This document shows positions 1 through 64,000 of a DNA stretch of 64,000 nucleotides, in pieces. The stretch's first letter is position 1. Each line of letters opens with the position of its first letter. Origin of the DNA: Aestuariivivens sediminis (GTDB lineage: Bacteria; Bacteroidota; Bacteroidia; Flavobacteriales; Flavobacteriaceae). The stretch lies in assembly GCF_022662105.1 (NCBI RefSeq), contig NZ_JAKMCP010000002.1:558001-622000 (forward strand), given 5' to 3'. Both the position numbers and the translations under genes were made by a program. The notes beneath the pieces were generated by a model. It saw nothing but the letters and a program-made list of their open reading frames with translations. It did not search any database and was not told the origin of the DNA.

Positions 1-1
1 T

Positions 2-160
2 ATAACAACGCTTGCTGAAAATGGTAATTGTATTGCCGCTTCAATTCCGATGTCACTTCACTATGCCATTCAACATGAAAAATTAAAAAGAGGGCAGACC
101 TGTTTTTTGATAGGTACTGCAGCTGGTTTTTCAATTGGAGCTTTGCTATTTGAGTATTAA
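2..160 (+). CDS. 3-oxoacyl-ACP synthase III family protein, C-terminal end (partial)
   Basis: An open frame enters from the left edge and stops at 158-160, giving 52 residues. It contains GNCIAASIPMSLHYAI followed by KRGQTCFLIGTAAGFSIGALLF. This matches the end of FabH-type ketoacyl synthases, where an N-x-x-A-A-S-I-P block carrying the catalytic Asn precedes a glycine-rich G-x-G-x-S-x-G-A strand. The family condenses an acyl-CoA with malonyl-ACP in fatty acid or secondary lipid synthesis. Start and active-site Cys lie outside the window, so housekeeping FabH cannot be separated from a specialised paralogue. A specialised paralogue is possible because the neighbours downstream are accessory genes. 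Confidence 0.8.
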   Translation: MTTLAENGNCIAASIPMSLHYAIQHEKLKRGQTCFLIGTAAGFSIGALLFEY

Positions 161-198
161 AATCTTGTATTGGTTCGTATTATTTGAAACCTATATTT

Positions 199-342
199 AG
201 GACGACCATTACTTTTATTGATCTCCTCTTAAATATTTTTATTAAATTCCCATTGAAATTCAAGATATTATTCTTTGACTCCCCTAAAGAAATTATAGTC
301 GCTTGAGTGGTTTGTGTATTAACGCTTTAACTATAATTTCTT
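199..342 (+). repeat. Upstream element copy A (5' region of lipoprotein gene)
   Basis: About 144 bp ending at the ATG of the 106-aa lipoprotein gene. It shares long blocks with copy B (684-825): CATTACTTTT, TTAAATATTTTTATTA, GACTCCCCTA and AGAAATTATA. It is even closer to copy C (2200-2301) over its last ~100 bp. The match covers non-coding sequence and stops at or near the start codon, so it is a duplicated promoter/5'UTR or the trace of a gene-plus-leader duplication. Confidence 0.75.
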
Positions 343-663
343 ATGAAAAAATCATTATTTGCTTTAGGTATTTCTCTATCTTTATTTAGTTGCGATCTAA
401 TAAATATATTCAAAGATTTTAAGTCAGGAGTCGCAGATGGGGTTTATGGCGGTTGCAATGGGAGTTTTGCAACGATATATTTGGCCAATAGCTGTGATGG
501 AGTTCCGACTAAAATGGAGATAACAGAAAAAGAAAAAGGACGTTTAACTAAAATTAAGGAGAATTCGACTGTAGATTGTGTTTTTGTAACCGTCAACCCT
601 AAAGATGGCAGTAGCTCTAAAGAAGGATACCTGAAAAACGTAAATATTCTTTGTGGTGTTTAG
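343..663 (+). CDS. Small hypothetical lipoprotein (106 aa)
   Basis: The product starts MKKSLFALGISLSLFSCD. This is a short basic n-region, a hydrophobic stretch and a lipobox (LFSC) with the lipid-anchored Cys at residue 17, so it is predicted to be exported and lipidated. The mature part is about 90 residues with several further cysteines (GGCNGSF, NSCDG, DCVF, ILCGV) that could form disulfides in the periplasm. I recognise no domain. It is preceded by upstream element A, and a truncated, mutated copy of the same gene sits at 2302-2460, so the family has duplicated locally. The start is supported by the signal peptide and by conservation of the same ATG in the decayed copy. Confidence 0.75.
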   Translation: MKKSLFALGISLSLFSCDLINIFKDFKSGVADGVYGGCNGSFATIYLANSCDGVPTKMEITEKEKGRLTKIKENSTVDCVFVTVNPKDGSSSKEGYLKNVNILCGV

Positions 664-683
664 TATGATTTAAATCCAATTTC

Positions 684-825
684 AGGATCCCCATTACTTT
701 TTTTGACCGCCGTTTAAATATTTTTATTATCTTTCTTGGGATATTCAATATTATTATTACTGGACTCCCCTATAGAAATTATATTCATTTGAATTGTTTA
801 CTGACTTTCAAACTAAAAATTCAAT
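684..825 (+). repeat. Upstream element copy B (5' region of MORN/TonB_C gene)
   Basis: About 142 bp directly upstream of the gene at 826. It aligns with copy A almost without gaps at first (AGGAtcCCCATTACTTTT...TTTAAATATTTTTATTA). It aligns again around GGACTCCCCTATAGAAATTATA, then diverges before the start codon. The downstream genes are unrelated in sequence, so what has been copied is the regulatory or leader segment rather than a coding region. Confidence 0.65.
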
Positions 826-1911
826 ATGAGAAATTTCATCCTTTTTTTTATCTTCCTGTTTTCTGTGAACTTAAGTGTAGCTCAAAAAAATGGTCCTTAT
901 CAAGAGAATTACGATAATGGAAATATTAAAGTTTCCGGACATTATGAAAATGGAAAACGTACTGGAGAATGGAAGAATTACTTTGATAATGGACAATTAT
1001 CTCAGGTGTACAGTTATACCGACGGGAAGGTGAATAAGGAAAGGAAAACTTTCTTTAAAAATGGTGTGTTAAAATTTGAAATAAAAAGGGTTAACAATGT
1101 TTTTATAAGTACCCATTATTATAACAGCGGAAATGTTCTTTCTGTGCAACTCCTCGAAAATGGGCTTTATAAGGAGTTTTATGAAAGCGGTAAATTAAAA
1201 ATTAAAGCGAATTATAGAGACAGGGAATTATTTGGTATTTGGACCAGCTATTTTGAAACCGGAGAGAAAGATTGGGAAGTTGAATATTTTAATGGTTATA
1301 AGCAAGGCTTTTATAAACAATATTATAAAAACGAACAATTAAAAACAGAAGGCGTTCATTCAAAAAATAAAAAAGACGGCACAGAAAAAAGGTTTAGTGA
1401 GAGCGGATATTTGGAGTGGGAAGGAGCGTACTTGAACGATGTATTACATAAAAAATGGAGAAATTTTGATAAAGAAGGAAGCGTACTTCAAACCTTAATT
1501 TTTAATAATGGTAAGCTAAAAAATTCCAGCAATCATTTAAGTTTAGCCGCTACCCTAGTCCCTAATGGTCCAATAGAATCTCCGCCGATTTATCCTGGCT
1601 GTGAAAACCTTGGATTCAATGGGAGCAGAAAATGCCTTTCCGATAATATTTCTGCTTTAATGACAACATTTTTTGATGTGACATCAACAAAAAAGCTGGG
1701 TCTGATAAAAGGAGCAATGTTTGAGGCTTCTGTTATTTTCAAAGTTAATAAAAAGGGAGAAATAGTCGATGTGCGTGTAAGGGGTTTAACTAACGAACTG
1801 GAAATTGAAGCTATACGTGTACTAAAAATGTTGCCAAAATTAGAACCTGGCTTTCAAAGAGGAAGGCCTGTAACAGTTCCGTATTCCTTGCCATTGCGTT
1901 TCAAAATTTAA
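826..1911 (+). CDS. MORN-variant repeat protein with C-terminal TonB_C-like domain
   Basis: 361 aa with a cleavable signal peptide (MRNFILFFIFLFSVNLSVAQ). Residues ~22-235 are repeats of the form G-x-Y-x-x-Y-x-N-G-x-x-x-x-G-x-W/Y (GPYQENYDNGNIK, GEWKNYFDNGQLS, GIWTSYFETGEKD, GFYKQYYKNEQLK). These are typical of the MORN-repeat variant family often labelled YwqK-like antitoxin. Residues ~250-361 contain PPIYPGCE...RKCLSDNI and then a TonB C-terminal-like fold (VIFKVNKKGEIVDVRVRG, VPYSLPLRFKI). Bacteroidota use this layout in periplasmic or outer-membrane-associated proteins. No inner-membrane anchor remains after signal cleavage, so it is unlikely to be a classical energy transducer. The repeats may bind an envelope partner; the actual function is unknown. 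Confidence 0.75.
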   Translation: MRNFILFFIFLFSVNLSVAQKNGPYQENYDNGNIKVSGHYENGKRTGEWKNYFDNGQLSQVYSYTDGKVNKERKTFFKNGVLKFEIKRVNNVFISTHYYNSGNVLSVQLLENGLYKEFYESGKLKIKANYRDRELFGIWTSYFETGEKDWEVEYFNGYKQGFYKQYYKNEQLKTEGVHSKNKKDGTEKRFSESGYLEWEGAYLNDVLHKKWRNFDKEGSVLQTLIFNNGKLKNSSNHLSLAATLVPNGPIESPPIYPGCENLGFNGSRKCLSDNISALMTTFFDVTSTKKLGLIKGAMFEASVIFKVNKKGEIVDVRVRGLTNELEIEAIRVLKMLPKLEPGFQRGRPVTVPYSLPLRFKI

Positions 1912-2199
1912 AATAACAAAAAGGTATTCAAGGAATCCTAATAACTAAATTACCCCAACCTTCTTCTTTTTCAACAAAATTAGTGTGCATGGTTTTACCA
2001 ATGAATTGACTCTGGTTGCCTTGAGTGTGTAGGGTCATTTAAGCATGACATATCATGGTTTTAGAGCGTTTTTAGGATTTTCTGAGGGCTTAATCCCAAT
2101 CTAAGATATTATCGTTCGTGTATCAGACCTTTTCTTCAAAGGAATGGAGAGGTCTATTTCTCTTGCATTTATTAAAAATACTGTTAGTCGATTATTATT
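1912..2199. other. Intergenic stretch upstream of element C
   Basis: About 290 bp of AT-rich sequence between the MORN gene and element C. Six-frame reading gives no plausible gene. I saw no strong hairpin, tRNA or repeat. It may contain further decayed sequence from the duplicated lipoprotein locus. Confidence 0.5.
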
Positions 2200-2301
2200 C
2201 TTAAATTACACTTGAAATTCAAGATAATATTCTTTAACTCCTTTAAAGAAATTATGGTCTTTTGAATGGTTTTTTTATTACCCTTTAAACTATAATTTCT
2301 T
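2200..2301 (+). repeat. Upstream element copy C (in front of decayed lipoprotein copy)
   Basis: Roughly 100 bp nearly identical in order to copy A: TTAAATT, TTGAAATTCAAGATA, ATATTCTTT, AAAGAAATTAT, CTATAATTTCTTATG. It runs directly into the ATG of the decayed lipoprotein copy at 2302, so the leader and the gene were duplicated together. Confidence 0.75.
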
Positions 2302-2460
2302 ATGAAAAAATCATTATTTACTTTAAATATTTCCCATTCTTTATTTCGTTGCGATTTCGAAGGTTTTAAGATAGGAGCCGCAAATGGTGTTCCTGGAAGC
2401 AACAGTTGTTTCGTTTGCTGTGATGGGAGATTTGCACATATATTTCCATCCATGAACTAA
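2302..2460 (+). pseudogene. Decayed, truncated duplicate of the 343-663 lipoprotein gene
   Basis: The + strand frame encodes MKKSLFTLNISHSLFRCD and then a short tail ending at 2460, 52 residues against 106 in the intact copy. The first 18 residues match the intact lipoprotein with a few changes, and shared pieces continue (FKIGAANGV against FKSGVADGV, CCDG against SCDG). A deletion or frame slip then leads to an early stop. The lipobox is damaged: the Ser before the Cys has become Arg (LFRC), which should block lipoprotein processing. Its leader (element C) is still well conserved. An apparent reverse-strand ORF over the same bases is a shadow. Confidence 0.75.
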
Positions 2461-2506
2461 TGGAGTTTATAGTTAAAGGGAAGAATAACTACAAATTAAG
2501 CTATAG

Positions 2507-5383
2507 ATGAAAATAGTTTTGACATTCATATTTACAGTGATTTTATTTGGTAATGCCTTGGCTCAAAAAGAAAAGGATTCTTTGTTTATTGCTTGGAATA
2601 ATTTAAAACTACAAGATTCCGTCAGAATTAACGCCTTGAGCGATTTAATTCAATCCCATTATCTATTTAAAAAAACGGACAGTGCGCTTGTTTTAAGTAA
2701 ACAAATGCTTGATTTAGCAGAAAAGAAAAAGAATATTAAATTCGAAATAGAAGCCAACACCTTAATTGGTAAGGTTTATTTTGAGCTTAAAAATTTTTCG
2801 GCTGGAGAAAAAATGTACAACAAGGGATTGGAACTAGCCAAAAAGAGTAAGGACAGTTTTCTCTATGCCGAGAAACTATTTGATTTAGGATATATGTATT
2901 CTAAATACGAAGAGTACACTAATGCCTTTAAAACATTACAAAAATCAGAAAAGTTTTATAGAGAATTAGGAGATGCTCTTAATGAAGGATGGAGTATTGC
3001 ACATCAAGGTTTTATATACAGGGATTTAGGGGATTATAAAGAGGCTGAAAAATACCATAAAAAACATTTAGAATTAAGCGAAAAGCATAAAATAAAAAAA
3101 AGTATTTCTGCAGCCTATGGTAATTTAGGAGAGGTATATCATAAATTGGGAGATCTACCAAAATCAATTGAATACTGGAAAAAAGCCATCAGATTATCAA
3201 AAGAAATAAACCTTGAACAATATGCAAATGTTGGAACAGGTAAACTTGTTGAAATATACATCATCGAGAAACAATTTTCTGTAGCAACAAAATATTTAAA
3301 GGAATACATAGCTGTTACTGAAAAATTTCCCATCCCAAAATATGAAAAAGATTTTTTGATGAAAATCAAACTGTGGGAATGTCAAATAGCCTATGGATTT
3401 AAAAATTACACTAATGCATTAAAAAAATGTGAAGAATGTCTGAAAATCAATAAGGTCAATAAATGGAATCTTGAATCAGGTCTTTTTAAAAGTCTTTATG
3501 AAGTAAATAAAAAACTAAATAAGCCCGCAATAGCTCTCGATTATTTTGAAAAATATCTAATAACAGTAGATAACGAAAAAGTAAATAAAGCTAGAACGGA
3601 AATACAATCCATTGTTTTTAATAATCAATTAGTTGCAGATAGTATTGCTCAAGCCAAAGAAAAGGAAATATTAAATCTGACATATGAAGAAGGCCTTCGT
3701 AAAAAAAATCAAGAAAAGAATCTATTTTTAACCATAGGGTTGTTAGCGCTTTTATCTGCGATAGCATATTTTGTCATCTCTCGAAGAATGGCTGCATCAG
3801 AAAGAAAAAGACTTAATGAGATTAACAGCTTGAAAAATGTATTATTCACCAACATTACACATGAATTTAGAACACCCCTTACCGTGATAAAAGGTATGAC
3901 GGACAACATTAAATCAAACTTAAAAAATAATCACCAAGACGATCTTGAAAATTCATTGGAGATCATTGATCGTAATAGTGATGGTCTAATGCATTTGGTT
4001 AATGAAATGCTAGATCTTGCTAAAATTGAAAGTGGTAATATGGGCTTAAATTTAGTTCAGGTTGATATTATCCCTATTACAAAATACCTGACTCAAAGTT
4101 TTCATGCACTTGCTGAAGAAAAAGGAATTACTTTTTCCGTTCACAGTGATGTTGAGCATCTTAAAATGGATATAGATGTAAATAAATTTACGACAATTAT
4201 CACCAATTTATTTTCTAATGCCATAAAATTTACTTCAGAGAATGGTGAAGTAAATGTGCATATAAAAAAGATAGAAGTTCATAAAACTGATTATATCGAA
4301 ATAAAAGTTATGGATAACGGTTTGGGAATTTCTAAAGAAAAACAATTGCATATTTTTGATAAATTCTATCAAGTCGATAACTCATCATCCAAACTTCAAA
4401 AAGGCACTGGCATTGGTTTAGCTTTAGCTAAGGATTTTGTAGAATTAATGAATGGCTCAATAGATGTGGAAAGCAAACTAGGAAAACACAGTGTTTTCAG
4501 TATTAAAATTCCTATTACTAATAGCGCAGATCTCATGAATGACCCAGAACTAGTAACAAATTCATCAATAATTAAAATTACCACTCCAACAAACGTATCA
4601 GAAAATAATCAATCCATCAATATATATGATGAGAGTCTTCCATTAGTACTTATTATTGAAGATAATCAGGATGTTGCCAACTATATAAAATCATGTTTAA
4701 TTGAAAACTTCCAAATCTTACATGCTATTAATGGCGCGATTGGTATTGAAATAGCTCTTGAAAAGATCCCAGATATTATTATTAGTGATGTCATGATGCC
4801 AGTAAAAGATGGCTTCGAAGTATGCAAACATTTAAAAACTGATATACTCACAGACCACATTCCAATCATTATTCTCACTGCTAAAGCTACTTTCGAAGAT
4901 AGACTCACCGGACTTAATCATGGTGCAGATGCATATTTAACAAAACCGTTTGATAAAGCGGAGTTATTAACCCGTATAGAGCAGTTAATCCTATTGCGTA
5001 AAAAAATGTTGAGCAAATTTGAGAAAACTGGAATAGACAAACTTCTTATTAAAAATATTAAGAATTCAGAGATTAAATTTCTAAATAAGGTTGTCACTAT
5101 TATCGACGCAAATGTTAATCAAACTCATTTCGGTCCTATTCAATTAGCAAAAAAAATACATTTCAGCGAAGCCCAATTATATCGAAAATTAAAAGCCACA
5201 AGCGGAAAATCTACTGCCGTATTTATTCGATCAATACGACTGCAAAAAGGAAGAGAATTAATTCAAACCACAGACAAAACAATCTCAGAAATTGCTTACG
5301 ATGTAGGATTTAATGACCCCTCATATTTTAGCCGTGCTTTTAAGGATGAATTTGGTCTTTCTCCTAGTGCTATTTCCAAGTAA
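2507..5383 (+). CDS. Hybrid two-component regulator with TPR sensor (TPR-TM-HisKA-HATPase-REC-AraC)
   Basis: 958 aa. A signal peptide (ends ...GNALAQ) precedes ~350 residues of tetratricopeptide repeats in the periplasm. A membrane segment at about 405-425 (LFLTIGLLALLSAIAYFVI) follows. The cytoplasmic part has the H-box ITHEFRTPLTVI with phospho-His at 452, an HATPase domain (NLFSNAIKFT, DNGLGIS, GTGIGLALA), a receiver domain with phospho-Asp at 761 (ISDVMMPVKDG) and a C-terminal AraC DNA-binding domain (ISEIAYDVGFNDPSYFSRAFKDEFG). All signalling residues are present. The TPR sensor differs from the beta-propeller sensor of PUL-type HTCS, so the signal may be a protein or peptide rather than a glycan. 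The neighbouring SnoaL-like lipoprotein is a possible target or partner. Confidence 0.92.
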   Translation: MKIVLTFIFTVILFGNALAQKEKDSLFIAWNNLKLQDSVRINALSDLIQSHYLFKKTDSALVLSKQMLDLAEKKKNIKFEIEANTLIGKVYFELKNFSAGEKMYNKGLELAKKSKDSFLYAEKLFDLGYMYSKYEEYTNAFKTLQKSEKFYRELGDALNEGWSIAHQGFIYRDLGDYKEAEKYHKKHLELSEKHKIKKSISAAYGNLGEVYHKLGDLPKSIEYWKKAIRLSKEINLEQYANVGTGKLVEIYIIEKQFSVATKYLKEYIAVTEKFPIPKYEKDFLMKIKLWECQIAYGFKNYTNALKKCEECLKINKVNKWNLESGLFKSLYEVNKKLNKPAIALDYFEKYLITVDNEKVNKARTEIQSIVFNNQLVADSIAQAKEKEILNLTYEEGLRKKNQEKNLFLTIGLLALLSAIAYFVISRRMAASERKRLNEINSLKNVLFTNITHEFRTPLTVIKGMTDNIKSNLKNNHQDDLENSLEIIDRNSDGLMHLVNEMLDLAKIESGNMGLNLVQVDIIPITKYLTQSFHALAEEKGITFSVHSDVEHLKMDIDVNKFTTIITNLFSNAIKFTSENGEVNVHIKKIEVHKTDYIEIKVMDNGLGISKEKQLHIFDKFYQVDNSSSKLQKGTGIGLALAKDFVELMNGSIDVESKLGKHSVFSIKIPITNSADLMNDPELVTNSSIIKITTPTNVSENNQSINIYDESLPLVLIIEDNQDVANYIKSCLIENFQILHAINGAIGIEIALEKIPDIIISDVMMPVKDGFEVCKHLKTDILTDHIPIIILTAKATFEDRLTGLNHGADAYLTKPFDKAELLTRIEQLILLRKKMLSKFEKTGIDKLLIKNIKNSEIKFLNKVVTIIDANVNQTHFGPIQLAKKIHFSEAQLYRKLKATSGKSTAVFIRSIRLQKGRELIQTTDKTISEIAYDVGFNDPSYFSRAFKDEFGLSPSAISK

Positions 5384-5587
5384 AATAACATAAACCTTCC
5401 TATCCTAAATTCACATTTTCATTATATTATTTGCATATATCTTAAATGATAATACACAAATAGTCCTAGTTTTTGAAGAAATAGTCCAAGCCAATTCTTC
5501 AGTAGTTCAATATCATTGTAATATAATATAAACCAGTCGTTTATAATAAAAATACCTGAAGCTATTAATCATTTAATTATTATTATT

Positions 5588-6163
5588 ATGAAAACAAAAC
5601 TAGTATTAACCGTAATTCTAACTTCCTTTTTATTTTTATACGGATGTTCAGATAATGAGAAAAATGCTGAAGAATCAGGATTGGGTTCTCAAAGTTCAAC
5701 CTTATCTGGGATCTCCTCTGAATCCGAGAAGTCCAATTCGAATAACAAATCCAATTCCATTGACAATGAATATCTCCAAGCGCAGCAAGAGGTTATAGAA
5801 ACTTTTGGTGCCATTGCACAAAGTATCATTGATGGAGATATTGATAAACTTATTTCTTTTCACGCATATGGACCAAAATTTACAGAGTTCAATAATGGAA
5901 CACACAGAGTTGGAAGTGCAGAAAATGAAGCTCATGAACGTGAAGTTTTTGGTGCTGTAACTGAAGTCGAAAGATTTGCGGCTGATGATTTAAAAGTTGC
6001 GGTATATTACGGGAATGTAGCTAATGTAACCTTTCATTCAGATTTTATACTGTGGTTCGGAGAGACCCGTGTTGAAGTTCCCAAAAATCAAATAACTTTG
6101 TTATTTGTTAAAACCAATGGTGAATGGAAATTGGTTCACGAACATCATTCCCCTTTAAATTAA
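5588..6163 (+). CDS. SnoaL/NTF2-like lipoprotein
   Basis: 191 aa. MKTKLVLTVILTSFLFLYGCSDNEK is a lipoprotein signal with Cys at about residue 20, followed by a Ser/Asn-rich linker to about residue 60. Residues ~62-190 read as an NTF2/SnoaL-like fold. They begin with a long helix (EVIETFGAIAQSIIDGDIDKLISFHA), contain the YGPKFTEF segment, and end in strands LLFVKTNGEWKLVHEHHSP, the usual last strand of this superfamily. Members bind small ligands or act as scaffolds, and no specific catalytic set can be assigned here. It lies 204 bp downstream of the TPR hybrid kinase on the same strand and may be under its control. Confidence 0.7.
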   Translation: MKTKLVLTVILTSFLFLYGCSDNEKNAEESGLGSQSSTLSGISSESEKSNSNNKSNSIDNEYLQAQQEVIETFGAIAQSIIDGDIDKLISFHAYGPKFTEFNNGTHRVGSAENEAHEREVFGAVTEVERFAADDLKVAVYYGNVANVTFHSDFILWFGETRVEVPKNQITLLFVKTNGEWKLVHEHHSPLN

Positions 6164-6194
6164 AGAAAAAAGTTAACCTATAAAGTGATAAAAC

Positions 6195-6242
6195 AACAGG
6201 TATGGGTAATACCGGTTTAAAGTAATACTCAACCTGTTTTTA
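6195..6242 (+). terminator. Possible terminator after the SnoaL-like lipoprotein gene
   Basis: AACAGGT (6195-6201) pairs with ACCTGTT (6232-6238), followed by Ts, 32 bp after the stop codon. The stem is only 7 bp and the loop is long, so this is a modest candidate. Confidence 0.4.
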
Positions 6243-6245
6243 CCA

Positions 6246-6787
6246 TTTATTAAGAGAATTGCTGATCAAAAAAAATAGCTAACATATAATGACCGTTTTA
6301 TTAGTTAGTTTTAGGCAAATTCATACGTAGATGCACAAAATGGTTTTGGACGCAAAATAAGCACCTATTTTACTTGTGCTTTTAAATTAAGCGCGTTAGG
6401 AAGTGCAAAATTAATAACGTTAGAAATCCATTGATTTTATCGCTTTTTAAACTTTACTAAGAATATACTTTGAAAAGTATAACAAGAAATCCGTGACTAA
6501 ATTAATTGGTTACGGATTTTTTATTTTAATATTAAGTACGATTGAAGACCATTTAATTGTTTTTTAAAAGTCTTTTAGAATATCTCCTGTGCTGGCTGAT
6601 ATAGTATAGCCCCGGTCTCATACCTATTAAGATGGTTTTCCTATAGCATTAAATCATGGGGCAAGATACTTAGGTTAATGTAAATCCTATACGGATTCTG
6701 ACTTCAAGAAGACCCTCCAAATATTAAAAGGTCTACAAAGAGAACATTATAATTTTTAGTAATTTGTAATCCATTTAGACCGTATTT
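6246..6787. other. Intergenic region before the heparinase-like gene
   Basis: About 540 bp without a believable gene on either strand. It holds one good hairpin (6487-6525, listed separately) and otherwise AT-rich sequence. I did not find an exact TAnnTTTG box close to the start at 6788, and the TGTTACA direct repeat seen upstream of the PUL operons is absent here. Confidence 0.5.
6487..6525 (+). terminator. Rho-independent terminator-like hairpin
   Basis: AAATCCGTGAC (6487-6497) pairs with GTTACGGATTT (6509-6519) through 11 bp including one G-T pair, around an 11-nt loop. A T-rich tail follows. No gene ends immediately upstream, so it may end read-through or mark a small untranslated RNA. 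Confidence 0.6.
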
Positions 6788-8653
6788 ATGAAAAATATAC
6801 TTCTTCTTTTATTGGTAACCTTTCCGTTATTCCTTTTTGCCCAGCACCCGTTACTTCGCAGAGCACCTAAGGCCATACTTTCGGAGTTAAGAGCAGATCA
6901 TCCACGCTTAATACTGACAAATGATAGATTGAACGCATTGAAAATTTTGTCGAAATCCGATACCTTATTACAACGCTATGTAGATAATGTAATAACAACA
7001 GCAAACAGTTATTTGGAAGCACCCGCTTTAGAGCACAAACTCATTGGTCCGCGTTTGTTGCACGTGAGCAGAGTATGTCGAGCTCGGATATATGCCCTTG
7101 GGTTGGCTTACAGATGGACCGGTGATAGCCGATATGCAGAAGCAGCAAAGCAAAATTTATTACAGGTAGTTTCGTTTCAGGATTGGAATATCTCTCACTT
7201 TCTGGATGTCGCTGAAATGGCTCATGCCGTTGGCGTAGGTCTAGATTGGCTATATGCGTATTTGAAAGCTGATGAAAGACTAACGATTAAAAAAGGTTTA
7301 ATAAAACACGCCTTGGAACCTGGTAAGAATGGGCTTTCCGGAGAAGATTTAGGTTATAATGGATGGCCCAAAGACGAACATAATTGGAATCAAGTGTGTA
7401 ATGGGGGATTGATTATTGGAGCATTGGCCATTGGGGAGTCTGACCCTGAATATGCAGATTTTATTGTCTCCAAGGCCGTGGCTTCTCTTCCATATGCATT
7501 GCTTAACTATGGCCCGGATGGCGCTTGGATGGAGGGGCCCGCGTATTGGAATTATGCCACAATGTATACTGCTTATGGGCTAGAAGCCATGCGAACAGCA
7601 TTGGGTACAGATTTTGGTCTTTCTGAAATTGAGGGGATGGCAGAAACAGGGGATTTTATGATGTATTGTGAAGGTCCGACCGGCTATATGTTCAACTTTG
7701 CTGATAGCGCAGAAAGGAATAGTATGGGGTCATCCCCCTGCATGCTTTGGTTAGCAAATAGATATGGTAATGAGTCCTACGCTAATCATGAACATGCTGT
7801 TTTGAAATCGATTCCAGCAACACCCGAACATGTCATTTGGTATTATCCGCCTACTGCGTTACGGAAGCCCAAGGAGTTGGTTAAATATTTTGATGGCGAT
7901 GTGGAAGTGATGATGTTTCGCAGCGAATGGGATAATCCGAATGCGTTATTTCTTGCCATAAAAGCTGGATATAATGCTGTAAATCATGGGCATTTGGATC
8001 TTGGTAATTTTGAATTGGACGCCTTGGGTGAGCGTTGGGTTCGTGACTTAGGTAGTGATTATTACAATTTACCAGGATATTTTGATAAAAGAAAACGGGG
8101 TGAGCGCTGGCAATACTTCAGAATGCTTTCAGACAGTCATAATGTCCCCATGCTGGGAGATCAAAGTCAGGACGTATTGGGTAATGCCAAATTTATAAAA
8201 GTTGCAACAGCATCGGAAACCCCATATGGAATTATTGATTTGAGCACGGCTTATCCTACAGAAGCGTGGCAAGTTAAGCGTGGCGTATTAATGTTAAAAG
8301 GGCACAGGGGGATTCTTATTCAGGATGAAATAAAGCCAAAGCATCCTACTCGATTGAAATGGGGGATCACTACCGATGCTCAAATTAATATTTCTGAAAA
8401 CGGAACATTGGCAATGCTCGAAATCAAAGGGAAGAAACTGAAAGTAAGGCTCTTATCACCGGGTCATGCTCGGTTTACCCAACAATCTGCAGTACAGTTT
8501 CCCCCTCAAAAAAGGAATGAAGGGGTGAGTAGGCTAGAAATAACATGGGATGAAATTAATACAGAGACCACCATTTCTGTTCTTTTTGCTCCAGTGTGGA
8601 TGGATGATACCCAGGTTAGTACTCCCCTGGTAAAACCCTTGCAAGAATGGTAA
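6788..8653 (+). CDS. Heparinase II/III-like polysaccharide lyase family protein
   Basis: 621 aa with a signal peptide (MKNILLLLLVTFPLFLFAQ). The N-terminal ~350 residues are helical, as in the (alpha/alpha)6 toroid of heparinase II/III-type lyases (HNWNQVCNGGLIIGALAIGE, PDGAWMEGPAYWNYA, FNFADSAERN). The C-terminal half has the family signature NHGHLDLGNFELDALGERWVRDLG near residues 400-425 and RWQYFRMLSDSHNVP. The conserved His, Tyr and Asn residues used for beta-elimination and metal binding in this superfamily appear to be present. Such enzymes cleave uronic-acid glycosidic bonds in the periplasm, but the exact PL family and substrate cannot be read from sequence alone. It converges on the EEP/GH92 operon. 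Confidence 0.85.
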   Translation: MKNILLLLLVTFPLFLFAQHPLLRRAPKAILSELRADHPRLILTNDRLNALKILSKSDTLLQRYVDNVITTANSYLEAPALEHKLIGPRLLHVSRVCRARIYALGLAYRWTGDSRYAEAAKQNLLQVVSFQDWNISHFLDVAEMAHAVGVGLDWLYAYLKADERLTIKKGLIKHALEPGKNGLSGEDLGYNGWPKDEHNWNQVCNGGLIIGALAIGESDPEYADFIVSKAVASLPYALLNYGPDGAWMEGPAYWNYATMYTAYGLEAMRTALGTDFGLSEIEGMAETGDFMMYCEGPTGYMFNFADSAERNSMGSSPCMLWLANRYGNESYANHEHAVLKSIPATPEHVIWYYPPTALRKPKELVKYFDGDVEVMMFRSEWDNPNALFLAIKAGYNAVNHGHLDLGNFELDALGERWVRDLGSDYYNLPGYFDKRKRGERWQYFRMLSDSHNVPMLGDQSQDVLGNAKFIKVATASETPYGIIDLSTAYPTEAWQVKRGVLMLKGHRGILIQDEIKPKHPTRLKWGITTDAQINISENGTLAMLEIKGKKLKVRLLSPGHARFTQQSAVQFPPQKRNEGVSRLEITWDEINTETTISVLFAPVWMDDTQVSTPLVKPLQEW

Positions 8654-8747
8654 TTTTTAAGCTTCCAAAAGATTTTCACGTCAATATGACAGGATTCGGA
8701 TTTGTCTCTCGATCCATGAAATAGTAGCGTCCCCTTCAACTGGACCT

Positions 8748-9590
8748 CTATTTCACTTCCAATAGTGCCCAAACCGGTTTGTGATCCGATAATGGTTTTT
8801 CCATTTCAATAATATCCCCATCTAAAACTTTCATTTTTAAGGGATTATACATAATGTGATCGATTACCTCTCCATTACCTTCGTCTTCCGGCGCGAGGGC
8901 ATTGTAGGTATTGCGCTTTGTACAATCTATTCCCAATTCTTTCCAGTGAACATCCAAATTGATATCCATAAACATTTTATGATAGGCGTTTATGCTATCT
9001 TTATTTATTGGAATGAAATTAAAGTCTCCAGCCACCACCGCCAATTCTTTATTTTGACGTTCCTTTAGATAATCAACAAAAGTTTGGACTTTATTCGTGG
9101 TTTCATCAATATGGGCCTGGTCTCGCCATCCAAATGGAAAATGTACAGCATAAATAGTAAATTCGATATCGTTAATTTTTGTTTTTACACGGGTAGCGGT
9201 ATGTAGGGTATCGGCCATTAAAACCTCTTCCGGATTGAATAAGGAGGTACGGCTGGCAATAGTTTTATACTTATCTTCGTGCCCTGCCGTTGAGTATTTC
9301 CCTACCACAATGTGATTTAATCCCATCACCGAACCTACCTCTTTTGTCCAATCTCCACCAGGAGCCTCAGAAAAACAAACCACATCAAAATTGTAGCCTT
9401 TGAGCGCCTTCCCAATTTCCGCTGCCGAGGCATTTTTGCTGTACTCTACATTGTATGCGGCTAATTTAATTCGGCTGGCATGTTCTGACTCTACTGCTTT
9501 TCTGCCTGTTTTTTTCCCGCAAGAGAAAAGTAAGACGGCCAGTAGTAAAAAAAGTGTTGGTCTCATTTCCATAAATTTTTTTGAGTTCAT
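8748..9590 (-). CDS. Endonuclease/exonuclease/phosphatase-fold lipoprotein (EEP 1)
   Basis: 280 aa. A lipoprotein signal (LLLAVLLFSCGKK) places it in the periplasm or outer membrane. The EEP metallo-phosphoesterase motifs are complete: AAYNVEY near the start of the fold, CFSEAPG, AVHFPFGW, AGDFNFIP, VIDHIMYN and a terminal LSDHKPVWALL. The family hydrolyses phosphodiester or phosphomonoester bonds with Mg2+ (DNases, sphingomyelinases, inositol phosphatases). It is the second gene of a two-gene operon, 16 bp after the GH92 gene. Inference: it may release phosphate or cleave a phosphodiester on the glycoconjugate attacked by the mannosidase. The first ATG is used, but internal Met7 or Met9 would also give a valid signal peptide. 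Confidence 0.85.
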   Translation of the reverse strand: MNSKKFMEMRPTLFLLLAVLLFSCGKKTGRKAVESEHASRIKLAAYNVEYSKNASAAEIGKALKGYNFDVVCFSEAPGGDWTKEVGSVMGLNHIVVGKYSTAGHEDKYKTIASRTSLFNPEEVLMADTLHTATRVKTKINDIEFTIYAVHFPFGWRDQAHIDETTNKVQTFVDYLKERQNKELAVVAGDFNFIPINKDSINAYHKMFMDINLDVHWKELGIDCTKRNTYNALAPEDEGNGEVIDHIMYNPLKMKVLDGDIIEMEKPLSDHKPVWALLEVK

Positions 9591-9606
9591 AATTGTGTTT
9601 AAATAT

Positions 9607-12600
9607 TCAATCTTTCATAAAAAGCATAAATTCATTAATTTCCTTTGCCGAAAGTGCCTTTTCAAAGATCATCAGCTGATCAATGTAGCCATCAAATACG
9701 CGGTCAGGATGGCTTGCATTTCGTCCAATATTCCATGAATGATCCGTAGTTCCGGTAAAATTGATCCCCTCTTCCAAAGGCTTTGTCACCATGAGTTGTC
9801 CATCAATATACAGCTTTAAGGACTGGCCGTCACTAACACCGGCCAGATGATGCCAGTTTCTATTCCAGTCTGTTGGTAACAGCGTGTAAGCTTCGCCCCG
9901 TTGATATCCGCCAGAATAATAATTTACTTCCGTATTACTTGCCCGTACCTGAATAACGTTCAAATCCCCTTTACTAATAATGTCAGAAAAATTTTTTTCA
10001 TCCATCGGATAAACCCAAAGCATGATCGTCATGACTTTTCCATTTGCGATTTTATCATATTTAGCATGATTGGGGATTTCAACGAACGCCTCCTTGAAAG
10101 CGTTCGTTTTAATTGCCTTTCCAAAAATACCGTCTACCCATTCTACCCCTCCATGAACGATTGCAGGGTTATTTAAATACGAGAAATCTTCTATATAGGC
10201 TACGCTAGTGGTATTAAAATCAAAAGCCATTATAGGTTTAATACATTTATTGTAAACCACTTCTTCCGAAAAATCAGGCCCGTATACTAACATGGTTTTA
10301 GCCTTTGTTTTTCCTACGCTTATCTGATAGTGCCCTTCCTTAGTAAAACTTGTTACGAACTTTATATTTCTAACCTCTCCTGGTTCCAAATGAAGGGTAA
10401 AATGGTCTTTTATTTTTCCGTTTATAAATAATTCAACATGTTCAGTTCCGGGAAAACTCCCGATATTTTTCACCCTTGTTTTTATGTCAACATCAGCATT
10501 CAACTTTGCTATAGATGGTAATGGCAGCATTAAACTTTCATAGCTAAATTCAGCCTTTTTATCTGCTTTTATCTCAATAGTTTGAGTGGGCTCCTCGTTA
10601 ATCCTAATGTTGTATATGCCTGGTTTATAGAATTTTAGAGAAGTTGTTTTTGAGGTGCTCCCCAGACCATCAATAAGAAACCATTTGGTCTCTTTCAAAC
10701 TGTCGTTGATAAAAATATCTATAGGCACGGAGCCTGCACAGTCGCGTTTATTCTGAATTGAAATAGAAATTTCCACGGGTTCTCCTGCTCCCCGTTTATC
10801 TTTTGAAAGTTCCCATTTTTTTATTTTAAAATCCGGTTTTGTTTTGGTTTCTGAAAACGGTAAAGCCGTTTGTTTTATGGTTCTCATTGTTGGGTGTTCA
10901 CCCATTTCAAATGTTAAGGTACCCCCTGATATAATATCCTGATGACTCAGCCATAGCTTATGGTATTCATTAGCATTCAGGCTTACAGATTGTATATATT
11001 TATTTTTCTTAGAAACTTGTTGAGCATAGACAACAAAGGGTTTACCTCCCGAAGGTGAAATGGTAACTTTTTCAAAGATAGGCGCTCCCATAATATATTC
11101 CGGGGTTCCCGGGCAAACAGGATAAAAGCCCATCGCGCTAAAAACATACCATGCTGAAAGTGCTCCCAAATCGTCATTTCCGGAAATTCCACCAGGATGA
11201 CTGCTGTAGTCTAATTCAAGAATATGTCTTACAACTTCCTGCGTTTTCCATGGTTTCCCTGCATAGGAATACAAATAGGCATTATGTAATTGTGGTTCAT
11301 TGTCATGAACATATTGCCCGGTATGAAAACAAGTATCCAATTGCTTTACAAATTCTTCATTACCCCCAGCCAGATTTATTAAACCCTGAATATCGTGGAT
11401 ACTTGACCAATTGTAAGACCATTTATCGCCTTCACTATAGCCTCCTTTTGCCCAGTCACCTGACACTGTTTTTGCCGTCATAAACTTCGTTTCAGGATTA
11501 TAAATGTTTTTATAATACCTGCTCTTTTCAATAAGTAGCTTATAATCTGACTCTTTTCCCAGTGCCTTGGCTATTTGTGCCATTGCCCAAAAATTATAAG
11601 TGTATTCCATGGTTTTAGTCACCGAGTAACTCTTTTCGGCAGGCACATAATTAAGCGCGTAAAAACTTTCTATATCCCTTCTGCCATACGGTGGAATCAT
11701 CAGGCTCGCCTGCATGGCCTCATAGGCTTTATCAAAATCAAAATCAATTCCCTTAAAATAACTATCCACCAGAATAGGAACATTATGCACTCCGGTCATG
11801 GGTCCAGGATCCATAAGGCCCGCCTTATCATATTGTTCAAGTACGGATTGAACCATATCCCTTTGAATCTCGGAATCGAGCAATGTTAATAGCGGCTGTT
11901 TGCACTTATAGGTATCCCAGGGCGATAGATTAGCGTACCGTTTTGGTTCTTTGAAATCTGAAATAATCTGAGGAGCCAGATACGTGTGATAAAGGGCAGT
12001 GTAAAACAATTCTTTGTCCGTTTCATTATTCCCTTCAACCATGATACGTTTTAGCTGTTCATGCCATACTTGGCGCGCATCATCTTTTATTACATTAAAA
12101 TTCCAATTCGGAATTTCAGCAATAAGATTTTTTGCTGCTTTGTCCTTTGATGATAATGAAAATCCAATTTTAACTAAAACTTCAGACGCATTTTCCTTGA
12201 GCCTTAAGAGAACGTTGTTCGAGTTGCAATTAATGGTTTCTATGTTCTCATCAAACATCAAAACAAAATGGTAACCATGACTTTTCCCCGTAATTTTACC
12301 CTGAGAATCTTGTTGGGCTTCTTCAATATCATGAATTAAAATGGCATTTGATTTTCCTATTTCAAAAGTGAATCTAAAAAAGGCTGCATATACTGTGGCC
12401 GTCATTTCTGCCTTAACTGCGTAATCCTCTAAAAACACAGAATAGTACCCTGGTGTTGCTATTTCATTGTCATGTTCAAATGCCGATCCCACAGATGCTT
12501 TGCGGTTTAAATTACCTGTGATAGGCATAATCTGAAAATGACCTTTAGAACCATGAGGGTAGCCACTAATATGATTCAGGAGACTGAAAGACCTAATGAA

Positions 12601-12810
12601 ATTTGTGTTATAATGGTAATCCTCCGGGGTCACCTGTACCATTCCAAAGGGAAGAATCGCCCCGGGATAAGTGCCTCCATTTGCTTCCCAAATTGATGGG
12701 CGTATTGAATTTTCTGTTCCAATAAAGGGATTTACATAATCAACGGGGTTTTGTGTCCGGGCCACAAGAGACCAGAAGATAATCATGAAAGAAAGAAATT
12801 TAGTTTTCAT
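9607..12810 (-). CDS. GH92 alpha-mannosidase with CARDB-like and LamG domains
   Basis: 1067 aa, against about 750 for a plain GH92. A signal peptide (SLVARTQ) leads into the GH92 hallmark DYVNPFIGT and GGTYPGAILPFGMVQVTPE, then HISGYPHG. The catalytic (alpha/alpha)6 part carries DNEPQLHNAYLYSY (Glu505), GISGNDDLGALSAWYVFSAMGFYPVCPG (Asp546-547) and SHQDIISGG. GH92 enzymes are Ca2+-dependent exo-alpha-mannosidases. The usual NEPSH appears here as NEPQLH, an unusual change next to the catalytic Glu that could alter linkage preference. Residues ~660-850 look like two CARDB-type Ig modules, and ~870-1060 form a LamG/concanavalin-like domain (LWVYPMDEK, WHHLAGVSDGQSLKLYIDG), probably binding glycan. 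It is first in an operon with EEP 1. Confidence 0.92.
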   Translation of the reverse strand: MKTKFLSFMIIFWSLVARTQNPVDYVNPFIGTENSIRPSIWEANGGTYPGAILPFGMVQVTPEDYHYNTNFIRSFSLLNHISGYPHGSKGHFQIMPITGNLNRKASVGSAFEHDNEIATPGYYSVFLEDYAVKAEMTATVYAAFFRFTFEIGKSNAILIHDIEEAQQDSQGKITGKSHGYHFVLMFDENIETINCNSNNVLLRLKENASEVLVKIGFSLSSKDKAAKNLIAEIPNWNFNVIKDDARQVWHEQLKRIMVEGNNETDKELFYTALYHTYLAPQIISDFKEPKRYANLSPWDTYKCKQPLLTLLDSEIQRDMVQSVLEQYDKAGLMDPGPMTGVHNVPILVDSYFKGIDFDFDKAYEAMQASLMIPPYGRRDIESFYALNYVPAEKSYSVTKTMEYTYNFWAMAQIAKALGKESDYKLLIEKSRYYKNIYNPETKFMTAKTVSGDWAKGGYSEGDKWSYNWSSIHDIQGLINLAGGNEEFVKQLDTCFHTGQYVHDNEPQLHNAYLYSYAGKPWKTQEVVRHILELDYSSHPGGISGNDDLGALSAWYVFSAMGFYPVCPGTPEYIMGAPIFEKVTISPSGGKPFVVYAQQVSKKNKYIQSVSLNANEYHKLWLSHQDIISGGTLTFEMGEHPTMRTIKQTALPFSETKTKPDFKIKKWELSKDKRGAGEPVEISISIQNKRDCAGSVPIDIFINDSLKETKWFLIDGLGSTSKTTSLKFYKPGIYNIRINEEPTQTIEIKADKKAEFSYESLMLPLPSIAKLNADVDIKTRVKNIGSFPGTEHVELFINGKIKDHFTLHLEPGEVRNIKFVTSFTKEGHYQISVGKTKAKTMLVYGPDFSEEVVYNKCIKPIMAFDFNTTSVAYIEDFSYLNNPAIVHGGVEWVDGIFGKAIKTNAFKEAFVEIPNHAKYDKIANGKVMTIMLWVYPMDEKNFSDIISKGDLNVIQVRASNTEVNYYSGGYQRGEAYTLLPTDWNRNWHHLAGVSDGQSLKLYIDGQLMVTKPLEEGINFTGTTDHSWNIGRNASHPDRVFDGYIDQLMIFEKALSAKEINEFMLFMKD

Positions 12811-13208
12811 TAAATTAAATCATTATCATGTTCTAAAACATTACTCCTCTATACATCAATTGTCAGCAACACCTCATTCTCTTTTGAGATCATCTGCCGG
12901 ACATCACAAGCTTGATTTTAAAAGGAAACCCTTATTAATTCTGATATTGTCCCAGAATACAATTATCCATTTTATAGCAAATTAAAGCAATTTTATGCCA
13001 TAATAAATAAGAATGTTATACGTATTGCAATTTTGAATACCTACTTAGCTGTAGCGTTATTAAATAATTAACGGTTTAACTTAAAATCGGAAACCAAGAA
13101 AACACGCATACAAAAAACGATTTTAGATTTTATTAAGATTTATTTAACCTGATGCACATCATTTCACGCTTTAAATGTTCTAATTACATTACTGTACAAA
13201 TAACTGTA
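12811..13208. other. Divergent intergenic region (GH92 operon / small lipoprotein)
   Basis: About 400 bp between the GH92 start and the lipoprotein at ~13.2 kb, which must contain both promoters. Short open frames here lack any protein-like character. No exact TAnnTTTG box or TGTTACA repeat stood out on either strand, so module A may not belong to the same regulon as the main PUL. Confidence 0.45.
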
Positions 13209-13220
13209 ATGATGACAAAA

Positions 13221-13592
13221 ATGAAAAGACATTTAAAAACTGTCGCTTGTTTTTTAACCTTTTTGATATTGATTCAGGGGTGCTCAATATATAAATCCGT
13301 ATCTGCTCCATATGAAGAGGCTATGAAACATAATGCCCGGGTTCGAGTAAAGTATCCAGATCAATTTGCACTTAGATTCAATAGAATAGAGATCATTGAT
13401 GATGACCTATATGGTGTCAAAAAAGTGAACGGTAGAATTGTAAAAACCCTTATTAACAGAGAAAAAATTAAAAAAATACAGGTGAAAGACAAAACATGGT
13501 CATGGATAGTCTTTCTTGGAATTCCAGTTATTTATATTGGTATATTAGTAGCTACGGTTGATGACTGGTTTACAATTGAATGGGGAAATTAA
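13221..13592 (+). CDS. Hypothetical lipoprotein with C-terminal membrane segment
   Basis: The frame is open from 13152. The best start is 13221 (MKRHLKTVACFLTFLILIQGCS), which begins a clean lipoprotein signal with Cys at residue 21; ATGs at 13209 and 13212 are also possible. The mature part has a short beta-rich segment (ALRFNRIEIIDDDLYGVKKVNGRIVKTLINREKIKKIQVKDK). This looks like a repeated pattern seen in small Bacteroidota lipoproteins that report a hidden-residue or PDZ-like strand set. It is followed by a hydrophobic segment (WSWIVFLGIPVIYIGILVATV) near the C-terminus. I do not recognise a family function. It stands alone on the + strand. Confidence 0.65.
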   Translation: MKRHLKTVACFLTFLILIQGCSIYKSVSAPYEEAMKHNARVRVKYPDQFALRFNRIEIIDDDLYGVKKVNGRIVKTLINREKIKKIQVKDKTWSWIVFLGIPVIYIGILVATVDDWFTIEWGN

Positions 13593-13986
13593 GTAATTTG
13601 AGCTATCCAATATTAAAAGTGGTTATCCAACCATTAAAACAGGCCCAATCGAATCAACAGCGCCATTGCTATTTGAGAACGCTTTATGATCCTGAATCAA
13701 CCCCTTCGAATTGCTCGATATTCTATTAATAATTGAATCTATACGTCGTGGTTAATTGTATTGGCATTGATATCCTAAGGGAATTCAAAAAGGGTTCAAT
13801 TTGTAGCTTCCCCATGCCTTTTAATGTAAGCTCTCAATCGTTTTTTTCAATACCAATTGCTATTCTATTTTGTTTCCTTACAGGGTTACTAATTACGGTT
13901 TAAAAAATGATTCCTCTCTTTAAAGACAAAAGGGTTCTCATTAAATAGTTTGTGGAAATTTTATACATAATCATAAATTATAACCG
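13593..13986. other. Convergent intergenic region, nothing identified
   Basis: Almost 400 bp between two converging transcription units. I see no gene, strong terminator hairpin, tRNA or repeat. Confidence 0.45.
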
Positions 13987-14496
13987 TTATTTAATACGGG
14001 TTTCATCTATAGTTTTAGGGATGCCCTGAGGGAATCGTGCAAACTTATGAAGTTGGTCCCAGGTCACATGCTCAGGGTATTTCATCCAATAAACATTCTT
14101 TGAGTTGATCCCTGCTGTTACTGAAACATTTACAGGCAGTGTAAATACCCCCCAAAAACCATGTCCTATTGAAGTAAGGTTCATTAAACTCGCCCAGGTG
14201 TTTATCTTATCCGGATTGTCGACAGATAATGAAACCATAATTTCAGCTTTATCTATAGCATTTTTATCAATTGTAATCATATGCGTGGCATTTTGAATAG
14301 GTAATAATTTTATATGATTATCACTGACCTCTATGATTTCTCCTGTGATTTTTGAATACTTATTTTCATATTGGCATTTAAAATATAGTCCCTTCACATT
14401 ATTCTGAAAATCCTTTGGAGTAGACAAATATTTAGGTGAACTACATCCTTGGATGAAGACTATTGACACCATTAATATTTTGATTGACCCTTTCAT
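13987..14496 (-). CDS. Hypothetical lipoprotein (169 aa), second gene of a pair
   Basis: The open frame extends further upstream, but the start at 14496 (MKGSIKILMVSIVFIQGCSSPKYLS) gives a proper lipoprotein signal with lipobox IQGC. It also lies one base beyond the stop of the upstream gene, so the pair is tightly co-transcribed. The mature protein resembles the 13.2-kb lipoprotein in its signal (LIQGCS against FIQGCS). It has a beta-rich body (GLYFKCQYENKYSKITGEIIEVSDNHIKLLPI) that suggests a small barrel, and a hydrophobic patch (SLMNLTSIGHGFWGVFTLPVNVSV). No function can be assigned. It probably acts with the 533-aa partner in the envelope. Confidence 0.65.
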   Translation of the reverse strand: MKGSIKILMVSIVFIQGCSSPKYLSTPKDFQNNVKGLYFKCQYENKYSKITGEIIEVSDNHIKLLPIQNATHMITIDKNAIDKAEIMVSLSVDNPDKINTWASLMNLTSIGHGFWGVFTLPVNVSVTAGINSKNVYWMKYPEHVTWDQLHKFARFPQGIPKTIDETRIK

Positions 14497-14497
14497 A

Positions 14498-16099
14498 TTA
14501 TTGAATATCTGAGTATTTAGAATTCCAAAACACTTGTTCCATTTGTTGTTCCACAGCTTTATATTCGATGGCCAACTCCTTCCAGGTATGATCATCATTG
14601 GACAGCATTTTTTCTAATTTAGAAATATTCTTATCCCTGAGCCAACTCGCCCGAATCCATTCTAAATAATACCCTTTACTGGATAGGAATAATTCATATT
14701 CATCCTGATTCTTTAATTTCGGAATATTAAACTTGAAATTAAATTCATTTCCCGGAAAAGAAACCAAGTATTTATCATCATCTTTAATGACCTTCGCCAA
14801 TCCATCTGACTCCCCTTTTATTGCGGTTACTTCTGAAGGGTATATTTTAGTTGCAAAAGGGGCCTCAGTAATAGCAGAAAGGCCTAAATAGTCTATACGC
14901 CATAACCCTTTGGTTAATTCTATTTTAATTTTTAGTTTCCCTTTGTTAGACAACATTTTTGGTAAGGGTGCTATTATTAAGTTTTTTGAAATTGGGCCTG
15001 TTTCATACAATTCATCAAAAAACTCCCAACTTTCATTTTCATTATTCCAAACGTATAATTTAATTTTACCCAGTAATTTAAAGGGATTACCTAATCGCTT
15101 TTTGACTGCAGAGTTGGTTTCAATTTTAGCAAAGTAATCTCCTACTTCATCACCCATGTAGGAAATCCCATTATAGAGTAAAAATGTTGTTAGTAAGGTT
15201 TGTCTAAAATTAATAACCAGCCCTTGTTTGTTGCCGTAAACACCTTCAAAATCTAAATAAATGTCTTCTTTTTTTGTGAGATCCTGTTTATCTGTAAATG
15301 AGAAGAATTCCAAATCATCTATTTTAGATACTTGACTTAAAATGCTTGTCCCATTTATGGTTGCTCTTTTTGGTGTTACCATATGACGCGCCTTGTAAAA
15401 CGTATTCATGCGATCCTGAAATACAAACTCGGATCTTTTTTTAGGTACTGCCGTTAGACATATTTCATTAATTAAATGGGTTTCAAAGGCTTCATTTTTC
15501 ATGGTTAGATAAAAATCCTCCCTCGAGGTTTGTGTATTTAGGGCATCCATATCCAACTTTTCTAAAGCAGGAGAAATGGCACTTGAAAACCCTTCAGCTT
15601 TTGCATCATGAACAGAATGGCTTCTTTCGGTATAAAATGTGGGACATGAACCAAAGCAAGCTTTGGGGTTGGTAATGCATGCGATATCAATGATAAGATT
15701 TGCTCCTGTTAGAATAGCAAGTGTTGAAATTTTATCCTTGTCTGTAGATGTTATGGCATCAAGCTGATTGGTCTCTATGATGGCAATGTCATCAATATTA
15801 TGAGCCATTGAACCCTCTCTTATTTCAGTTCTGTTAAAATCAAACAATTTTCCATTACCCAATATGGAATCTTTCGACGCGTTTAGCTTCCAATCCCTTA
15901 ATAGGCTAACCTCACCATTCTTGAGATGAACTTTAAAAAACGCTTGATCATACAAATTTTGGTGAATGGAGTCGTTAAAGCCTCTATAGGCTTGTCTGAA
16001 ATCTTGTTTGATATACAATTTCCCGCACGAGTAAATAATAAATCCTATGAATAATAGAATTGTTATTGTCAAAATAAGATATTTAGTAGCTCTTGTCAT
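14498..16099 (-). CDS. Large envelope protein of unknown function (533 aa) with CFGSCPTFY motif
   Basis: Starts MTRATKYLILTITILLFIGFIIYSCGKLY, a single hydrophobic segment that acts either as an N-terminal anchor or as a weak lipoprotein signal (IYSC). Residues ~140-165 hold ANLIIDIACITNPKACFGSCPTFYTE, a Cys-rich motif that looks like a conserved signature, possibly a disulfide loop. The remainder is predicted mixed beta with no repeats and no recognisable catalytic set. It starts a two-gene operon with the 169-aa lipoprotein immediately downstream. The family name is unknown to me. The placement beside the PUL may be incidental because the genes do not share its operator. Confidence 0.7.
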   Translation of the reverse strand: MTRATKYLILTITILLFIGFIIYSCGKLYIKQDFRQAYRGFNDSIHQNLYDQAFFKVHLKNGEVSLLRDWKLNASKDSILGNGKLFDFNRTEIREGSMAHNIDDIAIIETNQLDAITSTDKDKISTLAILTGANLIIDIACITNPKACFGSCPTFYTERSHSVHDAKAEGFSSAISPALEKLDMDALNTQTSREDFYLTMKNEAFETHLINEICLTAVPKKRSEFVFQDRMNTFYKARHMVTPKRATINGTSILSQVSKIDDLEFFSFTDKQDLTKKEDIYLDFEGVYGNKQGLVINFRQTLLTTFLLYNGISYMGDEVGDYFAKIETNSAVKKRLGNPFKLLGKIKLYVWNNENESWEFFDELYETGPISKNLIIAPLPKMLSNKGKLKIKIELTKGLWRIDYLGLSAITEAPFATKIYPSEVTAIKGESDGLAKVIKDDDKYLVSFPGNEFNFKFNIPKLKNQDEYELFLSSKGYYLEWIRASWLRDKNISKLEKMLSNDDHTWKELAIEYKAVEQQMEQVFWNSKYSDIQ

Positions 16100-16647
16100 A
16101 GAGTTGTTTTTGGTTTTTATTAATCTTATACCCGGAACCTATGCCTTATTAAAGATTAAAAGGGATAGGGTTACCATGTATATTATATTTTTCATAACGG
16201 TACGTTTTTAAATTTTAATTAAAATTAAACCAGTTGAACTAGTTTGATGTCCAGAATAATTGCAGAAGAATAAATCCGGACCTTTTTTATACCTCTTAAA
16301 GCAATTTTCCACTACCAACTAATATAGAGGTATCTGCTTGAAGCGAAAATGATGGATATCAGTTTGGAACTGTTTATAAATTACCTTCTAGTTCTTTTTA
16401 AACCCTCTGTAAAAACCTGTTAAAAATTTTAAGCCTTAAAACCAAATACATCAAAGCACTCCATAATTTTAATAAAAAAGGGGCTCTTAATATGCAAATC
16501 CTGACAAGGTTTACTATTAGCTAAATCCGTTTTGTAAAGCACGTTATCTCGCTTTTCTTTATTGAATTCCCAAATGCCCTCATGTCTTAAGGTTTGTCAA
16601 AACCCCATAGTCGCACTCATGGGCTCCCCGAATAGGATTATCCATTT
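16100..16647. other. Divergent intergenic region upstream of PUL operon 1
   Basis: About 550 bp, AT-rich, between the 533-aa gene (reading left) and the PUL operon (reading right). No gene is seen. The right-hand end of the full gap carries the operator repeats listed separately (16648-16725). A weak inverted repeat CCCAT...ATGGG occurs near 16603-16622. Confidence 0.45.
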
Positions 16648-16675
16648 CGTAACATATTAGGGCAATTTTGTAACA
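16648..16675 (-). promoter_or_regulatory. Mirror-image HTCS-type operator (minus-strand orientation)
   Basis: CGTAACA (16648-16654) and TGTAACA (16669-16675) are 21 bp apart. On the minus strand they read TGTTACA-N14-TGTTACG. It sits 22 bp upstream of the plus-strand site and points the opposite way. It may strengthen binding or serve a leftward transcript. Confidence 0.5.
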
Positions 16676-16697
16676 TTTTGATTCAAGGTTTCAAAAT

Positions 16698-16725
16698 TGT
16701 TACAAATGTGTAGAGCAATGTTACA
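16698..16725 (+). promoter_or_regulatory. Putative HTCS operator, site 1 (TGTTACA-N14-TGTTACA)
   Basis: Two exact TGTTACA heptamers at 16698-16704 and 16719-16725, a 21-bp period equal to two helical turns. The first is embedded in TGTTACAAATGTG, which recurs exactly at site 2. It ends 73 bp before the first GH110 gene. Direct repeats spaced by two turns suit an AraC-type response regulator dimer. Assignment to the HTCS at 26779-30744 is inference. Confidence 0.65.
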
Positions 16726-16755
16726 GCCGTTTAAGATTGAAATCTATCAAAATCA

Positions 16756-16763
16756 TAAATTGA
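16756..16763 (+). promoter_or_regulatory. Possible -7 box of PUL operon 1
   Basis: TAAATTGA, an imperfect match to the Bacteroidota -7 consensus TAnnTTTG. It begins 30 nt after operator site 1, exactly the spacing found at site 3. Predicted transcription start is about 16770. Confidence 0.4.
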
Positions 16764-16798
16764 AAAAGCATTGAAAATGCCATGTAAAAATTTCATTT

Positions 16799-18661
16799 AT
16801 GAAGCAAATATTTCTTATTGCTATAATTGGTATCATTCTTCTAGGATGTGAATCCACTTCTAAGAAAACGGAACAAAATAGATCCACGACATACTACGAT
16901 CTGAGCAACTCCGGTATAACTGAGACAGACGACGTCACACCTATAGTTGTTGAAGCCCTGGAAAAATGCAAAGAAGAGGGTTATGAAGGTATCCGTTTTC
17001 CCAAAGGAACCTATCACTTCTATCCCACTTATGCCCCCGACTTTTATGCGGCTATAACAAACAACGATAATGGCCTTAAGCGAACGCCTTTCCCCATTTT
17101 CAATTTCAAGGATTTTCATATTGACGGCGGTGGTTCGGAGTTCATATTTCACGGTAAAATGGTCCCATTTATTATTGAAGAAAGTAATAACATTAAGGTC
17201 TCGGATTTTAGTATTGACTGGGAAGTTCCTTTTTTTGCTCAGGGTACCGTTATTGGAAACAATCCCAACGCTAATACTTTTGATGTGCAGATGGAAACCC
17301 CCTATATAGTGGAGGATAACCGGATTTACTTAACCATCGAGAGAGAAGATTCGCCATACGAACAAAAATTTGGCCATAGGTACGCCAAACAGGAGAAGTA
17401 TCATCAAAGGCTGGGTCAGAATATCATATGGGACCGATCCACCAAAGCGCCCATCTATAAACATGGGCTATACAGTGGTTTTGATAACAGCTATTTTTTC
17501 GAAGCAAAAGCTTTGACTGACAGCACAGTCAGGCTTACCTCCAAATACAGGAAGGTCCCTCCCATAGGTTCTGTTTTCATCTCAAAAGGAGAGTATCTCA
17601 ACAACAGAGAAAATCCGGGGATTCGAGTATTCAAATCAAAAGACCTCCTGTTTCAAAACATCAATGTATATCATGCTGGAGCGATGGGCTTAATAGCGGA
17701 ACGATCTACCGATATCACGCTTGATGGTTTCAATGTTGTTTTACGGGAAGGAAGTAACCGCCTGATCACCACAATCGCAGATGCCACACATTTTTGTAAT
17801 TGTAAAGGCCTCATAACCATTACAAATTGCACCTTCGAAAACATGTTGGACGATGCTACCAATGTACATGGTACTTATGCCAGAGTAAAAAAAATCATAA
17901 GTAATCATCAAGTGGCCTATGAAACGTATCATCCGCATCAAAAAGATTATTTCTTCGGGGCAAAAGGTGACAGCATACGCATTGTAGATCGGCATACCTT
18001 GCTTCCTAAATCCGAAATTTTGATCATTGAGGACGTCAAACGCATAAATGAAAAGGTATCTATTCTAAGCCTTAACAAGCCCATAAATGACATTGCACAG
18101 GAGTTCGATGGCATCGATAATGTCTCCTGGCACGCTTCTGCAAAAATTGAAAACAATACGGTAAGAAATAACCGGGCGAGAGGCTTTCTCATTTCAACGA
18201 CACGAAAAGTAACGGTACGCAATAATTATATCTCCTCTCAGATGGCAGCCATGCGCATGTCGGGAGATCTTGAGTTGTGGAATGAATCCGGTCCATGCGA
18301 CAGCCTCCTTATCGAGAACAATCAGTTTGTAAATAATTTGCATGGAGGGAATAAACAGGCCATACTGCTTATAGATCCGGAACAGGAATTACATGAATCC
18401 GAAAGTAAGGGGTATTATCACAAGGATATCATAATTAGAAACAATGATTTTTACGCTTTCGATTCGCCTGTTTTGAAGGCTCATTCTGTTGATGGATTAG
18501 TTTTCGAGTCAAACAGAGTCATACAAACCGATGCCTACGAACCCATATTCCCGGATGAGCCCAACCTTAAAATCACCCATTGTAAGAACGTGACCATTAA
18601 AGACAATACCTATAAATTATTAACGGGAGAGTATACCGATCTTTCGGTTGATACAGATTAG
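16799..18661 (+). CDS. GH110 alpha-1,3-galactosidase-type beta-helix lipoprotein (first)
   Basis: 620 aa, lipoprotein signal (IIGIILLGCES) and right-handed parallel beta-helix repeats (IENNTVRNNRARGFLIS, VTVRNNYISSQMAAMRMSG, IIIRNNDFYAFDSP). The core motif ADATHFCNCKGLITITNC ends in NMLDDATNVHGTY, placing Asp328, Asp351 and Asp352 in the D-x22-DD arrangement that I recall as the GH110 active-site aspartates. GH110 enzymes are inverting exo-alpha-1,3-galactosidases that act on blood-group-B-type or linear Gal-alpha-1,3-Gal ends; marine members act on carrageenan-type oligosaccharides. Surface or periplasmic anchoring through the lipid fits a PUL exo-enzyme. It is first in operon 1, 43 bp before susC, and is preceded by the operator repeat. 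Confidence 0.85.
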   Translation: MKQIFLIAIIGIILLGCESTSKKTEQNRSTTYYDLSNSGITETDDVTPIVVEALEKCKEEGYEGIRFPKGTYHFYPTYAPDFYAAITNNDNGLKRTPFPIFNFKDFHIDGGGSEFIFHGKMVPFIIEESNNIKVSDFSIDWEVPFFAQGTVIGNNPNANTFDVQMETPYIVEDNRIYLTIEREDSPYEQKFGHRYAKQEKYHQRLGQNIIWDRSTKAPIYKHGLYSGFDNSYFFEAKALTDSTVRLTSKYRKVPPIGSVFISKGEYLNNRENPGIRVFKSKDLLFQNINVYHAGAMGLIAERSTDITLDGFNVVLREGSNRLITTIADATHFCNCKGLITITNCTFENMLDDATNVHGTYARVKKIISNHQVAYETYHPHQKDYFFGAKGDSIRIVDRHTLLPKSEILIIEDVKRINEKVSILSLNKPINDIAQEFDGIDNVSWHASAKIENNTVRNNRARGFLISTTRKVTVRNNYISSQMAAMRMSGDLELWNESGPCDSLLIENNQFVNNLHGGNKQAILLIDPEQELHESESKGYYHKDIIIRNNDFYAFDSPVLKAHSVDGLVFESNRVIQTDAYEPIFPDEPNLKITHCKNVTIKDNTYKLLTGEYTDLSVDTD

Positions 18662-18704
18662 GAATAATATAACTATACTAAATAACTTAAATTAAACTAC
18701 AATT

Positions 18705-21700
18705 ATGAGAATTAAATTATTACTTTTTATGCTGTTTATACTGACTGCGGCAATGGATGTCGTAGCTCAGGTGGAAGTAAGTGGTGTTGTACGGGACAAT
18801 GAAACCGGAGATCCGCTATTAGGCGCAACGGTGCTCATTAAAGGAACCAGTAATGGAACCATTACCGACTTGGATGGTGCATTTAATCTATCTGTTGAAA
18901 ACCAGAATGCTATGCTTGTGATTTCTTATACGGGGTATAAAACCATGGAAGTTAAAGCGGGGACCAATCTCCAGATCAATTTAAATGTGGATATTGGCAA
19001 ATTGGACGAAGTGGTGATTATTGGTTACGGTACCCAAAAGCGAAGCGATTTGACCGGTTCTTTGGCCGGGGTAAAATCAGAGACTCTCATGGAATCTCAA
19101 ACTACCGATGTGTTTTCGGCAATGCAAGGCCGAATGGCCGGTGTTCAGATATCTTCAGATTCAGGACAGCCGGGAGGGGGAATCGAACTAACCGTTAGAG
19201 GGCAGACCTCGATAAACGCCTCGTCATCTCCCCTATTTGTAATAGATGGCGTTCAAATTGATGTGAATTATGATGAAGTCGCCACTACTGGCTCTTCGCA
19301 AGCCAGGATCAATCCCTTAACCGGTATTAACCCGGCCGATATCGAGTCTATTGAAGTATTGAAAGATGCCTCTGCAACGGCTATTTATGGGTCTAGAGGT
19401 GCCAATGGCGTTATTATTGTGACCACAAAAAGGGGATCAGATGGCCGTTTAAATGTCGATTACACCTATAATTTAGGCGCTTCAAATGCGATTAGGAAAA
19501 TGCCGATGTTGTCAGCGCAGGAATATATTGTCTACCAGGAGGAACGCGGTAACACGCAGTTTTTAAACCAGGATACGGATAATGATGGTGTTTTTGAAAC
19601 CCCTCGGAATTTTAATGAACTGCAATCATACGACTGGCAGGATGAGGCCTTAAGACTGGCTATCACCCAACAGCATCAGGTGTCCATCAGAGGCGGCAAT
19701 AAAACAACGAATTTTTCTGCAGGTCTGGGTGTCCTCGACCAGGATGGTATTATAGTGAATAATGATTATGACCAATACAATCTAAGGTTAAGGATTAACA
19801 GTGATGCCAGCGACAGGCTATCCCTGGGGTTTAGCTCCAATGCCTCCTATTCGGTTCTTGGCGGGGTTGCCAACAGTGGGGGACCTACCAGTTTTACAGG
19901 AGTTACCCAGCAAATTCTTATGGCTAACCCCTGGGATATTAGAACAGACGATGTGGATGTCACAGACGATGCATTTATTAGTCCACTGGCATTGATTAAG
20001 GATACCGATAAAACAACCAGTATCTTTAGAATATTCTCAAGCATGAATTTAGACTATAAGATATCGGATGATTTAAAATACACTGCGGTCACCGGTGGAA
20101 ACATCAGCCACTCCAAAGTAAAGGAGTTTTACAGCTCCGAAACCTCATGGGGTCGCCTTCAAAATGGCCGGGCTAGGGTAAAGGAAGTCAATACCTACTC
20201 CTATAACCATTCCTCTCAGTTGCATTTCAACAAAACCTTAGGTTCTGATCACCGCATTGATGCCATGGCTGCATTTGAAATTTATCATTATAATTTCGAG
20301 GACTTCGAAAACGAGGTGACAGGCTTCGAAAATCAGACCACCGGTGTAAACAATATCAGTATAGGAACCTCAGTAAGTAACTATACCACTCAAAGATGGA
20401 ACACCAACAGACTCTCCTATCTGGGCAGAGTCAATTATGCCCTCTTCGACAGGTACCTCTTCACTGCCAGTATCAGAGCGGACGGGTCAGATAAATTTGG
20501 TGAAGGCAACCGATGGGGATACTTCCCTTCCGGAGCCATAGGCTGGAAAGTGTCTGATGAGGCGTTCATGAAAAACATCACACCCATTTCTAACCTAAAA
20601 TTGAGATTAAGCTATGGTGAGACCGGAAATGAACGTATTCCTGCTTACACCTACCTGGCACAACTGGATCCGACCTTTTACGCGAGTAATGACAATCTTA
20701 TTTTTGGTCTTGCCCCGTCCTCAATTCCCAACCCAGACCTGAAGTGGGAGACCACCAACCAGTATAATGCAGGTATGGACCTCGGGCTTTTTGGAGGCAG
20801 CTTAACCTTAAGTGCAGACTTGTATAAAAAAATCACTGAAGACCTCTTATTAAATGCCCCTATTCCGTCACAAAGCGGGTTTAACTCCCAGTGGCAGAAC
20901 ATTGGTCGGATTGACAATGAGGGCTTGGAACTGCAAATTACCTCGTTTAACATCAGTAAAAATAATTTCTCATGGCGAACCGATTTTAATATCTCCTTTA
21001 ACCGCAATGAGGTTAAAGATCTCGGGGGGGCTAGTGCTATTCCCGTGGGAACCGGTGGCGGTTGGCAAAATAGTGTTGGAAGAGTCATTGTAGGGGAGCC
21101 TATCGGAACCATGTTCGGCCTTGAGTTTGATGGTATTTATCAAATCGACGATTTTACATGGGATAACAACAGTGACCCAAGCATCCCTCACGACGACAGA
21201 ACCTATGTCCTCAAGGAAGGCCTCCCAGTGTATACCGGAACCGCGCTTCCCGGTAGAATGAAGTATGAAGATGTTAATGGTGATGGCTTTATTAATGATG
21301 ATGACAGGAAGGTCATTGGTGATAGCAACCCCGATCATTTCGGTGGTATTAACAATACTTTCACCTATAAGAACTGGGATCTGTCGGTATTCTTCCAATG
21401 GTCCTACGGCAATGACATTTACAATGCAACCAAAGTCAGACTTAATGGGGTTCAACCTTGGATGAACATCGATCAGGCCTATTTTGAGAATCACTGGACC
21501 CCAGAGAATCCTAACAATTCTTATCCGGCTTATGGTGCGATCGATCAGCAAATTGCTTCTTCCTATTATGTAGAGGATGGCTCCTATCTCAGATTACGAA
21601 CGGTTTCAATTGGTTATAAACTTCCAAAGGAGATCACCGATAAATTGGGGATAAACTCCTTAAAATTTAATCTTATTGGGAATAATTTAGCGACCTGGAC

Positions 21701-21818
21701 CAATTACACAGGATGGGATCCGGAAGTTAATTTTAACAACCCATTGCTTACAGGATTTGATCGTATAGCCTATCCAAGAGCCAGGAATTTTACCTTTAGT
21801 CTTACAGCAACATTTTAA
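18705..21818 (+). CDS. SusC-like TonB-dependent transporter, PUL operon 1
   Basis: 1037 aa outer-membrane importer. A signal peptide (ends VVAQ) is followed by a carboxypeptidase-regulatory-like N-terminal domain (VSGVVRDNETGDPLLGATVLIKGTSNGT, ~22-105) and the TonB-box region KLDEVVIIGYGTQKRSDLTGS. The plug has the signature IESIEVLKDASATAIYGSRGANGVIIVTTKRG (~215-245), and a long beta-barrel ends in a terminal aromatic residue (LSLTATF). It would import oligosaccharides using TonB energy, capped by the SusD lipoprotein encoded 11 bp downstream. A DVNGDGFINDDDRKVIGDSNPDHFGG block in the barrel region is typical of SusC. Confidence 0.95.
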   Translation: MRIKLLLFMLFILTAAMDVVAQVEVSGVVRDNETGDPLLGATVLIKGTSNGTITDLDGAFNLSVENQNAMLVISYTGYKTMEVKAGTNLQINLNVDIGKLDEVVIIGYGTQKRSDLTGSLAGVKSETLMESQTTDVFSAMQGRMAGVQISSDSGQPGGGIELTVRGQTSINASSSPLFVIDGVQIDVNYDEVATTGSSQARINPLTGINPADIESIEVLKDASATAIYGSRGANGVIIVTTKRGSDGRLNVDYTYNLGASNAIRKMPMLSAQEYIVYQEERGNTQFLNQDTDNDGVFETPRNFNELQSYDWQDEALRLAITQQHQVSIRGGNKTTNFSAGLGVLDQDGIIVNNDYDQYNLRLRINSDASDRLSLGFSSNASYSVLGGVANSGGPTSFTGVTQQILMANPWDIRTDDVDVTDDAFISPLALIKDTDKTTSIFRIFSSMNLDYKISDDLKYTAVTGGNISHSKVKEFYSSETSWGRLQNGRARVKEVNTYSYNHSSQLHFNKTLGSDHRIDAMAAFEIYHYNFEDFENEVTGFENQTTGVNNISIGTSVSNYTTQRWNTNRLSYLGRVNYALFDRYLFTASIRADGSDKFGEGNRWGYFPSGAIGWKVSDEAFMKNITPISNLKLRLSYGETGNERIPAYTYLAQLDPTFYASNDNLIFGLAPSSIPNPDLKWETTNQYNAGMDLGLFGGSLTLSADLYKKITEDLLLNAPIPSQSGFNSQWQNIGRIDNEGLELQITSFNISKNNFSWRTDFNISFNRNEVKDLGGASAIPVGTGGGWQNSVGRVIVGEPIGTMFGLEFDGIYQIDDFTWDNNSDPSIPHDDRTYVLKEGLPVYTGTALPGRMKYEDVNGDGFINDDDRKVIGDSNPDHFGGINNTFTYKNWDLSVFFQWSYGNDIYNATKVRLNGVQPWMNIDQAYFENHWTPENPNNSYPAYGAIDQQIASSYYVEDGSYLRLRTVSIGYKLPKEITDKLGINSLKFNLIGNNLATWTNYTGWDPEVNFNNPLLTGFDRIAYPRARNFTFSLTATF

Positions 21819-21829
21819 AAATATTCAAT

Positions 21830-23473
21830 ATGAAAACTTATATTAAAAATCTATCCTTTTTGGTGTTGTTCCTTGCAGTTATATCCTGTGAAGATACCTT
21901 GGAACCAACACCATATTCGTTCACAGCACCTGAAAATTTCTATAAATCTGCTCAGGATGCCGAAATCGCCCTGGTAGGGGTTTACAATACACTAACAGCT
22001 GGTAGCATTCAGGGAGGAGGTAATGCTTCCTCATTCAGGAGAGACCTGTTTGAGATGCTGGTAGGCGGAACAGGTGAAGGTGTTATACCCGCAAGATTCG
22101 CTAATAGAAGAGGTGCAGAATGGGGTACAGGACAGTTCTCCAGCAGTACAGGCGAGATTAATAATGCCTGGTTTTTTCTCTACGCTGGCATTGGTCGCGC
22201 CAACAGTTTGCTTGAAAATTTACCAAGTATACCCGATGCAGAATTTTCGAATACCCGGAAAGCCGAAATTGAGGGTGAAGCGAAACTCCTGAGGGGCTAT
22301 TATCACATGATGCTCTCTATGATGCACGGTGCCATCCCGGTTTACACAAAAACGGGTGATGATCCTCTTATGGGGAGAAAATCTGTTCAGGAGGTCTATA
22401 CCCAGATCCTTTCAGATTATGAATTTGCTTATCAAAATCTTCAGCACAGAGGACTAAGGGGAGGTGCAGTAGATAAATGGACTGCCGCAGGGCTACTGGT
22501 AAAGGCTCATACCTATCTGGCCAGTATGAAAACCAACGGGCTGAGTGATTTTGGGTATGCTCCCAATAGTTTTGACTGGGTTAACGCCACAGACAGTTAT
22601 ACGAAGGCAGTGACCATATCTGCAGACATAGTCGCTAATAGCGGGTATACCCTGACAGCAAATTATGATCGTCTGTTCAGGGAATCGACCAAAACGGCAC
22701 AGGCTGAGGAGGTCATGCTGTCCGCTGAAGGTTCATCTGATGCCTCACAACAGGTGATCACCATCGTTGTAAATAACTTTATTCCTCAGGGAAATGCACC
22801 AAGATTAGGCGGTGGCTCAGGATGGACCCGTCCAACAGGGGAACTCTATGATTTGTATCATTCAGCCGATTTCCGTTTCAGTCATAATGTATCAGGAAAT
22901 ATAGGTGGAAATGCCAATATACTGGATGTTATAGAAATTGACGGGGTCCGATATTACCAGCCCAGAACGCTCCCCGGGAAAAATAATGGGACGATGAGTG
23001 TGGGCAAATACCGGATGAAAGACCCTTCACAGAAAAGCTATGCCCCTTGGGCATCAGGAATTTCTTTCCCGCTATTACGATATGGAGATATTCTTCTGCT
23101 TCGTGCTGAGGCACTGTACTATACCGGAGATGAGTCCGGAGCCAGGGCTGTATTGACCGAACTGCGTCAACGCTCCGTCATGGCTCCTGCAACCGTTGAT
23201 GATCTGAACACGGCCTATTTCAACGCAGATTTTGTTAAAGAATTGCAGGAAGAGCGTTCAAGAGAGCTGTGCTTCGAGATCTGGAGACGGATTGACCTGG
23301 CACGATTCAATATCTATGATGAGACGATAAGTTCTCTCGATCCGGACAATGGCTTTTACAATGGCGATGTCACCCTGTTACAGCAAAACTGGAAATCGGA
23401 GAAGGTTTGGTATCCAATACCATTGGGACAAATTGATTTAAATTCAAATCTAGTTCAAAATCCCGGTTACTAG
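21830..23473 (+). CDS. SusD/RagB-like glycan-binding lipoprotein, PUL operon 1
   Basis: 547 aa. Lipoprotein signal (FLAVISCEDTLEPTPYSFTAPENFYKS) then the helical TPR-like SusD fold. Family segments are AEIALVGVYNTL, AEIEGEAKLLRGYYHMMLSMMHGAIPVYT, LLRYGDILLLRAEALYYTGD, ELQEERSRELCFEIWRRIDLARF and the terminal VWYPIPLGQIDLNSNLVQNPGY. It is surface exposed, binds the incoming glycan and sits as a lid on the SusC barrel. It is translationally close to susC (11 bp) and followed by a strong hairpin before the sulfatase gene. Confidence 0.95.
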   Translation: MKTYIKNLSFLVLFLAVISCEDTLEPTPYSFTAPENFYKSAQDAEIALVGVYNTLTAGSIQGGGNASSFRRDLFEMLVGGTGEGVIPARFANRRGAEWGTGQFSSSTGEINNAWFFLYAGIGRANSLLENLPSIPDAEFSNTRKAEIEGEAKLLRGYYHMMLSMMHGAIPVYTKTGDDPLMGRKSVQEVYTQILSDYEFAYQNLQHRGLRGGAVDKWTAAGLLVKAHTYLASMKTNGLSDFGYAPNSFDWVNATDSYTKAVTISADIVANSGYTLTANYDRLFRESTKTAQAEEVMLSAEGSSDASQQVITIVVNNFIPQGNAPRLGGGSGWTRPTGELYDLYHSADFRFSHNVSGNIGGNANILDVIEIDGVRYYQPRTLPGKNNGTMSVGKYRMKDPSQKSYAPWASGISFPLLRYGDILLLRAEALYYTGDESGARAVLTELRQRSVMAPATVDDLNTAYFNADFVKELQEERSRELCFEIWRRIDLARFNIYDETISSLDPDNGFYNGDVTLLQQNWKSEKVWYPIPLGQIDLNSNLVQNPGY

Positions 23474-23501
23474 AACACTAATTATTTTTGAGTTAGTCAT
23501 T

Positions 23502-23546
23502 GGAGCTATGTTGGGATGGATTAACAAGTCTGACATAGCTCCTTTT
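23502..23546 (+). terminator. Hairpin with T tail after susD 1 (intra-operon attenuator or terminator)
   Basis: GGAGCTATGT (23502-23511) pairs perfectly with ACATAGCTCC (23533-23542), followed by TTTT. It lies 28 bp after the susD stop and 20 bp before the sulfatase start. Placement suggests partial termination, so that SusC/SusD are made in excess over the enzymes downstream. Confidence 0.65.
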
Positions 23547-23566
23547 AAATGTGTGATAAAATCAAA

Positions 23567-24901
23567 ATGAAAAAGAGCCTGATCATCCATTTCATACTGT
23601 TTATTTTACTGATGTTGACAACCCTTTCGGCACAGTCAAAACCCAATGTCGTTCTGCTATTTGTCGATGACTGGGGATGGTCCGATGTCGGTTTCAGAAA
23701 TGATCGATTTTACACTCCTAACATCGACCAATTAAAAAGAGATGGGATGGAGTTTACAAGGGCTTATGTTCCCACGCCCACCTGCAGTCCGAGCAGGGCA
23801 AGCCTGCTTACGGGTAAAGAGGCCATTCGCTTGGAAATGCCCCGACACATCGAACATCAAAACAAGGATGGGACGAATGATGAGAAATACAATTACTGGA
23901 AAAACGATCCCGCCCATATGCCTTCCATCAATTGGCTCCCCCTTGAGGAAGTGACCTATGCCGAGGTCTTGAAAGATCAGGGGTACTTCAACATGTTCAT
24001 TGGAAAATGGCATTTGGGACACGAACCGTATTATCCAATCTATCAGGGGTTTGACGCCATGTTTGGGACAGGTAACTGGGGGCATCCAAAAAGTTATTAC
24101 CCCGATTTTTTTAAGGATAATTTACTGGAAGATTATACGGATGAATACCTGACAGACGTCCTAACGGATAAAGCCGTTAATTTTATAGATCACTACGATC
24201 GGACAGAACCTTTTATGATGTCGCTTTGGTACTATAATGTACATTCACCCCATGTAGGCAGGAAAGATCTGGTTGATGAGTTCCTGAAAAAGGGTTACGA
24301 CAATAAGGAAGCAATCTATGCGGCCATGGTAGCGAGCATGGATGAATCTGTAGGAAGGGTTAGAGATGCGTTAAAACATAAAGGAATTGATAAAAATACC
24401 ATAGTACTGCTCATCTCCGATCAGGGTGGTTTCTTTAGTAATGCGCCCTTGTCTGGAGGAAAAATAGGTGGAAATACTTTGGGAGAAGGAGGGGCCAGGG
24501 TGCCGTTTTTGGTTTATTATCCCGGAGTAACGACCCCCGGATCTGAATCTGATACCCCCATTCAAACCATAGATGTCTTCCCTACTCTGGCAGAAATTGC
24601 CTCTAAAAACACTTTTAAGCCACATAACATCCAGGGAGTAAGCCTATTGTCCGAACTGAAAGGAGAAAAGTTAAAACCACGGGATCTGTATTTTTATCGA
24701 AGTTATGAGGACCAGTATGCAGCGATACTGTCAGGGAACTGGAAACTGATTAAATACAGAAGTGGTACATATGAATTATTTAATGTGGTTGACGATGTTT
24801 CTGAAAAGAAGAACCTGATCGGAAAAGATCTTCCGATCGAAAAGAAATTGAAAAGAAAGCTTTACAAATGGGAAAAGCGAGCGGTTCCGGTTTATCATTG
24901 A
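23567..24901 (+). CDS. Secreted S1-family sulfatase (operon 1)
   Basis: 444 aa from the chosen start at 23567. An in-frame ATG at 23549 adds six residues ahead of the signal peptide MKKSLIIHFILFILLMLTTLSAQ and is less likely. KPNVVLLFVDDWGWSDVG supplies metal-binding Asp residues. TCSPSRASLLTGKEA contains the C-x-P-x-R sulfatase signature with Cys73 converted to formylglycine. GKWHLGHEPYYP and LISDQGGFFSN complete the active site. It hydrolyses a sulfate ester on a carbohydrate in the periplasm. It needs a formylglycine-generating enzyme, which is not in this window. It has close in-operon spacing to the second GH110 gene, consistent with desulfation before galactosidase action. The S1 subfamily is not assigned. 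Confidence 0.9.
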   Translation: MKKSLIIHFILFILLMLTTLSAQSKPNVVLLFVDDWGWSDVGFRNDRFYTPNIDQLKRDGMEFTRAYVPTPTCSPSRASLLTGKEAIRLEMPRHIEHQNKDGTNDEKYNYWKNDPAHMPSINWLPLEEVTYAEVLKDQGYFNMFIGKWHLGHEPYYPIYQGFDAMFGTGNWGHPKSYYPDFFKDNLLEDYTDEYLTDVLTDKAVNFIDHYDRTEPFMMSLWYYNVHSPHVGRKDLVDEFLKKGYDNKEAIYAAMVASMDESVGRVRDALKHKGIDKNTIVLLISDQGGFFSNAPLSGGKIGGNTLGEGGARVPFLVYYPGVTTPGSESDTPIQTIDVFPTLAEIASKNTFKPHNIQGVSLLSELKGEKLKPRDLYFYRSYEDQYAAILSGNWKLIKYRSGTYELFNVVDDVSEKKNLIGKDLPIEKKLKRKLYKWEKRAVPVYH

Positions 24902-24953
24902 TAAGACGTTCTGACTTGTAAACCATGATCACACCTAAAATAAACAGATATTC

Positions 24954-26756
24954 ATGAAAAAGATAAGCATGATATTGGTAATAATAGCCGTGTCAACTTC
25001 TTTGGGGTTGGCTAAAACGTCCGATCCCATAATGATAAAGCCGGTTAATGGCGATATGACTCCAATCATCTCTCAAATACTTGAAGAAGCCGAAACAAAG
25101 GACCTCCATTTGGTATTCGAAAAAGGCGTCTACAGATTTTTACCCGATTATGCGTTTGGAAAATATCTGGACATTACGAATCACGGGAATGGGTATAAGC
25201 GCATTATCTTCAACTTTACTAAATTTCGCTCGGTAAGCATAACGGGTAATGGCGCGGAATTTATTTTTCATGGTCAAGCCATGCCTTTCCTTTTCGAAAA
25301 TTGTGAACGCGTTAAAATAAGTGATCTTGTTATTGATTGGGATATTCCTTTTACTTTTCTTGGTGAAGTTATTGCGGTCAATGAGGAGGAAGGATACCGC
25401 GACATTAAGCCTTTCAGGGATGGTTTCTCCTGGAAGATTAGAAATGGAAAATTGGAATTCCCCGATATTGACGGTTTCAGTTACAGTATTCCGGGCAGTA
25501 CCTTGGCATTTGACCCATCAGAAAAACGACCGGTACATGGAGCCTGGGATATTCATAGTCATCCGCGTTGGGTGGAAAAATTACCCAATGGGAATTTGAG
25601 GTTTTATGAATTCCTTAAGCATTATCCTCCGGTTGGCGCTTTGCTTAGCTCAAAAGGGGACCGGGAGCATGATCGCTATGCCCCTGCATTCGATTTTAAG
25701 ACCTCTTCAAACATCGAACTCGATGGCATTATCATTCACCATGCATTGGGAATGGGCTTTCTTTTCGAGCGCTCTGAAAATATTAAATTAATCCATTGTG
25801 GCATTTATCTTAGGGAAGGCACGAACCGCGTCATATCCAGTACAGCAGATGCTACCCATTTTTGTAATTGCAAAGGCACTATTTTAATAGAAAACTGTCG
25901 GTTTGAGAACATGCTGGACGATGGAACCAATGTTCATGGTACCTACGTGGAGGTTGATGAGGTGATTGATACTAGTACCGTTCGAACCAAGTTAATGCAC
26001 TTTGAACAGCGAGGATTTCAATTTGCAACTCCCGGTGACGAGGTCTGGTTTATCAGACAACCGTCCCCCGAGCGTGGTGAAACGGCTGTTGTCCGTAACA
26101 TAAAATTCATAAACGATGCGTTTATTGACATTAGTTTTAATGCGCCATTACCGGCAGGATTGAAACCCGGTGATATTTTGGAAAACAAGACATGGAATCC
26201 TGAATTCACCATGCGAGGTTGTACTATCAGGAACCACAGAGCCCGAAATGTGGTACTTAAAACACCGCTGAAAACCATCATAGAAGACAATCGATTCTCT
26301 TCTATGATGTCCTCCCTATTTTTCAGAGGAGAGACCTTTTTCTGGTTTGAGTCCGGTGCGGTAAATGATGTCCTGATTCAAAACAACACATTCGAATACT
26401 GTGCCTACAGTGGTTCGGAACATGCTGTTCTCAATATCACACCTCGATTAGGAAAAACATTTGATCCATCTCTCATCTATGACCGAAATATACGTTTTGA
26501 AAATAATACCATCCGAACTTTCGGAAACAGAATTGTAAGTGCAGATCGAGTAGATGGCTTAACCATCAAGAATAATAAGATCATTAAAACCTTCGGGATT
26601 CCGGAGCTTTATCCCAATACACCGCTTATAGAATTAACGAATTGCACTAATACTGTAATCCAGGGAAATCGTTATGAAGGGGATTGTGACACCAAGATTA
26701 AAGCCGATGAACCAAGTACCCTGAACTTATCCGTCGGGCATAACGCAGGGTTTTAA
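24954..26756 (+). CDS. GH110 alpha-1,3-galactosidase-type beta-helix protein (second)
   Basis: 600 aa with a signal peptide (MKKISMILVIIAVSTSLGLA). It is clearly homologous to the first GH110 along its length: YRFLPDYAFGKYLDITNHGNGYKR, GNGAEFIFHGQAMPFLFENCERVKISDLVIDWDIPF and ADATHFCNCKGTILIENC through NMLDDGTNVHGTY. The predicted active-site aspartates are Asp299, Asp322 and Asp323. Unlike the first copy it lacks a lipobox, so it is probably soluble in the periplasm while the first is membrane anchored. Two paralogues in one operon imply different substrates or stages, for example sulfated against desulfated ends or outside against inside. It ends operon 1, 22 bp from the convergent HTCS gene. 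Confidence 0.85.
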   Translation: MKKISMILVIIAVSTSLGLAKTSDPIMIKPVNGDMTPIISQILEEAETKDLHLVFEKGVYRFLPDYAFGKYLDITNHGNGYKRIIFNFTKFRSVSITGNGAEFIFHGQAMPFLFENCERVKISDLVIDWDIPFTFLGEVIAVNEEEGYRDIKPFRDGFSWKIRNGKLEFPDIDGFSYSIPGSTLAFDPSEKRPVHGAWDIHSHPRWVEKLPNGNLRFYEFLKHYPPVGALLSSKGDREHDRYAPAFDFKTSSNIELDGIIIHHALGMGFLFERSENIKLIHCGIYLREGTNRVISSTADATHFCNCKGTILIENCRFENMLDDGTNVHGTYVEVDEVIDTSTVRTKLMHFEQRGFQFATPGDEVWFIRQPSPERGETAVVRNIKFINDAFIDISFNAPLPAGLKPGDILENKTWNPEFTMRGCTIRNHRARNVVLKTPLKTIIEDNRFSSMMSSLFFRGETFFWFESGAVNDVLIQNNTFEYCAYSGSEHAVLNITPRLGKTFDPSLIYDRNIRFENNTIRTFGNRIVSADRVDGLTIKNNKIIKTFGIPELYPNTPLIELTNCTNTVIQGNRYEGDCDTKIKADEPSTLNLSVGHNAGF

Positions 26757-26778
26757 TTAATGAGAGGATCAAAATCTT

Positions 26779-29700
26779 CTAAATGGAATTACTTTTTTCC
26801 TTCAAATTAGCTATGTATTCGGTCGCAGTAACACGCTTTATCTTCTTAAAATTACTATTGAAAATACCATAGTTGGTAATTCCCACGGCATTCATGGCCT
26901 CTTGCACACGGTCACATCCGTTATCGAACATGTCAATGGCATATTTCATTTTTATTCTTGTAATGATGCTTTTACCTGTTTCACCAACCAGTGTTTTTAA
27001 TTTACGGTGTAAATGCATCCGGCTAAGGCCAACATCTGATGCGAGATCATTTACCGTAAAATTAGGATTGTTAATATTTCTCTCGATGACCTGATTTATA
27101 TTTTTGATGAGCTTTTGATCATAGGATGTATAATGCGATTTGATGTCCACATTAATGTTATGGTCCATCAGATAGGTTTTAAATTTGTTTCTTGTCTCCA
27201 ATATATTATCTACCTTTCTACGTAAAACTTCAGAATTAAAAGGTTTGGTTATAAAATCCCATGCCCCCGCCGCAAGACCTTTTTTTTGAAATTCAATATC
27301 TGTTTTTGCGGTTAGAAAAATCACCGGGATATGCGATGTTTCCTTATTGGACTTTAGTTTTTGACACATATCGATGCCATCCATCAATGGCATCATGATG
27401 TCAGTGATAACCATGTCCGGAAGATTTTCCTGTGCCAGAAACAAACCTTGTTCTCCATTATTTGCTTCCAAAATGGCATAATCATTTTGAAGACTGATCT
27501 TGAGATAATTTCTAAGATCATGATCATCTTCCACAATGAGTATGGTCTCTCCTTTTTCTATGGCTTCATCATCAAACACACCATCTTGTTGATGTTCAGT
27601 TTGAATAAGGTCTTCAACGTTTTGGTCTGCTTCCTTTTCAAAATAATAACGACTTGATATGGGTAATCTAATCTTAAACTTTGTCCCATTCAACTCACTA
27701 TCTTCAACAGTTATACTTCCTCCGTGAGCCTGAATAAGACTTTTTGCAAGATGCAACCCTATTCCGGAGGATGCTCTATCCTTACCGTGATAAAAGCGTT
27801 CAAAGATATGCTCCTTTTGCTCATCAGGAACGCCTGGTCCGCTATCGCTTACCGTTATGATGGCATACTGAAGCCCTTTTACTTCTTCAACTTTCAAAGA
27901 GATATCTATAACACCTCCGGTAGGGGTATATTTAAAAGCATTCGACAAAATGTTATAAAACCCCTTTTCTAGTACACTGCGATCAAAATAGCCCTCACAT
28001 TTATCAAGATTTAACCGCAGATCTATTTCCTCTCGCAGTACTTGCCATTGAAATGCCTTAGTATAATCTCTTATGGCCTGGCGCAGGTCCTTTTTGGTAA
28101 CCCTTACAAGGTTTTCCCCTTCAGATATTTTTCCAAAGTCCAGTAATTGATTCACCAGAAATTTCATGCGTTGGATATTACGCGATACAATTTCCTCACA
28201 CATCATTTTTTGTTCCCGACTTAAGGATTGATTCATTAAATCGTTAAATGGTGCAAGTATCAATGAGAGCGGTGTTTTGAATTCATGACCGACATCAACG
28301 AAAAACCGCAGTTGTTTCTCTCTAAGTTCTTTATCCTGTTGAATCTTTATTTTATCCAACTCAATCTGGTGATCTAACCGCTGTTTGTGAAACCAAAAGT
28401 AAATGAAGCCTGAAATAATCAGGCTAATCAGGATGGCATAAATCACATAGGCAAAATTAGATTTCCAGGGGGATGGAATAATAGAGATAGGGAGTTCTAT
28501 ACCATTTTTCGTCCACTGACCTTCATGATCCTCTAACTGTAACTGAAACATATAATTTCCAGGATCAAGATTTGAATACGATACAATAGGGTTATTTGAA
28601 GTGTAGACCCACCTATCATCATAACCGTTCAGGCGATATCTGAAATTATTTCTAGAATTGTTCGTGAAATTGGTCCCACTAAACTCAAAAGACACATCAT
28701 TTTGTAAATGATTCAAGGTTAAGCGGTTTGTTGAATTGATATTTTCGTTCAAAATTACAGATCCGAATAATTCGGCTCCCGGTTTTACAATTTCATTGTT
28801 TATCTTGATGTTCGACAACAACAATTCAGGATTATAGGGGTTTAGAGAAATCTTAAGGGGATCAAAATAATTTATGCCATTGGTTGTACCAAAAAACAAA
28901 TAATCTCCATAGAATCCGGAGGATTCCGTCATGCTACTCGACAACAGACCATCATCATAAGTGTAGGTTTTTACCTTGCTTTGCATTGGATTATAATGGA
29001 TGAGACCATGTGTATTAGAAAGCCACAGATTATGATTGGAATCTTCGGCAATACCCATGATCTTCTTATCAATGACCCCCCCCACGTTAATTTGTTCAAA
29101 CCATTCTGAGTTAATCGTTTTTCGAAAGAGCCCTACATCCGTGCCCGCCCAAATCGTATTATCTTTGGCCTCGTAAAAACACCATACGGATGTGTTTAAA
29201 ATTGGATCGCCATTTAAATCAATGAGGCTTTCAACGTTTGCGTGGGTAAACTGTCCATTGGTTCCCATCTTGAGCACAATTAATCCCTTTGAAATTGTTC
29301 CCACTAATAATTGATTGGAATGGGTATCGAACAACATCCTAAATATGTAACTCTGATTTAAACTTTGGAGCGAGGGAAAGTCTTCCCAAATCCACTTAAC
29401 CTCATTATTTTCCTTTATAAGGATTCCATCGATAGTCCCGATTAAAAGACGTCCATAGGGGTCTTTTTCAATACATCTGATATTCGTGAGACCAGTCTGG
29501 TTTTTTAAAACTGGCACAAGAGTTTCATCATCTTGCAAAACATCAAGACCCATGTTCGAACAAACATAAACTGTATTGTCAATTTTAGCTATATGATTAA
29601 CATAACTCATTCTGGGCCCCTTCAATAACTTTAAATTATTTGTTTTAAGGTCATATTTAAAGAGCCCCTCGTTGTTAATTCCCAGAATAAGATGGTCATC

Positions 29701-30744
29701 ATTGACCAAAATAGACCTGACATTGGGTCCATTATAGTTGTCCAAATTAATGGCATAAAAGCCGGTATGATGAAGATTGGTAAAACAAAGCCCATGCCGG
29801 TTCCCCACCCATAGATTATTGAATCGGTCATAATATAACTTCAGGATCGTGTTGCTGAGCAATCCTCTGGGGTTGGTTCTGGAACTCGTAAATTGATTGA
29901 CAAAATTTAAGGAACTGTCCAACTGAAGGAGTCCATTGTTTCGAGTCCCAATCCAGATATTCCCCACTTGATCTTTAGTCATGGAACTTATGGATAATTC
30001 AGGCATTTCGGAGGTTAAAAGTTTCTTTAAACCATCCATTTTATCTATGATAAAAAGCCCATCGTATCCACCCACGAGTATCGATGATCCTGTATATACC
30101 AAACTCGTGAAAGTGCGTTTTTCCGGATTGGGTAGTTTTAACAGTTTATCATCCTTCAAAAGAAAGATGCCATAATTTCCTGCAAAATAGATATCCCCAT
30201 CGGGTAACTGGAGGACATCCCTGAAATGATAATTTTGAAACCCGGTAATAAATTCAAATTCAGGTTCACTACTCTCATTCAATCTCAGAATTCCCTTAGA
30301 GGATACGGCATACAATACACCATCATCGGTAAGAAGGAAATCAAAAATAATACCTGCATTTTTGGGAGATTTTACCCTAAAGAATTGGTCTTTTAAGAGT
30401 GAATAGTAGGAGATAAGACCTGCTTCTGTTCCTATCCATAATTTTTTATGATTGTCCTCGAAAAGCGAACTGATTCGATTATCTGGAAGACTTGCCGGGT
30501 TAGAAGTCTGTCTGCGAAAAGTAACCAGATTTTTTCCGTCAAAACGGTTAAGGCCATCATAAGTGCCTATCCAAACAAAACCATAACTATCGCGGACAAT
30601 AGAGTTGACATCATTTTGGGATAAACCATCCTCAATCGTTAAATTCTTAAAATAGAGTTCCTGAGCGCATATGGGGTGTATAATTCCTATTAGGAAAACA
30701 TATAGACATGCTAACAGTTTTTCTGGTTTGAAATAACCCATCAT
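26779..30744 (-). CDS. PUL hybrid two-component system regulator (HTCS)
   Basis: 1321 aa. After a signal peptide (IIHPICAQ) come two seven-bladed propellers built of reg_prop repeats (GLSQNDVNSIVRDSYGFVWIGTYDGLNRFDG, NHKKLWIGTEAGL, NIWIGTRNNGLLQLD). A Y_Y_Y Ig-like domain (NFRYRLNGYDDRWV...YSNLDPGNYMFQLQ) follows, with a transmembrane segment around residues 760-785. Then come HisKA with phospho-His820 (GHEFKTPLSLIL), HATPase (NAFKYTPTGG, DSGPGVPDEQ, SSGIGLHLAKS), a receiver with phospho-Asp1115 (ITDIMMPLMDG) and an AraC DNA-binding domain (LASDVGLSRMHLHRKLK). Such proteins bind an oligosaccharide in the periplasm and activate PUL genes. It lies between the two SusCD operons and is the likely reader of the TGTTACA repeats. 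Confidence 0.95.
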   Translation of the reverse strand: MMGYFKPEKLLACLYVFLIGIIHPICAQELYFKNLTIEDGLSQNDVNSIVRDSYGFVWIGTYDGLNRFDGKNLVTFRRQTSNPASLPDNRISSLFEDNHKKLWIGTEAGLISYYSLLKDQFFRVKSPKNAGIIFDFLLTDDGVLYAVSSKGILRLNESSEPEFEFITGFQNYHFRDVLQLPDGDIYFAGNYGIFLLKDDKLLKLPNPEKRTFTSLVYTGSSILVGGYDGLFIIDKMDGLKKLLTSEMPELSISSMTKDQVGNIWIGTRNNGLLQLDSSLNFVNQFTSSRTNPRGLLSNTILKLYYDRFNNLWVGNRHGLCFTNLHHTGFYAINLDNYNGPNVRSILVNDDHLILGINNEGLFKYDLKTNNLKLLKGPRMSYVNHIAKIDNTVYVCSNMGLDVLQDDETLVPVLKNQTGLTNIRCIEKDPYGRLLIGTIDGILIKENNEVKWIWEDFPSLQSLNQSYIFRMLFDTHSNQLLVGTISKGLIVLKMGTNGQFTHANVESLIDLNGDPILNTSVWCFYEAKDNTIWAGTDVGLFRKTINSEWFEQINVGGVIDKKIMGIAEDSNHNLWLSNTHGLIHYNPMQSKVKTYTYDDGLLSSSMTESSGFYGDYLFFGTTNGINYFDPLKISLNPYNPELLLSNIKINNEIVKPGAELFGSVILNENINSTNRLTLNHLQNDVSFEFSGTNFTNNSRNNFRYRLNGYDDRWVYTSNNPIVSYSNLDPGNYMFQLQLEDHEGQWTKNGIELPISIIPSPWKSNFAYVIYAILISLIISGFIYFWFHKQRLDHQIELDKIKIQQDKELREKQLRFFVDVGHEFKTPLSLILAPFNDLMNQSLSREQKMMCEEIVSRNIQRMKFLVNQLLDFGKISEGENLVRVTKKDLRQAIRDYTKAFQWQVLREEIDLRLNLDKCEGYFDRSVLEKGFYNILSNAFKYTPTGGVIDISLKVEEVKGLQYAIITVSDSGPGVPDEQKEHIFERFYHGKDRASSGIGLHLAKSLIQAHGGSITVEDSELNGTKFKIRLPISSRYYFEKEADQNVEDLIQTEHQQDGVFDDEAIEKGETILIVEDDHDLRNYLKISLQNDYAILEANNGEQGLFLAQENLPDMVITDIMMPLMDGIDMCQKLKSNKETSHIPVIFLTAKTDIEFQKKGLAAGAWDFITKPFNSEVLRRKVDNILETRNKFKTYLMDHNINVDIKSHYTSYDQKLIKNINQVIERNINNPNFTVNDLASDVGLSRMHLHRKLKTLVGETGKSIITRIKMKYAIDMFDNGCDRVQEAMNAVGITNYGIFNSNFKKIKRVTATEYIANLKEKSNSI

Positions 30745-31070
30745 AAATCCGATTTTAAATTCTATTGAAAAGATAATTATTTTTGATGGAAAATGACTTC
30801 TAATTTACAAGTAAGTCTACTTCCAAATCATAAAACACGTTCCTATTTCGATTTACCCTTTTCCTTTGATAACCGTATCATAGTTTCCGTCTTCAATAAC
30901 TTGAGTATAGTTTTTTGAAGTATCCATTTTGAAATAGGTATTGCTTTCTCACTACTCATACTTCCATGAACACGGGATACTGGTACAATCCCTAATCAGC
31001 TATACCAAGTCAAGCAAATATATAGCTCATTAAGAATGTAAAAGAATAAATTAACAGTAAAAATTAACGA

Positions 31071-31098
31071 TGTTACAAATGTGACGCAAGCTGTTACA
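31071..31098 (+). promoter_or_regulatory. Putative HTCS operator, site 2 (TGTTACA-N14-TGTTACA)
   Basis: Exact TGTTACA copies at 31071-31077 and 31092-31098, with the same 21-bp period as site 1. The left half continues identically as TGTTACAAATGTG. It is 220 bp upstream of susC 2. At 31129, 30 nt past the repeat, TACCTATC occupies the position of the -7 box seen at the other sites, with a poor consensus match. Confidence 0.65.
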
Positions 31099-31280
31099 AA
31101 TCAATTCATCAGAATCAAGAACTCTTATTACCTATCAACTGAGAATTTATCAGAAAATTTTTGCTAAAGAATATAGATATAAACCTTAATTTTTATCGAA
31201 TTGACATTATCCCCCTTCATTTTGACTAATTCACCCCTATTATTGGTCTGAATGACTACTTTACAAAACAAGGAAATTAT

Positions 31281-31288
31281 TACTTTTG
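31281..31288 (+). promoter_or_regulatory. Candidate -7 box (TACTTTTG) for susC 2
   Basis: Exact match to TAnnTTTG, ending 30 bp before the susC 2 start. It is about 180 bp from operator site 2, so it may be a second basal promoter rather than the activated one. Confidence 0.4.
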
Positions 31289-31318
31289 AAAACGATAAAC
31301 TAACTAAATAAATAACAG

Positions 31319-34318
31319 ATGAAACAACTAAACGCTTTACTGAAGCAAACGGCATTTTCAGGTATTATGCTATTTGCGGTGTTCGCTATGTATGGGCAGA
31401 ACACGATTCAGGGAACAGTAACAACTGCCGCCGATGGAGAACCCATTCCGGGAGTAAATGTGATTATCAAGGGGACCACCCAGGGAACGGCAACCGATTT
31501 TGATGGTAATTTTACCATTAGTGCCTCCCCCGATGATGTCTTGGTGATTAGCTCTTTGGGCTATAAAACCCAGGAGTTGACAGTAGGTAATCAAACAATC
31601 ATGACCATAGTCCTGGAAGAAGATGCCGCCGCACTCGATGAGGTGGTGGTCGTGGGTTATGGTACAGCCAGGCGTAGTGATTTAACAGGTGCTTTGACTT
31701 CGGTATCCTCCAGTGATTTTAACAAGCAACCTTTAAGTACTGGAAGCCAGGCTCTGCAAGGTAGAGCTGCCGGAGTGCAAGTTACCCAAACATCCGGTGC
31801 TCCGGGGGGGAACTTTAAAATAAGGATCCGAGGAGCTAACTCCATAACAGGCAGCAATGAACCCCTATACGTCATTGATGGCCAATTTGCCAGTATTAAT
31901 ACCATTAACGTCAACGATATCCAATCTATGGAAGTTCTGAAGGATGCCTCCTCGACAGCTATTTATGGGACGAGGGGTGCCAATGGGGTGATTTTGATTA
32001 CTACCAAGACCGGGCGCTCGGGCAAACCCAAATTTGATGTGAATTTATTTACCGGAATATCCAATATAACTCAAAAATTGGATTTGATGAATGCGGCCGA
32101 TTTTGCCGAGGGGGTCAACTTTTCTGATGGCATGGAGGTGTTTACTGCCCAGGAAATAGCCGATCTCAGAGCCAATGGCGGAGAGGATTGGCAGGAACGT
32201 CTGTTTCAAACAGCTTACTTTAATAATGTGCAGATCTCGGCAAGCGGGGGTAGTGATGCCGTGGATTACTATATTTCGGGTTTATATTATGACGCCAGTG
32301 GTACCGTGGTGGACCATCAAAAGATCAGACGAATGAATCTGAGATCGAATTTCAACGCCAAATTATCAGAAAAAATAAAAGTCGGTCTTAATTTTAATGT
32401 AGGACAAGAAAAAAACACAGGAATCAGGGCTGATTTAGGGGTGGGATTGTCATTCGACCCAACTACACCAGCATTTGATGAGAATGGCGATTATAATTAT
32501 AACTCAATCAAAAATTTAGCGACATCACAAACCAATCCTTTGGTGGCCGCCGAAAATAATATAAGGTATAACATAGGAGATCGTATAAGCCTCAATGGGA
32601 ATTTCAATTGGGACATTCTGGATAATCTGGTGTTCAATACCTCCGGGGGTCTTATTAAAGTGGAAAACCACAACAATGCCTATGCCCCATTAATCTCCAG
32701 TGCTAATGGTAGAGCTGATGTCGATAATATTTACAGAACAAATCTCTACAACACCAATCGCCTAACCTATACCCCTAATATTGGAGAAGACCACAGTTTA
32801 AAGATAGATGCCATACACGAATTGGTAATTGACAAGTCCAACAGCACTTTCATTACGGCCACCGACTTTTTCACAGATCTGGTGACCTATAAGGATTTGA
32901 GCGCGGCCAATGTACAAAGGGTTGATAACAGTGAGAGCCAAAGGGAATTGGAATCCTTTCTGGGACGGGTCAATTATGTGTTTTTGGATAAGTATTTATT
33001 GACGGCTTCTTTTAGGGCAGATGGTTCAAGTGTATTCCAAAAGGACAAATGGGGGTATTTCCCATCGGGATCAATTGCCTGGAAGGCATCAGAAGAGGAT
33101 TTTCTAAAAAATAGTGAAACCGTTAACAACTTAAAATTGAGGTTGAGTTATGGTGAGGTCGGTAATCAAGGGATCAATGTTTTTGGAACACGGTCTCGTG
33201 CCGTGCTTGGATTAGGGGTGAATTATCCTTTTGATGGCAATGATGTCACGGGTGTTGCACCATCCAACCGGATTTCGAACCCGGATTTAACCTGGGAAAA
33301 AACCAAACAAATTAATGTAGGTTTGGATTTGGGATTATTCAACTCGATTATTGATCTGTCATTTGACTATTACCAGAAAAATACAACCGATTTGTTACTG
33401 GACACACAATTACCGCCTTTTGTTGGACCAACGGCCAAATTTGTAAATGCCGGAGAAGTTGAAAACAAAGGGTTTGAAATCACTTTGGATACCAGAATTC
33501 TACAAAATGACAGCTGGAATATCACATCAACTTTAAGTGTCACAAGCAATAAAAATAAAGTGTTATCGCTTAATGATGATGTCCAGTTCCTGGTAGTGGG
33601 TGATGTGATCCGGCAAAATACCTTTCCTGTAAATCCAACCCGGGTTGAGGTTGGTTTACCCATAAGTTCATTCAGAGGCTATGTTTTTGAAGGCGTTTAC
33701 CAGTTGGGTGAAGAAACTGAAGCCGCGCAATTCAATAAAGCACCGGGGGATGCAAAATACAGAGATGTCAATGGTGATGGTCAAATTACAACCGACGACA
33801 TTGTCACTGTGGGCGATGGAAACCCCGATTTCATTTGGGGCTGGAATTGGGACATCAGTTATAAGAACTGGAATTTGAACTTCCTGTTAACGGGATCTCA
33901 GGGCAATGACATCTATAATTTGCAACGTGGCAGACTCATGGCCCTTGGTGCCCAGCAGTTCCATGCCGTACATGGGGATTACAGGAACCGATGGACCTCA
34001 ACCAACCCCAGTAATATTCCATCGGGAAGAGATGGCACTGAAATTCTGTCCTCCCAATTTATTGAAGATGGCTCATTTATGACATTGAAAAATATTGCAC
34101 TAAGTTATAATGTAGACTCTAATTTCCTCGACAAGTTAGGGCTTGATGGCGTAAGACTGTATGCAAGTGCAGAGAATTTATTCATTATTACAGACTATAC
34201 CGGGTTTGACCCTGAGGCCACGTCATCGGTAAGTAATGAGGATGCCGATATCGGAATAGATTATAACACCTACCCGATTAACCGTTCCTTTACCTTTGGT
34301 GTCAATGTTAAATTTTAA
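31319..34318 (+). CDS. SusC-like TonB-dependent transporter, PUL operon 2
   Basis: 999 aa. Starts MKQLNALLKQTAFSGIMLFAVFAMYGQ (signal peptide), then a carboxypeptidase-regulatory-like domain (IQGTVTTAADGEPIPGVNVIIKGTTQGTATDFDG). The TonB-box region is ALDEVVVVGYGTARRSDLTGALTS. The plug has IQSMEVLKDASSTAIYGTRGANGVILITTKTG, and the barrel ends ...SFTFGVNVKF. It has the same architecture as the operon-1 SusC but clearly diverged sequence, so it probably imports a different oligosaccharide size or sulfation state. It forms a pair with the SusD gene 17 bp downstream and is divergent from the HTCS gene. Confidence 0.95.
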   Translation: MKQLNALLKQTAFSGIMLFAVFAMYGQNTIQGTVTTAADGEPIPGVNVIIKGTTQGTATDFDGNFTISASPDDVLVISSLGYKTQELTVGNQTIMTIVLEEDAAALDEVVVVGYGTARRSDLTGALTSVSSSDFNKQPLSTGSQALQGRAAGVQVTQTSGAPGGNFKIRIRGANSITGSNEPLYVIDGQFASINTINVNDIQSMEVLKDASSTAIYGTRGANGVILITTKTGRSGKPKFDVNLFTGISNITQKLDLMNAADFAEGVNFSDGMEVFTAQEIADLRANGGEDWQERLFQTAYFNNVQISASGGSDAVDYYISGLYYDASGTVVDHQKIRRMNLRSNFNAKLSEKIKVGLNFNVGQEKNTGIRADLGVGLSFDPTTPAFDENGDYNYNSIKNLATSQTNPLVAAENNIRYNIGDRISLNGNFNWDILDNLVFNTSGGLIKVENHNNAYAPLISSANGRADVDNIYRTNLYNTNRLTYTPNIGEDHSLKIDAIHELVIDKSNSTFITATDFFTDLVTYKDLSAANVQRVDNSESQRELESFLGRVNYVFLDKYLLTASFRADGSSVFQKDKWGYFPSGSIAWKASEEDFLKNSETVNNLKLRLSYGEVGNQGINVFGTRSRAVLGLGVNYPFDGNDVTGVAPSNRISNPDLTWEKTKQINVGLDLGLFNSIIDLSFDYYQKNTTDLLLDTQLPPFVGPTAKFVNAGEVENKGFEITLDTRILQNDSWNITSTLSVTSNKNKVLSLNDDVQFLVVGDVIRQNTFPVNPTRVEVGLPISSFRGYVFEGVYQLGEETEAAQFNKAPGDAKYRDVNGDGQITTDDIVTVGDGNPDFIWGWNWDISYKNWNLNFLLTGSQGNDIYNLQRGRLMALGAQQFHAVHGDYRNRWTSTNPSNIPSGRDGTEILSSQFIEDGSFMTLKNIALSYNVDSNFLDKLGLDGVRLYASAENLFIITDYTGFDPEATSSVSNEDADIGIDYNTYPINRSFTFGVNVKF

Positions 34319-34335
34319 TTTTAAAAAATAATACT

Positions 34336-35853
34336 ATGAATCGCATATATAATATATTGTTTTTGTTTGGGATGGTGATGCTTGTTAATGTATCCTGCCT
34401 AGACTTAGAAGAGGATACGAGTAGTTTGCTTCAGGTGGGGCAAATTGCCAGCGAAGCGGATATTGAAGCCAACATTTCACCCATTTATGTTTCAGTACGC
34501 AGAACCAACAACGATCCGCATTTTTTAAGAACCGCGACCTACGGAGCCGACGATATCACAACCTGGATTGCCGGAAATAAGGCCCCGCTTAGGGTATTTG
34601 ACAGATTTGACTATGGCAGCGGTGAGAACTCCGACATCAATTGGTTACCTGTAGCATGGGATAACTATTGGAAAACCATCTATTATTGTAATACGCTTAT
34701 AGAAGGATTGAAAACCTCCAGTGCCCCTGAAGCCCTTGTAAAATTGGCCGATGCTGAAGCTAGAGTCTTTAGAGCACATGCCTATCTTAATCTTGTAAAA
34801 ATATATGGTAATGTGCCATTGATTTTGGATGGTTATTTGCCAACCGGTGAAGAACAGCGTGCAACCGTATTGGCAAACTACCAGCAAATTGAAAGCGACT
34901 TGCTTATTGCCGAAGTGTCCTTACCTGCTCCGGGATCGGAAAGCACAGGACGGGCCTCTGCAGGTTTTGCAAAGACGGTACTGGCAGATCTCTATTTAAC
35001 ATGGGCCGGATGGCCGGTTAAGGATAATTCAAAATATGCATTGGCCGCTTCAAAGGCTAAGGAAGTTATTGACTTTAACTATTATACCCTTCTTCCTATT
35101 GAAGAGTTATGGACCTTTGAGGGCGCTTTGAGTACCGAAACCATATTCTCTGTGAGATATCCCGCCGATGAAAGCAGATGGGGTTCACAGGGTACTGCAT
35201 TTACATTTCACCAGGGTCGTGGGTTTTCAGACTGCTTCCCGGAGTTGCGCTTTTTCAATGATTTTCCTGAAGGTCCGAGAAAAGATTACACTTTCCTGTT
35301 GGATATTCCCAATAGAAATGCCCCCGGGGGTGTGATTACGCCCAGAAATCCACCGACCATCCCGTGGGAAGACTCCGATAGAGGGCACCCCATGTATAGG
35401 AAATATGTTTTTGCTGAGGACTTGACTATTTTTAGTAGACCAGTAAATTTCAGACCTTATGATTTGTATCGGTATGCCGAAGTCCTATTGATTTATGCTG
35501 AGGCGCAAGCCAGGGTTGGTGAAAATGCCAGCTCCATAGAAGCGCTTAATCAAGTGAAAAGAAGAGCTGCCGGATTACCCTATTTAACACCCAACGGTAC
35601 GGTTGATGTTGCCACGGCAACACCGAACGAAATTATCGATGAGAAGGGATGGGAACTGGCTGCAGAGAACAAACGATGGTTCGATTTGGTGCGCTCAGAG
35701 CGTGTGGCCGAAATGGCCGCCAAAAGAGATCCGTCGGAACCCGTAACTTTGGTAAGAATGCCCACAGCGGCACAGTATATTGCACCTATTCCCTTTGAGT
35801 CCATTACTCTGAGTAAATTAGTACAAAACCCGGAAGGATTTAAAATACAATAA
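34336..35853 (+). CDS. SusD/RagB-like glycan-binding lipoprotein, PUL operon 2
   Basis: 505 aa. Lipoprotein signal (MVMLVNVSCLDLEEDTSSLLQ) followed by SusD family blocks: WDNYWKTIYYCNTLIEGL, AEARVFRAHAYLNLVKIYGNVPLILDGYLP, LYRYAEVLLIYAEAQARVG, EIIDEKGWELAAENKRWFDLVRSERV and the terminal YIAPIPFESITLSKLVQNPEGFK. It would work with the SusC upstream to capture glycan at the cell surface. It is followed after about 90 bp by the strongest hairpin terminator in the window, so most transcription of operon 2 should end here. Confidence 0.94.
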   Translation: MNRIYNILFLFGMVMLVNVSCLDLEEDTSSLLQVGQIASEADIEANISPIYVSVRRTNNDPHFLRTATYGADDITTWIAGNKAPLRVFDRFDYGSGENSDINWLPVAWDNYWKTIYYCNTLIEGLKTSSAPEALVKLADAEARVFRAHAYLNLVKIYGNVPLILDGYLPTGEEQRATVLANYQQIESDLLIAEVSLPAPGSESTGRASAGFAKTVLADLYLTWAGWPVKDNSKYALAASKAKEVIDFNYYTLLPIEELWTFEGALSTETIFSVRYPADESRWGSQGTAFTFHQGRGFSDCFPELRFFNDFPEGPRKDYTFLLDIPNRNAPGGVITPRNPPTIPWEDSDRGHPMYRKYVFAEDLTIFSRPVNFRPYDLYRYAEVLLIYAEAQARVGENASSIEALNQVKRRAAGLPYLTPNGTVDVATATPNEIIDEKGWELAAENKRWFDLVRSERVAEMAAKRDPSEPVTLVRMPTAAQYIAPIPFESITLSKLVQNPEGFKIQ

Positions 35854-35946
35854 CTGTATGTGATGGAGAAAAACAGATATTTAAAAGTATTGCGCTAAAG
35901 GTGCTTATAAAAAGTTTGAGTTAGTTTAATCATGTATTAGTTTGGT

Positions 35947-35994
35947 GTTTGTCAATTAGATGCTCATTTTGCATCTGGTTGACAAACTTTTTTA
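35947..35994 (+). terminator. Strong rho-independent terminator after susD 2
   Basis: A 17-bp stem (35947-35963 with 35971-35987, including two T-G pairs) closes a 7-nt loop and is followed by TTTTTT. It separates susCD 2 from the sulfatase gene at 36131 and parallels the hairpin after susD 1. Confidence 0.85.
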
Positions 35995-36130
35995 ACAGGG
36001 CCTTTGTTTAAGAGCAGCTATATACAACCAGATCAGGCAAAGCGTATACCTGTTAAGGATTGCTACACAATAATAATCTATTAAAAGATTCACGCTTCGG
36101 AGTTTATTAGAAAATTAAATACGAAAAATC

Positions 36131-37708
36131 ATGAAATTACAATTTTACATTTTATTATTATGTCTATTATTTATTAGTACGAATTGTAAGCAAAAACCTG
36201 AAACCAGCGCAAATGAACAGGGTGTAATGGTTGAAACTCCCCCTGACACAAAGAAACCAAATATCGTAATCATCTATCTTGACGATCTGGGATACGGCGA
36301 TTTGGGTTGTTATGGCGCTACGGCCTTAAAAACACCTCATATGGATGCCTTAGCCAATGGCGGTGTAAAATTCACCAATGGGTATGCTACTTCCGCAACC
36401 TGTACCCCCAGCCGATATGGCCTTCTAACAGGGGTCTATCCCTGGAAAAACAAACAGGCAAAAATCCTCCCCGGAACGGCGCCACTCATTATAGATACCA
36501 CTCAGTTAACCCTGCCTAAACTGCTTAAAAAACAGGGGTACCAGACCGGTATTGTGGGCAAATGGCATTTAGGCCTGGGAATTGGAGATGTGGATTGGAA
36601 TAAAACGGTTTCTCCCGGACCCAATCAGGTGGGCTTCGATTATTCGTATATCATGGCAGCGACCCAAGATCGTGTCCCCACCGTTTATATTGAGAATGGT
36701 CAGGTGGATGGTTTGGATCCTAATGACCCGATACAAGTGGATTATGAAACTAATTTTGAAGGAGAACCTACGGCCATAACCCACCCGGAACTCTTAACCA
36801 TGAAGTGGCATCACGGCCATAATAACAGCATTGTAAATGGCATCCCAAGGATTGGTTTTATGAAAGGCGGAGAGGCCGCCAAATGGCGCGATAGCGATAT
36901 GGCCGATCATTTCTTGAAAGGGGCGCAGGATTATGTGAAAAAACATAAAGACGAACCCTTCTTTTTGTACTACGCCATGCAACAACCCCATGTCCCCAGA
37001 ACCCCACATCCCAGATTTGTTGGATCCTCCGGTTTAGGACCAAGAGGCGACGTGATCGTAGAAGCCGATTGGGTGGTTGGCGAATTTGTAAAAACACTGG
37101 AACAAGAAGGTATTCTAGAAAACACGCTTATCATTCTCTCCAGTGACAATGGTCCCGTATTAAACGATGGCTATTACGATGATGCCGTTGAAAAACTAGG
37201 AGAACATGACCCAAATGGTGGTTTGAGAGGCGGTAAATACAGTCTGTTTGAAGCCGGAACCAGGGTCCCCTTTATCACCTATTACAAAGGCACAATCAAA
37301 CCAAAGGTATCCGATGCTCTGGTTTGTCAATTGGATGTATTGGCTTCCATTGCACATTTAATTGGGGCCGAAGAAATAGCCTCTGACAGTCAAAATTTAT
37401 TAAACACTTTTTTTGGGCAAAGTGATGAAGGTCGAGAGGACCTTATTATTGAGGCCACCACGAGAACCGCCTTAAGGTCCGGTGACTGGTTAATGATTCC
37501 TCCATATGAAGGGAAGGCTTTTGAAGAACAGGTGGGGATTGAGACAGGGAATTCGGATGCATATCAATTATACAATTTGAAAAACGATATGGGCCAAAAG
37601 TATAATCTGGCCGCATCCAATACTAAAATACTCGAAGATCTCATTACTAAATTTGAAAGGGTTCGAGGAAAAGATTACAACACCATTGAGCAGCTCGAAT
37701 TGAAATAG
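36131..37708 (+). CDS. S1-family sulfatase lipoprotein
   Basis: 525 aa. Lipoprotein signal (LCLLFISTNCKQKPETS) then the sulfatase fold. PNIVIIYLDDLGYGDLGCYG provides metal ligands. ATCTPSRYGLLTGVYPW holds the C-x-P-x-R motif with Cys91 as the formylglycine precursor. GYQTGIVGKWHLGLG and IILSSDNGPVLNDGYYDD supply further active-site residues. HGHNNSIVNGIPRIGFMKGGEAAKWRDSDMADHF is an insertion typical of arylsulfatase-A-like carbohydrate sulfatases. Probably anchored to the outer membrane. The gene stands 136 bp beyond the strong terminator, so it either has its own promoter or depends on read-through. The substrate position of the sulfate is unknown. Confidence 0.9.
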   Translation: MKLQFYILLLCLLFISTNCKQKPETSANEQGVMVETPPDTKKPNIVIIYLDDLGYGDLGCYGATALKTPHMDALANGGVKFTNGYATSATCTPSRYGLLTGVYPWKNKQAKILPGTAPLIIDTTQLTLPKLLKKQGYQTGIVGKWHLGLGIGDVDWNKTVSPGPNQVGFDYSYIMAATQDRVPTVYIENGQVDGLDPNDPIQVDYETNFEGEPTAITHPELLTMKWHHGHNNSIVNGIPRIGFMKGGEAAKWRDSDMADHFLKGAQDYVKKHKDEPFFLYYAMQQPHVPRTPHPRFVGSSGLGPRGDVIVEADWVVGEFVKTLEQEGILENTLIILSSDNGPVLNDGYYDDAVEKLGEHDPNGGLRGGKYSLFEAGTRVPFITYYKGTIKPKVSDALVCQLDVLASIAHLIGAEEIASDSQNLLNTFFGQSDEGREDLIIEATTRTALRSGDWLMIPPYEGKAFEEQVGIETGNSDAYQLYNLKNDMGQKYNLAASNTKILEDLITKFERVRGKDYNTIEQLELK

Positions 37709-37781
37709 ACTAAATTATCTAAACGGAACCATTCCTTTTTTTCAAGATTAAATACGTGATATCCCTTAAATATCATGTAAA

Positions 37782-37809
37782 TGTTACATTTTAATATGTT
37801 TTGGTTACG
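37782..37809 (+). promoter_or_regulatory. Putative HTCS operator, site 3 (TGTTACA-N14-GGTTACG)
   Basis: TGTTACA at 37782-37788 and GGTTACG at 37803-37809, again 21 bp apart; the second half matches 5 of 7 positions. It lies 155 bp upstream of the GH110-like gene and 74 bp after the sulfatase stop. The weaker half-site may give graded activation. Confidence 0.55.
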
Positions 37810-37839
37810 TGAAATAAGGACTCATAATTCAATGAATTA

Positions 37840-37847
37840 TAAATTTG
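37840..37847 (+). promoter_or_regulatory. -7 box (TAAATTTG) for the GH110-like/sulfatase pair
   Basis: Exact TAnnTTTG match beginning 30 nt after operator site 3, the same distance as at site 1. Implies transcription starting near 37854 and a leader of about 110 nt. Confidence 0.55.
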
Positions 37848-37963
37848 AATGTTGAACAGTAAATCCCTAATTACAAAAAAGGATACTCCTGTAATGGAGT
37901 CTAGTTTATCCAGATATTGTATGGTATTATAAACTACTTCTTAACTAAAAAAAAATTAAAACA

Positions 37964-39724
37964 TTGATAAAGTCTTACGCTGTTATTATTTCATTATTCT
38001 TTATCTGTTCTTATTCTCAAGCACAATACCAGTTCACCCTGCCCGATAACTTCAGAACCGAAAGAAACCTGCCTCTGGTTGATATGCCTGCCGTGATCAT
38101 GGTAAATCTCGCAGAATTTGGCGGTTTTCCCAATGATGGCAAAGATGATGGTCCTGCGATCACCAAAGCTTTAAATTTCTGTAAGAAAGTATCGAAGAAC
38201 GGAACCGGTTCTAAATTGGTATTTAAAAAGGGAACCTACAATTTGTTTACAAACGACAACAAGTCCCATTTGATAGAACTCAGAGATGCCAATCAGATCC
38301 TGATTGAAGGTAACGGTGCGGAAATCATCATCCATGACCCGCTCAAAGGGTTTCTTTCTGTTTTTAAAAGCAAGAATATCATCGTAAAGGATCTGTTTAT
38401 TGACTACGACCCGCTGCCTTTCACACAGGGCAAAATTGTTGCTGTTGATTTGAAGAACAGAAGCTTCGATCTGGAGATAGACAACGGATTCCCAACCTTA
38501 GGCCACGACATGTTTCAACAGGCTACACGCGTATGGGGCATGGTCATGGATCGCAATATTCCCGGAAAGCTCAAGGACGGCGCGCCCAATCTCTACGCAT
38601 CGAAAGAATTTGAGGAATTGTCGCCTCGTGTTTTCCGAATCAAAATCAATGCACTGCCTTTGTTAAAACATTTAGAGGTTGGCGACCCATATGTCCACCT
38701 GGCACGCACCAATGGGAGACCTATTTTTATGTCTCAAGTGAGTAAGAACATCACCTATTTAAATATTACCAACTATTCAAGTCCGGGAGGAAGTTATGGC
38801 GCACACAGTATGGAGGAATGGAACATTATAGACTGTAAGCTGCAACTTAAGGAAGGCCGAATACACAGTGCCAATGCCGATTGTGTACATGCCAATGGCG
38901 GTAAATTTGGTCCATGGATCGAGAATTGTCTTTTTGAAGGCTATAGCGACGATGCCATCAACTTAAAATCGACCAAGAGACATATTTTAAAACAAATGTC
39001 ACCTACCAGGTTGGTTGTAAAATACCATACGGCAAAAGGGGACATCATTAGAATCTACAATCCCAGAGAAGGAAAGTTTCTCGGCACATACGAGGTGGTA
39101 GAAAATAAGTATTTGGGGAATAACAGGATGCAAATCACATTGGATAAGCCGCTGGAGGAAAAATTACGAGTGGGCGAGACAAAAAAGGACGATATTGCCT
39201 ATTTGGATTCGCAGTCCAACGAATCCTTTGTTATAAGAAACAATACCTTTAGAAACGCAAGACGATATGGTATTTTATTACAAAGTGCTTACGGGATCAT
39301 TGAGCGTAATGTCTTTAAAAACCTGAGCCAATGTGCTATTTCTATGAACAATGGTGTCGATTGGGGTGAAGGTTTTGTCTCTCACAATATAACGATTGAT
39401 AGAAATATTTTTGACAATTGTGGCTATGACGACACCTTTTTTAAAGATTACAATGCGGCCGCTATACGATTACGTGTTACCAAGTTAAAAAATCCGGAGG
39501 CCAAAGGAAAATGGTCCGGGGTAGCTACAGCAAAATGGCAGGGATTAGAAAATATTTCCATCACCAATAATATCTTCCTGTATAATAAAAGAGCCTTATC
39601 TATTGAGTGTTCTGTGAATACGGTGGTGAGAGGAAACCAATTTATAAGAAATTCAAAAGACCTTTCTGAGGACCATGATATTCTGTTAGAAGACAATAAT
39701 ACCAACTTAGTTTTTGAGAACTAG
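37964..39724 (+). CDS. Divergent GH110-like right-handed beta-helix enzyme
   Basis: 586 aa, TTG start at 37964. The signal peptide MIKSYAVIISLFFICSYSQAQ begins exactly there and an in-frame stop lies just upstream, so no ATG alternative exists. AEFGGFPNDGKDDGPAITKALNFCKK is the usual entry of pectate-lyase-fold enzymes, and repeats such as ESFVIRNNTFRNARRYGILLQSAYGIIERNVFKN build the helix. ADCVHANGGKFGPWIENC ends in GYSDDAINLKS and places Asp306, Asp329 and Asp330 in the same D-x22-DD spacing as the two GH110 proteins, but NVHG is replaced by NLKS. Likely a glycosidase on a related alpha-galactosidic bond, perhaps with different linkage or endo action. Cotranscribed with the sulfatase downstream. 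Confidence 0.8.
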   Translation: MIKSYAVIISLFFICSYSQAQYQFTLPDNFRTERNLPLVDMPAVIMVNLAEFGGFPNDGKDDGPAITKALNFCKKVSKNGTGSKLVFKKGTYNLFTNDNKSHLIELRDANQILIEGNGAEIIIHDPLKGFLSVFKSKNIIVKDLFIDYDPLPFTQGKIVAVDLKNRSFDLEIDNGFPTLGHDMFQQATRVWGMVMDRNIPGKLKDGAPNLYASKEFEELSPRVFRIKINALPLLKHLEVGDPYVHLARTNGRPIFMSQVSKNITYLNITNYSSPGGSYGAHSMEEWNIIDCKLQLKEGRIHSANADCVHANGGKFGPWIENCLFEGYSDDAINLKSTKRHILKQMSPTRLVVKYHTAKGDIIRIYNPREGKFLGTYEVVENKYLGNNRMQITLDKPLEEKLRVGETKKDDIAYLDSQSNESFVIRNNTFRNARRYGILLQSAYGIIERNVFKNLSQCAISMNNGVDWGEGFVSHNITIDRNIFDNCGYDDTFFKDYNAAAIRLRVTKLKNPEAKGKWSGVATAKWQGLENISITNNIFLYNKRALSIECSVNTVVRGNQFIRNSKDLSEDHDILLEDNNTNLVFEN

Positions 39725-39816
39725 GGACAACGCTGACGATTGAGTGGATATATTAAAACAAAGGGATTCAAAATGAGAATAACCTCTTATTCCGGTAAAT
39801 ACTAATTTTATATTCT

Positions 39817-41403
39817 ATGAAAAAAATAATAGTTACACTTATAGCTCTTATAACATTTATAGTTGGAAGTATGTTATATGCTTGTCAGTTTAAAGAAACA
39901 GCACCTGTTAAAAAGCCAAATATTCTATTTTGCCTGGCAGATGATGCCACATGGAAGCATATGAGTGCTTACGGCACAGATTGGATTGCCACTCCCGCCT
40001 TCGATAAAGTCGCAGATCAAGGTTTATTATTTAGTAATGCATATACCCCTAACGCGAAATGTGGTCCTTCCCGATCCATCATCTTAACAGGAAGAAATAC
40101 ATGGCAACTTGAGGAAGCGGCTAATCACCTTGCATATTTCCCAACGAAGTTTAAAACCTATCATGAGGCCCTTTCAGAAAAAGGATACCACGTGGGTTAT
40201 ACGGGTAAAGGTTGGGCTCCAGGTACGGCTTTGAATGAAGATGGAAGTAAAAGAGAACTTCTTGTTAAAGCCTATAACAACAAGAAAACGGAACCGCCTA
40301 CAACCGGTATCTCAAATATTGATTACGTTGGAAATTTTAAAAGTTTCCTGAATCAGAAAACATCGGATGAACCCTTTTGTTTTTGGTATGGAGGACATGA
40401 ACCACATAGAAGCTATGAGTATGGTACCGGTGTTCGTCTTGGAAATAAAAGATTAGCACAATTGAATTCCGTTTTTCCTTATTGGCCCCAATCCGATGTG
40501 GTAAAAAATGATGTCTTGGATTATGCTTATGAGTTAGAGTACTTTGACAAACAGCTCGGAGGCATGCTTGCAATTTTAGAGGAGCGAGGGGAATTGGAAA
40601 ATACCATTATCGTGGTTACTTCCGATAACGGCATGCCGTTTCCAAGAGTTAAAGGATTAAGTTATGAGCATTCAAATCATTTGCCCTTAGCTATTATGTG
40701 GAAAAATGGGATTAAAAATCCGGGGAGAACCATAGAAGATTACGTAAGTTTTATAGATTTTGCAGCCACATTTTTAGATATAACAGGATATGATGCCAAG
40801 GCGTTAGGCATGCATCCTATTCAGGGCAAAAGTTTAAAACCTATTTTCAATTCTGATAAAGAGGATGTCATAGAACCAGAGCAGGATTATACGCTTTTGG
40901 GGCAAGAAAGACATGATGTTGGCAGACCTAATGATGTCGGTTATCCCATTAGGGGAATTGTTAAAGACGGATTTCTCTACTTAATCAATTACGAAAATGA
41001 TCGATGGCCGGCAGGAAATCCGGAAACAGGATATACCAATACAGATGGGAGTCCTACAAAAACGGAGATACTGGAACTCAACAGAAGCGGTATAAACCAT
41101 GAGTATTGGAAATTAAATTTCGGGAAACACACCAAAGAAGAATTATATCGCGTGAGCACTGATGAGAATTGTCTATATAATTTAGCAGAAAATGAAGAAC
41201 TTCAAAATATTAAAGGAGAATTAAAACATATTTTAGAGTCTGAGTTAAAAACCCAACAAGATCCTAGAATATTTGGAAATGGTGCTGTTTTCGACCAATA
41301 CCCTCCGGACAGAAATGCACACTTTTATGAACGTTATATGAATGGAGAAGATGTAAAAGCAGGATGGATTAATGATTCCGATTTCGAAAAGAAAATGAAC
41401 TGA
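39817..41403 (+). CDS. S1-family sulfatase (CGPSR type)
   Basis: 528 aa with an N-terminal hydrophobic signal reaching a Cys (LITFIVGSMLYACQFKE), so probably a lipoprotein. KPNILFCLADDATWKHMSAYG carries metal-binding Asp residues, and AKCGPSRSIILTGRNTWQLEEAANH contains C-x-P-x-R with Cys82. GYTGKGWAPG replaces the common GKWHLG of the other two sulfatases, and VVTSDNGMPFPRVKG completes the site. The block CGPSRS..TGRN.WQLEEAANH resembles N-sulfoglucosamine sulfohydrolase-like members of S1, a group also found in marine glycan PULs. It is therefore from a different subfamily than its two neighbours and should take a different sulfate. Encoded 92 bp after the GH110-like gene. Confidence 0.9.
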   Translation: MKKIIVTLIALITFIVGSMLYACQFKETAPVKKPNILFCLADDATWKHMSAYGTDWIATPAFDKVADQGLLFSNAYTPNAKCGPSRSIILTGRNTWQLEEAANHLAYFPTKFKTYHEALSEKGYHVGYTGKGWAPGTALNEDGSKRELLVKAYNNKKTEPPTTGISNIDYVGNFKSFLNQKTSDEPFCFWYGGHEPHRSYEYGTGVRLGNKRLAQLNSVFPYWPQSDVVKNDVLDYAYELEYFDKQLGGMLAILEERGELENTIIVVTSDNGMPFPRVKGLSYEHSNHLPLAIMWKNGIKNPGRTIEDYVSFIDFAATFLDITGYDAKALGMHPIQGKSLKPIFNSDKEDVIEPEQDYTLLGQERHDVGRPNDVGYPIRGIVKDGFLYLINYENDRWPAGNPETGYTNTDGSPTKTEILELNRSGINHEYWKLNFGKHTKEELYRVSTDENCLYNLAENEELQNIKGELKHILESELKTQQDPRIFGNGAVFDQYPPDRNAHFYERYMNGEDVKAGWINDSDFEKKMN

Positions 41404-41680
41404 GTTTTTCTTAACATTCATTAACCATCAATAATAAGCAGATAAACCTTAACCATAAGATTGATAACAAAATAAGTTAATAGGTATTTTTTAAATGCCC
41501 AAAACTTCCATTTGTAATTATGCATTAAGAGGAAACCATCTATTAAGAAATCTGCTTATGGTCCTTTATCGGGTTTAGGTATTGATATGGAGTAATGGGT
41601 CAATGCGCAGGTTAACAAGCATGGATGCCCATTTTTTTGTCATTGGTTATTCATATGTTTCAAACCCCCTAAGACGGCAT
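41404..41680. other. Convergent gap between sulfatase and EEP 2
   Basis: 277 bp with no gene or convincing hairpin. It marks the right end of the rightward PUL transcription. Confidence 0.4.
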
Positions 41681-42478
41681 CTATAGTTTTAACTTCAAAA
41701 CACGCAATACAGGCCTGTGATCCGAAGCTATAGGTTCATCAATAACTTTGGCCTCCAGAACCTCCCACCTATTGGTGGGTCTGCATAAAATGTAATCAAT
41801 TTTTACCACAGGTTCTATCGCCGGATAGGTGGGTGCTGGCTCCATGAATGTAGGTAGCCATTCCTTATATAAAATTTGCATGGGATGGTCATCCGGCTGT
41901 GCATTAAAATCGCCGGCTAAAATGGTAGGGACTTCGGAGGCGCGAAAAATTTCATTTAATCTATTGGCCTGATTAATTCTATCTGTATCATCTGTGGTAT
42001 GATCCAGATGGGTCCCTACAAAACGAATTGTATCTCCACATTTTAAAACAATGCAAGCCTCTAAAGCCACTCGGGATTCCTTGCCTTCACGTGCTGGAAG
42101 CTCGTGTTTCTTAGTACTAATAAAGGAATACTTTGACAATAAACCTTCACCATATTCTCCACCATCAAATACCATAGCCCTACCAAATAAAGGGGCCATC
42201 TTTGTACGTTGCCCCAATTCGGTCACTAAGTCGTAATTCTGAGCTCGAGTAGTTTTAAAATCCACTTCCTGTAAAGCCACTAGATCCGGCTCGGTATCAG
42301 CAATTACTTTAGCTAACAAATCTAAATCGAACGGTTTGTCGGCAGCTACTGTTTCACCGTGATAAATATTATAGGATAGCACTCTAATAACATGAGCAGC
42401 CTCTGCATGACCCTGGCCCAATAGATACATATTGTTAAAGATCAAAACAGAAACCAAAACCAGATAATGTTTATTCAT
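41681..42478 (-). CDS. Secreted endonuclease/exonuclease/phosphatase-fold protein (EEP 2)
   Basis: 265 aa with a signal peptide ending around LLGQG. All EEP motifs are present: LSYNIYHGE, DLVALQEVD, FVGTHLDHTTDD, ILAGDFNAQPDD, KIDYILCRP and IASDHRPVLRVL. It is a predicted Mg2+-dependent phosphoesterase acting in the periplasm. It is distinct from EEP 1 at 8.7 kb, which is a lipoprotein with a different spacing of motifs, yet both lie next to glycan-degradation genes. It may remove phosphate from substrate or scavenge phosphate; the link to the PUL is positional only. Confidence 0.85.
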   Translation of the reverse strand: MNKHYLVLVSVLIFNNMYLLGQGHAEAAHVIRVLSYNIYHGETVAADKPFDLDLLAKVIADTEPDLVALQEVDFKTTRAQNYDLVTELGQRTKMAPLFGRAMVFDGGEYGEGLLSKYSFISTKKHELPAREGKESRVALEACIVLKCGDTIRFVGTHLDHTTDDTDRINQANRLNEIFRASEVPTILAGDFNAQPDDHPMQILYKEWLPTFMEPAPTYPAIEPVVKIDYILCRPTNRWEVLEAKVIDEPIASDHRPVLRVLKLKL

Positions 42479-42932
42479 TTTATAAAATATAATATATTAT
42501 TGTTCGCTCAGGGACCTGTCCAGGGCATTCATTTAAACCCATTTAATAGGTCTTTAACCCTTCCAAGGGGTTCTTGAAAATACTGATACTATGAACAAAT
42601 GTAATTATAATCGAGTTAAAGTATAAAATAATGCGGATCAACTTAGGGATGTACATTACGGTATTGTTTATTTTAGTTTCCCCTAGGTAATCACTAACAG
42701 TCCCTTTTAGTTTTTTCATTAGCGCATTTGTGACGGTTTCATCTGTTAGTATGTATTTTACATTATCGGGGAGATGGACTTACTCATATAAAAATTATTT
42801 CATTTTTCATAAGTTCTCGTGAACCTTCCATAGGTTTCGGCTATGAACACATCCGTTGGAATCATGATTTGCCAAAGCTCATTTCAAATGAAAAAATTCA
42901 TGTACTTTTGTACAACTTAATATTGATACCTT
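42479..42932. other. Intergenic boundary between PUL block and housekeeping genes
   Basis: 454 bp with no gene. The only element recognised is the -7 box in front of yicC. It separates accessory glycan genes from a conserved core cluster. Confidence 0.5.
42903..42910 (+). promoter_or_regulatory. -7 box (TACTTTTG) for the yicC-gmk-nadD operon
   Basis: Exact TAnnTTTG, 22 bp before the yicC ATG, giving a short leader of about 15 nt. I found no well-placed upstream TTTG. Confidence 0.5.
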
Positions 42933-43790
42933 ATGATACATTCAATGACAGGTTATGGGAAATCTGTATTGCAATTACCAACAAAAAAAATAACCATTGA
43001 ACTTAAATCACTCAATAGTAAAAACCTCGACCTGAACTCAAGAATGCCGTCCATTTATAGAGAAAAAGAGCTGACCATCAGGAAATTGCTTGCTAATACT
43101 TTGGTACGCGGTAAAATAGATTTTTCCATTTATGTTGAAACGACTGCCGAAGATACCTCCACTCAAATAAACACCCCCGTAGTAAAACAATACATGCAGC
43201 AATTAAAGCAAGTGGTTGATGCAGATGATACCGAGTTACTTAAAATGGCCGTTCGTTTTCCGGATGCCCTTAATACGGTTCGTGAGGAAATTGACGAAAC
43301 GGAATGGAAACGTATTGAAGGCGAAATAAAAAAGGCTATAGACGATTTGAGTAATCATCGATTGGATGAAGGCAAAGTTTTGGAAGTTGATTTTAGAAGC
43401 AGGGTTAGTAACATTAGTGCTATTCTAAAGGAAGTCATTAAAATGGATCCCGAACGTGTCGAGGGGGTGAGAGAACGACTTAGTAAAGGGGTTGAAGAGT
43501 TAAAGGAAAAGTTTGATGAAAACCGCTTTGAACAGGAACTAATTTTTTACATAGAAAAACTGGACATCACCGAAGAAAAAGTACGGCTAAAAAACCACTT
43601 AGACTATTTTATTGAATGTTTAAACTCGAAAGAGTCTAATGGTAAAAAACTCGGTTTTATTAGTCAGGAAATGGGTCGGGAAATCAACACCATAGGTTCT
43701 AAAAGTAATTATGCTCCTATGCAGCAGCTTGTAGTACAAATGAAGGACGAGCTCGAAAAAATAAAAGAGCAACTCCTGAATGTACTGTAA
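42933..43790 (+). CDS. yicC: YicC family endoribonuclease
   Basis: 285 aa, full length for the family. It opens with the signature MIHSMTGYGKS, followed by IELKSLNSKNLDLNSRMPS, and ends with the DUF1732 region KKLGFISQEMGREINTIGSKSNYAPMQQLVVQMKDELEKIKEQLLNV. YicC proteins are hexameric metal-dependent endoribonucleases acting on small RNAs in the cytoplasm. It is first of a three-gene operon with gmk (39 bp) and nadD (10 bp), a gene order common in Bacteroidota. Confidence 0.95.
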   Translation: MIHSMTGYGKSVLQLPTKKITIELKSLNSKNLDLNSRMPSIYREKELTIRKLLANTLVRGKIDFSIYVETTAEDTSTQINTPVVKQYMQQLKQVVDADDTELLKMAVRFPDALNTVREEIDETEWKRIEGEIKKAIDDLSNHRLDEGKVLEVDFRSRVSNISAILKEVIKMDPERVEGVRERLSKGVEELKEKFDENRFEQELIFYIEKLDITEEKVRLKNHLDYFIECLNSKESNGKKLGFISQEMGREINTIGSKSNYAPMQQLVVQMKDELEKIKEQLLNVL

Positions 43791-43829
43791 AAGCTCCTTG
43801 TTCTATAATCCCTAAAACCAGCAAGATTA

Positions 43830-44417
43830 GTGACACATAATAATTCTAAAACAGGTAAACTCATTGTCTTTTCAGCACCTTCAGGCTCCGGAAAAACAAC
43901 CATTGTTCGACATCTTTTGGGAATACCCCAATTAAATTTGGAATTTTCCATATCGGCTACCTCCCGTGCAAAGCGTGGGAACGAAATAGACGGTAAGGAT
44001 TATTACTTCTTATCGGCCAAGGATTTTAAAACCAAAATAAAGAATGACGAGTTCCTCGAATGGGAAGAAGTCTATCGTGATAATTTTTATGGCACCTTAA
44101 AAAGTGAAGTGGAACGCATTTGGGCAAATGGCAAACATGTTATTTTTGATATAGACGTATCTGGAGGCCTAAGAATTAAACGCAAATTTCCAGAACAAAC
44201 CATAGCTGTATTTGTAAAACCCCCAAGTATTGACGAACTTAAAATACGTTTAAAAAAACGTAAAACCGAAAGCGAAGACCGAATAAATATGCGTGTTGCT
44301 AAGGCCTCCGCAGAATTGGCAACAGCTCCGCTATTTGATGTCATTATAAAAAACGATAATTTAGAAACGGCCCTTAAAGAAGCGGAGGCAATTGTTGGCG
44401 ACTTTGTGAATTCTTAA
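43830..44417 (+). CDS. gmk: Guanylate kinase
   Basis: 195 aa with a GTG start. KLIVFSAPSGSGKTTIVRHLL is the P-loop. SATSRAKRGNEIDGKDYYF forms the GMP-binding region, FLEWEEVYRDNFYGT follows, and AVFVKPPSIDELKIRLKKRKTESEDRINMR makes the lid. It phosphorylates GMP to GDP with ATP, an essential step in guanine nucleotide synthesis. The GTG start is favoured because it lies 9 residues ahead of the conserved first strand and no ATG exists nearby. It sits between yicC and nadD. Confidence 0.96.
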   Translation: MTHNNSKTGKLIVFSAPSGSGKTTIVRHLLGIPQLNLEFSISATSRAKRGNEIDGKDYYFLSAKDFKTKIKNDEFLEWEEVYRDNFYGTLKSEVERIWANGKHVIFDIDVSGGLRIKRKFPEQTIAVFVKPPSIDELKIRLKKRKTESEDRINMRVAKASAELATAPLFDVIIKNDNLETALKEAEAIVGDFVNS

Positions 44418-44427
44418 TTCTATCTTT

Positions 44428-45006
44428 ATGAACGTTGGCTTATTCTTTGGTTCATTTAATCCTATACATGTCGGGCATTTAATTATTGCCAACTACATGG
44501 TGGAATACAGTGTGCTGGATCAGGTTTGGTTTGTAGTAACGCCACATAGTCCCTTTAAAAAGAAAAACAGCCTATTGGATAACTATCAACGCTTGGAATT
44601 GGTTTATCGCGCTACAAAAGATTATATCAATCTTAAACCAAGCGATATTGAATTTAATTTACCACAACCCAATTACACTATAAATACCCTGGTACATTTA
44701 CAGGAAAAATATCCGGATAATGCATTTGCCTTAATCATGGGGGAGGATAACTTGAAAAGTTTCCACAAATGGAAAAACTATGAGTTGATTCTAGAGCAAC
44801 ACCATTTATACGTTTATCCCAGAATTTCAAAAGGCACTGAATCAACCCCATTTCACCAACATCCTAAGGTACATTGTATTGATGCCCCCATTATGGAAAT
44901 CTCATCAACCTTTATAAGAAAATCGATTAAAGAAGGGAAAAATGTAAAGCCTATGTTGCCTGAACCGGTTTGGGAATACTTGGATGAAATGAATTTTTAC
45001 AAGTAA
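44428..45006 (+). CDS. nadD: Nicotinate-nucleotide adenylyltransferase
   Basis: 192 aa. MNVGLFFGSFNPIHVGHLIIANY holds the G-S-F-N-P-I-H-x-G-H nucleotidyltransferase motif. PHSPFKKKNSLLDNYQRLELV, FALIMGEDNLKSFHKWKNYELIL and MEISSTFIRKSIKEGKNVKPMLPEPVWEYL (ISSTxxR) complete the family profile. It adenylates nicotinate mononucleotide to deamido-NAD in NAD synthesis. Last in the yicC operon, followed by a strong terminator. Confidence 0.96.
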   Translation: MNVGLFFGSFNPIHVGHLIIANYMVEYSVLDQVWFVVTPHSPFKKKNSLLDNYQRLELVYRATKDYINLKPSDIEFNLPQPNYTINTLVHLQEKYPDNAFALIMGEDNLKSFHKWKNYELILEQHHLYVYPRISKGTESTPFHQHPKVHCIDAPIMEISSTFIRKSIKEGKNVKPMLPEPVWEYLDEMNFYK

Positions 45007-45114
45007 AGGGCAATATCCCATTTTCTTGATATAGTCTTAAGTTCCCACTAATTGTGCTAACTCATTATGTAGTTTTAACTTAAAACTTAACGGTAAACCT
45101 AATAAATGATATCC

Positions 45115-45160
45115 TCAAAAAAAACCGTCTAAAGCAAGTGTTGCTTTAAACGGCTCTTTT
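45115..45160 (+). terminator. Bidirectional terminator between nadD and a convergent lipoprotein gene
   Basis: CCGTCTAAAGCAA (45125-45137) pairs with TTGCTTTAAACGG (45141-45153) over 13 bp with one wobble, around a GTG loop. Runs of A before and CTCTTTT after allow it to work in both directions. Confidence 0.85.
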
Positions 45161-45187
45161 CAACTAAACAACCAACCAAAAATAGGT

Positions 45188-46117
45188 TTAAATTCTTTTA
45201 TTTTCCCTTGGATTAGGCACCTTATCTTTTCTTTGCTTACGCATTTTATCCGTGGTGCCAGAGATATTTCCTTTGGTATTACCTGTTTTTAAATACTGTA
45301 TATAACCGCGGCCTTCAAATTCATAAAGCGTTTCGGAGGCAGGGTGGAATAGCCCTATCTTTCCATCATTAATAACGCTCAATTCGAAATATTCATTGTC
45401 AAAATAATCATAATCTAATGTTAAAGTTTTTAAGTACATATTTCCTGTTACATCACCAACACCATAAACACCGGTATAATCCCATATTATATTAGCCGGA
45501 TTCATCCCAAAATCATCCTGTGAGCTCCGGAATGTGGAGTCATTACCTCCAGCTAAGAACTGTAAATAATTTTCGTTATCAAACTCGTTAATAGCTCCGA
45601 AATCACTTGTATAGGTCTTTTCCCAAGCTTCATATTCCTGTAGGAAATAATGAATATTATCATAGAAAACAAAATCATAATCAAAATTACTGCGTTGGTA
45701 GCCTTCTAAAAAATAAGAGGTATCATTATAGGGATTGTAAAGCTCTATCGTATTACTGTCTATTTGATAGACATCAAAGGTCTCAAACCCATCAATATCA
45801 TGGTATACATCTAAAATCATATCGTAGGCTTCATATTCGCCTACATCAATGCCAAACCCATTACCGGTATCCCCTAAACCCACAATATTATTATTGGCAT
45901 AAACGATCCCGTTTCTAAATGAAATGGTAAATGCTTTTTGCAAAAATGGGGTTTCTCCGTAGCCTACTGTTTTATTAATATCCACATACCACAGTTCGTG
46001 TGATGCCAATAATTGATGGATTGAAATTCCGGGATCGTCAACAACAACCTCTGTATAACAGGATGTGAATAATGTAGTTAAAAGCGAAACGCTTAAAAGT
46101 AATTTTACTGCCTTCAT
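45188..46117 (-). CDS. Hypothetical lipoprotein downstream of nadD
   Basis: The open frame reaches 46168, but the start at 46117 (MKAVKLLLSVSLLTTLFTSCYTEVVVDD) gives a proper lipoprotein signal with Cys at residue 20, so 309 aa. The mature part is rich in Asp, Tyr and Asn and appears to be beta-stranded (IVYANNNIVGLGDTGNGFGIDVGEYEAYDMILDVYHDIDGFETFDVYQIDSNTIELYNP). It ends in a basic tail (KMRKQRKDKVPNPRENKR). Proteins of this type next to nadD in Flavobacteriia are sometimes labelled after nadD by position; nothing here resembles an adenylyltransferase. Function unknown. Confidence 0.75.
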   Translation of the reverse strand: MKAVKLLLSVSLLTTLFTSCYTEVVVDDPGISIHQLLASHELWYVDINKTVGYGETPFLQKAFTISFRNGIVYANNNIVGLGDTGNGFGIDVGEYEAYDMILDVYHDIDGFETFDVYQIDSNTIELYNPYNDTSYFLEGYQRSNFDYDFVFYDNIHYFLQEYEAWEKTYTSDFGAINEFDNENYLQFLAGGNDSTFRSSQDDFGMNPANIIWDYTGVYGVGDVTGNMYLKTLTLDYDYFDNEYFELSVINDGKIGLFHPASETLYEFEGRGYIQYLKTGNTKGNISGTTDKMRKQRKDKVPNPRENKRI

Positions 46118-46218
46118 GATCAAACATTTAATGGGTTTCTGTATAAACAAATCCAAAACACGTGCCAAAAATGAAATGCCACATAAAAGACTCCTTTAGA
46201 CATCAGTAATATTTTGTT

Positions 46219-46226
46219 TATTTTTG
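46219..46226 (+). promoter_or_regulatory. -7 box (TATTTTTG) for gpsA
   Basis: Exact TAnnTTTG, 23 bp before the ATG at 46250. It overlaps the extra upstream part of the open frame, so it supports 46250 rather than 46214 as the true start. Confidence 0.55.
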
Positions 46227-46249
46227 AAACTTACAATCATTCCGTTTTT

Positions 46250-47251
46250 ATGAATAAGTCTTTACAATATGCTGTTTTTGGGGCTGGTAGCTGGGCTACG
46301 GCTATCGTTAAAATGTTATGTGAAAATTTAGATGAGGTTGGATGGTATATGCGAAGCGTTTATACCAAAGAACACTTATTAAAAGAACAACACAACCCCA
46401 ATTACCTGAGTTCGGTTGAGTTTCATATGGATCAGTTAAAATTAAGTAACGACATCAATGAAATTGCAACTTATGCCGATGTATTGATTTTTGTGATTCC
46501 TTCAGCTTTTATGTATAGTGAACTTGAAAAACTTAAGGTGGATATTTCCAAAAAAATAGTGGTCTCTGCAGTAAAAGGTATTCTACCCGAAACCGGACTA
46601 TTGGTTGGCCAACACTTTAATGAAACTTATCATATTCCTTTCGAAAATATTGCCGTTATTGCCGGGCCCTGTCATGCTGAAGAAGTGGCTCTGGAGCGTC
46701 TGTCTTATTTAACCATTTCCTGCGCTGATGAAAACAAAGCAAAGGCTATTGCCAAGAACCTATCCAGCGATTACATAAAGACAAAAATCAGTGATGATAT
46801 TATTGGGGTGGAATATGCGGTTATGTTAAAAAACATATATGCCATTGCTGCAGGAATTGCTCATGGTTTAGGTTATGGTGATAATTTTCAGAGCGTATTA
46901 ATGAGTAATTCCATTAGAGAAATGAAGCGATTCATAAAAAAAATGCATAAAATGAAACGGAACATCAATAACTCTGCTTATTTAGGAGATTTGTTAGTCA
47001 CAGGGTATTCAACATTTTCAAGAAACCGGATGTTTGGTAATATGATAGGGAAAGGATACACTGTAAAAAGTGCCATGATGGAAATGAATATGGTTGCTGA
47101 AGGCTATTATGCCACAAAAGGCGCACAGGTATTAAATCAAAAAAACCTGAAGAAAACTCGACTACCGATTATCCAGGCTGTTTACGGTATACTTTATGAA
47201 AATAAAAACCCAAAAAAGGAGTTTAAAAAATTAACGGAGAAATTGGATTAG
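46250..47251 (+). CDS. gpsA: NAD(P)H-dependent glycerol-3-phosphate dehydrogenase
   Basis: 333 aa from the ATG at 46250 (MNKSLQYAVFGAGSWATAIVKMLCEN). It carries the Rossmann G-x-G-x-W-A-T-A motif, then VLIFVIPSAFMYSEL, KIVVSAVKGILPETGLLVGQHF, AVIAGPCHAEEVALERLSYLTI and EYAVMLKNIYAIAAGIAHGLGYGDNFQSVLMSNSIREM with the catalytic Lys in LKNI. It converts dihydroxyacetone phosphate to sn-glycerol-3-phosphate for phospholipid synthesis. Cytoplasmic, single gene with its own promoter. Confidence 0.94.
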   Translation: MNKSLQYAVFGAGSWATAIVKMLCENLDEVGWYMRSVYTKEHLLKEQHNPNYLSSVEFHMDQLKLSNDINEIATYADVLIFVIPSAFMYSELEKLKVDISKKIVVSAVKGILPETGLLVGQHFNETYHIPFENIAVIAGPCHAEEVALERLSYLTISCADENKAKAIAKNLSSDYIKTKISDDIIGVEYAVMLKNIYAIAAGIAHGLGYGDNFQSVLMSNSIREMKRFIKKMHKMKRNINNSAYLGDLLVTGYSTFSRNRMFGNMIGKGYTVKSAMMEMNMVAEGYYATKGAQVLNQKNLKKTRLPIIQAVYGILYENKNPKKEFKKLTEKLD

Positions 47252-47311
47252 CTTGAATTAACCTCAGCCACTGCCAATGCATTTCGGATACAAAAGTTTA
47301 TGATATTGGTC

Positions 47312-47707
47312 TTATTTTACGACAATCCCTTTGGACTGCATTAAAGGCACAGGTTGCAATGCATCTAAAGTGATGGTATTTCTTTTAAACAAATACGTTT
47401 TATCAAACAATTTATCCCCCACAAAAAAGGAAACCTTAAAGGAATTGTTTAGAGTGAAAAACTCCTCTTGCATGAATTCAATTTTAGCATAGCTTTTCCA
47501 TGGCAATACATTGATATGTTTTCTAAATACGGAGGTTATCTTATCCTTTGAATAACCACACGATACAATTATGACCCTATCTAAATCCACCGCTTTATCG
47601 TTAATGATATAGGCGTTCCAATCTCGGGTCCTGTACCATTCATTATTTTCATACTTTACGGCAATATAAACCCCTTCAACCTGTGGAATCTGGATATCCT
47701 TTTTCAT
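47312..47707 (-). CDS. Conserved hypothetical protein (131 aa)
   Basis: Start chosen at Met 47707 (MKKDIQIPQVEGVYIAVKYENNEWYRTRDWNAYIINDKAVDLDRVIIVSCGYS); another ATG three codons upstream is possible. No signal peptide or membrane segment. The sequence looks like a single beta-sandwich-type domain with a Trp/Tyr-rich face (EWYRTRDWNAYIIN). I believe this is a family conserved across Flavobacteriia, but I know no function for it. It lies on the minus strand between gpsA and a divergent PLP-dependent dehydratase gene. Confidence 0.75.
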   Translation of the reverse strand: MKKDIQIPQVEGVYIAVKYENNEWYRTRDWNAYIINDKAVDLDRVIIVSCGYSKDKITSVFRKHINVLPWKSYAKIEFMQEEFFTLNNSFKVSFFVGDKLFDKTYLFKRNTITLDALQPVPLMQSKGIVVK

Positions 47708-47793
47708 GGTACACACAAATTAAGGTTCAAATCTAATTTATTTAACTGTTATAAGGTTATATTTATAACATTGATCTGAACATATTCTCTTTT

Positions 47794-48792
47794 ATGAATG
47801 GACCATTAAAAATAAAGGATATTATAAGGGCTAAATCTCGAATTGATGGAATAATAAGTGAAACCCCAATATTAAGTTCATCATTACTAAACGAATGGCT
47901 AGGACATACCATTTATTTTAAAGCTGAAGGGTTTCAAAAGATTGGAGCGTTTAAAGCCCGTGGTGCCAGTAATACCATAGCTTGGTTAAAAGAAAACCAA
48001 CATAATCCAAAACATATTGTAGCCAATAGTTCGGGCAATCATGCTCAGGCTGTTGCATGGGCTTCAAAACGATTTAATATCCCTTCCACCATATACATGC
48101 CTGAGTATTCTTCGAAAATAAAAATCCAGGCAACCATGGGATATGGTGCTAAAGTCATTTTATGCAAATCAAGACAAGAGGCCGATAGTTTAGTAAAGCA
48201 AGCATCAAAGGAAAAAAATACCTTTTGGATACCACCCTATAACCATGAACAAGTAATTTGCGGACAGGGTACAGCCGCTTTTGAAATGTTAAATACACAA
48301 GGATATGTCGATGCCATATTTGCGCCTTGCGGTGGGGGTGGGTTATTGTCTGGTACCTTGGTGGCTGCGAGAGGCTTATCTAAAACAACACAAGTAATCG
48401 GTGCTGAACCCTTGATGGGGAACGATGCCGCGGAATCGCTTCGTAAAAATGCCATTCAACATTTAAAAGAAGCTCCTAAGACGCTAGCTGATGGTGCCAT
48501 GACCCTGGCTGTGGGAGATATTACTTTTGAATACTTAAAACAACTCGATAATTTTTATGAAATTCCTGAAGAGGCCATAATTTACTGGACACAATGGCTC
48601 ACCCATTTACTTAAAGTACGTATTGAACCCACCAGTGCGCTCCCTATGGAAGCGGCTTTTAAATGGCTACAAAAACAAAAAAGTAAAAAAGCCATTATCA
48701 TCATATTATCTGGATCCAATATGGACCAAGAAACCACTAAGAAAATTTGGGAAAATGACTATTTAACCATAGCCCCTCACAAACGCATTTAA
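47794..48792 (+). CDS. Threonine/serine dehydratase-type PLP enzyme
   Basis: 332 aa, fold type II PLP enzyme. IYFKAEGFQKIGAFKARGASN contains the Schiff-base Lys in GAFKARGA. NSSGNHAQAVAWASKRFNIPSTIYMPEYS binds the substrate carboxylate and PLP ring. APCGGGGLLSGTLVAARGL is the glycine-rich phosphate loop, and EPTSALPMEAAFKW and ILSGSNMD follow. It has no C-terminal ACT regulatory domain, so it resembles catabolic threonine dehydratase or serine racemase rather than biosynthetic IlvA. Either reaction is possible: deamination of threonine or serine to a 2-oxoacid, or serine racemisation. Cytoplasmic, and convergent with pheS, with only three bases between the two genes. Confidence 0.88.
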   Translation: MNGPLKIKDIIRAKSRIDGIISETPILSSSLLNEWLGHTIYFKAEGFQKIGAFKARGASNTIAWLKENQHNPKHIVANSSGNHAQAVAWASKRFNIPSTIYMPEYSSKIKIQATMGYGAKVILCKSRQEADSLVKQASKEKNTFWIPPYNHEQVICGQGTAAFEMLNTQGYVDAIFAPCGGGGLLSGTLVAARGLSKTTQVIGAEPLMGNDAAESLRKNAIQHLKEAPKTLADGAMTLAVGDITFEYLKQLDNFYEIPEEAIIYWTQWLTHLLKVRIEPTSALPMEAAFKWLQKQKSKKAIIIILSGSNMDQETTKKIWENDYLTIAPHKRI

Positions 48793-48795
48793 CCA

Positions 48796-49815
48796 TTAAA
48801 GTGCACTCCTAAACTGTTCCAAAAACCGTACATCATTTTCACTTAGTAAACGGATATCACTAATTTGATGGAGCAGCAAGGCAATGCGATCGATACCCAT
48901 ACCAAAAGCAAACCCGGAGTATTCTTTAGAATCTATACCACAGTTTTCCAATACATTCGGATCGACCATTCCACAGCCCATTATCTCCAACCACCCTGTT
49001 CCCTTAGTCATTTTATAATCGGTTTCTGTTTCCAATCCCCAATACACATCCACTTCAGCGCTAGGCTCCGTGAAGGGGAAGTAAGACGGCCGTAAACGTA
49101 TTTTACTTTTACCAAACATTTCGGTTGTGAAATGCTGTAGAGTTTGCTTAAGATCGGCAAAACTCACATCCTTGTCAATATAAAGGCCTTCCACCTGATG
49201 AAAAAAACAATGTGAACGGGCCGAAATAGCTTCATTTCTATATACCCTGCCTGGAGAAATAGTGCGAATCGGTGGCTTATGACTTTCCATGTAACGTACT
49301 TGTACCGAACTGGTATGGGTACGTAATAAAATATCTGGGTTGGTTTGGATAAAAAAGGTATCCTGCATATCCCGTGCAGGATGATATTCCGGCAGGTTTA
49401 AGGCCGTAAAATTATGCCAGTCATCTTCTATTTCGGGACCCTCACTTACATTAAACCCAATACGGGAAAAAATTTCTATAATTTGATTTTTAACTATGGA
49501 TATGGGATGTCGAGCTCCTAATGGTATCGGCTCTCCCGGACGGGACAAGTCACCATATACGCCTTTAACCTCTTCTTTGCTCTCTAACTCCGCTTTTAGG
49601 GTAATTACCTTATCTTCCGCTGTTTTTTTAAGCTTGTTAACGGTTTGTCCAAATTCTTTTTTATGTTCGTTGGCAACATTCTTAAATTCGGCAAAAAATT
49701 CGTTAAGCAATCCCTTTTTACCTAAATACTTTATTCTAAATGCTTCAACCTCTTCGATCGATTGCGCTTTGAACGTTTCTGCTTCAGTTATAAGTTCTTT
49801 TATCTTATCTATCAT
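48796..49815 (-). CDS. pheS: Phenylalanine-tRNA ligase alpha subunit
   Basis: 339 aa, standard length. An N-terminal coiled coil (IDKIKELITEAETFKAQSIEEVEAFRIKYLGKKGLLNEFFAEFK) is followed by HPISIVKNQIIEIFSRIGFNVSEGPEIEDDWHNFTALNLPEYHPARDMQDTF. Class II motif 2 is present (LLRTHTSSVQVRYM, GRVYRNEAISARSHCFFHQVEGLYID), as is motif 3 (GFAFGMGIDRIALLLHQI). It charges tRNA-Phe together with the beta subunit PheT, which is not in the window. Unlinked pheS and pheT are normal in this phylum. Confidence 0.96.
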   Translation of the reverse strand: MIDKIKELITEAETFKAQSIEEVEAFRIKYLGKKGLLNEFFAEFKNVANEHKKEFGQTVNKLKKTAEDKVITLKAELESKEEVKGVYGDLSRPGEPIPLGARHPISIVKNQIIEIFSRIGFNVSEGPEIEDDWHNFTALNLPEYHPARDMQDTFFIQTNPDILLRTHTSSVQVRYMESHKPPIRTISPGRVYRNEAISARSHCFFHQVEGLYIDKDVSFADLKQTLQHFTTEMFGKSKIRLRPSYFPFTEPSAEVDVYWGLETETDYKMTKGTGWLEIMGCGMVDPNVLENCGIDSKEYSGFAFGMGIDRIALLLHQISDIRLLSENDVRFLEQFRSAL

Positions 49816-49877
49816 GATATCTCACTTGGACGGTCCCGAAAGATTTCGAGATTATTTCAGTATTCAAAAACTGAGGG

Positions 49878-49885
49878 CAAATTTA
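49878..49885 (-). promoter_or_regulatory. -7 box for pheS (TAAATTTG on the minus strand)
   Basis: CAAATTTA on the plus strand reads TAAATTTG on the minus strand, about 62 bp upstream of the pheS ATG. Exact TAnnTTTG match; no clear partner -33 element was identified. Confidence 0.4.
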
Positions 49886-49959
49886 ATGAAAATATTGGCA
49901 TTAAACGGTAAGATAAATAAAGTAATCCATGAAGTCCTTTGAGTAGAAAAAATACCGAA

Positions 49960-50316
49960 CTATTCTATAAACTCAATTTCCAAAAAATAGTTAACAATGG
50001 CCTCTTTCATTAAAACACTCTGCTCACCCGCTTTTAAATGGGGTAATTGGGATTTGACCTTATAATGTGGCCAACCATCACTATCCACAAAATCGAGCTC
50101 GTAATACCCGTATGGTGCTAGGAGTTTGCAAATCGCTATGTGCATCAAATCAACTTTTTGTTCCTTTTTAAAGTCTCTATGTAGTTGCCCTAATTCCTGT
50201 ACCCCAATTAAATAAATAATGGCATCCAGATCGATTACATCACCTTCAGCAAATTGATGCGATAGCTTACTAACTATCAATTCCCAGCGTTCTTTTAATT
50301 TTTGGTCCCTAGACAT
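49960..50316 (-). CDS. Conserved hypothetical protein (118 aa)
   Basis: No signal peptide or membrane segment, so cytoplasmic. It is helical, with the segments LKERWELIVSKLSHQFAEGDVIDLDAIIYLIGVQELGQLHRDFKKEQKVDLMHIAICKLLAPYGYYELDFVDSDGWPHYKV. The pattern of a single helical domain ending in short strands with Trp/His suggests a conserved structural protein. I cannot name a function. It is divergent from cvpA, with about 78 bp between the starts. Confidence 0.75.
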   Translation of the reverse strand: MSRDQKLKERWELIVSKLSHQFAEGDVIDLDAIIYLIGVQELGQLHRDFKKEQKVDLMHIAICKLLAPYGYYELDFVDSDGWPHYKVKSQLPHLKAGEQSVLMKEAIVNYFLEIEFIE

Positions 50317-50394
50317 GATTTTAATTAAATTTCAAAGTTAAGAAAGCTAGTAATGTATAAGAACAAAAAAGAGAATTATCTCTATATTTACAAC

Positions 50395-50913
50395 ATGAGT
50401 CTTATTGATATCCTATTAAGTGCATTACTTTTATTTGGCATTGTACGCGGCTTTATAAAAGGACTATTTGTTGAAGTCGCTTCAATTGTTGCACTAATTG
50501 CCGGGATTTATGGGGCCATTCATTTCAGTAATTTTGTGGCAGACTTTTTAATAGAAAAAGTCGACTGGACCGAAAAAACCATAAATATTGTAGCGTTTGC
50601 TATGACTTTCATTATAATTGTGTTGGCCATTGCAATTGCCGGTAAGGCCTTAACTAAACTGGCTGATTTTGCAGCATTGGGTCTGGTAAATAGACTGCTT
50701 GGCGCATTATTTGGGGGATTAAAGTATGCTTTGATTTTAAGTGTAGTCTTGATTATTTTTGAAAAAACCAATAAGGCCTTAACTTTTATGGACGACGATG
50801 AAGTTAATGAATCTATCCTTTATGAACCTATAAAATCCCTTATCCCTTTAATTTTACCGTCCATTATTAATGTGGAGGAAGAAGAACACCACACGTCCGA
50901 TGAGATTGTTTAA
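50395..50913 (+). CDS. cvpA: CvpA family membrane protein
   Basis: 172 aa from the ATG at 50395 (MSLIDILLSALLLFGIVRGFIKGLFVEVASIVALIAGIYGAIHFS). The longer open frame from 50353 would add a charged, unlikely extension before the first membrane helix. Four hydrophobic segments are visible: ILLSALLLFGIVRGF, VASIVALIAGIYGAI, IVAFAMTFIIIVLAIAIAG and LGALFGGLKYALILSVVLIIF. RGFIKGLF and the G-L-V-N-R-L-L-G-A turn are CvpA hallmarks. In E. coli CvpA is tied to colicin V production and envelope stress tolerance. Its stop overlaps the convergent BatE-like gene by four bases. Confidence 0.88.
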   Translation: MSLIDILLSALLLFGIVRGFIKGLFVEVASIVALIAGIYGAIHFSNFVADFLIEKVDWTEKTINIVAFAMTFIIIVLAIAIAGKALTKLADFAALGLVNRLLGALFGGLKYALILSVVLIIFEKTNKALTFMDDDEVNESILYEPIKSLIPLILPSIINVEEEEHHTSDEIV

Positions 50914-51659
50914 AGTGCCTTAATATCATTGTTTGCAACCCACCCTGTCTTACCATCAGAAAGCTTTATTTTTTTCCATTCATTTATGGTATCCAAAAGC
51001 TGAACTTTAGTGCCTTCGTGCAATCTGAACAATTCTTCACTTCTGGAATTAGGTTCAGTCTTAACTTTACATTCTGAGGCAAAAATTATGGCAGGTCTAT
51101 CCTTTTGCTCTAGATTGTATTTGTGAAAAGCCAGTGCTAAACTGATGCAAAATAACATTAAGGACGAGATACTGGAAATAAAAGCCAATCGTTTTTTAAA
51201 CGAACTGTAGGCAAAATAGTAAATTAAAAATAATATGACAGAACAAAATACAAAAAGGATTGCCAGTTTTGCCCAGTTATCAAAACTCAAATAATGGGTA
51301 AATGTATTTAACAGTTTTGTTAAACCCGTTTCAGGTATGACATCAATATCGTCAATAGTCATATTTTTTGCAAAGTCCAAGTTGTTTTTGATATCCTCAT
51401 CGTTTGGAGATAATTGCAAGGCCTTCTCGTAATAGTAAATACTCGGTGCTATATTATTCAACTTATAATGTGCATTCGCCAAGTTGAAGTATAATTCTGC
51501 AGAATGTTTACCGGTATCCAATATACGTTTGTAAATATCTATGGCCTCGGCATACTGACCTTCATTATAGAAGGTATTGCCTTCTTCAAATAACTGTTCA
51601 TTTTGGGCTAAAGTGCTTAGACTAAGCAAAACGGTTATGATATATAAAAAACGTTTCAT
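50910..51659 (-). CDS. batE: BatE-like TPR and SH3 domain membrane protein
   Basis: 249 aa from 51659; a longer start at 51680 overlaps the upstream gene and spoils the signal peptide. MKRFLYIITVLLSLSTLAQ is the signal. TPR repeats span ~20-95 (LFEEGNTFYNEGQYAEAIDIYKRIL, AELYFNLANAHYKLNNIAPSIYYYEKALQL). Two membrane segments follow (LAILFVFCSVILFLIYYFAY, AFISSISSLMLFCISLALAF). A bacterial SH3-like domain ends the protein (CKVKTEPNSRSEELFRLHEGTKVQLLDTINEWKKIKLSDGKTGWVANNDIKAL). Last gene of the Bat operon, one base after BatD. Bat proteins are linked to aerotolerance and envelope stress in Bacteroidota, with the molecular role not settled. Confidence 0.88.
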   Translation of the reverse strand: MKRFLYIITVLLSLSTLAQNEQLFEEGNTFYNEGQYAEAIDIYKRILDTGKHSAELYFNLANAHYKLNNIAPSIYYYEKALQLSPNDEDIKNNLDFAKNMTIDDIDVIPETGLTKLLNTFTHYLSFDNWAKLAILFVFCSVILFLIYYFAYSSFKKRLAFISSISSLMLFCISLALAFHKYNLEQKDRPAIIFASECKVKTEPNSRSEELFRLHEGTKVQLLDTINEWKKIKLSDGKTGWVANNDIKAL

Positions 51660-51660
51660 G

Positions 51661-53433
51661 TTAACGTGCTTGTTTATCAATTAATGCTATTGTTTTTGCT
51701 GCCTTATTGTAATCCTCTTGCATGGTGACATGCGTTATGGGGGTATATCGTGCCAATTCGCAGCTTTCCAAAATTGAATTAAAACTGGTTATCGCCTCTG
51801 CTTCAACCCCCTTGTCGTGTAACAAGGTCATAATTCTTTCTTTGCTAAACTCACTGGTTTCTATATGTAACTTGGCTTTTAGATAATTGTGCAGGGCTTT
51901 CTCCAATGCAATATAAAAGGCTTCCTTGGTTCCCAATTCCTTCTTAGCCTTACTTAAATATTTTCTTGCCAATCTATCGGCTTTCCGAATTCTATTTCCA
52001 TAAATATCAGCAGCTCTACTAGCTTTCCTTTTTCTAATGACCATAGCCAATGGAATGGCTAAAAAAGGAAACAAGATCAACGACCAAAACAAGTTTGTCT
52101 TAAAGAAATGTGCCGCATTAATCGCTACAAAATCGGTCTTTGTTTTTATGAATTTAAACTGATCGTTATTTAAAACAATGCGCTGTTTAACACCACTTGA
52201 AACAACACTATTACTGGATTCGGATGAGTTTACAGGTCCTTCCTGAACATCGATAACAATCTCGCTAGACGACAACCGTTTATAACTATTGGTCTCCAAA
52301 TCGAAATACGAAAAGGAAATACTGGGTATTGGATATTTACCTTTGTACTGTGGAACTATGGTATAATTATCAGCGATACTACCTTGCATTCCATCTAAAT
52401 TGGTTCTTACATTTTCTGTATGCTCCGGTTCATAAACTTCTAAAGAACTTGGTAAGGAAATTTTTGGAAGATTAAACAATTTTAAATTGCCTTTTCCACT
52501 CACCTCAATCTTTGCCTGCAAGGATTCGGTCGCATCCAATTGCGTCTTCGATGTGGTTACTTTAAACGAAAAGCTACCCACAGCACCAGTAAAATCTACA
52601 GGTTTTCCGGATTCTGGCAAGGCCTTTACACTTATGGTTCTATTAATACTTGAAACTGTTCTGTTAACACGTGTCATGATGCGGCTTCCAAATATATCCC
52701 GTCTATTGGTCGGTACGGCGGCCACAACATTTAAACTTAAGGGCTCAATATCAAGTTTCCCGATTTTTTGGGGATATAGTACCACCTTTTTATAGACTAC
52801 ATAGTTATAATCTTCTCCTTGATAAGACCCATTTTCAAGCTTTAGTTCCTTCATTTTAATTTCTTGATTCCAAAAATCATTGAATTTAGGAATATCCAAT
52901 ACGTCAATATCGTAGAGATTGATGCTGGGAGACACGTATAATTTATAAACAACCGTTATAGCCTCATTTAAATAAGGACTGGTTTTGGATACCTCCGTAA
53001 CCAAATGGATATTTTCCGATACGAGGTAATCCGGATCGTTTGGATCTCTCGGTTTATCGACTGCAGCAGTAACGGTAATTTTTATTGGAATGGTTTTATA
53101 GGTTTCTCCTTCAATATTAATTGAAGCCTGTTCTATGAGAAAATCACCACGCTTTTTAGGAGCTAAAAAATAGCTATATGTTTTTTTATAGGTTCTTTTC
53201 CCGTTAATCCAGGAATTACTAACCGATTGATTGGGTCCTCCAACTACAACAAATCCAGAAAAACTGGGTGGATTAAAATTATCGCCATCTTGGTTCATCT
53301 CAAAATCCACACGTAAACGTTCATTTACCCCAAGTGTTTTTTTGCTCACCTTAGCTTCAAATTTTACTTGAGAAAAGCCAAAGGACACCACTAACAGTAG
53401 TAATAAAATGGATATGTGCTTTTTAAATTTCAT
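51661..53433 (-). CDS. batD: BatD-like membrane protein
   Basis: 590 aa from 53433 (MKFKKHISILLLLLVVSFGFSQVKFEAKVSKKTLGVNERLRVDFEMNQDG). The signal peptide is followed by several Ig-like beta domains with the BatD signature FSGFVVVGGPNQSVSNSWINGKRTYKKTYSYFLAPKKRGDFLIEQASI. A transmembrane segment (FFKTNLFWSLILFPFLAIPLAMVI) lies near residue 450. The cytoplasmic helical tail (ALEKALHNYLKAKLHIETSEFSKERIMTLLHDKGV) resembles that of the 56598-58259 protein. Part of the moxR-bat operon; probably the periplasmic beta-rich scaffold of the Bat complex. Confidence 0.9.
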   Translation of the reverse strand: MKFKKHISILLLLLVVSFGFSQVKFEAKVSKKTLGVNERLRVDFEMNQDGDNFNPPSFSGFVVVGGPNQSVSNSWINGKRTYKKTYSYFLAPKKRGDFLIEQASINIEGETYKTIPIKITVTAAVDKPRDPNDPDYLVSENIHLVTEVSKTSPYLNEAITVVYKLYVSPSINLYDIDVLDIPKFNDFWNQEIKMKELKLENGSYQGEDYNYVVYKKVVLYPQKIGKLDIEPLSLNVVAAVPTNRRDIFGSRIMTRVNRTVSSINRTISVKALPESGKPVDFTGAVGSFSFKVTTSKTQLDATESLQAKIEVSGKGNLKLFNLPKISLPSSLEVYEPEHTENVRTNLDGMQGSIADNYTIVPQYKGKYPIPSISFSYFDLETNSYKRLSSSEIVIDVQEGPVNSSESSNSVVSSGVKQRIVLNNDQFKFIKTKTDFVAINAAHFFKTNLFWSLILFPFLAIPLAMVIRKRKASRAADIYGNRIRKADRLARKYLSKAKKELGTKEAFYIALEKALHNYLKAKLHIETSEFSKERIMTLLHDKGVEAEAITSFNSILESCELARYTPITHVTMQEDYNKAAKTIALIDKQAR

Positions 53434-53518
53434 TTCACTATTCAAAATAGATCTCAGGTAAATGAAACAATGACAAAATCACGTAATATTTTTGGACTTT
53501 TCATTGCTCTTTCATTAT

Positions 53519-54397
53519 TTACCAGTCTTTTTCACTTTTAACCTTTATGCCTTTTTGCTTTTCCTCATTAATTTTTTCCTGAACTTTTTGTTCCTGATTG
53601 TTCATGGCTTCCAACAAACTTTTTACTTGCTGAGGAGATAACTGACCCGGCTGGGGTTTTGGCTGCTGTTGTTCCTGCGGTTCTTGGTCTCCTTCCTTAC
53701 CCTTGTCCTGTTTTTCATCCTTAGGCTCACCACTTTCATCCTTTTGATCTTCACCCTCTTTCTTTTCTTCTTCGTTTTGATCTTTTTTATCGTCTTTATT
53801 ATCTCCCTCTTGATCTTTCTTATCTTGTTGATCCTGCTGCTGATCCTTATTTTCTTCGTTTTGATCTTGATCCTTTTTATCGTCTTCGTTTTGGTCCTGC
53901 TGATCTTTTTGTTGCTCGGCACAAATTTTCGCCAGTCCCAGGTTGTAGCGCGTCTCATCGTCTGAAGGGTCATTTCTCAAAGCATTTTTATAGGCTTCAA
54001 CTGCTTCTTGACATTTTTTATTTTGCATCAAAATGTTACCAATGTTATGATAAGCCCGGTGTTTTTCTAATTTCGACGTAGCATGCTTAATGGCAAGCTG
54101 CTGCCGAAATAATGCTTCTTCATAATTCCCCTTTTCATAATATGAATTGCCTAAATTGTAATTGCCAATAACCGTTGATGGTTGTTCTGAAATCGCTTTT
54201 CTGTACGCCATCTCGGCCTTAATAAAGTCTTCGTCATACAACTTATTGCCCTCATAAACATAGTTATTAGCCTTTTTCATGGCTAATTTTTCAACTTGGT
54301 CTCCTTTTTCTTGAGCAATAAAAATGCCCGTAACAAACAGAAAAGCCACCATAATGGTGCATTTCACAGGTCTAAAGTTTATCAATGCGCTTTTCAT
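53519..54397 (-). CDS. batC: BatC-like TPR protein with Asp/Gln/Lys-rich tail
   Basis: 292 aa. A signal peptide (TIMVAFLFVTGIFIAQ) precedes TPR repeats at ~45-165 (AEMAYRKAISEQPSTVIGNYNLGNSYYEKGNYEEALFRQQLAI, HRAYHNIGNILMQNKKCQEAVEAYKNALRNDPSDDETRYNLGLA). Residues ~170-250 are a low-complexity region made of Asp, Gln, Glu, Lys and Asn that is probably disordered. A proline/glutamine stretch and the final helix LSPQQVKSLLEAMNNQEQKVQEKINEEKQK end the protein. This is the typical BatC plan; the last helix is conserved in the family and probably mediates contact with BatB or BatA. The low-complexity DNA produces long false frames on other strands. Confidence 0.88.
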   Translation of the reverse strand: MKSALINFRPVKCTIMVAFLFVTGIFIAQEKGDQVEKLAMKKANNYVYEGNKLYDEDFIKAEMAYRKAISEQPSTVIGNYNLGNSYYEKGNYEEALFRQQLAIKHATSKLEKHRAYHNIGNILMQNKKCQEAVEAYKNALRNDPSDDETRYNLGLAKICAEQQKDQQDQNEDDKKDQDQNEENKDQQQDQQDKKDQEGDNKDDKKDQNEEEKKEGEDQKDESGEPKDEKQDKGKEGDQEPQEQQQPKPQPGQLSPQQVKSLLEAMNNQEQKVQEKINEEKQKGIKVKSEKDW

Positions 54398-54506
54398 TTT
54401 TAAAAATCGTCTTAACCAATATATAAAACCGCTGTTCTTTGTTAGTTAAAATATTTATAAATTATTCTCTTAAATCTATATATTGAGATTTCCATTTTAG
54501 AGGAAA

Positions 54507-55541
54507 CTAAAGGTTTTCATTAAATAAATTCAATTTTTTTAACCAGGCTGTTTTTCGCTCCAAAAGAAAAATATCCAACACTAAAAAGAAAATAGCAAAC
54601 CCTAAAAACCACTGAAATTGGTCTTTAAAATCTGAAAACTGTTTCGCCTCAAATTCAGTTTTATCCATATTGCTTAATATCTCCCTTATAGCTTCAACAA
54701 CATCATTAGTGCTTTTGCCATTGATATAAGCCCCATTAGCTTCCCTGGCTATATTTTGGAGGGTTTCTTCATTTAATTTTGTGATGACGGTTTCTCCTTC
54801 AATATTTTTTTTATAACTCACCACAATACCATTTTTTTTCTCAGGGATAGGACTGCCTTTTGCATCTCCAACCCCTATTGTAAAAATACGAATCCCTTCA
54901 TCATGAGCTTCCCTAGCCACTGCTGCAGCTTCTTCACTGTGATCCTCTCCATCTGATATAATAATTAAAACACGATTGGTCTGCTCTTCATCATCATAAT
55001 AGGTCTTAGCCAATTTAATAGCCTCATTAATAGCGGTCCCTTGAGAAGAAAGCATATCCGTATTCATATTCTGCAAAAACATTTTTGCTGCAGCATAATC
55101 TGTGGTAATAGGTAATTGTGGAAAAGCCCTTCCGGCATAAGCAATAATTCCAATGCGGTCACTAGCCAAATTATTAATGATTTGAATTACCAGTTGCTTT
55201 GCCTTTTCTAACCGATTGGGAGCTATATCTTCGGCCAGCATACTTTTTGAAACATCTACAGCAAAAACAATATCTACACCTTCTCGCTTTACGGTCTCCA
55301 GTTTTGTTCCGACTTTAGGATTTACCATGGCAATAGCTATACAGGCAAAGACAAAGCAAATCACCACCAATTTCAATACCGATTTAAAAACGGATTTATT
55401 GGGGCTTAACCTTTTTAATAAGGCTCTGTCGGCAAACTTCTTTTGAACTCTATGTTTCCAGATCTGTAGAATTAAAAAGCACAACACCATAATAGGAATG
55501 ACCCCTAAAATCCAAAACCATATTTTCTCTTCTAATTGCAT
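54507..55541 (-). CDS. batB: BatB, von Willebrand factor A domain membrane protein
   Basis: 344 aa. Two N-terminal membrane segments (FWILGVIPIMVLCFLILQIW, LVVICFVFACIAIAM), then a VWA domain from about residue 85. VFAVDVSKSMLAEDIAPNRLEKAKQLV carries the MIDAS D-x-S-x-S motif, RAFPQLPITTDYAAAKMFLQNMNTDMLSSQGTAI its Thr, and RVLIIISDGEDHSEE its Asp. A C-terminal membrane helix (FQWFLGFAIFFLVLDIFLL) follows. The metal-binding VWA surface should contact partner Bat proteins or be remodelled by MoxR ATPase. It follows batA by 52 bp. Confidence 0.92.
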   Translation of the reverse strand: MQLEEKIWFWILGVIPIMVLCFLILQIWKHRVQKKFADRALLKRLSPNKSVFKSVLKLVVICFVFACIAIAMVNPKVGTKLETVKREGVDIVFAVDVSKSMLAEDIAPNRLEKAKQLVIQIINNLASDRIGIIAYAGRAFPQLPITTDYAAAKMFLQNMNTDMLSSQGTAINEAIKLAKTYYDDEEQTNRVLIIISDGEDHSEEAAAVAREAHDEGIRIFTIGVGDAKGSPIPEKKNGIVVSYKKNIEGETVITKLNEETLQNIAREANGAYINGKSTNDVVEAIREILSNMDKTEFEAKQFSDFKDQFQWFLGFAIFFLVLDIFLLERKTAWLKKLNLFNENL

Positions 55542-55593
55542 CCTATAAAAATTCCAATTTTAAAACGCTTAAATCAATCTATTTTATCCGTTT

Positions 55594-56598
55594 TTACACA
55601 AAACTTCTAAAAATGGTAAATCGCAATAATAATTCCATAAATAATATGAGTCCGGCCAATAAAACCAAAGGCCTATACTTCTCTTCGTAATTATAAAACT
55701 TGAATTCTTCAATTTCTGTCTTCTCAAGTTTATTGATTTCATTATAAATCTCTTCCAATTTCTTGTTATTGGTTGCCCTAAAATATTTACCTCCGGTAAC
55801 ATCGGCTATTTCTTTTAAAAGATCCTCATCTATTTCCACTTGAATCCTACTGTATTGAAAGTCCCCATTTGGAAGTCTTGCTACCGGTGAGAGTGCCATG
55901 CCATTGGTCCCCAATCCAATAGTATAAGTTTTAATACCGTATTCTACCGCCAATTCACTGGCTATTCTTGGATCTATAAAGCCCGAATTATTCACGCCAT
56001 CTGTAAGCAAAATGATAACCTTACTCTTCGCCTTGCTATCCTTTAATCTGTTCACTGCAGTGGCTAATCCCATCCCTATAGCCGTTCCATCCTCTATGAC
56101 ATTGTTATATTTTATACTGTTTAAGGAACGGAGGACTATGGCTTTATCACTGGTAATTGGTGTTTTTGTATAACTTTCACCGGCATATTCTACTAACCCA
56201 ATTCTATCGTTTGGCCTGTTTTTTATAAAACTGGCCGCCACTTTTTTTAAGGCCTCCAATCTATTTGGTGATAAGTCTTTAGCCAACATACTTCCCGATA
56301 CATCAATAGCCATAACAATGTCTATTCCACGGGTTGTTTTTGTTTTTGTTGACACATCCACCGTTTGTGGTCTTGCCAAGGCCGTGATTAAAAGGATCAA
56401 CACTAAAAGCCTAAGGATGAACAAACCATGTTTTAATTTTGGAAGCCATGAGTTTGTAACTTTAAATCCTTTTAAGCTCGAAATCTTAAGTTCAGAAGTT
56501 TGTTTTTTCCGATTTAATATATACCATAAAATCACCAATGGTAATATTAACATAACCCAAAAAAACTCCTTATTTACAAACTCAATGTTTTCTAACAT
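55594..56598 (-). CDS. batA: BatA, von Willebrand factor A domain membrane protein
   Basis: 334 aa. Layout as BatB: N-terminal helices (FFWVMLILPLVILWYIL, LFILRLLVLILLITALARP), VWA domain with VMAIDVSGSMLAKDLSPNRLEALK (D-x-S-x-S) and VIILLTDGVNNSG, and a C-terminal helix (YRPLVLLAGLILFMELLLRFTIF). It forms the second VWA subunit of the Bat complex in the inner membrane. Its start codon overlaps the stop of the gene upstream, showing translational coupling. Confidence 0.92.
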   Translation of the reverse strand: MLENIEFVNKEFFWVMLILPLVILWYILNRKKQTSELKISSLKGFKVTNSWLPKLKHGLFILRLLVLILLITALARPQTVDVSTKTKTTRGIDIVMAIDVSGSMLAKDLSPNRLEALKKVAASFIKNRPNDRIGLVEYAGESYTKTPITSDKAIVLRSLNSIKYNNVIEDGTAIGMGLATAVNRLKDSKAKSKVIILLTDGVNNSGFIDPRIASELAVEYGIKTYTIGLGTNGMALSPVARLPNGDFQYSRIQVEIDEDLLKEIADVTGGKYFRATNNKKLEEIYNEINKLEKTEIEEFKFYNYEEKYRPLVLLAGLILFMELLLRFTIFRSFV

Positions 56599-58259
56599 TA
56601 TTCTGTTATCGGTTTAAGTTCAACTGAATTTAAAATACGATCTATTATAGCATCGGCATAAACATCGTTAACGGGGTAGGTTAACATGATTTGTTGCAAT
56701 ACATTTTCTGATGTGAAATGTAAAAATATATAATTGGCTTCAACATGATTTCCAGTTTTAAGACCATCAAATCTGAAAGTTCCATAGGTTTTAATCCCCT
56801 CAGCTCCATTGGGGGTAACAAACTTATCGCTCAATGTTACAATATCTTTTGCGCCTTGCGCCTCTAACCCCTTTAAGCTGCCTTCAATCGATTTTTCAAT
56901 ATCAATTCCCCCTTCAGGTGCCTGGCCATATAATGTGGTATTCACTGCTACACTAAACTCATCCATCAATGTACCGTATATGAACGATGTTGTATTCACT
57001 GAACCTTTATAATCCTCAGGAATTGGCAATTCAAAACGTCTCAACACTTTGGGCGTTGATAGGGTCACTGGTGGAAATCCATACTGACTGGTAACCCAGT
57101 CCCCTTCCAATAGTTCTTTGCTATCATGTCCAATAATGGTGTCCTTAACATAAGTAAATCCATATTTAAGCGAAAATCCGGTGAAAGTCAGCATGAGAAT
57201 AACTATCCCTATTGCAGAAGTAATAATAATTTTACGACGCTTTTTCCTTTTCTCCAGGGCTTCCCTATATTTTTCATCCAAAAGCTTCTCCTCTTCTGTA
57301 GGTTCAGGCAGCACTTCCTTGACATGGTCAATCTCAGCATCAATGGTATTACGATCCAACTCAGCTAAGGCTGTATTTGGTGCAGATTTGGCAAATTTTA
57401 CCAAATCAGCACGTTTTAAAATACGCTCAATATTTTCTATGGTGTTCGGGCTCAAATCAATTTGATGGCCTTCCTTAAGTAACCGTAACCTCTCAATCAA
57501 TTCATCTGTTGTACTTTCCAGAGAATGGTCATATACTTTTTCATCCAAGTATTTCCTGATGATAAGAGTCAGTTCGGAATAATACGCCTTTAATTCAGAT
57601 TGCTCCAAATAATGGCTTTCATCTAATTTTTTTAGAGCTAGTTTTGCACGGTCATAAGGTGGCAACATAGCAATTTTTTCATCTTCGGTTAAAGGCTTTT
57701 GCCGCCAAATAAACCAATACAGTAAAAATGCAATTACACCAATTAAAAGAATAATTAATAATACATATTTCCACCAGTCACCTGCTGTTTTCCTGACATC
57801 AATAATGGGCTTAATATCGTATAACCCTTGCTTGGTTGTGTCGACTGCCACATTATGCACAACAACCTTTATGGAATCGGTGAAAAAGGTCTTATCACCT
57901 ATCCGTATTTTCTGTCTTGGAATAGTATAAGCTCCCGAATCAAACTGGGTTAATCCATATTTTTTGATCAGCTTATAATTATTATTACTTCTTATGGTAT
58001 CTGCGTTATAAGACTCGATCATTTCCAAAGGTGAAAACGTTTGTCCTTCTGAAAACACCACTAAACTTGAAGTATCAACCTCAACCTGGATTTCATATGT
58101 GATCTGTTCCCCTATTTTGACCACAGTGGAATCTATAGAGGAGGTTACTTGCGAAAAAGATAAAAACGAAAACAAAAAAAGAGTCTTAGCAAAAAAAACC
58201 GCTGGAGAAAGACCGATGATGGAAGTTCTTATTCTAAAAATTCGATAATCGTAATTCAT
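56598..58259 (-). CDS. Bat-operon membrane protein between DUF58 and BatA
   Basis: 553 aa. A signal peptide is near residues 20-37 (FFAKTLFLFSFLSFSQ). An Ig-like domain (STVVKIGEQITYEIQVEVDTSSLVVFSEGQTFSPLEMIES) resembles BatD. A membrane helix (WWKYVLLIILLIGVIAFLLYWFI) is followed by a cytoplasmic helical region (PYDRAKLALKKLDESHYLEQSELKAYYSELTLIIRKYLDEKVYDHSLESTTDELIERL). A second helix (IIITSAIGIVILMLTFTGFSL) leads to a last beta-rich domain outside. Flavobacteriia carry this protein at this operon position; it lacks a common symbol. Probably an assembly partner of BatA and BatB. Coupled to batA by a one-base overlap and 7 bp after the DUF58 gene. Confidence 0.8.
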   Translation of the reverse strand: MNYDYRIFRIRTSIIGLSPAVFFAKTLFLFSFLSFSQVTSSIDSTVVKIGEQITYEIQVEVDTSSLVVFSEGQTFSPLEMIESYNADTIRSNNNYKLIKKYGLTQFDSGAYTIPRQKIRIGDKTFFTDSIKVVVHNVAVDTTKQGLYDIKPIIDVRKTAGDWWKYVLLIILLIGVIAFLLYWFIWRQKPLTEDEKIAMLPPYDRAKLALKKLDESHYLEQSELKAYYSELTLIIRKYLDEKVYDHSLESTTDELIERLRLLKEGHQIDLSPNTIENIERILKRADLVKFAKSAPNTALAELDRNTIDAEIDHVKEVLPEPTEEEKLLDEKYREALEKRKKRRKIIITSAIGIVILMLTFTGFSLKYGFTYVKDTIIGHDSKELLEGDWVTSQYGFPPVTLSTPKVLRRFELPIPEDYKGSVNTTSFIYGTLMDEFSVAVNTTLYGQAPEGGIDIEKSIEGSLKGLEAQGAKDIVTLSDKFVTPNGAEGIKTYGTFRFDGLKTGNHVEANYIFLHFTSENVLQQIMLTYPVNDVYADAIIDRILNSVELKPITE

Positions 58260-58266
58260 AACCGTT

Positions 58267-59133
58267 TTATCCTCTTTGTTTAAAATAACCCAACAGTTTT
58301 TTTACATAGCTTTCATCTACTCTACAATCGATGGTTCCTGCCCCAGAACGCGAAAAACAGTCTTTAAAATAATTGACTTTATTACGATAAAACTTTTCAT
58401 AGTTAAGGCGTACTCTTTTAGAAGCGGTATTCACCAACATTAATTCTCCAGATTCCTCATCTTGCATTTGTACCATGCCTAGGTTGGGTATTGCCTCTTC
58501 GCGTTGATCGTAAACACGTATTCCCGTTACATCATGTTTACCCGAAACAATTTTCATGGTATGCTCATAATCATCAACCATAAAATCTGACAATACAAAA
58601 ACAATAGCCTTTTTTTTCATCACATTAGACAGGAACTTAAGTGCCTCGGTCAAATTGGTTTTTTTACTTATAGGTTCAAACTCAATCAATTCACGAATAA
58701 TTCGCAAGACGTGTGATCGTCCCTTTTTAGGAGGGATATACAGCTCCACCTGATCTGAAAAGAGGATTAACCCTATTTTATCATTGTTCTGAGTTGCTGA
58801 AAAGGCCAGAGTTGCTGCTATTTCAGTAACCACCTCATTCTTAAACTGCTCTGTAGTACCAAATAATTCAGACCCAGACACATCTACCATAAGCATCATG
58901 GTCAGCTCCCGTTCTTCTTCAAAAACCTTAACAAAGGGTTCATTATAACGTGCAGTGACGTTCCAATCTATATTCCGTACATCGTCACCATAATAATACT
59001 GTCTCACTTCACTAAAGGTCATACCACGTCCTTTAAAGGTCGAGTGGTACTCTCCTCCAAAGATATGATCGGACAACCGACGTGTCTTAATCTCAATTTT
59101 TCGTACTTTCTTTAGTAATTCTTTAGTATCCAT
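58267..59133 (-). CDS. DUF58 domain protein of the MoxR-Bat system
   Basis: 288 aa, cytoplasmic. GRGMTFSEVRQYYYGDDVRNIDWNVTARYNEPFVKVFEEERELTMMLMVDVSGSELFG contains the DUF58 signature (R-x-Y-x-x-G-D-D-x-R-x-I-D-W-x-x-x-A-R) and a degenerate VWA MIDAS (D-V-S-G-S). DKIGLILFSDQVELYIPPKKGRSHVLRIIREL and AIVFVLSDFMVDD follow. DUF58 proteins are regularly encoded next to MoxR ATPases and are thought to be adaptor or substrate proteins. It sits between moxR (73 bp upstream) and the 553-aa membrane protein. Confidence 0.92.
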   Translation of the reverse strand: MDTKELLKKVRKIEIKTRRLSDHIFGGEYHSTFKGRGMTFSEVRQYYYGDDVRNIDWNVTARYNEPFVKVFEEERELTMMLMVDVSGSELFGTTEQFKNEVVTEIAATLAFSATQNNDKIGLILFSDQVELYIPPKKGRSHVLRIIRELIEFEPISKKTNLTEALKFLSNVMKKKAIVFVLSDFMVDDYEHTMKIVSGKHDVTGIRVYDQREEAIPNLGMVQMQDEESGELMLVNTASKRVRLNYEKFYRNKVNYFKDCFSRSGAGTIDCRVDESYVKKLLGYFKQRG

Positions 59134-59206
59134 GTCTTAATTTTCGATAGTAGATTTATGATTTACGATTTATAAATCGCCTTTCAAAATTCTAAAATCT
59201 GAAAGT

Positions 59207-60211
59207 CTATGGTACTTCTATTTCATTCACGATTTTATTAATGATGTCTTCCGAAGTTACATTTTCGGCTTCGGCCTCGTACGTAATACCTATTCTGTGT
59301 CTTAATACATCGTGCACAACTGCACGGACATCCTCAGGGATAACATAACCACGACGTTTAATAAAAGCATAACATTTAGCGGCATTAGCCAAATTGATAC
59401 TTCCGCGAGGTGACGCTCCAAAAGATATTAATGGTTTTAAATCGGCAAGTTTATATTGTTCAGGATAACGTGTAGCGAAGATAATATCCAAAATATATTT
59501 TTCAATCTTTTCATCCATGTAAACCCCTCTAACGGCGCTTTGTGCATTTAAAATTTGCTTAAGGGAGACTACGGGGTTCACCTTGTCCCAGGATCCTTTT
59601 AAATTGGCACGAATAATTAACTGCTCTTCATTCAATTTCGGATAATCAATAACGGTTTTTAGCATGAAACGGTCTACCTGGGCCTCGGGCAATGGATAAG
59701 TTCCTTCCTGTTCTACAGGGTTTTGCGTAGCCATAACCAAAAATGGTTTATCTAAAATAAAAGTTTCGTCACCAATAGTCACCTGTTTTTCCTGCATGGC
59801 CTCAAGTAATGCGGATTGTACTTTGGCTGGTGCTCTGTTAATCTCATCGGCCAAAACAAAATTTGCGAAAATAGGCCCTTTCTTTATTGAAAAATCATTG
59901 GCTTTAATGTTATAGATTAGGGTTCCCGTAACATCTGCAGGCAATAAATCCGGCGTAAACTGAATACGACTGAAACTACCGTCAACAGCTTGTGCCAGGG
60001 TATTTATAGCCAGAGTCTTTGCCAAACCGGGTACCCCCTCCAGCAAAATATGGCCTTGTCCCAATAACCCGATGAGCAACCGCTCCACCATGTGTTTTTG
60101 TCCTACAATAACTTTGTTCATTTCTAGCATAAGCAAATCAACAAAAGCACTTTCCTTTTCAATTTTCTCGTTAATCGTCTTAATATCAATTGTACTTGTA
60201 TCTTCCATCAT
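59207..60211 (-). CDS. moxR: MoxR-type AAA+ ATPase
   Basis: 334 aa. HILLEGVPGLAKTLAINTLAQ is Walker A. FANFVLADEINRAPAKVQSALLEAMQEKQVTIG is Walker B with the MoxR signature. FLVMATQNPVEQEGTYPLPEAQVDRFMLK holds sensor 1 and the arginine-finger region, and FGASPRGSINLANAAKCYAFIKRRGYVIPEDV is the lid. MoxR ATPases act as chaperones for metal-ion-binding VWA proteins, here presumably BatA and BatB. It is the first gene of the eight-gene operon moxR, DUF58, 553-aa protein, batA, batB, batC, batD, batE. Confidence 0.95.
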   Translation of the reverse strand: MMEDTSTIDIKTINEKIEKESAFVDLLMLEMNKVIVGQKHMVERLLIGLLGQGHILLEGVPGLAKTLAINTLAQAVDGSFSRIQFTPDLLPADVTGTLIYNIKANDFSIKKGPIFANFVLADEINRAPAKVQSALLEAMQEKQVTIGDETFILDKPFLVMATQNPVEQEGTYPLPEAQVDRFMLKTVIDYPKLNEEQLIIRANLKGSWDKVNPVVSLKQILNAQSAVRGVYMDEKIEKYILDIIFATRYPEQYKLADLKPLISFGASPRGSINLANAAKCYAFIKRRGYVIPEDVRAVVHDVLRHRIGITYEAEAENVTSEDIINKIVNEIEVP

Positions 60212-60341
60212 TTTTTAATATTTAAAAGCCCGAATATAGCATGCTTATTTGAGCATTGCAAATTGTTAAAATATTTCATTAAACGCTGTTAACAATAGGT
60301 TAAAATATAATTACAAATTTTAGGGCTTATGAAATACAAAA

Positions 60342-60373
60342 AAAAGAGCGAAACAAAAAAGTTTCGCTCTTTT
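60342..60373 (-). terminator. Terminator of the DUF4382 lipoprotein gene
   Basis: AAAAGAGCGAAAC (60342-60354) pairs with GTTTCGCTCTTTT (60361-60373), a 13-bp stem with an A6 loop. On the minus strand it is followed by a run of Ts. It lies 25 bp beyond the stop and separates this gene from moxR. Confidence 0.85.
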
Positions 60374-60397
60374 CATTTATTGTGTTTTTAAGGTGTA

Positions 60398-61489
60398 TTA
60401 GGCCTCGGCAACCAAGGTTGCATCAACTACCTCATCCTCATCAGGATCTATAGTTATGTCAAACTCCTGGGTCACATATCCTTCTGCAGAAATGGTCACA
60501 GTGTAATCGCCTGGCGCAACGTCTTCAATGAGATAATTTCCATCACCATCCGCTTCAACACTAGTTCCATCTGCATCATTGATTGCAACGGTAATGGTAA
60601 CACCCTCGGCAACTCCAGATATGGTACCGCTAATTGTTCCGGGTTTCAACATCAAGACAATAGGATCCATGGTTGTAATTTCACCATTCACAACAACTAT
60701 TCCCGTAGCACTACCCGCGGCATAATCGGAATTTTCATCGGTTGGTTCAGCCATAACCTCATAGGTTCCTGCAGGGACACCCCACAAGGCAAAGGCACCA
60801 GAATCATCGGTGTGAGCAGTAACAAGAAGCTCATCTTCCATCCCCTCATTAATTAAAACGGAGACCAAAGCCGGCAAGGCCTCCATAGGCTCGACCGTAC
60901 CTTCAATAATTCCAGAACTTACTTCAGCACTGGCGTATAGCACTGGTTTTAAAATAATATTACCAGAATTTCCAGCATGAACTATAGATTTTTCCACATC
61001 AAAATCTAAAACATAGTCATAAGTAAACCCTTCTTCAATCAACGCATCAATTTTAACTTTTAAACCTGATTGTTGGGCACTGGGTGTTTTTAAATCAAAG
61101 GTTTCGTCTTCATCACTTTCGTTTTTCATAACTATGGTATTCCCGTCTCCAAGCACCAACCGCATTTGACTCAATGTTCCTGCCGGAATTGGAAATCGAT
61201 CTACAAGCACTTTACTTATTCCCCCGGTAAAATCTAATAGATTAACGATTTCATTATTAGCTTCAAGAGACATCCACCCCTCTTCATCTTCAGTATCATC
61301 ATCCATCTTAATCATCACATCAACTATTTCCACGTTCACGGCTTCATAATCGCCCGGGGAATCCACCAATCTCACTGAAATTGTCGGAGCCAGGCTATTA
61401 GCACCGTCAGAGTTCGAATCCTTACAGGAAAATAAAAATGTTAAGACTAATAATGGAAGAATGAATTTAAAAATTTTTAACTTTTTCAT
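60398..61489 (-). CDS. DUF4382 lipoprotein with carboxypeptidase-regulatory-like repeats
   Basis: 363 aa from the start at 61489 (MKKLKIFKFILPLLVLTFLFSCKDSNSDG), which begins the lipoprotein signal; the open frame extends 14 codons further. Residues ~30-175 match DUF4382 (ISVRLVDSPGDYEAVNVEIVDVMIKM, VLVDRFPIPAGTLSQMRLVLGDGNTIVMK, LKTPSAQQSGLKVKIDALIEEGFTYDYVLDFDVEKSIV). Two carboxypeptidase-regulatory-like modules follow (IEGTVEPMEALPALVSVLIN...GAFALWGVPAGTYEVMAEP; ISGTISGVAEGVTITVAINDADGTSVEADGDGNYLIEDVAPGDYTVTISAEGY). It is very acidic and probably a Ca2+-rich surface adhesin or scaffold. Single-gene unit with its own terminator. Confidence 0.88.
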   Translation of the reverse strand: MKKLKIFKFILPLLVLTFLFSCKDSNSDGANSLAPTISVRLVDSPGDYEAVNVEIVDVMIKMDDDTEDEEGWMSLEANNEIVNLLDFTGGISKVLVDRFPIPAGTLSQMRLVLGDGNTIVMKNESDEDETFDLKTPSAQQSGLKVKIDALIEEGFTYDYVLDFDVEKSIVHAGNSGNIILKPVLYASAEVSSGIIEGTVEPMEALPALVSVLINEGMEDELLVTAHTDDSGAFALWGVPAGTYEVMAEPTDENSDYAAGSATGIVVVNGEITTMDPIVLMLKPGTISGTISGVAEGVTITVAINDADGTSVEADGDGNYLIEDVAPGDYTVTISAEGYVTQEFDITIDPDEDEVVDATLVAEA

Positions 61490-61738
61490 AGGTTTGAATA
61501 ATTTTTTAGTTACAAGAGTATTTACGAACAAAAAACAGTATTGGATTATTCGTTTACTGTTATAATTGCAATATTATGATAATAACTGCCACTTTAAAAG
61601 TTTAGTACGTGAACTACAAAAAAAAGTATGCAACGTGTACACCTTATCGACTAAACTCAATCTATTTTCGTTAAAAAATTAGCACTGTTCCAACATAACA
61701 TTTAATTTTATGGTAAAAATGTTTACTGGATTAGATTC

Positions 61739-62872
61739 ATGATTAACAAACGCTTACTTATAAAACACCTTTTGGCCCACAATGATGAAAACAGCTTTTA
61801 TGATAAAAAACGAAAAATAGATATAAGCTATAAAGAAGGGAAGGCTAAATTTTTAAAACATATCTGCGCACTCTCCAACAGTAACCCTAAAAACAACTCT
61901 TATATTGTTATCGGGGTTGAAGATGAAGATAATCGGATTATAGGCGTTGATTTTTTTGATGACAGTAAAATCCAAAACCTCATAAACGCTTATTTGAACA
62001 ATCCTCCAATCGTTCAATATGAAAATATTCCTTTTCCCCACTTATCAGACAACAGGGTTGTTGGATTGGTTACCATTAGGCCAAACCCTAAGATTACTTC
62101 ACTTAGAAAAAACATATGGAAATATTATGGTGGGTCTGTTTTTTTTAGGGAAGGAAGCATGAGTATGCCTAAGGTTTTTGACATTGAAGTGAAGGATATT
62201 AATTCCGCCATTGTTAGTGCCATAGAAAATAATGCCCAAAATAGCATTGAGCATACCCTGGATGGTGTTTTTGATTTTTTGGTTAAGCGCAAAGATTATA
62301 ATCCAAAATATAAAGTTTTTAAAGAATATTTTGTCGTATGCTGGGCCGGGCAAAAAAAAGTGGTTAAGGACGAAACATTTTACTCGCGAGTGGATATAGA
62401 GTTGATAAATGAGCAGGTGAAACTATTCTTTTCTGTATTAGATGAAGTATCGATTACCTTAGATGATAACAGCTTCAAAATAATTGAATATGTCAATTTG
62501 GGGCTTCAAAATACGAACAAGTATTATAAATTGGAAGAAACCATAATAAATTTTGAAGAAAATGCCAATTACAATATAGAGACCAAACTTTTGTTTGAAC
62601 CCCCTAAGTTTAACAGAAAAATGCTTTTCCATATTTATAATAACAATAACAGCATTTTAGAAAAACTTAAAAAGGGGCTTACCCTAACTAAATTTGAAGA
62701 AATTGATTTAAAAAATTTGCCAATAACCTATTTAATTTGTCATTTTAACATGTTCCCTGAAGCCATAGCAAAGCTTAATGAAGCTAAACCCTATTTAAGG
62801 TCTTACAGTACAGATCTTTATGATTTATACAAAGAATCTTTGCGGGTTTTAAGAAAAGTACAATACAATTAA
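61739..62872 (+). CDS. AlbA_2 (Schlafen-type) domain protein
   Basis: 377 aa, cytoplasmic. Residues ~20-150 fit the AlbA_2 / divergent AAA-4 family: DISYKEGKAKFLKHICALSNSNPKNNSYIVIGVEDEDNRIIGVDFFDD, then VGLVTIRPNPK, and FREGSMSMPKVFDIE near the end of the domain. The rest is a helical and beta region of unknown role (VFKEYFVVCWAGQKKVVKDETFYSRVDIELINEQVKLFFSVLDEV, LTKFEEIDLKNLPITYLICHFNMFPEAIAKLNEAKPYLRSYSTDLYDLY). The family occurs in transcription regulators and in some defence genes, but this one has no defence neighbours. Its promoter region is AT-rich without a clear -7 box. Moderate confidence in the domain call. Confidence 0.75.
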   Translation: MINKRLLIKHLLAHNDENSFYDKKRKIDISYKEGKAKFLKHICALSNSNPKNNSYIVIGVEDEDNRIIGVDFFDDSKIQNLINAYLNNPPIVQYENIPFPHLSDNRVVGLVTIRPNPKITSLRKNIWKYYGGSVFFREGSMSMPKVFDIEVKDINSAIVSAIENNAQNSIEHTLDGVFDFLVKRKDYNPKYKVFKEYFVVCWAGQKKVVKDETFYSRVDIELINEQVKLFFSVLDEVSITLDDNSFKIIEYVNLGLQNTNKYYKLEETIINFEENANYNIETKLLFEPPKFNRKMLFHIYNNNNSILEKLKKGLTLTKFEEIDLKNLPITYLICHFNMFPEAIAKLNEAKPYLRSYSTDLYDLYKESLRVLRKVQYN

Positions 62873-62954
62873 CTTAACGAAATGTTTTCATTAAATTAAC
62901 TTTTGTTAATTTATTTTTCCTACATTTGTTATGCTATTAATCTTTTATGATACG

Positions 62955-62998
62955 AACCTTGTTTCTACCATATTTTTGGATTCGAGACAAGGTTTTTT
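62955..62998 (+). terminator. Terminator between the AlbA_2 gene and the ALDH gene
   Basis: AACCTTGTTTC (62955-62965) pairs with GAGACAAGGTT (62984-62994) over 11 bp with one wobble, followed by TTTT. It can end the plus-strand transcript from 61739. Confidence 0.7.
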
Positions 62999-63004
62999 AT
63001 TAGT

Positions 63005-64000
63005 TTACAAATCAAATTTAATGCCTTGTGCCAGGGGTAAATCCGTGGTGTAATTAATGGTATTCGTTTGGCGACGCATATAAATTTTCCAGGCATCGGA
63101 ACCCGATTCACGGCCTCCACCTGTTTCCTTCTCACCGCCAAAAGCCCCACCAATTTCTGCACCAGAAGTTCCTATGTTTACATTAGCAATACCACAATCT
63201 GATCCCGCAACGGATAAGAAGAGTTCAGCTTCACGCAAATTATTGGTCATAATTGCAGACGACAATCCCTGAACCACATTATTTTGAATGGCTATAGCAT
63301 TTTCAACGCCGCCGGAATATTTTAACACATACAATATAGGAGCAAAAGTTTCATGTTGTACAATACGATAATGCGGTTTTGCTTCAGCTATGGCAGGTTT
63401 TACATAACAACCGCTTTCTAAACCTTCTCCCGACAGGACTCCCCCTTCCACCAGCATGGTACCGCCCTCTTCAACAACCTCGTGCAAAGCTTTACGATAC
63501 ATTTCAACGGCGTCGATATCAATTAAGGGGCCGACATGATTTTTTTCATCCAAAGGATTCCCTATTCGTAATTGTTTATAGGCTTCAACCAATGCTTCCT
63601 TAACTGTGTTGTAAATGGACTCATGAATGATTAAACGTCGTGTACTCGTACAACGTTGACCTGCGGTACCAACAGCACCAAAGACTGCACCAATAACGGT
63701 CATTTTTATATCTGCATCGGGTGTTACTATAATGGCATTGTTTCCTCCGAGTTCCAATAGGCTTTTCCCCAATCGTGCAGCAACTTCCTGTGCAACAATT
63801 TTACCCATTCTCGTAGAGCCTGTTGCCGAAATTAATGGAATTCGGGTATCTTTGGACATAAACTCCCCGACTTTATAATCGCCATTTACCAAACAGGAAA
63901 TTCCTTCCGGTAAATTATTTGCTTTAAATACTTCAGCCGCAATATTTTGACATGCCACACCACAAAGCGGCGTTTTTTCACTGGGTTTCCAAATGCATAC
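63005..64000 (-). CDS. amaB: ALDH7-type aldehyde dehydrogenase (partial, start beyond window)
   Basis: 331 residues are visible and the frame stays open to the right edge (...KPSEKTPLCGVACQNI), so the start lies outside. GSTRMGKIVAQEVAARLGKSLLELGGNNAIIVTPDADI holds the catalytic Glu (LELGG). GAVGTAGQRCTSTRRLIIHESIY has the catalytic Cys in GQRC. NVVQGLSSAIMTNNLREAELF and INYTTDLPLAQGIKFDL end the protein. GTAGQRCTSTRRL is characteristic of the antiquitin family (ALDH7), which oxidises alpha-aminoadipic semialdehyde in lysine breakdown with NAD+. The symbol amaB (pcd) is by family only. Confidence 0.88.
   Translation of the reverse strand, partial: VCIWKPSEKTPLCGVACQNIAAEVFKANNLPEGISCLVNGDYKVGEFMSKDTRIPLISATGSTRMGKIVAQEVAARLGKSLLELGGNNAIIVTPDADIKMTVIGAVFGAVGTAGQRCTSTRRLIIHESIYNTVKEALVEAYKQLRIGNPLDEKNHVGPLIDIDAVEMYRKALHEVVEEGGTMLVEGGVLSGEGLESGCYVKPAIAEAKPHYRIVQHETFAPILYVLKYSGGVENAIAIQNNVVQGLSSAIMTNNLREAELFLSVAGSDCGIANVNIGTSGAEIGGAFGGEKETGGGRESGSDAWKIYMRRQTNTINYTTDLPLAQGIKFDL

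Follow-up and report, generated by a model that had tools for sequence, protein, structure and literature searches.

A TGTTACA direct repeat as the probable operator of an HTCS regulon in a presumed sulfated-galactan PUL of Aestuariivivens sediminis

Background

The three transcription units of a presumed sulfated-galactan PUL in Aestuariivivens sediminis are each preceded by a copy of the direct repeat TGTTACA-N14-TGTTACA. Which protein reads this repeat, and how far does the corresponding regulon extend? The locus lies in a window of 64,000 nucleotides (the whole stretch of DNA that was analysed) and includes the gene of an HTCS. To our knowledge, the DNA target is established for few HTCSs of this family. 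A preliminary description of the locus had proposed that the repeat is the operator of this HTCS and that the three units form one regulon.

Organization of the locus

The features of the window are collected in Table 1. The two exact copies of the repeat (operators 1 and 2) and the imperfect copy (operator 3, with two mismatches) were found as first described, all on the plus strand. An additional stretch reported to be common to operators 1 and 2 is also present (TGTTACAAATGTG). It is probably incidental, judging from the sequence of the sites in the sister species (G003), which differ there. In unit 3, previously described as a GH110-like/sulfatase pair, the sulfatase was recovered; the GH110 assignment is unconfirmed, Pfam recognizing a beta helix without the GLAA-B barrel domain. 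Two genes appear to have been lost from this unit, and its operator appears to have weakened.

Table 1. Repeat copies, promoter elements and genes in the window (positions count from its first letter)
Feature	Position	Strand	Remarks
Inverted one-mismatch copy, upstream of operator 1	16648..16675	-	Motif scan
Putative operator 1, exact TGTTACA-N14-TGTTACA	16698..16725	+	73 bp before first gene of unit 1
Candidate -7 box TAAATTGA, 4/6 to TAnnTTTG	16756..16763	+	+31 from operator 1
Predicted transcription start, operator 1	near 16768		
Unit 1: GH110-type beta-helix enzyme, SusC, SusD, sulfatase, GH110-type enzyme	16799..26756	+	Pfam
HTCS, presumed regulator	26779..30744	-	Pfam
Putative operator 2, exact, between HTCS gene and susC 2	31071..31098	+	Motif scan
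Candidate -7 box TACCTATC, 4/6	31129..31136	+	+31 from operator 2
Predicted transcription start, operator 2	near 31141		
Unit 2: SusC, SusD, sulfatase	31319..37708	+	Pfam
Putative operator 3, second half weakened (GGTTACG); exact in G003	37782..37809	+	
-7 box TAAATTTG, 6/6	37840..37847	+	+31 from operator 3
Predicted transcription start, operator 3	near 37852		
Unit 3: beta-helix enzyme and sulfatase	37964..41403	+	Pfam

The presumed regulator combines in one protein a Reg_prop sensor, Y_Y_Y, HisKA, HATPase and receiver domains and an AraC-type DNA-binding domain (Pfam), as an HTCS should. With a score of 34.7 compared with a cut-off of 33.6, the HTH_18 match in the DNA-binding domain passes only narrowly. 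A SHIP sequence at residue 1137 corresponds to the S/CHIP motif described for HTCS receivers in PMC11253607.

Frequency of the repeat

No exact copy arose in 200 dinucleotide shuffles of the window. The 3.93-Mb genome itself contains four exact copies in the forward form and none of the backward control, and 299 genomes of the family contain 156 and 23 respectively (a hand tally of the per-genome table). The repeat itself is confirmed as real. The genome scan with up to two mismatches suggested in the preliminary description was less informative: it returned 62 forward and 68 backward sites and is unspecific, whereas the exact copies stand above chance. Since the motif at this level is by itself not above chance, operator 3 is not significant alone; it is backed by the exact orthologous site in the sister species and by its complete -7 box.

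The figures of 62 and 68 are those that would be expected if the sites were chance resemblances in A+T-rich promoters. Exact copies, however, are far above chance, are kept before orthologous genes and lie at a fixed distance from the -7 box (see below), and we regard chance as a negligible explanation.

Spacing to the promoter

The -7 box, TAnnTTTG, is placed at -12 to -5 in the passages of PMC9723704 consulted. Among the 49 distinct exact sites, 31 have a box matching at least five of the six letters that begins precisely 31 bases past the repeat. Every other offset between 5 and 69 accounts for at most 3 sites, and in the backward direction only one site of 49 has a box at +31. Such a constant distance is what an activator site next to a flavobacterial sigma-A promoter would show. 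Of the 62 copies that the A. sediminis genome contains at up to two mismatches, five carry a box of at least five letters at +31. These are operator 3, both sites on contig C5 and both on contig C13, and each is intergenic. The boxes of operators 1 and 2 reach just four letters, a level also attained at +31 by 4 of 40 sites inside genes; for operator 1, the sister species has an orthologous exact site with a 5/6 box.

For the listed sites of the HTCS group, a box of at least 4/6 occurs at +31 or +32 in 13 of 18 cases and is absent from these positions in five, including the lone exact site before unit 1 of G181. This list omits L029:9660 and G003 19831, third half-sites overlapping pairs already included, as well as site readings starting TGTAACA. 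Near seven other HTCS-type genes of the A. sediminis genome the same geometry, sought with any 21-bp repeat, gave no clear peak (seven entries from four loci with period 21 and five with period 23), and the spacing claim is therefore not extended to all HTCSs.

Two additional sites were set aside. The two-mismatch site at 56814 falls within a gene of 553 aa next to a BatA-like gene, and its best box is 4/6, at +32 and on one strand; it is taken as a chance copy. The one-mismatch site at C10:139016, within a gene and without a box, is treated likewise.

The inverted copy at 16648 was overlooked in the preliminary description. It has no -7 box at +31 or +32, is kept in the sister species and is probably an auxiliary site. 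A role in serving a divergent gene was rejected: besides the missing box, the 500 bp on that side contain no start of a frame of at least 100 aa (there are just frames of 36 and 37 aa), and in the sister species the copy points at a gene's 3' end.

Conservation and extent of the regulon

A search of 397 family genomes (E 1e-180 or better) identified orthologs of the HTCS in four others: G003 (74% identity), G181 (69%), G159 (44%) and G205 (41%). All nine exact copies of the repeat in these genomes sit in the orthologous PUL (4/4, 2/2, 2/2 and 1/1, respectively). Conservation upstream of orthologous PULs, proposed at the outset as a check, is thus observed. In G181, the sole exact site before unit 1 is reversed and points away from it. 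Both the direct-repeat form with a period of about 21 bp and the placement before cognate PUL genes, conserved before their orthologs, are those of an HTCS operator.

The two sites on contig C5, at C5:471639 and C5:473487, belong to an esterase/sulfatase gene group. In the sister species these genes directly adjoin the PUL, and two of them lie within unit 1 of G181. For the second C5 site, no matching copy, even allowing two mismatches, precedes the ortholog of its gene in the sister species.

The proposal of an operator for the adjoining HTCS controlling one regulon is, with the copies in orthologous PULs, strongly supported in silico. Its restriction to three units is not retained, the regulon being probably larger through the two C5 sites; nor is the motif exclusive to this HTCS, as an HTCS on contig C13 shares its recognition helix. 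Judged from sequence, the repeat is very likely the activator site of the HTCS, driving units 1 to 3 and, in trans, the C5 group.

The recognition helix

The AraC-type domain contains the helix SRMHLHRKL. Across the family, RM[HQ]LHRKL is encoded at 93 places, of which 43 have an exact copy of the repeat no more than 500 bp away, compared with 0 of 56 for a control helix. A listed copy is present in 57 of 73 genomes with the helix (odds ratio 18, p 7e-22) and in 17 of 49 with the control (odds ratio 1.2, p 0.6), these p values being only a guide because the genomes are related. Many of the family-wide loci are related too, 23 of 30 fetched helix loci falling into one cluster at 60% identity.

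A regulator other than an HTCS could bind the repeats, the HTCS being a bystander. Binding of the HTCS to the TGTTACA boxes is a prediction, and 81 of 150 listed exact family sites have no match to the helix within 20 kb. Chance copies are likely among these 81: at +31, 16 of the 49 distinct exact sites reach no more than 3/6. The strong co-occurrence of helix and site by genome argues against a bystander, which we consider improbable.

The operators could also be shared, the C13 HTCS binding them as well so that two regulators cross-talk. Among the HTCS-type proteins of the genome that were aligned, RM[HQ]LHRKL occurs only in the PUL HTCS and the C13 HTCS, and the codon pattern matches just these two genome-wide. 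The C13 HTCS has an exact repeat adjoining its own gene, and TGT at positions 10-12 is common to both exact window sites and the C13 type. Its own sites, C13:13404 among them, precede non-PUL genes. The intervening letters differ, however: T at position 8 is found in 24 of the 25 remaining family sites that have a -7 box but in 3 of 12 PUL sites, and T at position 12 and A at position 16 each in 22 of 25 compared with 3 of 12. Moreover, G003, G181, G159 and G205 retain PUL sites although the codon pattern has one match in each, within this HTCS, and no second. We consider such sharing rather unlikely.

We lean towards a more general rule, that any HTCS of the family with RM[HQ]LHRKL binds TGTTACA-N14-TGTTACA 31 bp before TAnnTTTG, the sensor being immaterial and the second helix-turn-helix adding subgroup letters. 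If true, uncharacterised HTCS regulons, including a large non-PUL group, could be read from the genome, and cross-talk could arise where one cell has several HTCSs with this helix.

Proposed mode of action

For ligand, phosphorylation, binding and activation we infer the following course. In the periplasm, a product of the breakdown of the target polysaccharide would bind the HTCS sensor, and the receiver would then be phosphorylated. On one face of the DNA, two AraC-type domains would sit next to each other, one on each TGTTACA box, and would cover roughly -70 to -43 relative to the transcription start, with RNA polymerase alongside on the -7 box. Units 1, 2 and 3 would be switched on and, in trans, the esterase/sulfatase group with the two C5 sites.

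Conservation of the sites across species ties one operator to a regulator, a fixed distance to the -7 box ties it to a promoter, and a family-wide association links it to a few helix residues; these three are shown by sequence, as are the sites themselves. The regulon of this PUL becomes directly testable, with a simple rule to predict others.

Comparison with known systems

The HTCSs BT4124 and BT4663 of Bacteroides thetaiotaomicron, as presented in the passages of PMC11253607 used here, likewise have a receiver and an AraC-type domain and bind promoters of susCD operons; binding was demonstrated there by gel shift and is predicted here. The carrageenan regulon of Zobellia galactanivorans (PMC5698469) is similar in uniting a flavobacterial PUL with distal members. 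It is linked to CgrA, of the AraC family, in contrast to the present case, and the passages concerned name no operator sequence. A XylR-like regulator of Vibrio (PMC12125979, in the part considered) was set aside as a comparison.

The closest likeness is to the HTCS operators that Ravcheev et al. (2013, PMC3878776) predicted in Bacteroides, direct repeats whose period averages 21 bp. In the sections of that study considered, these also have two conserved boxes two helix turns apart before susCD/enzyme operons, and some regulons include distant operons. The comparison concerns their form. The present system comes from another family and has in addition a fixed -7 spacing and a rule for the recognition helix. 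While the 21-bp direct-repeat form is thus already published, the helix-to-operator rule and the fixed spacing go further than those sections.

Predicted operators and transcription units of the PUL

The preliminary description took the direct repeat TGTTACA-N14-TGTTACA (21-bp period) for the operator of the neighbouring hybrid regulator (PUL HTCS) and the three units behind it for one regulon; this is borne out as far as sequence can say. The three copies reported, two exact and one imperfect, are all present, and a fourth, inverted copy had been overlooked.

Features of the PUL, its predicted operators and related loci (coordinates without prefix are those of the window; C5, C12 and C13 are other contigs of the same genome; L numbers are fetched loci)
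Feature	Position	Description
Reading frame	14498-16099	533 aa, no Pfam match, between a GH92 gene and unit 1
Inverted copy	16648-16675	One mismatch
Operator 1	16698-16725	Exact copy
Unit 1	16799-26756	Two GH110-type enzymes (GLAA-B barrel domains and beta helix), SusC, SusD, sulfatase
PUL HTCS	26779-30744	Reg_prop, Y_Y_Y, HisKA, HATPase, receiver and AraC-type domains
Operator 2	31071-31098	Exact copy
Unit 2	31319-37708	SusC, SusD, sulfatase
Operator 3	37782-37809	Two mismatches
Unit 3	37964-41403	Beta-helix enzyme, sulfatase
First C5 site	C5:471639-471687	Exact pair and third half-site
Second C5 site	C5:473487	One mismatch
C13 HTCS locus	L030:5377-17556 (C13)	Second HTCS, 1370 aa, outside a PUL
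C12 site	L032:8194-8221 (C12)	One mismatch, -7 box 4/6

We take the GLAA/GLAB domains to indicate GH110. The combination of GH110 and sulfatases is described for lambda-carrageenan breakdown in Pseudoalteromonas (PMC12549532), so that for the substrate one may reasonably guess at a sulfated alpha-galactan, but no more than guess.

Exact motif copies were absent from 200 dinucleotide shuffles of the window. The genome (3.93 Mb) carries four, against none for the motif read backward, and six with one mismatch. The genome scan with up to two mismatches, originally proposed as a check, is not specific because it gives 62 matches against 68 for the backward control.

Conservation and association with one recognition helix

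A search of 397 family genomes (E 1e-180 or better) found PUL HTCS matches in five, namely the genome itself and four others: the sister species G003 (same genus, 74% identity), G181 (69%), G159 (44%) and G205 (41%). We inspected all four orthologous PULs. The motif is conserved in them, a check that the preliminary description had proposed: G003 has four exact copies, G181 and G159 two each and G205 one, every one inside the orthologous PUL and none elsewhere in those genomes. The inverted copy is conserved in G003, where it lies 10 bp from its partner compared with 22 bp here.

The first helix-turn-helix of the PUL HTCS reads SRMHLHRKL. Among the other aligned HTCS-type proteins of the genome, only the C13 HTCS has the same helix (SRMQLHRKL), and it has an exact motif site of its own. 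The codon pattern for RM[HQ]LHRKL has a single match in each of the four ortholog genomes, in the PUL HTCS ortholog.

Across 299 family genomes, the helix pattern was matched at 93 places. At least 43 of these have an exact motif copy no more than 500 bp away, at least 53 within 5 kb and at least 57 within 20 kb. These are lower bounds because 150 of the 156 exact copies were on the list used; G159, for example, is scored as a miss despite its two copies. A control helix, SQLYRK[IL]K, has none of the 150 listed copies near any of its 56 places at any of these distances. In the reverse direction, 81 of the 150 listed copies lack any helix match within 20 kb.

Thirty of the 93 places were fetched, and in 25 of them the stop codon is followed within 700 bp by a site that has no more than one mismatch. 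Three of the other five are of the PUL type (L118, L119 and L140). In the fourth, L136, an exact site precedes its own gene group, as seen in L176, and the fifth, L144, has only a two-mismatch match. A loose check of HTCS identity, the S/CHIP receiver motif ahead of the helix, was positive in 25 of the 30. These loci are not independent: single-linkage clustering of their DNA-binding domains at 60% identity places 23 in one cluster.

Fixed spacing to the -7 box

Spacing was examined in 49 distinct exact sites, drawn from the loci of the window, the own genome and the orthologs and from 59 additional fetched loci, some of which overlap the first set. In 31 of the 49, a -7 box, TAnnTTTG, matching in at least five of its six letters begins exactly 31 bases past the repeat (+31); at any other offset between 5 and 69 the count is zero to three, and the backward reading gives one. 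In a Flavobacterium, TAnnTTTG serves as the main promoter box and lies at -12 to -5 (PMC9723704), which predicts the operator at about -70 to -43. Such a position would be typical of an activator beside RNA polymerase.

In the window, operators 1 and 2 score 4/6 and operator 3 scores 6/6; no box was found for the inverted copy. Within the PUL group, a box of at least 4/6 at +31 or +32 accompanies 13 of 18 sites. The remaining five (16648 and its G003 counterpart, G003 39188, G159 5271 and G181 39427) look auxiliary, and the lack of a box at G181 39427 leaves unit 1 of G181 apparently without a clear promoter-proximal site.

In the own genome, 15 of the 62 sites found at up to two mismatches are followed at +31 by a box of at least 4/6: 11 of 22 intergenic sites compared with 4 of 40 inside genes. 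The 11 comprise the three in the window, two on C5, C13:13404, C13:5377, C12:106194 and three two-mismatch readings (the reverse of 31071, L014 and L019) that are doubtful as real sites. Raising the threshold to 5/6 leaves five sites, all intergenic: operator 3 and the two sites each on C5 and C13.

Sites fall into two subgroups. Comparing 25 boxed sites outside the PUL group with 12 exact PUL-group sites, T occurs at position 8 in 24 versus 3, at position 10 in 20 versus 4 and at position 12 in 22 versus 3, and A at position 16 in 22 versus 3. Both exact window sites share TGT at 10-12 with the non-PUL subgroup. The differences suggest that the second helix-turn-helix of the HTCS sets the subgroups apart.

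Apparently detached and decaying members

The first C5 site precedes a gene whose 492-aa product has a type IX secretion tail and matches a beta helix below threshold. The second precedes a glucuronyl-esterase-like gene, behind which come genes for a sulfatase, a 698-aa protein that matches no Pfam family and a SASA-type esterase. The G003 orthologs of these five genes (52-77% identity) directly adjoin the PUL, and the first of them is preceded by an exact site; two of the five have orthologs inside unit 1 of G181. The second C5 site has no counterpart in G003 with up to two mismatches. Since G003 has no second helix-pattern match, its first C5-type site, if read by any helix-bearing HTCS, is read by the PUL HTCS. 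The C5 group thus appears to have split off from the PUL in this genome and to have retained its operator. Three consecutive TGTTACA-like boxes, 21 bp apart, are seen at L029:9639-9687 (on C5) and likewise in G003.

In G003, G181 and G205, the ortholog of the first unit 3 gene is preceded by a 436-439 aa gene (64-73% mutual identity) and an 891-893 aa gene (61-75%). When the genome was searched with the 893-aa protein, the best match was its neighbour (43% identical); the 436-aa protein gave no match, which in a search without positive control carries little weight. The gap at 37709-37963 is apparently a deletion of these two genes. The unit 3 upstream region aligns with G003 (75% over 126 bp); the first box of operator 3 and the -7 box are conserved and the second box is altered, suggesting a weakened operator that may still work.

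Sites outside the PUL

The C13 HTCS has its exact site just 3' of its gene and a one-mismatch site further along. Genes behind these sites encode, among others, a reprolysin-like protein that carries a secretion tail, together with one CHU_C and one PorP/SprF protein. The C12 site precedes short genes, one with a type IX secretion tail, and may be a distant target for the C13 HTCS.

For non-PUL-type sites in 11 loci of 10 other genomes (L165-L175), we selected 41 downstream proteins. Secreted or surface Pfam families recur (Por_Secre_tail five times, DUF4412 four, OmpA, YadA head and Peptidase_S74 three each); enzymes are few, many proteins have no listed Pfam match, and SusC and SusD are absent from the 23 families found. 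G174 has the most exact copies of the 299 genomes searched (seven). Three lie within 13 kb (L169:938-965, 3288-3315 and 13125-13152); two of these, separated by 2.3 kb, each precede one of a pair of consecutive genes.

Comparison with known HTCS systems

By title and opening of the abstract, none of the papers listed in the literature searches, which cover few subscription papers, concerns the TGTTACA motif, the RM[HQ]LHRKL helix or a fixed HTCS-to-promoter spacing; some of those papers do contain the string TGTTACA. Bacteroides HTCS operators are described as direct repeats whose period averages 21 bp, bound by two monomers on one DNA face, and clusters of similar HTCSs are reported to have similar motifs (PMC3878776). 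The likeness here is one of repeat form, and TGTTACA may be among those motifs. Gel shifts are reported for two such HTCSs (PMC11253607), and Zobellia has regulons with distal members (PMC5698469). Beyond the literature consulted, the present analysis offers a helix-to-operator rule and a fixed spacing, which give sharp predictions.
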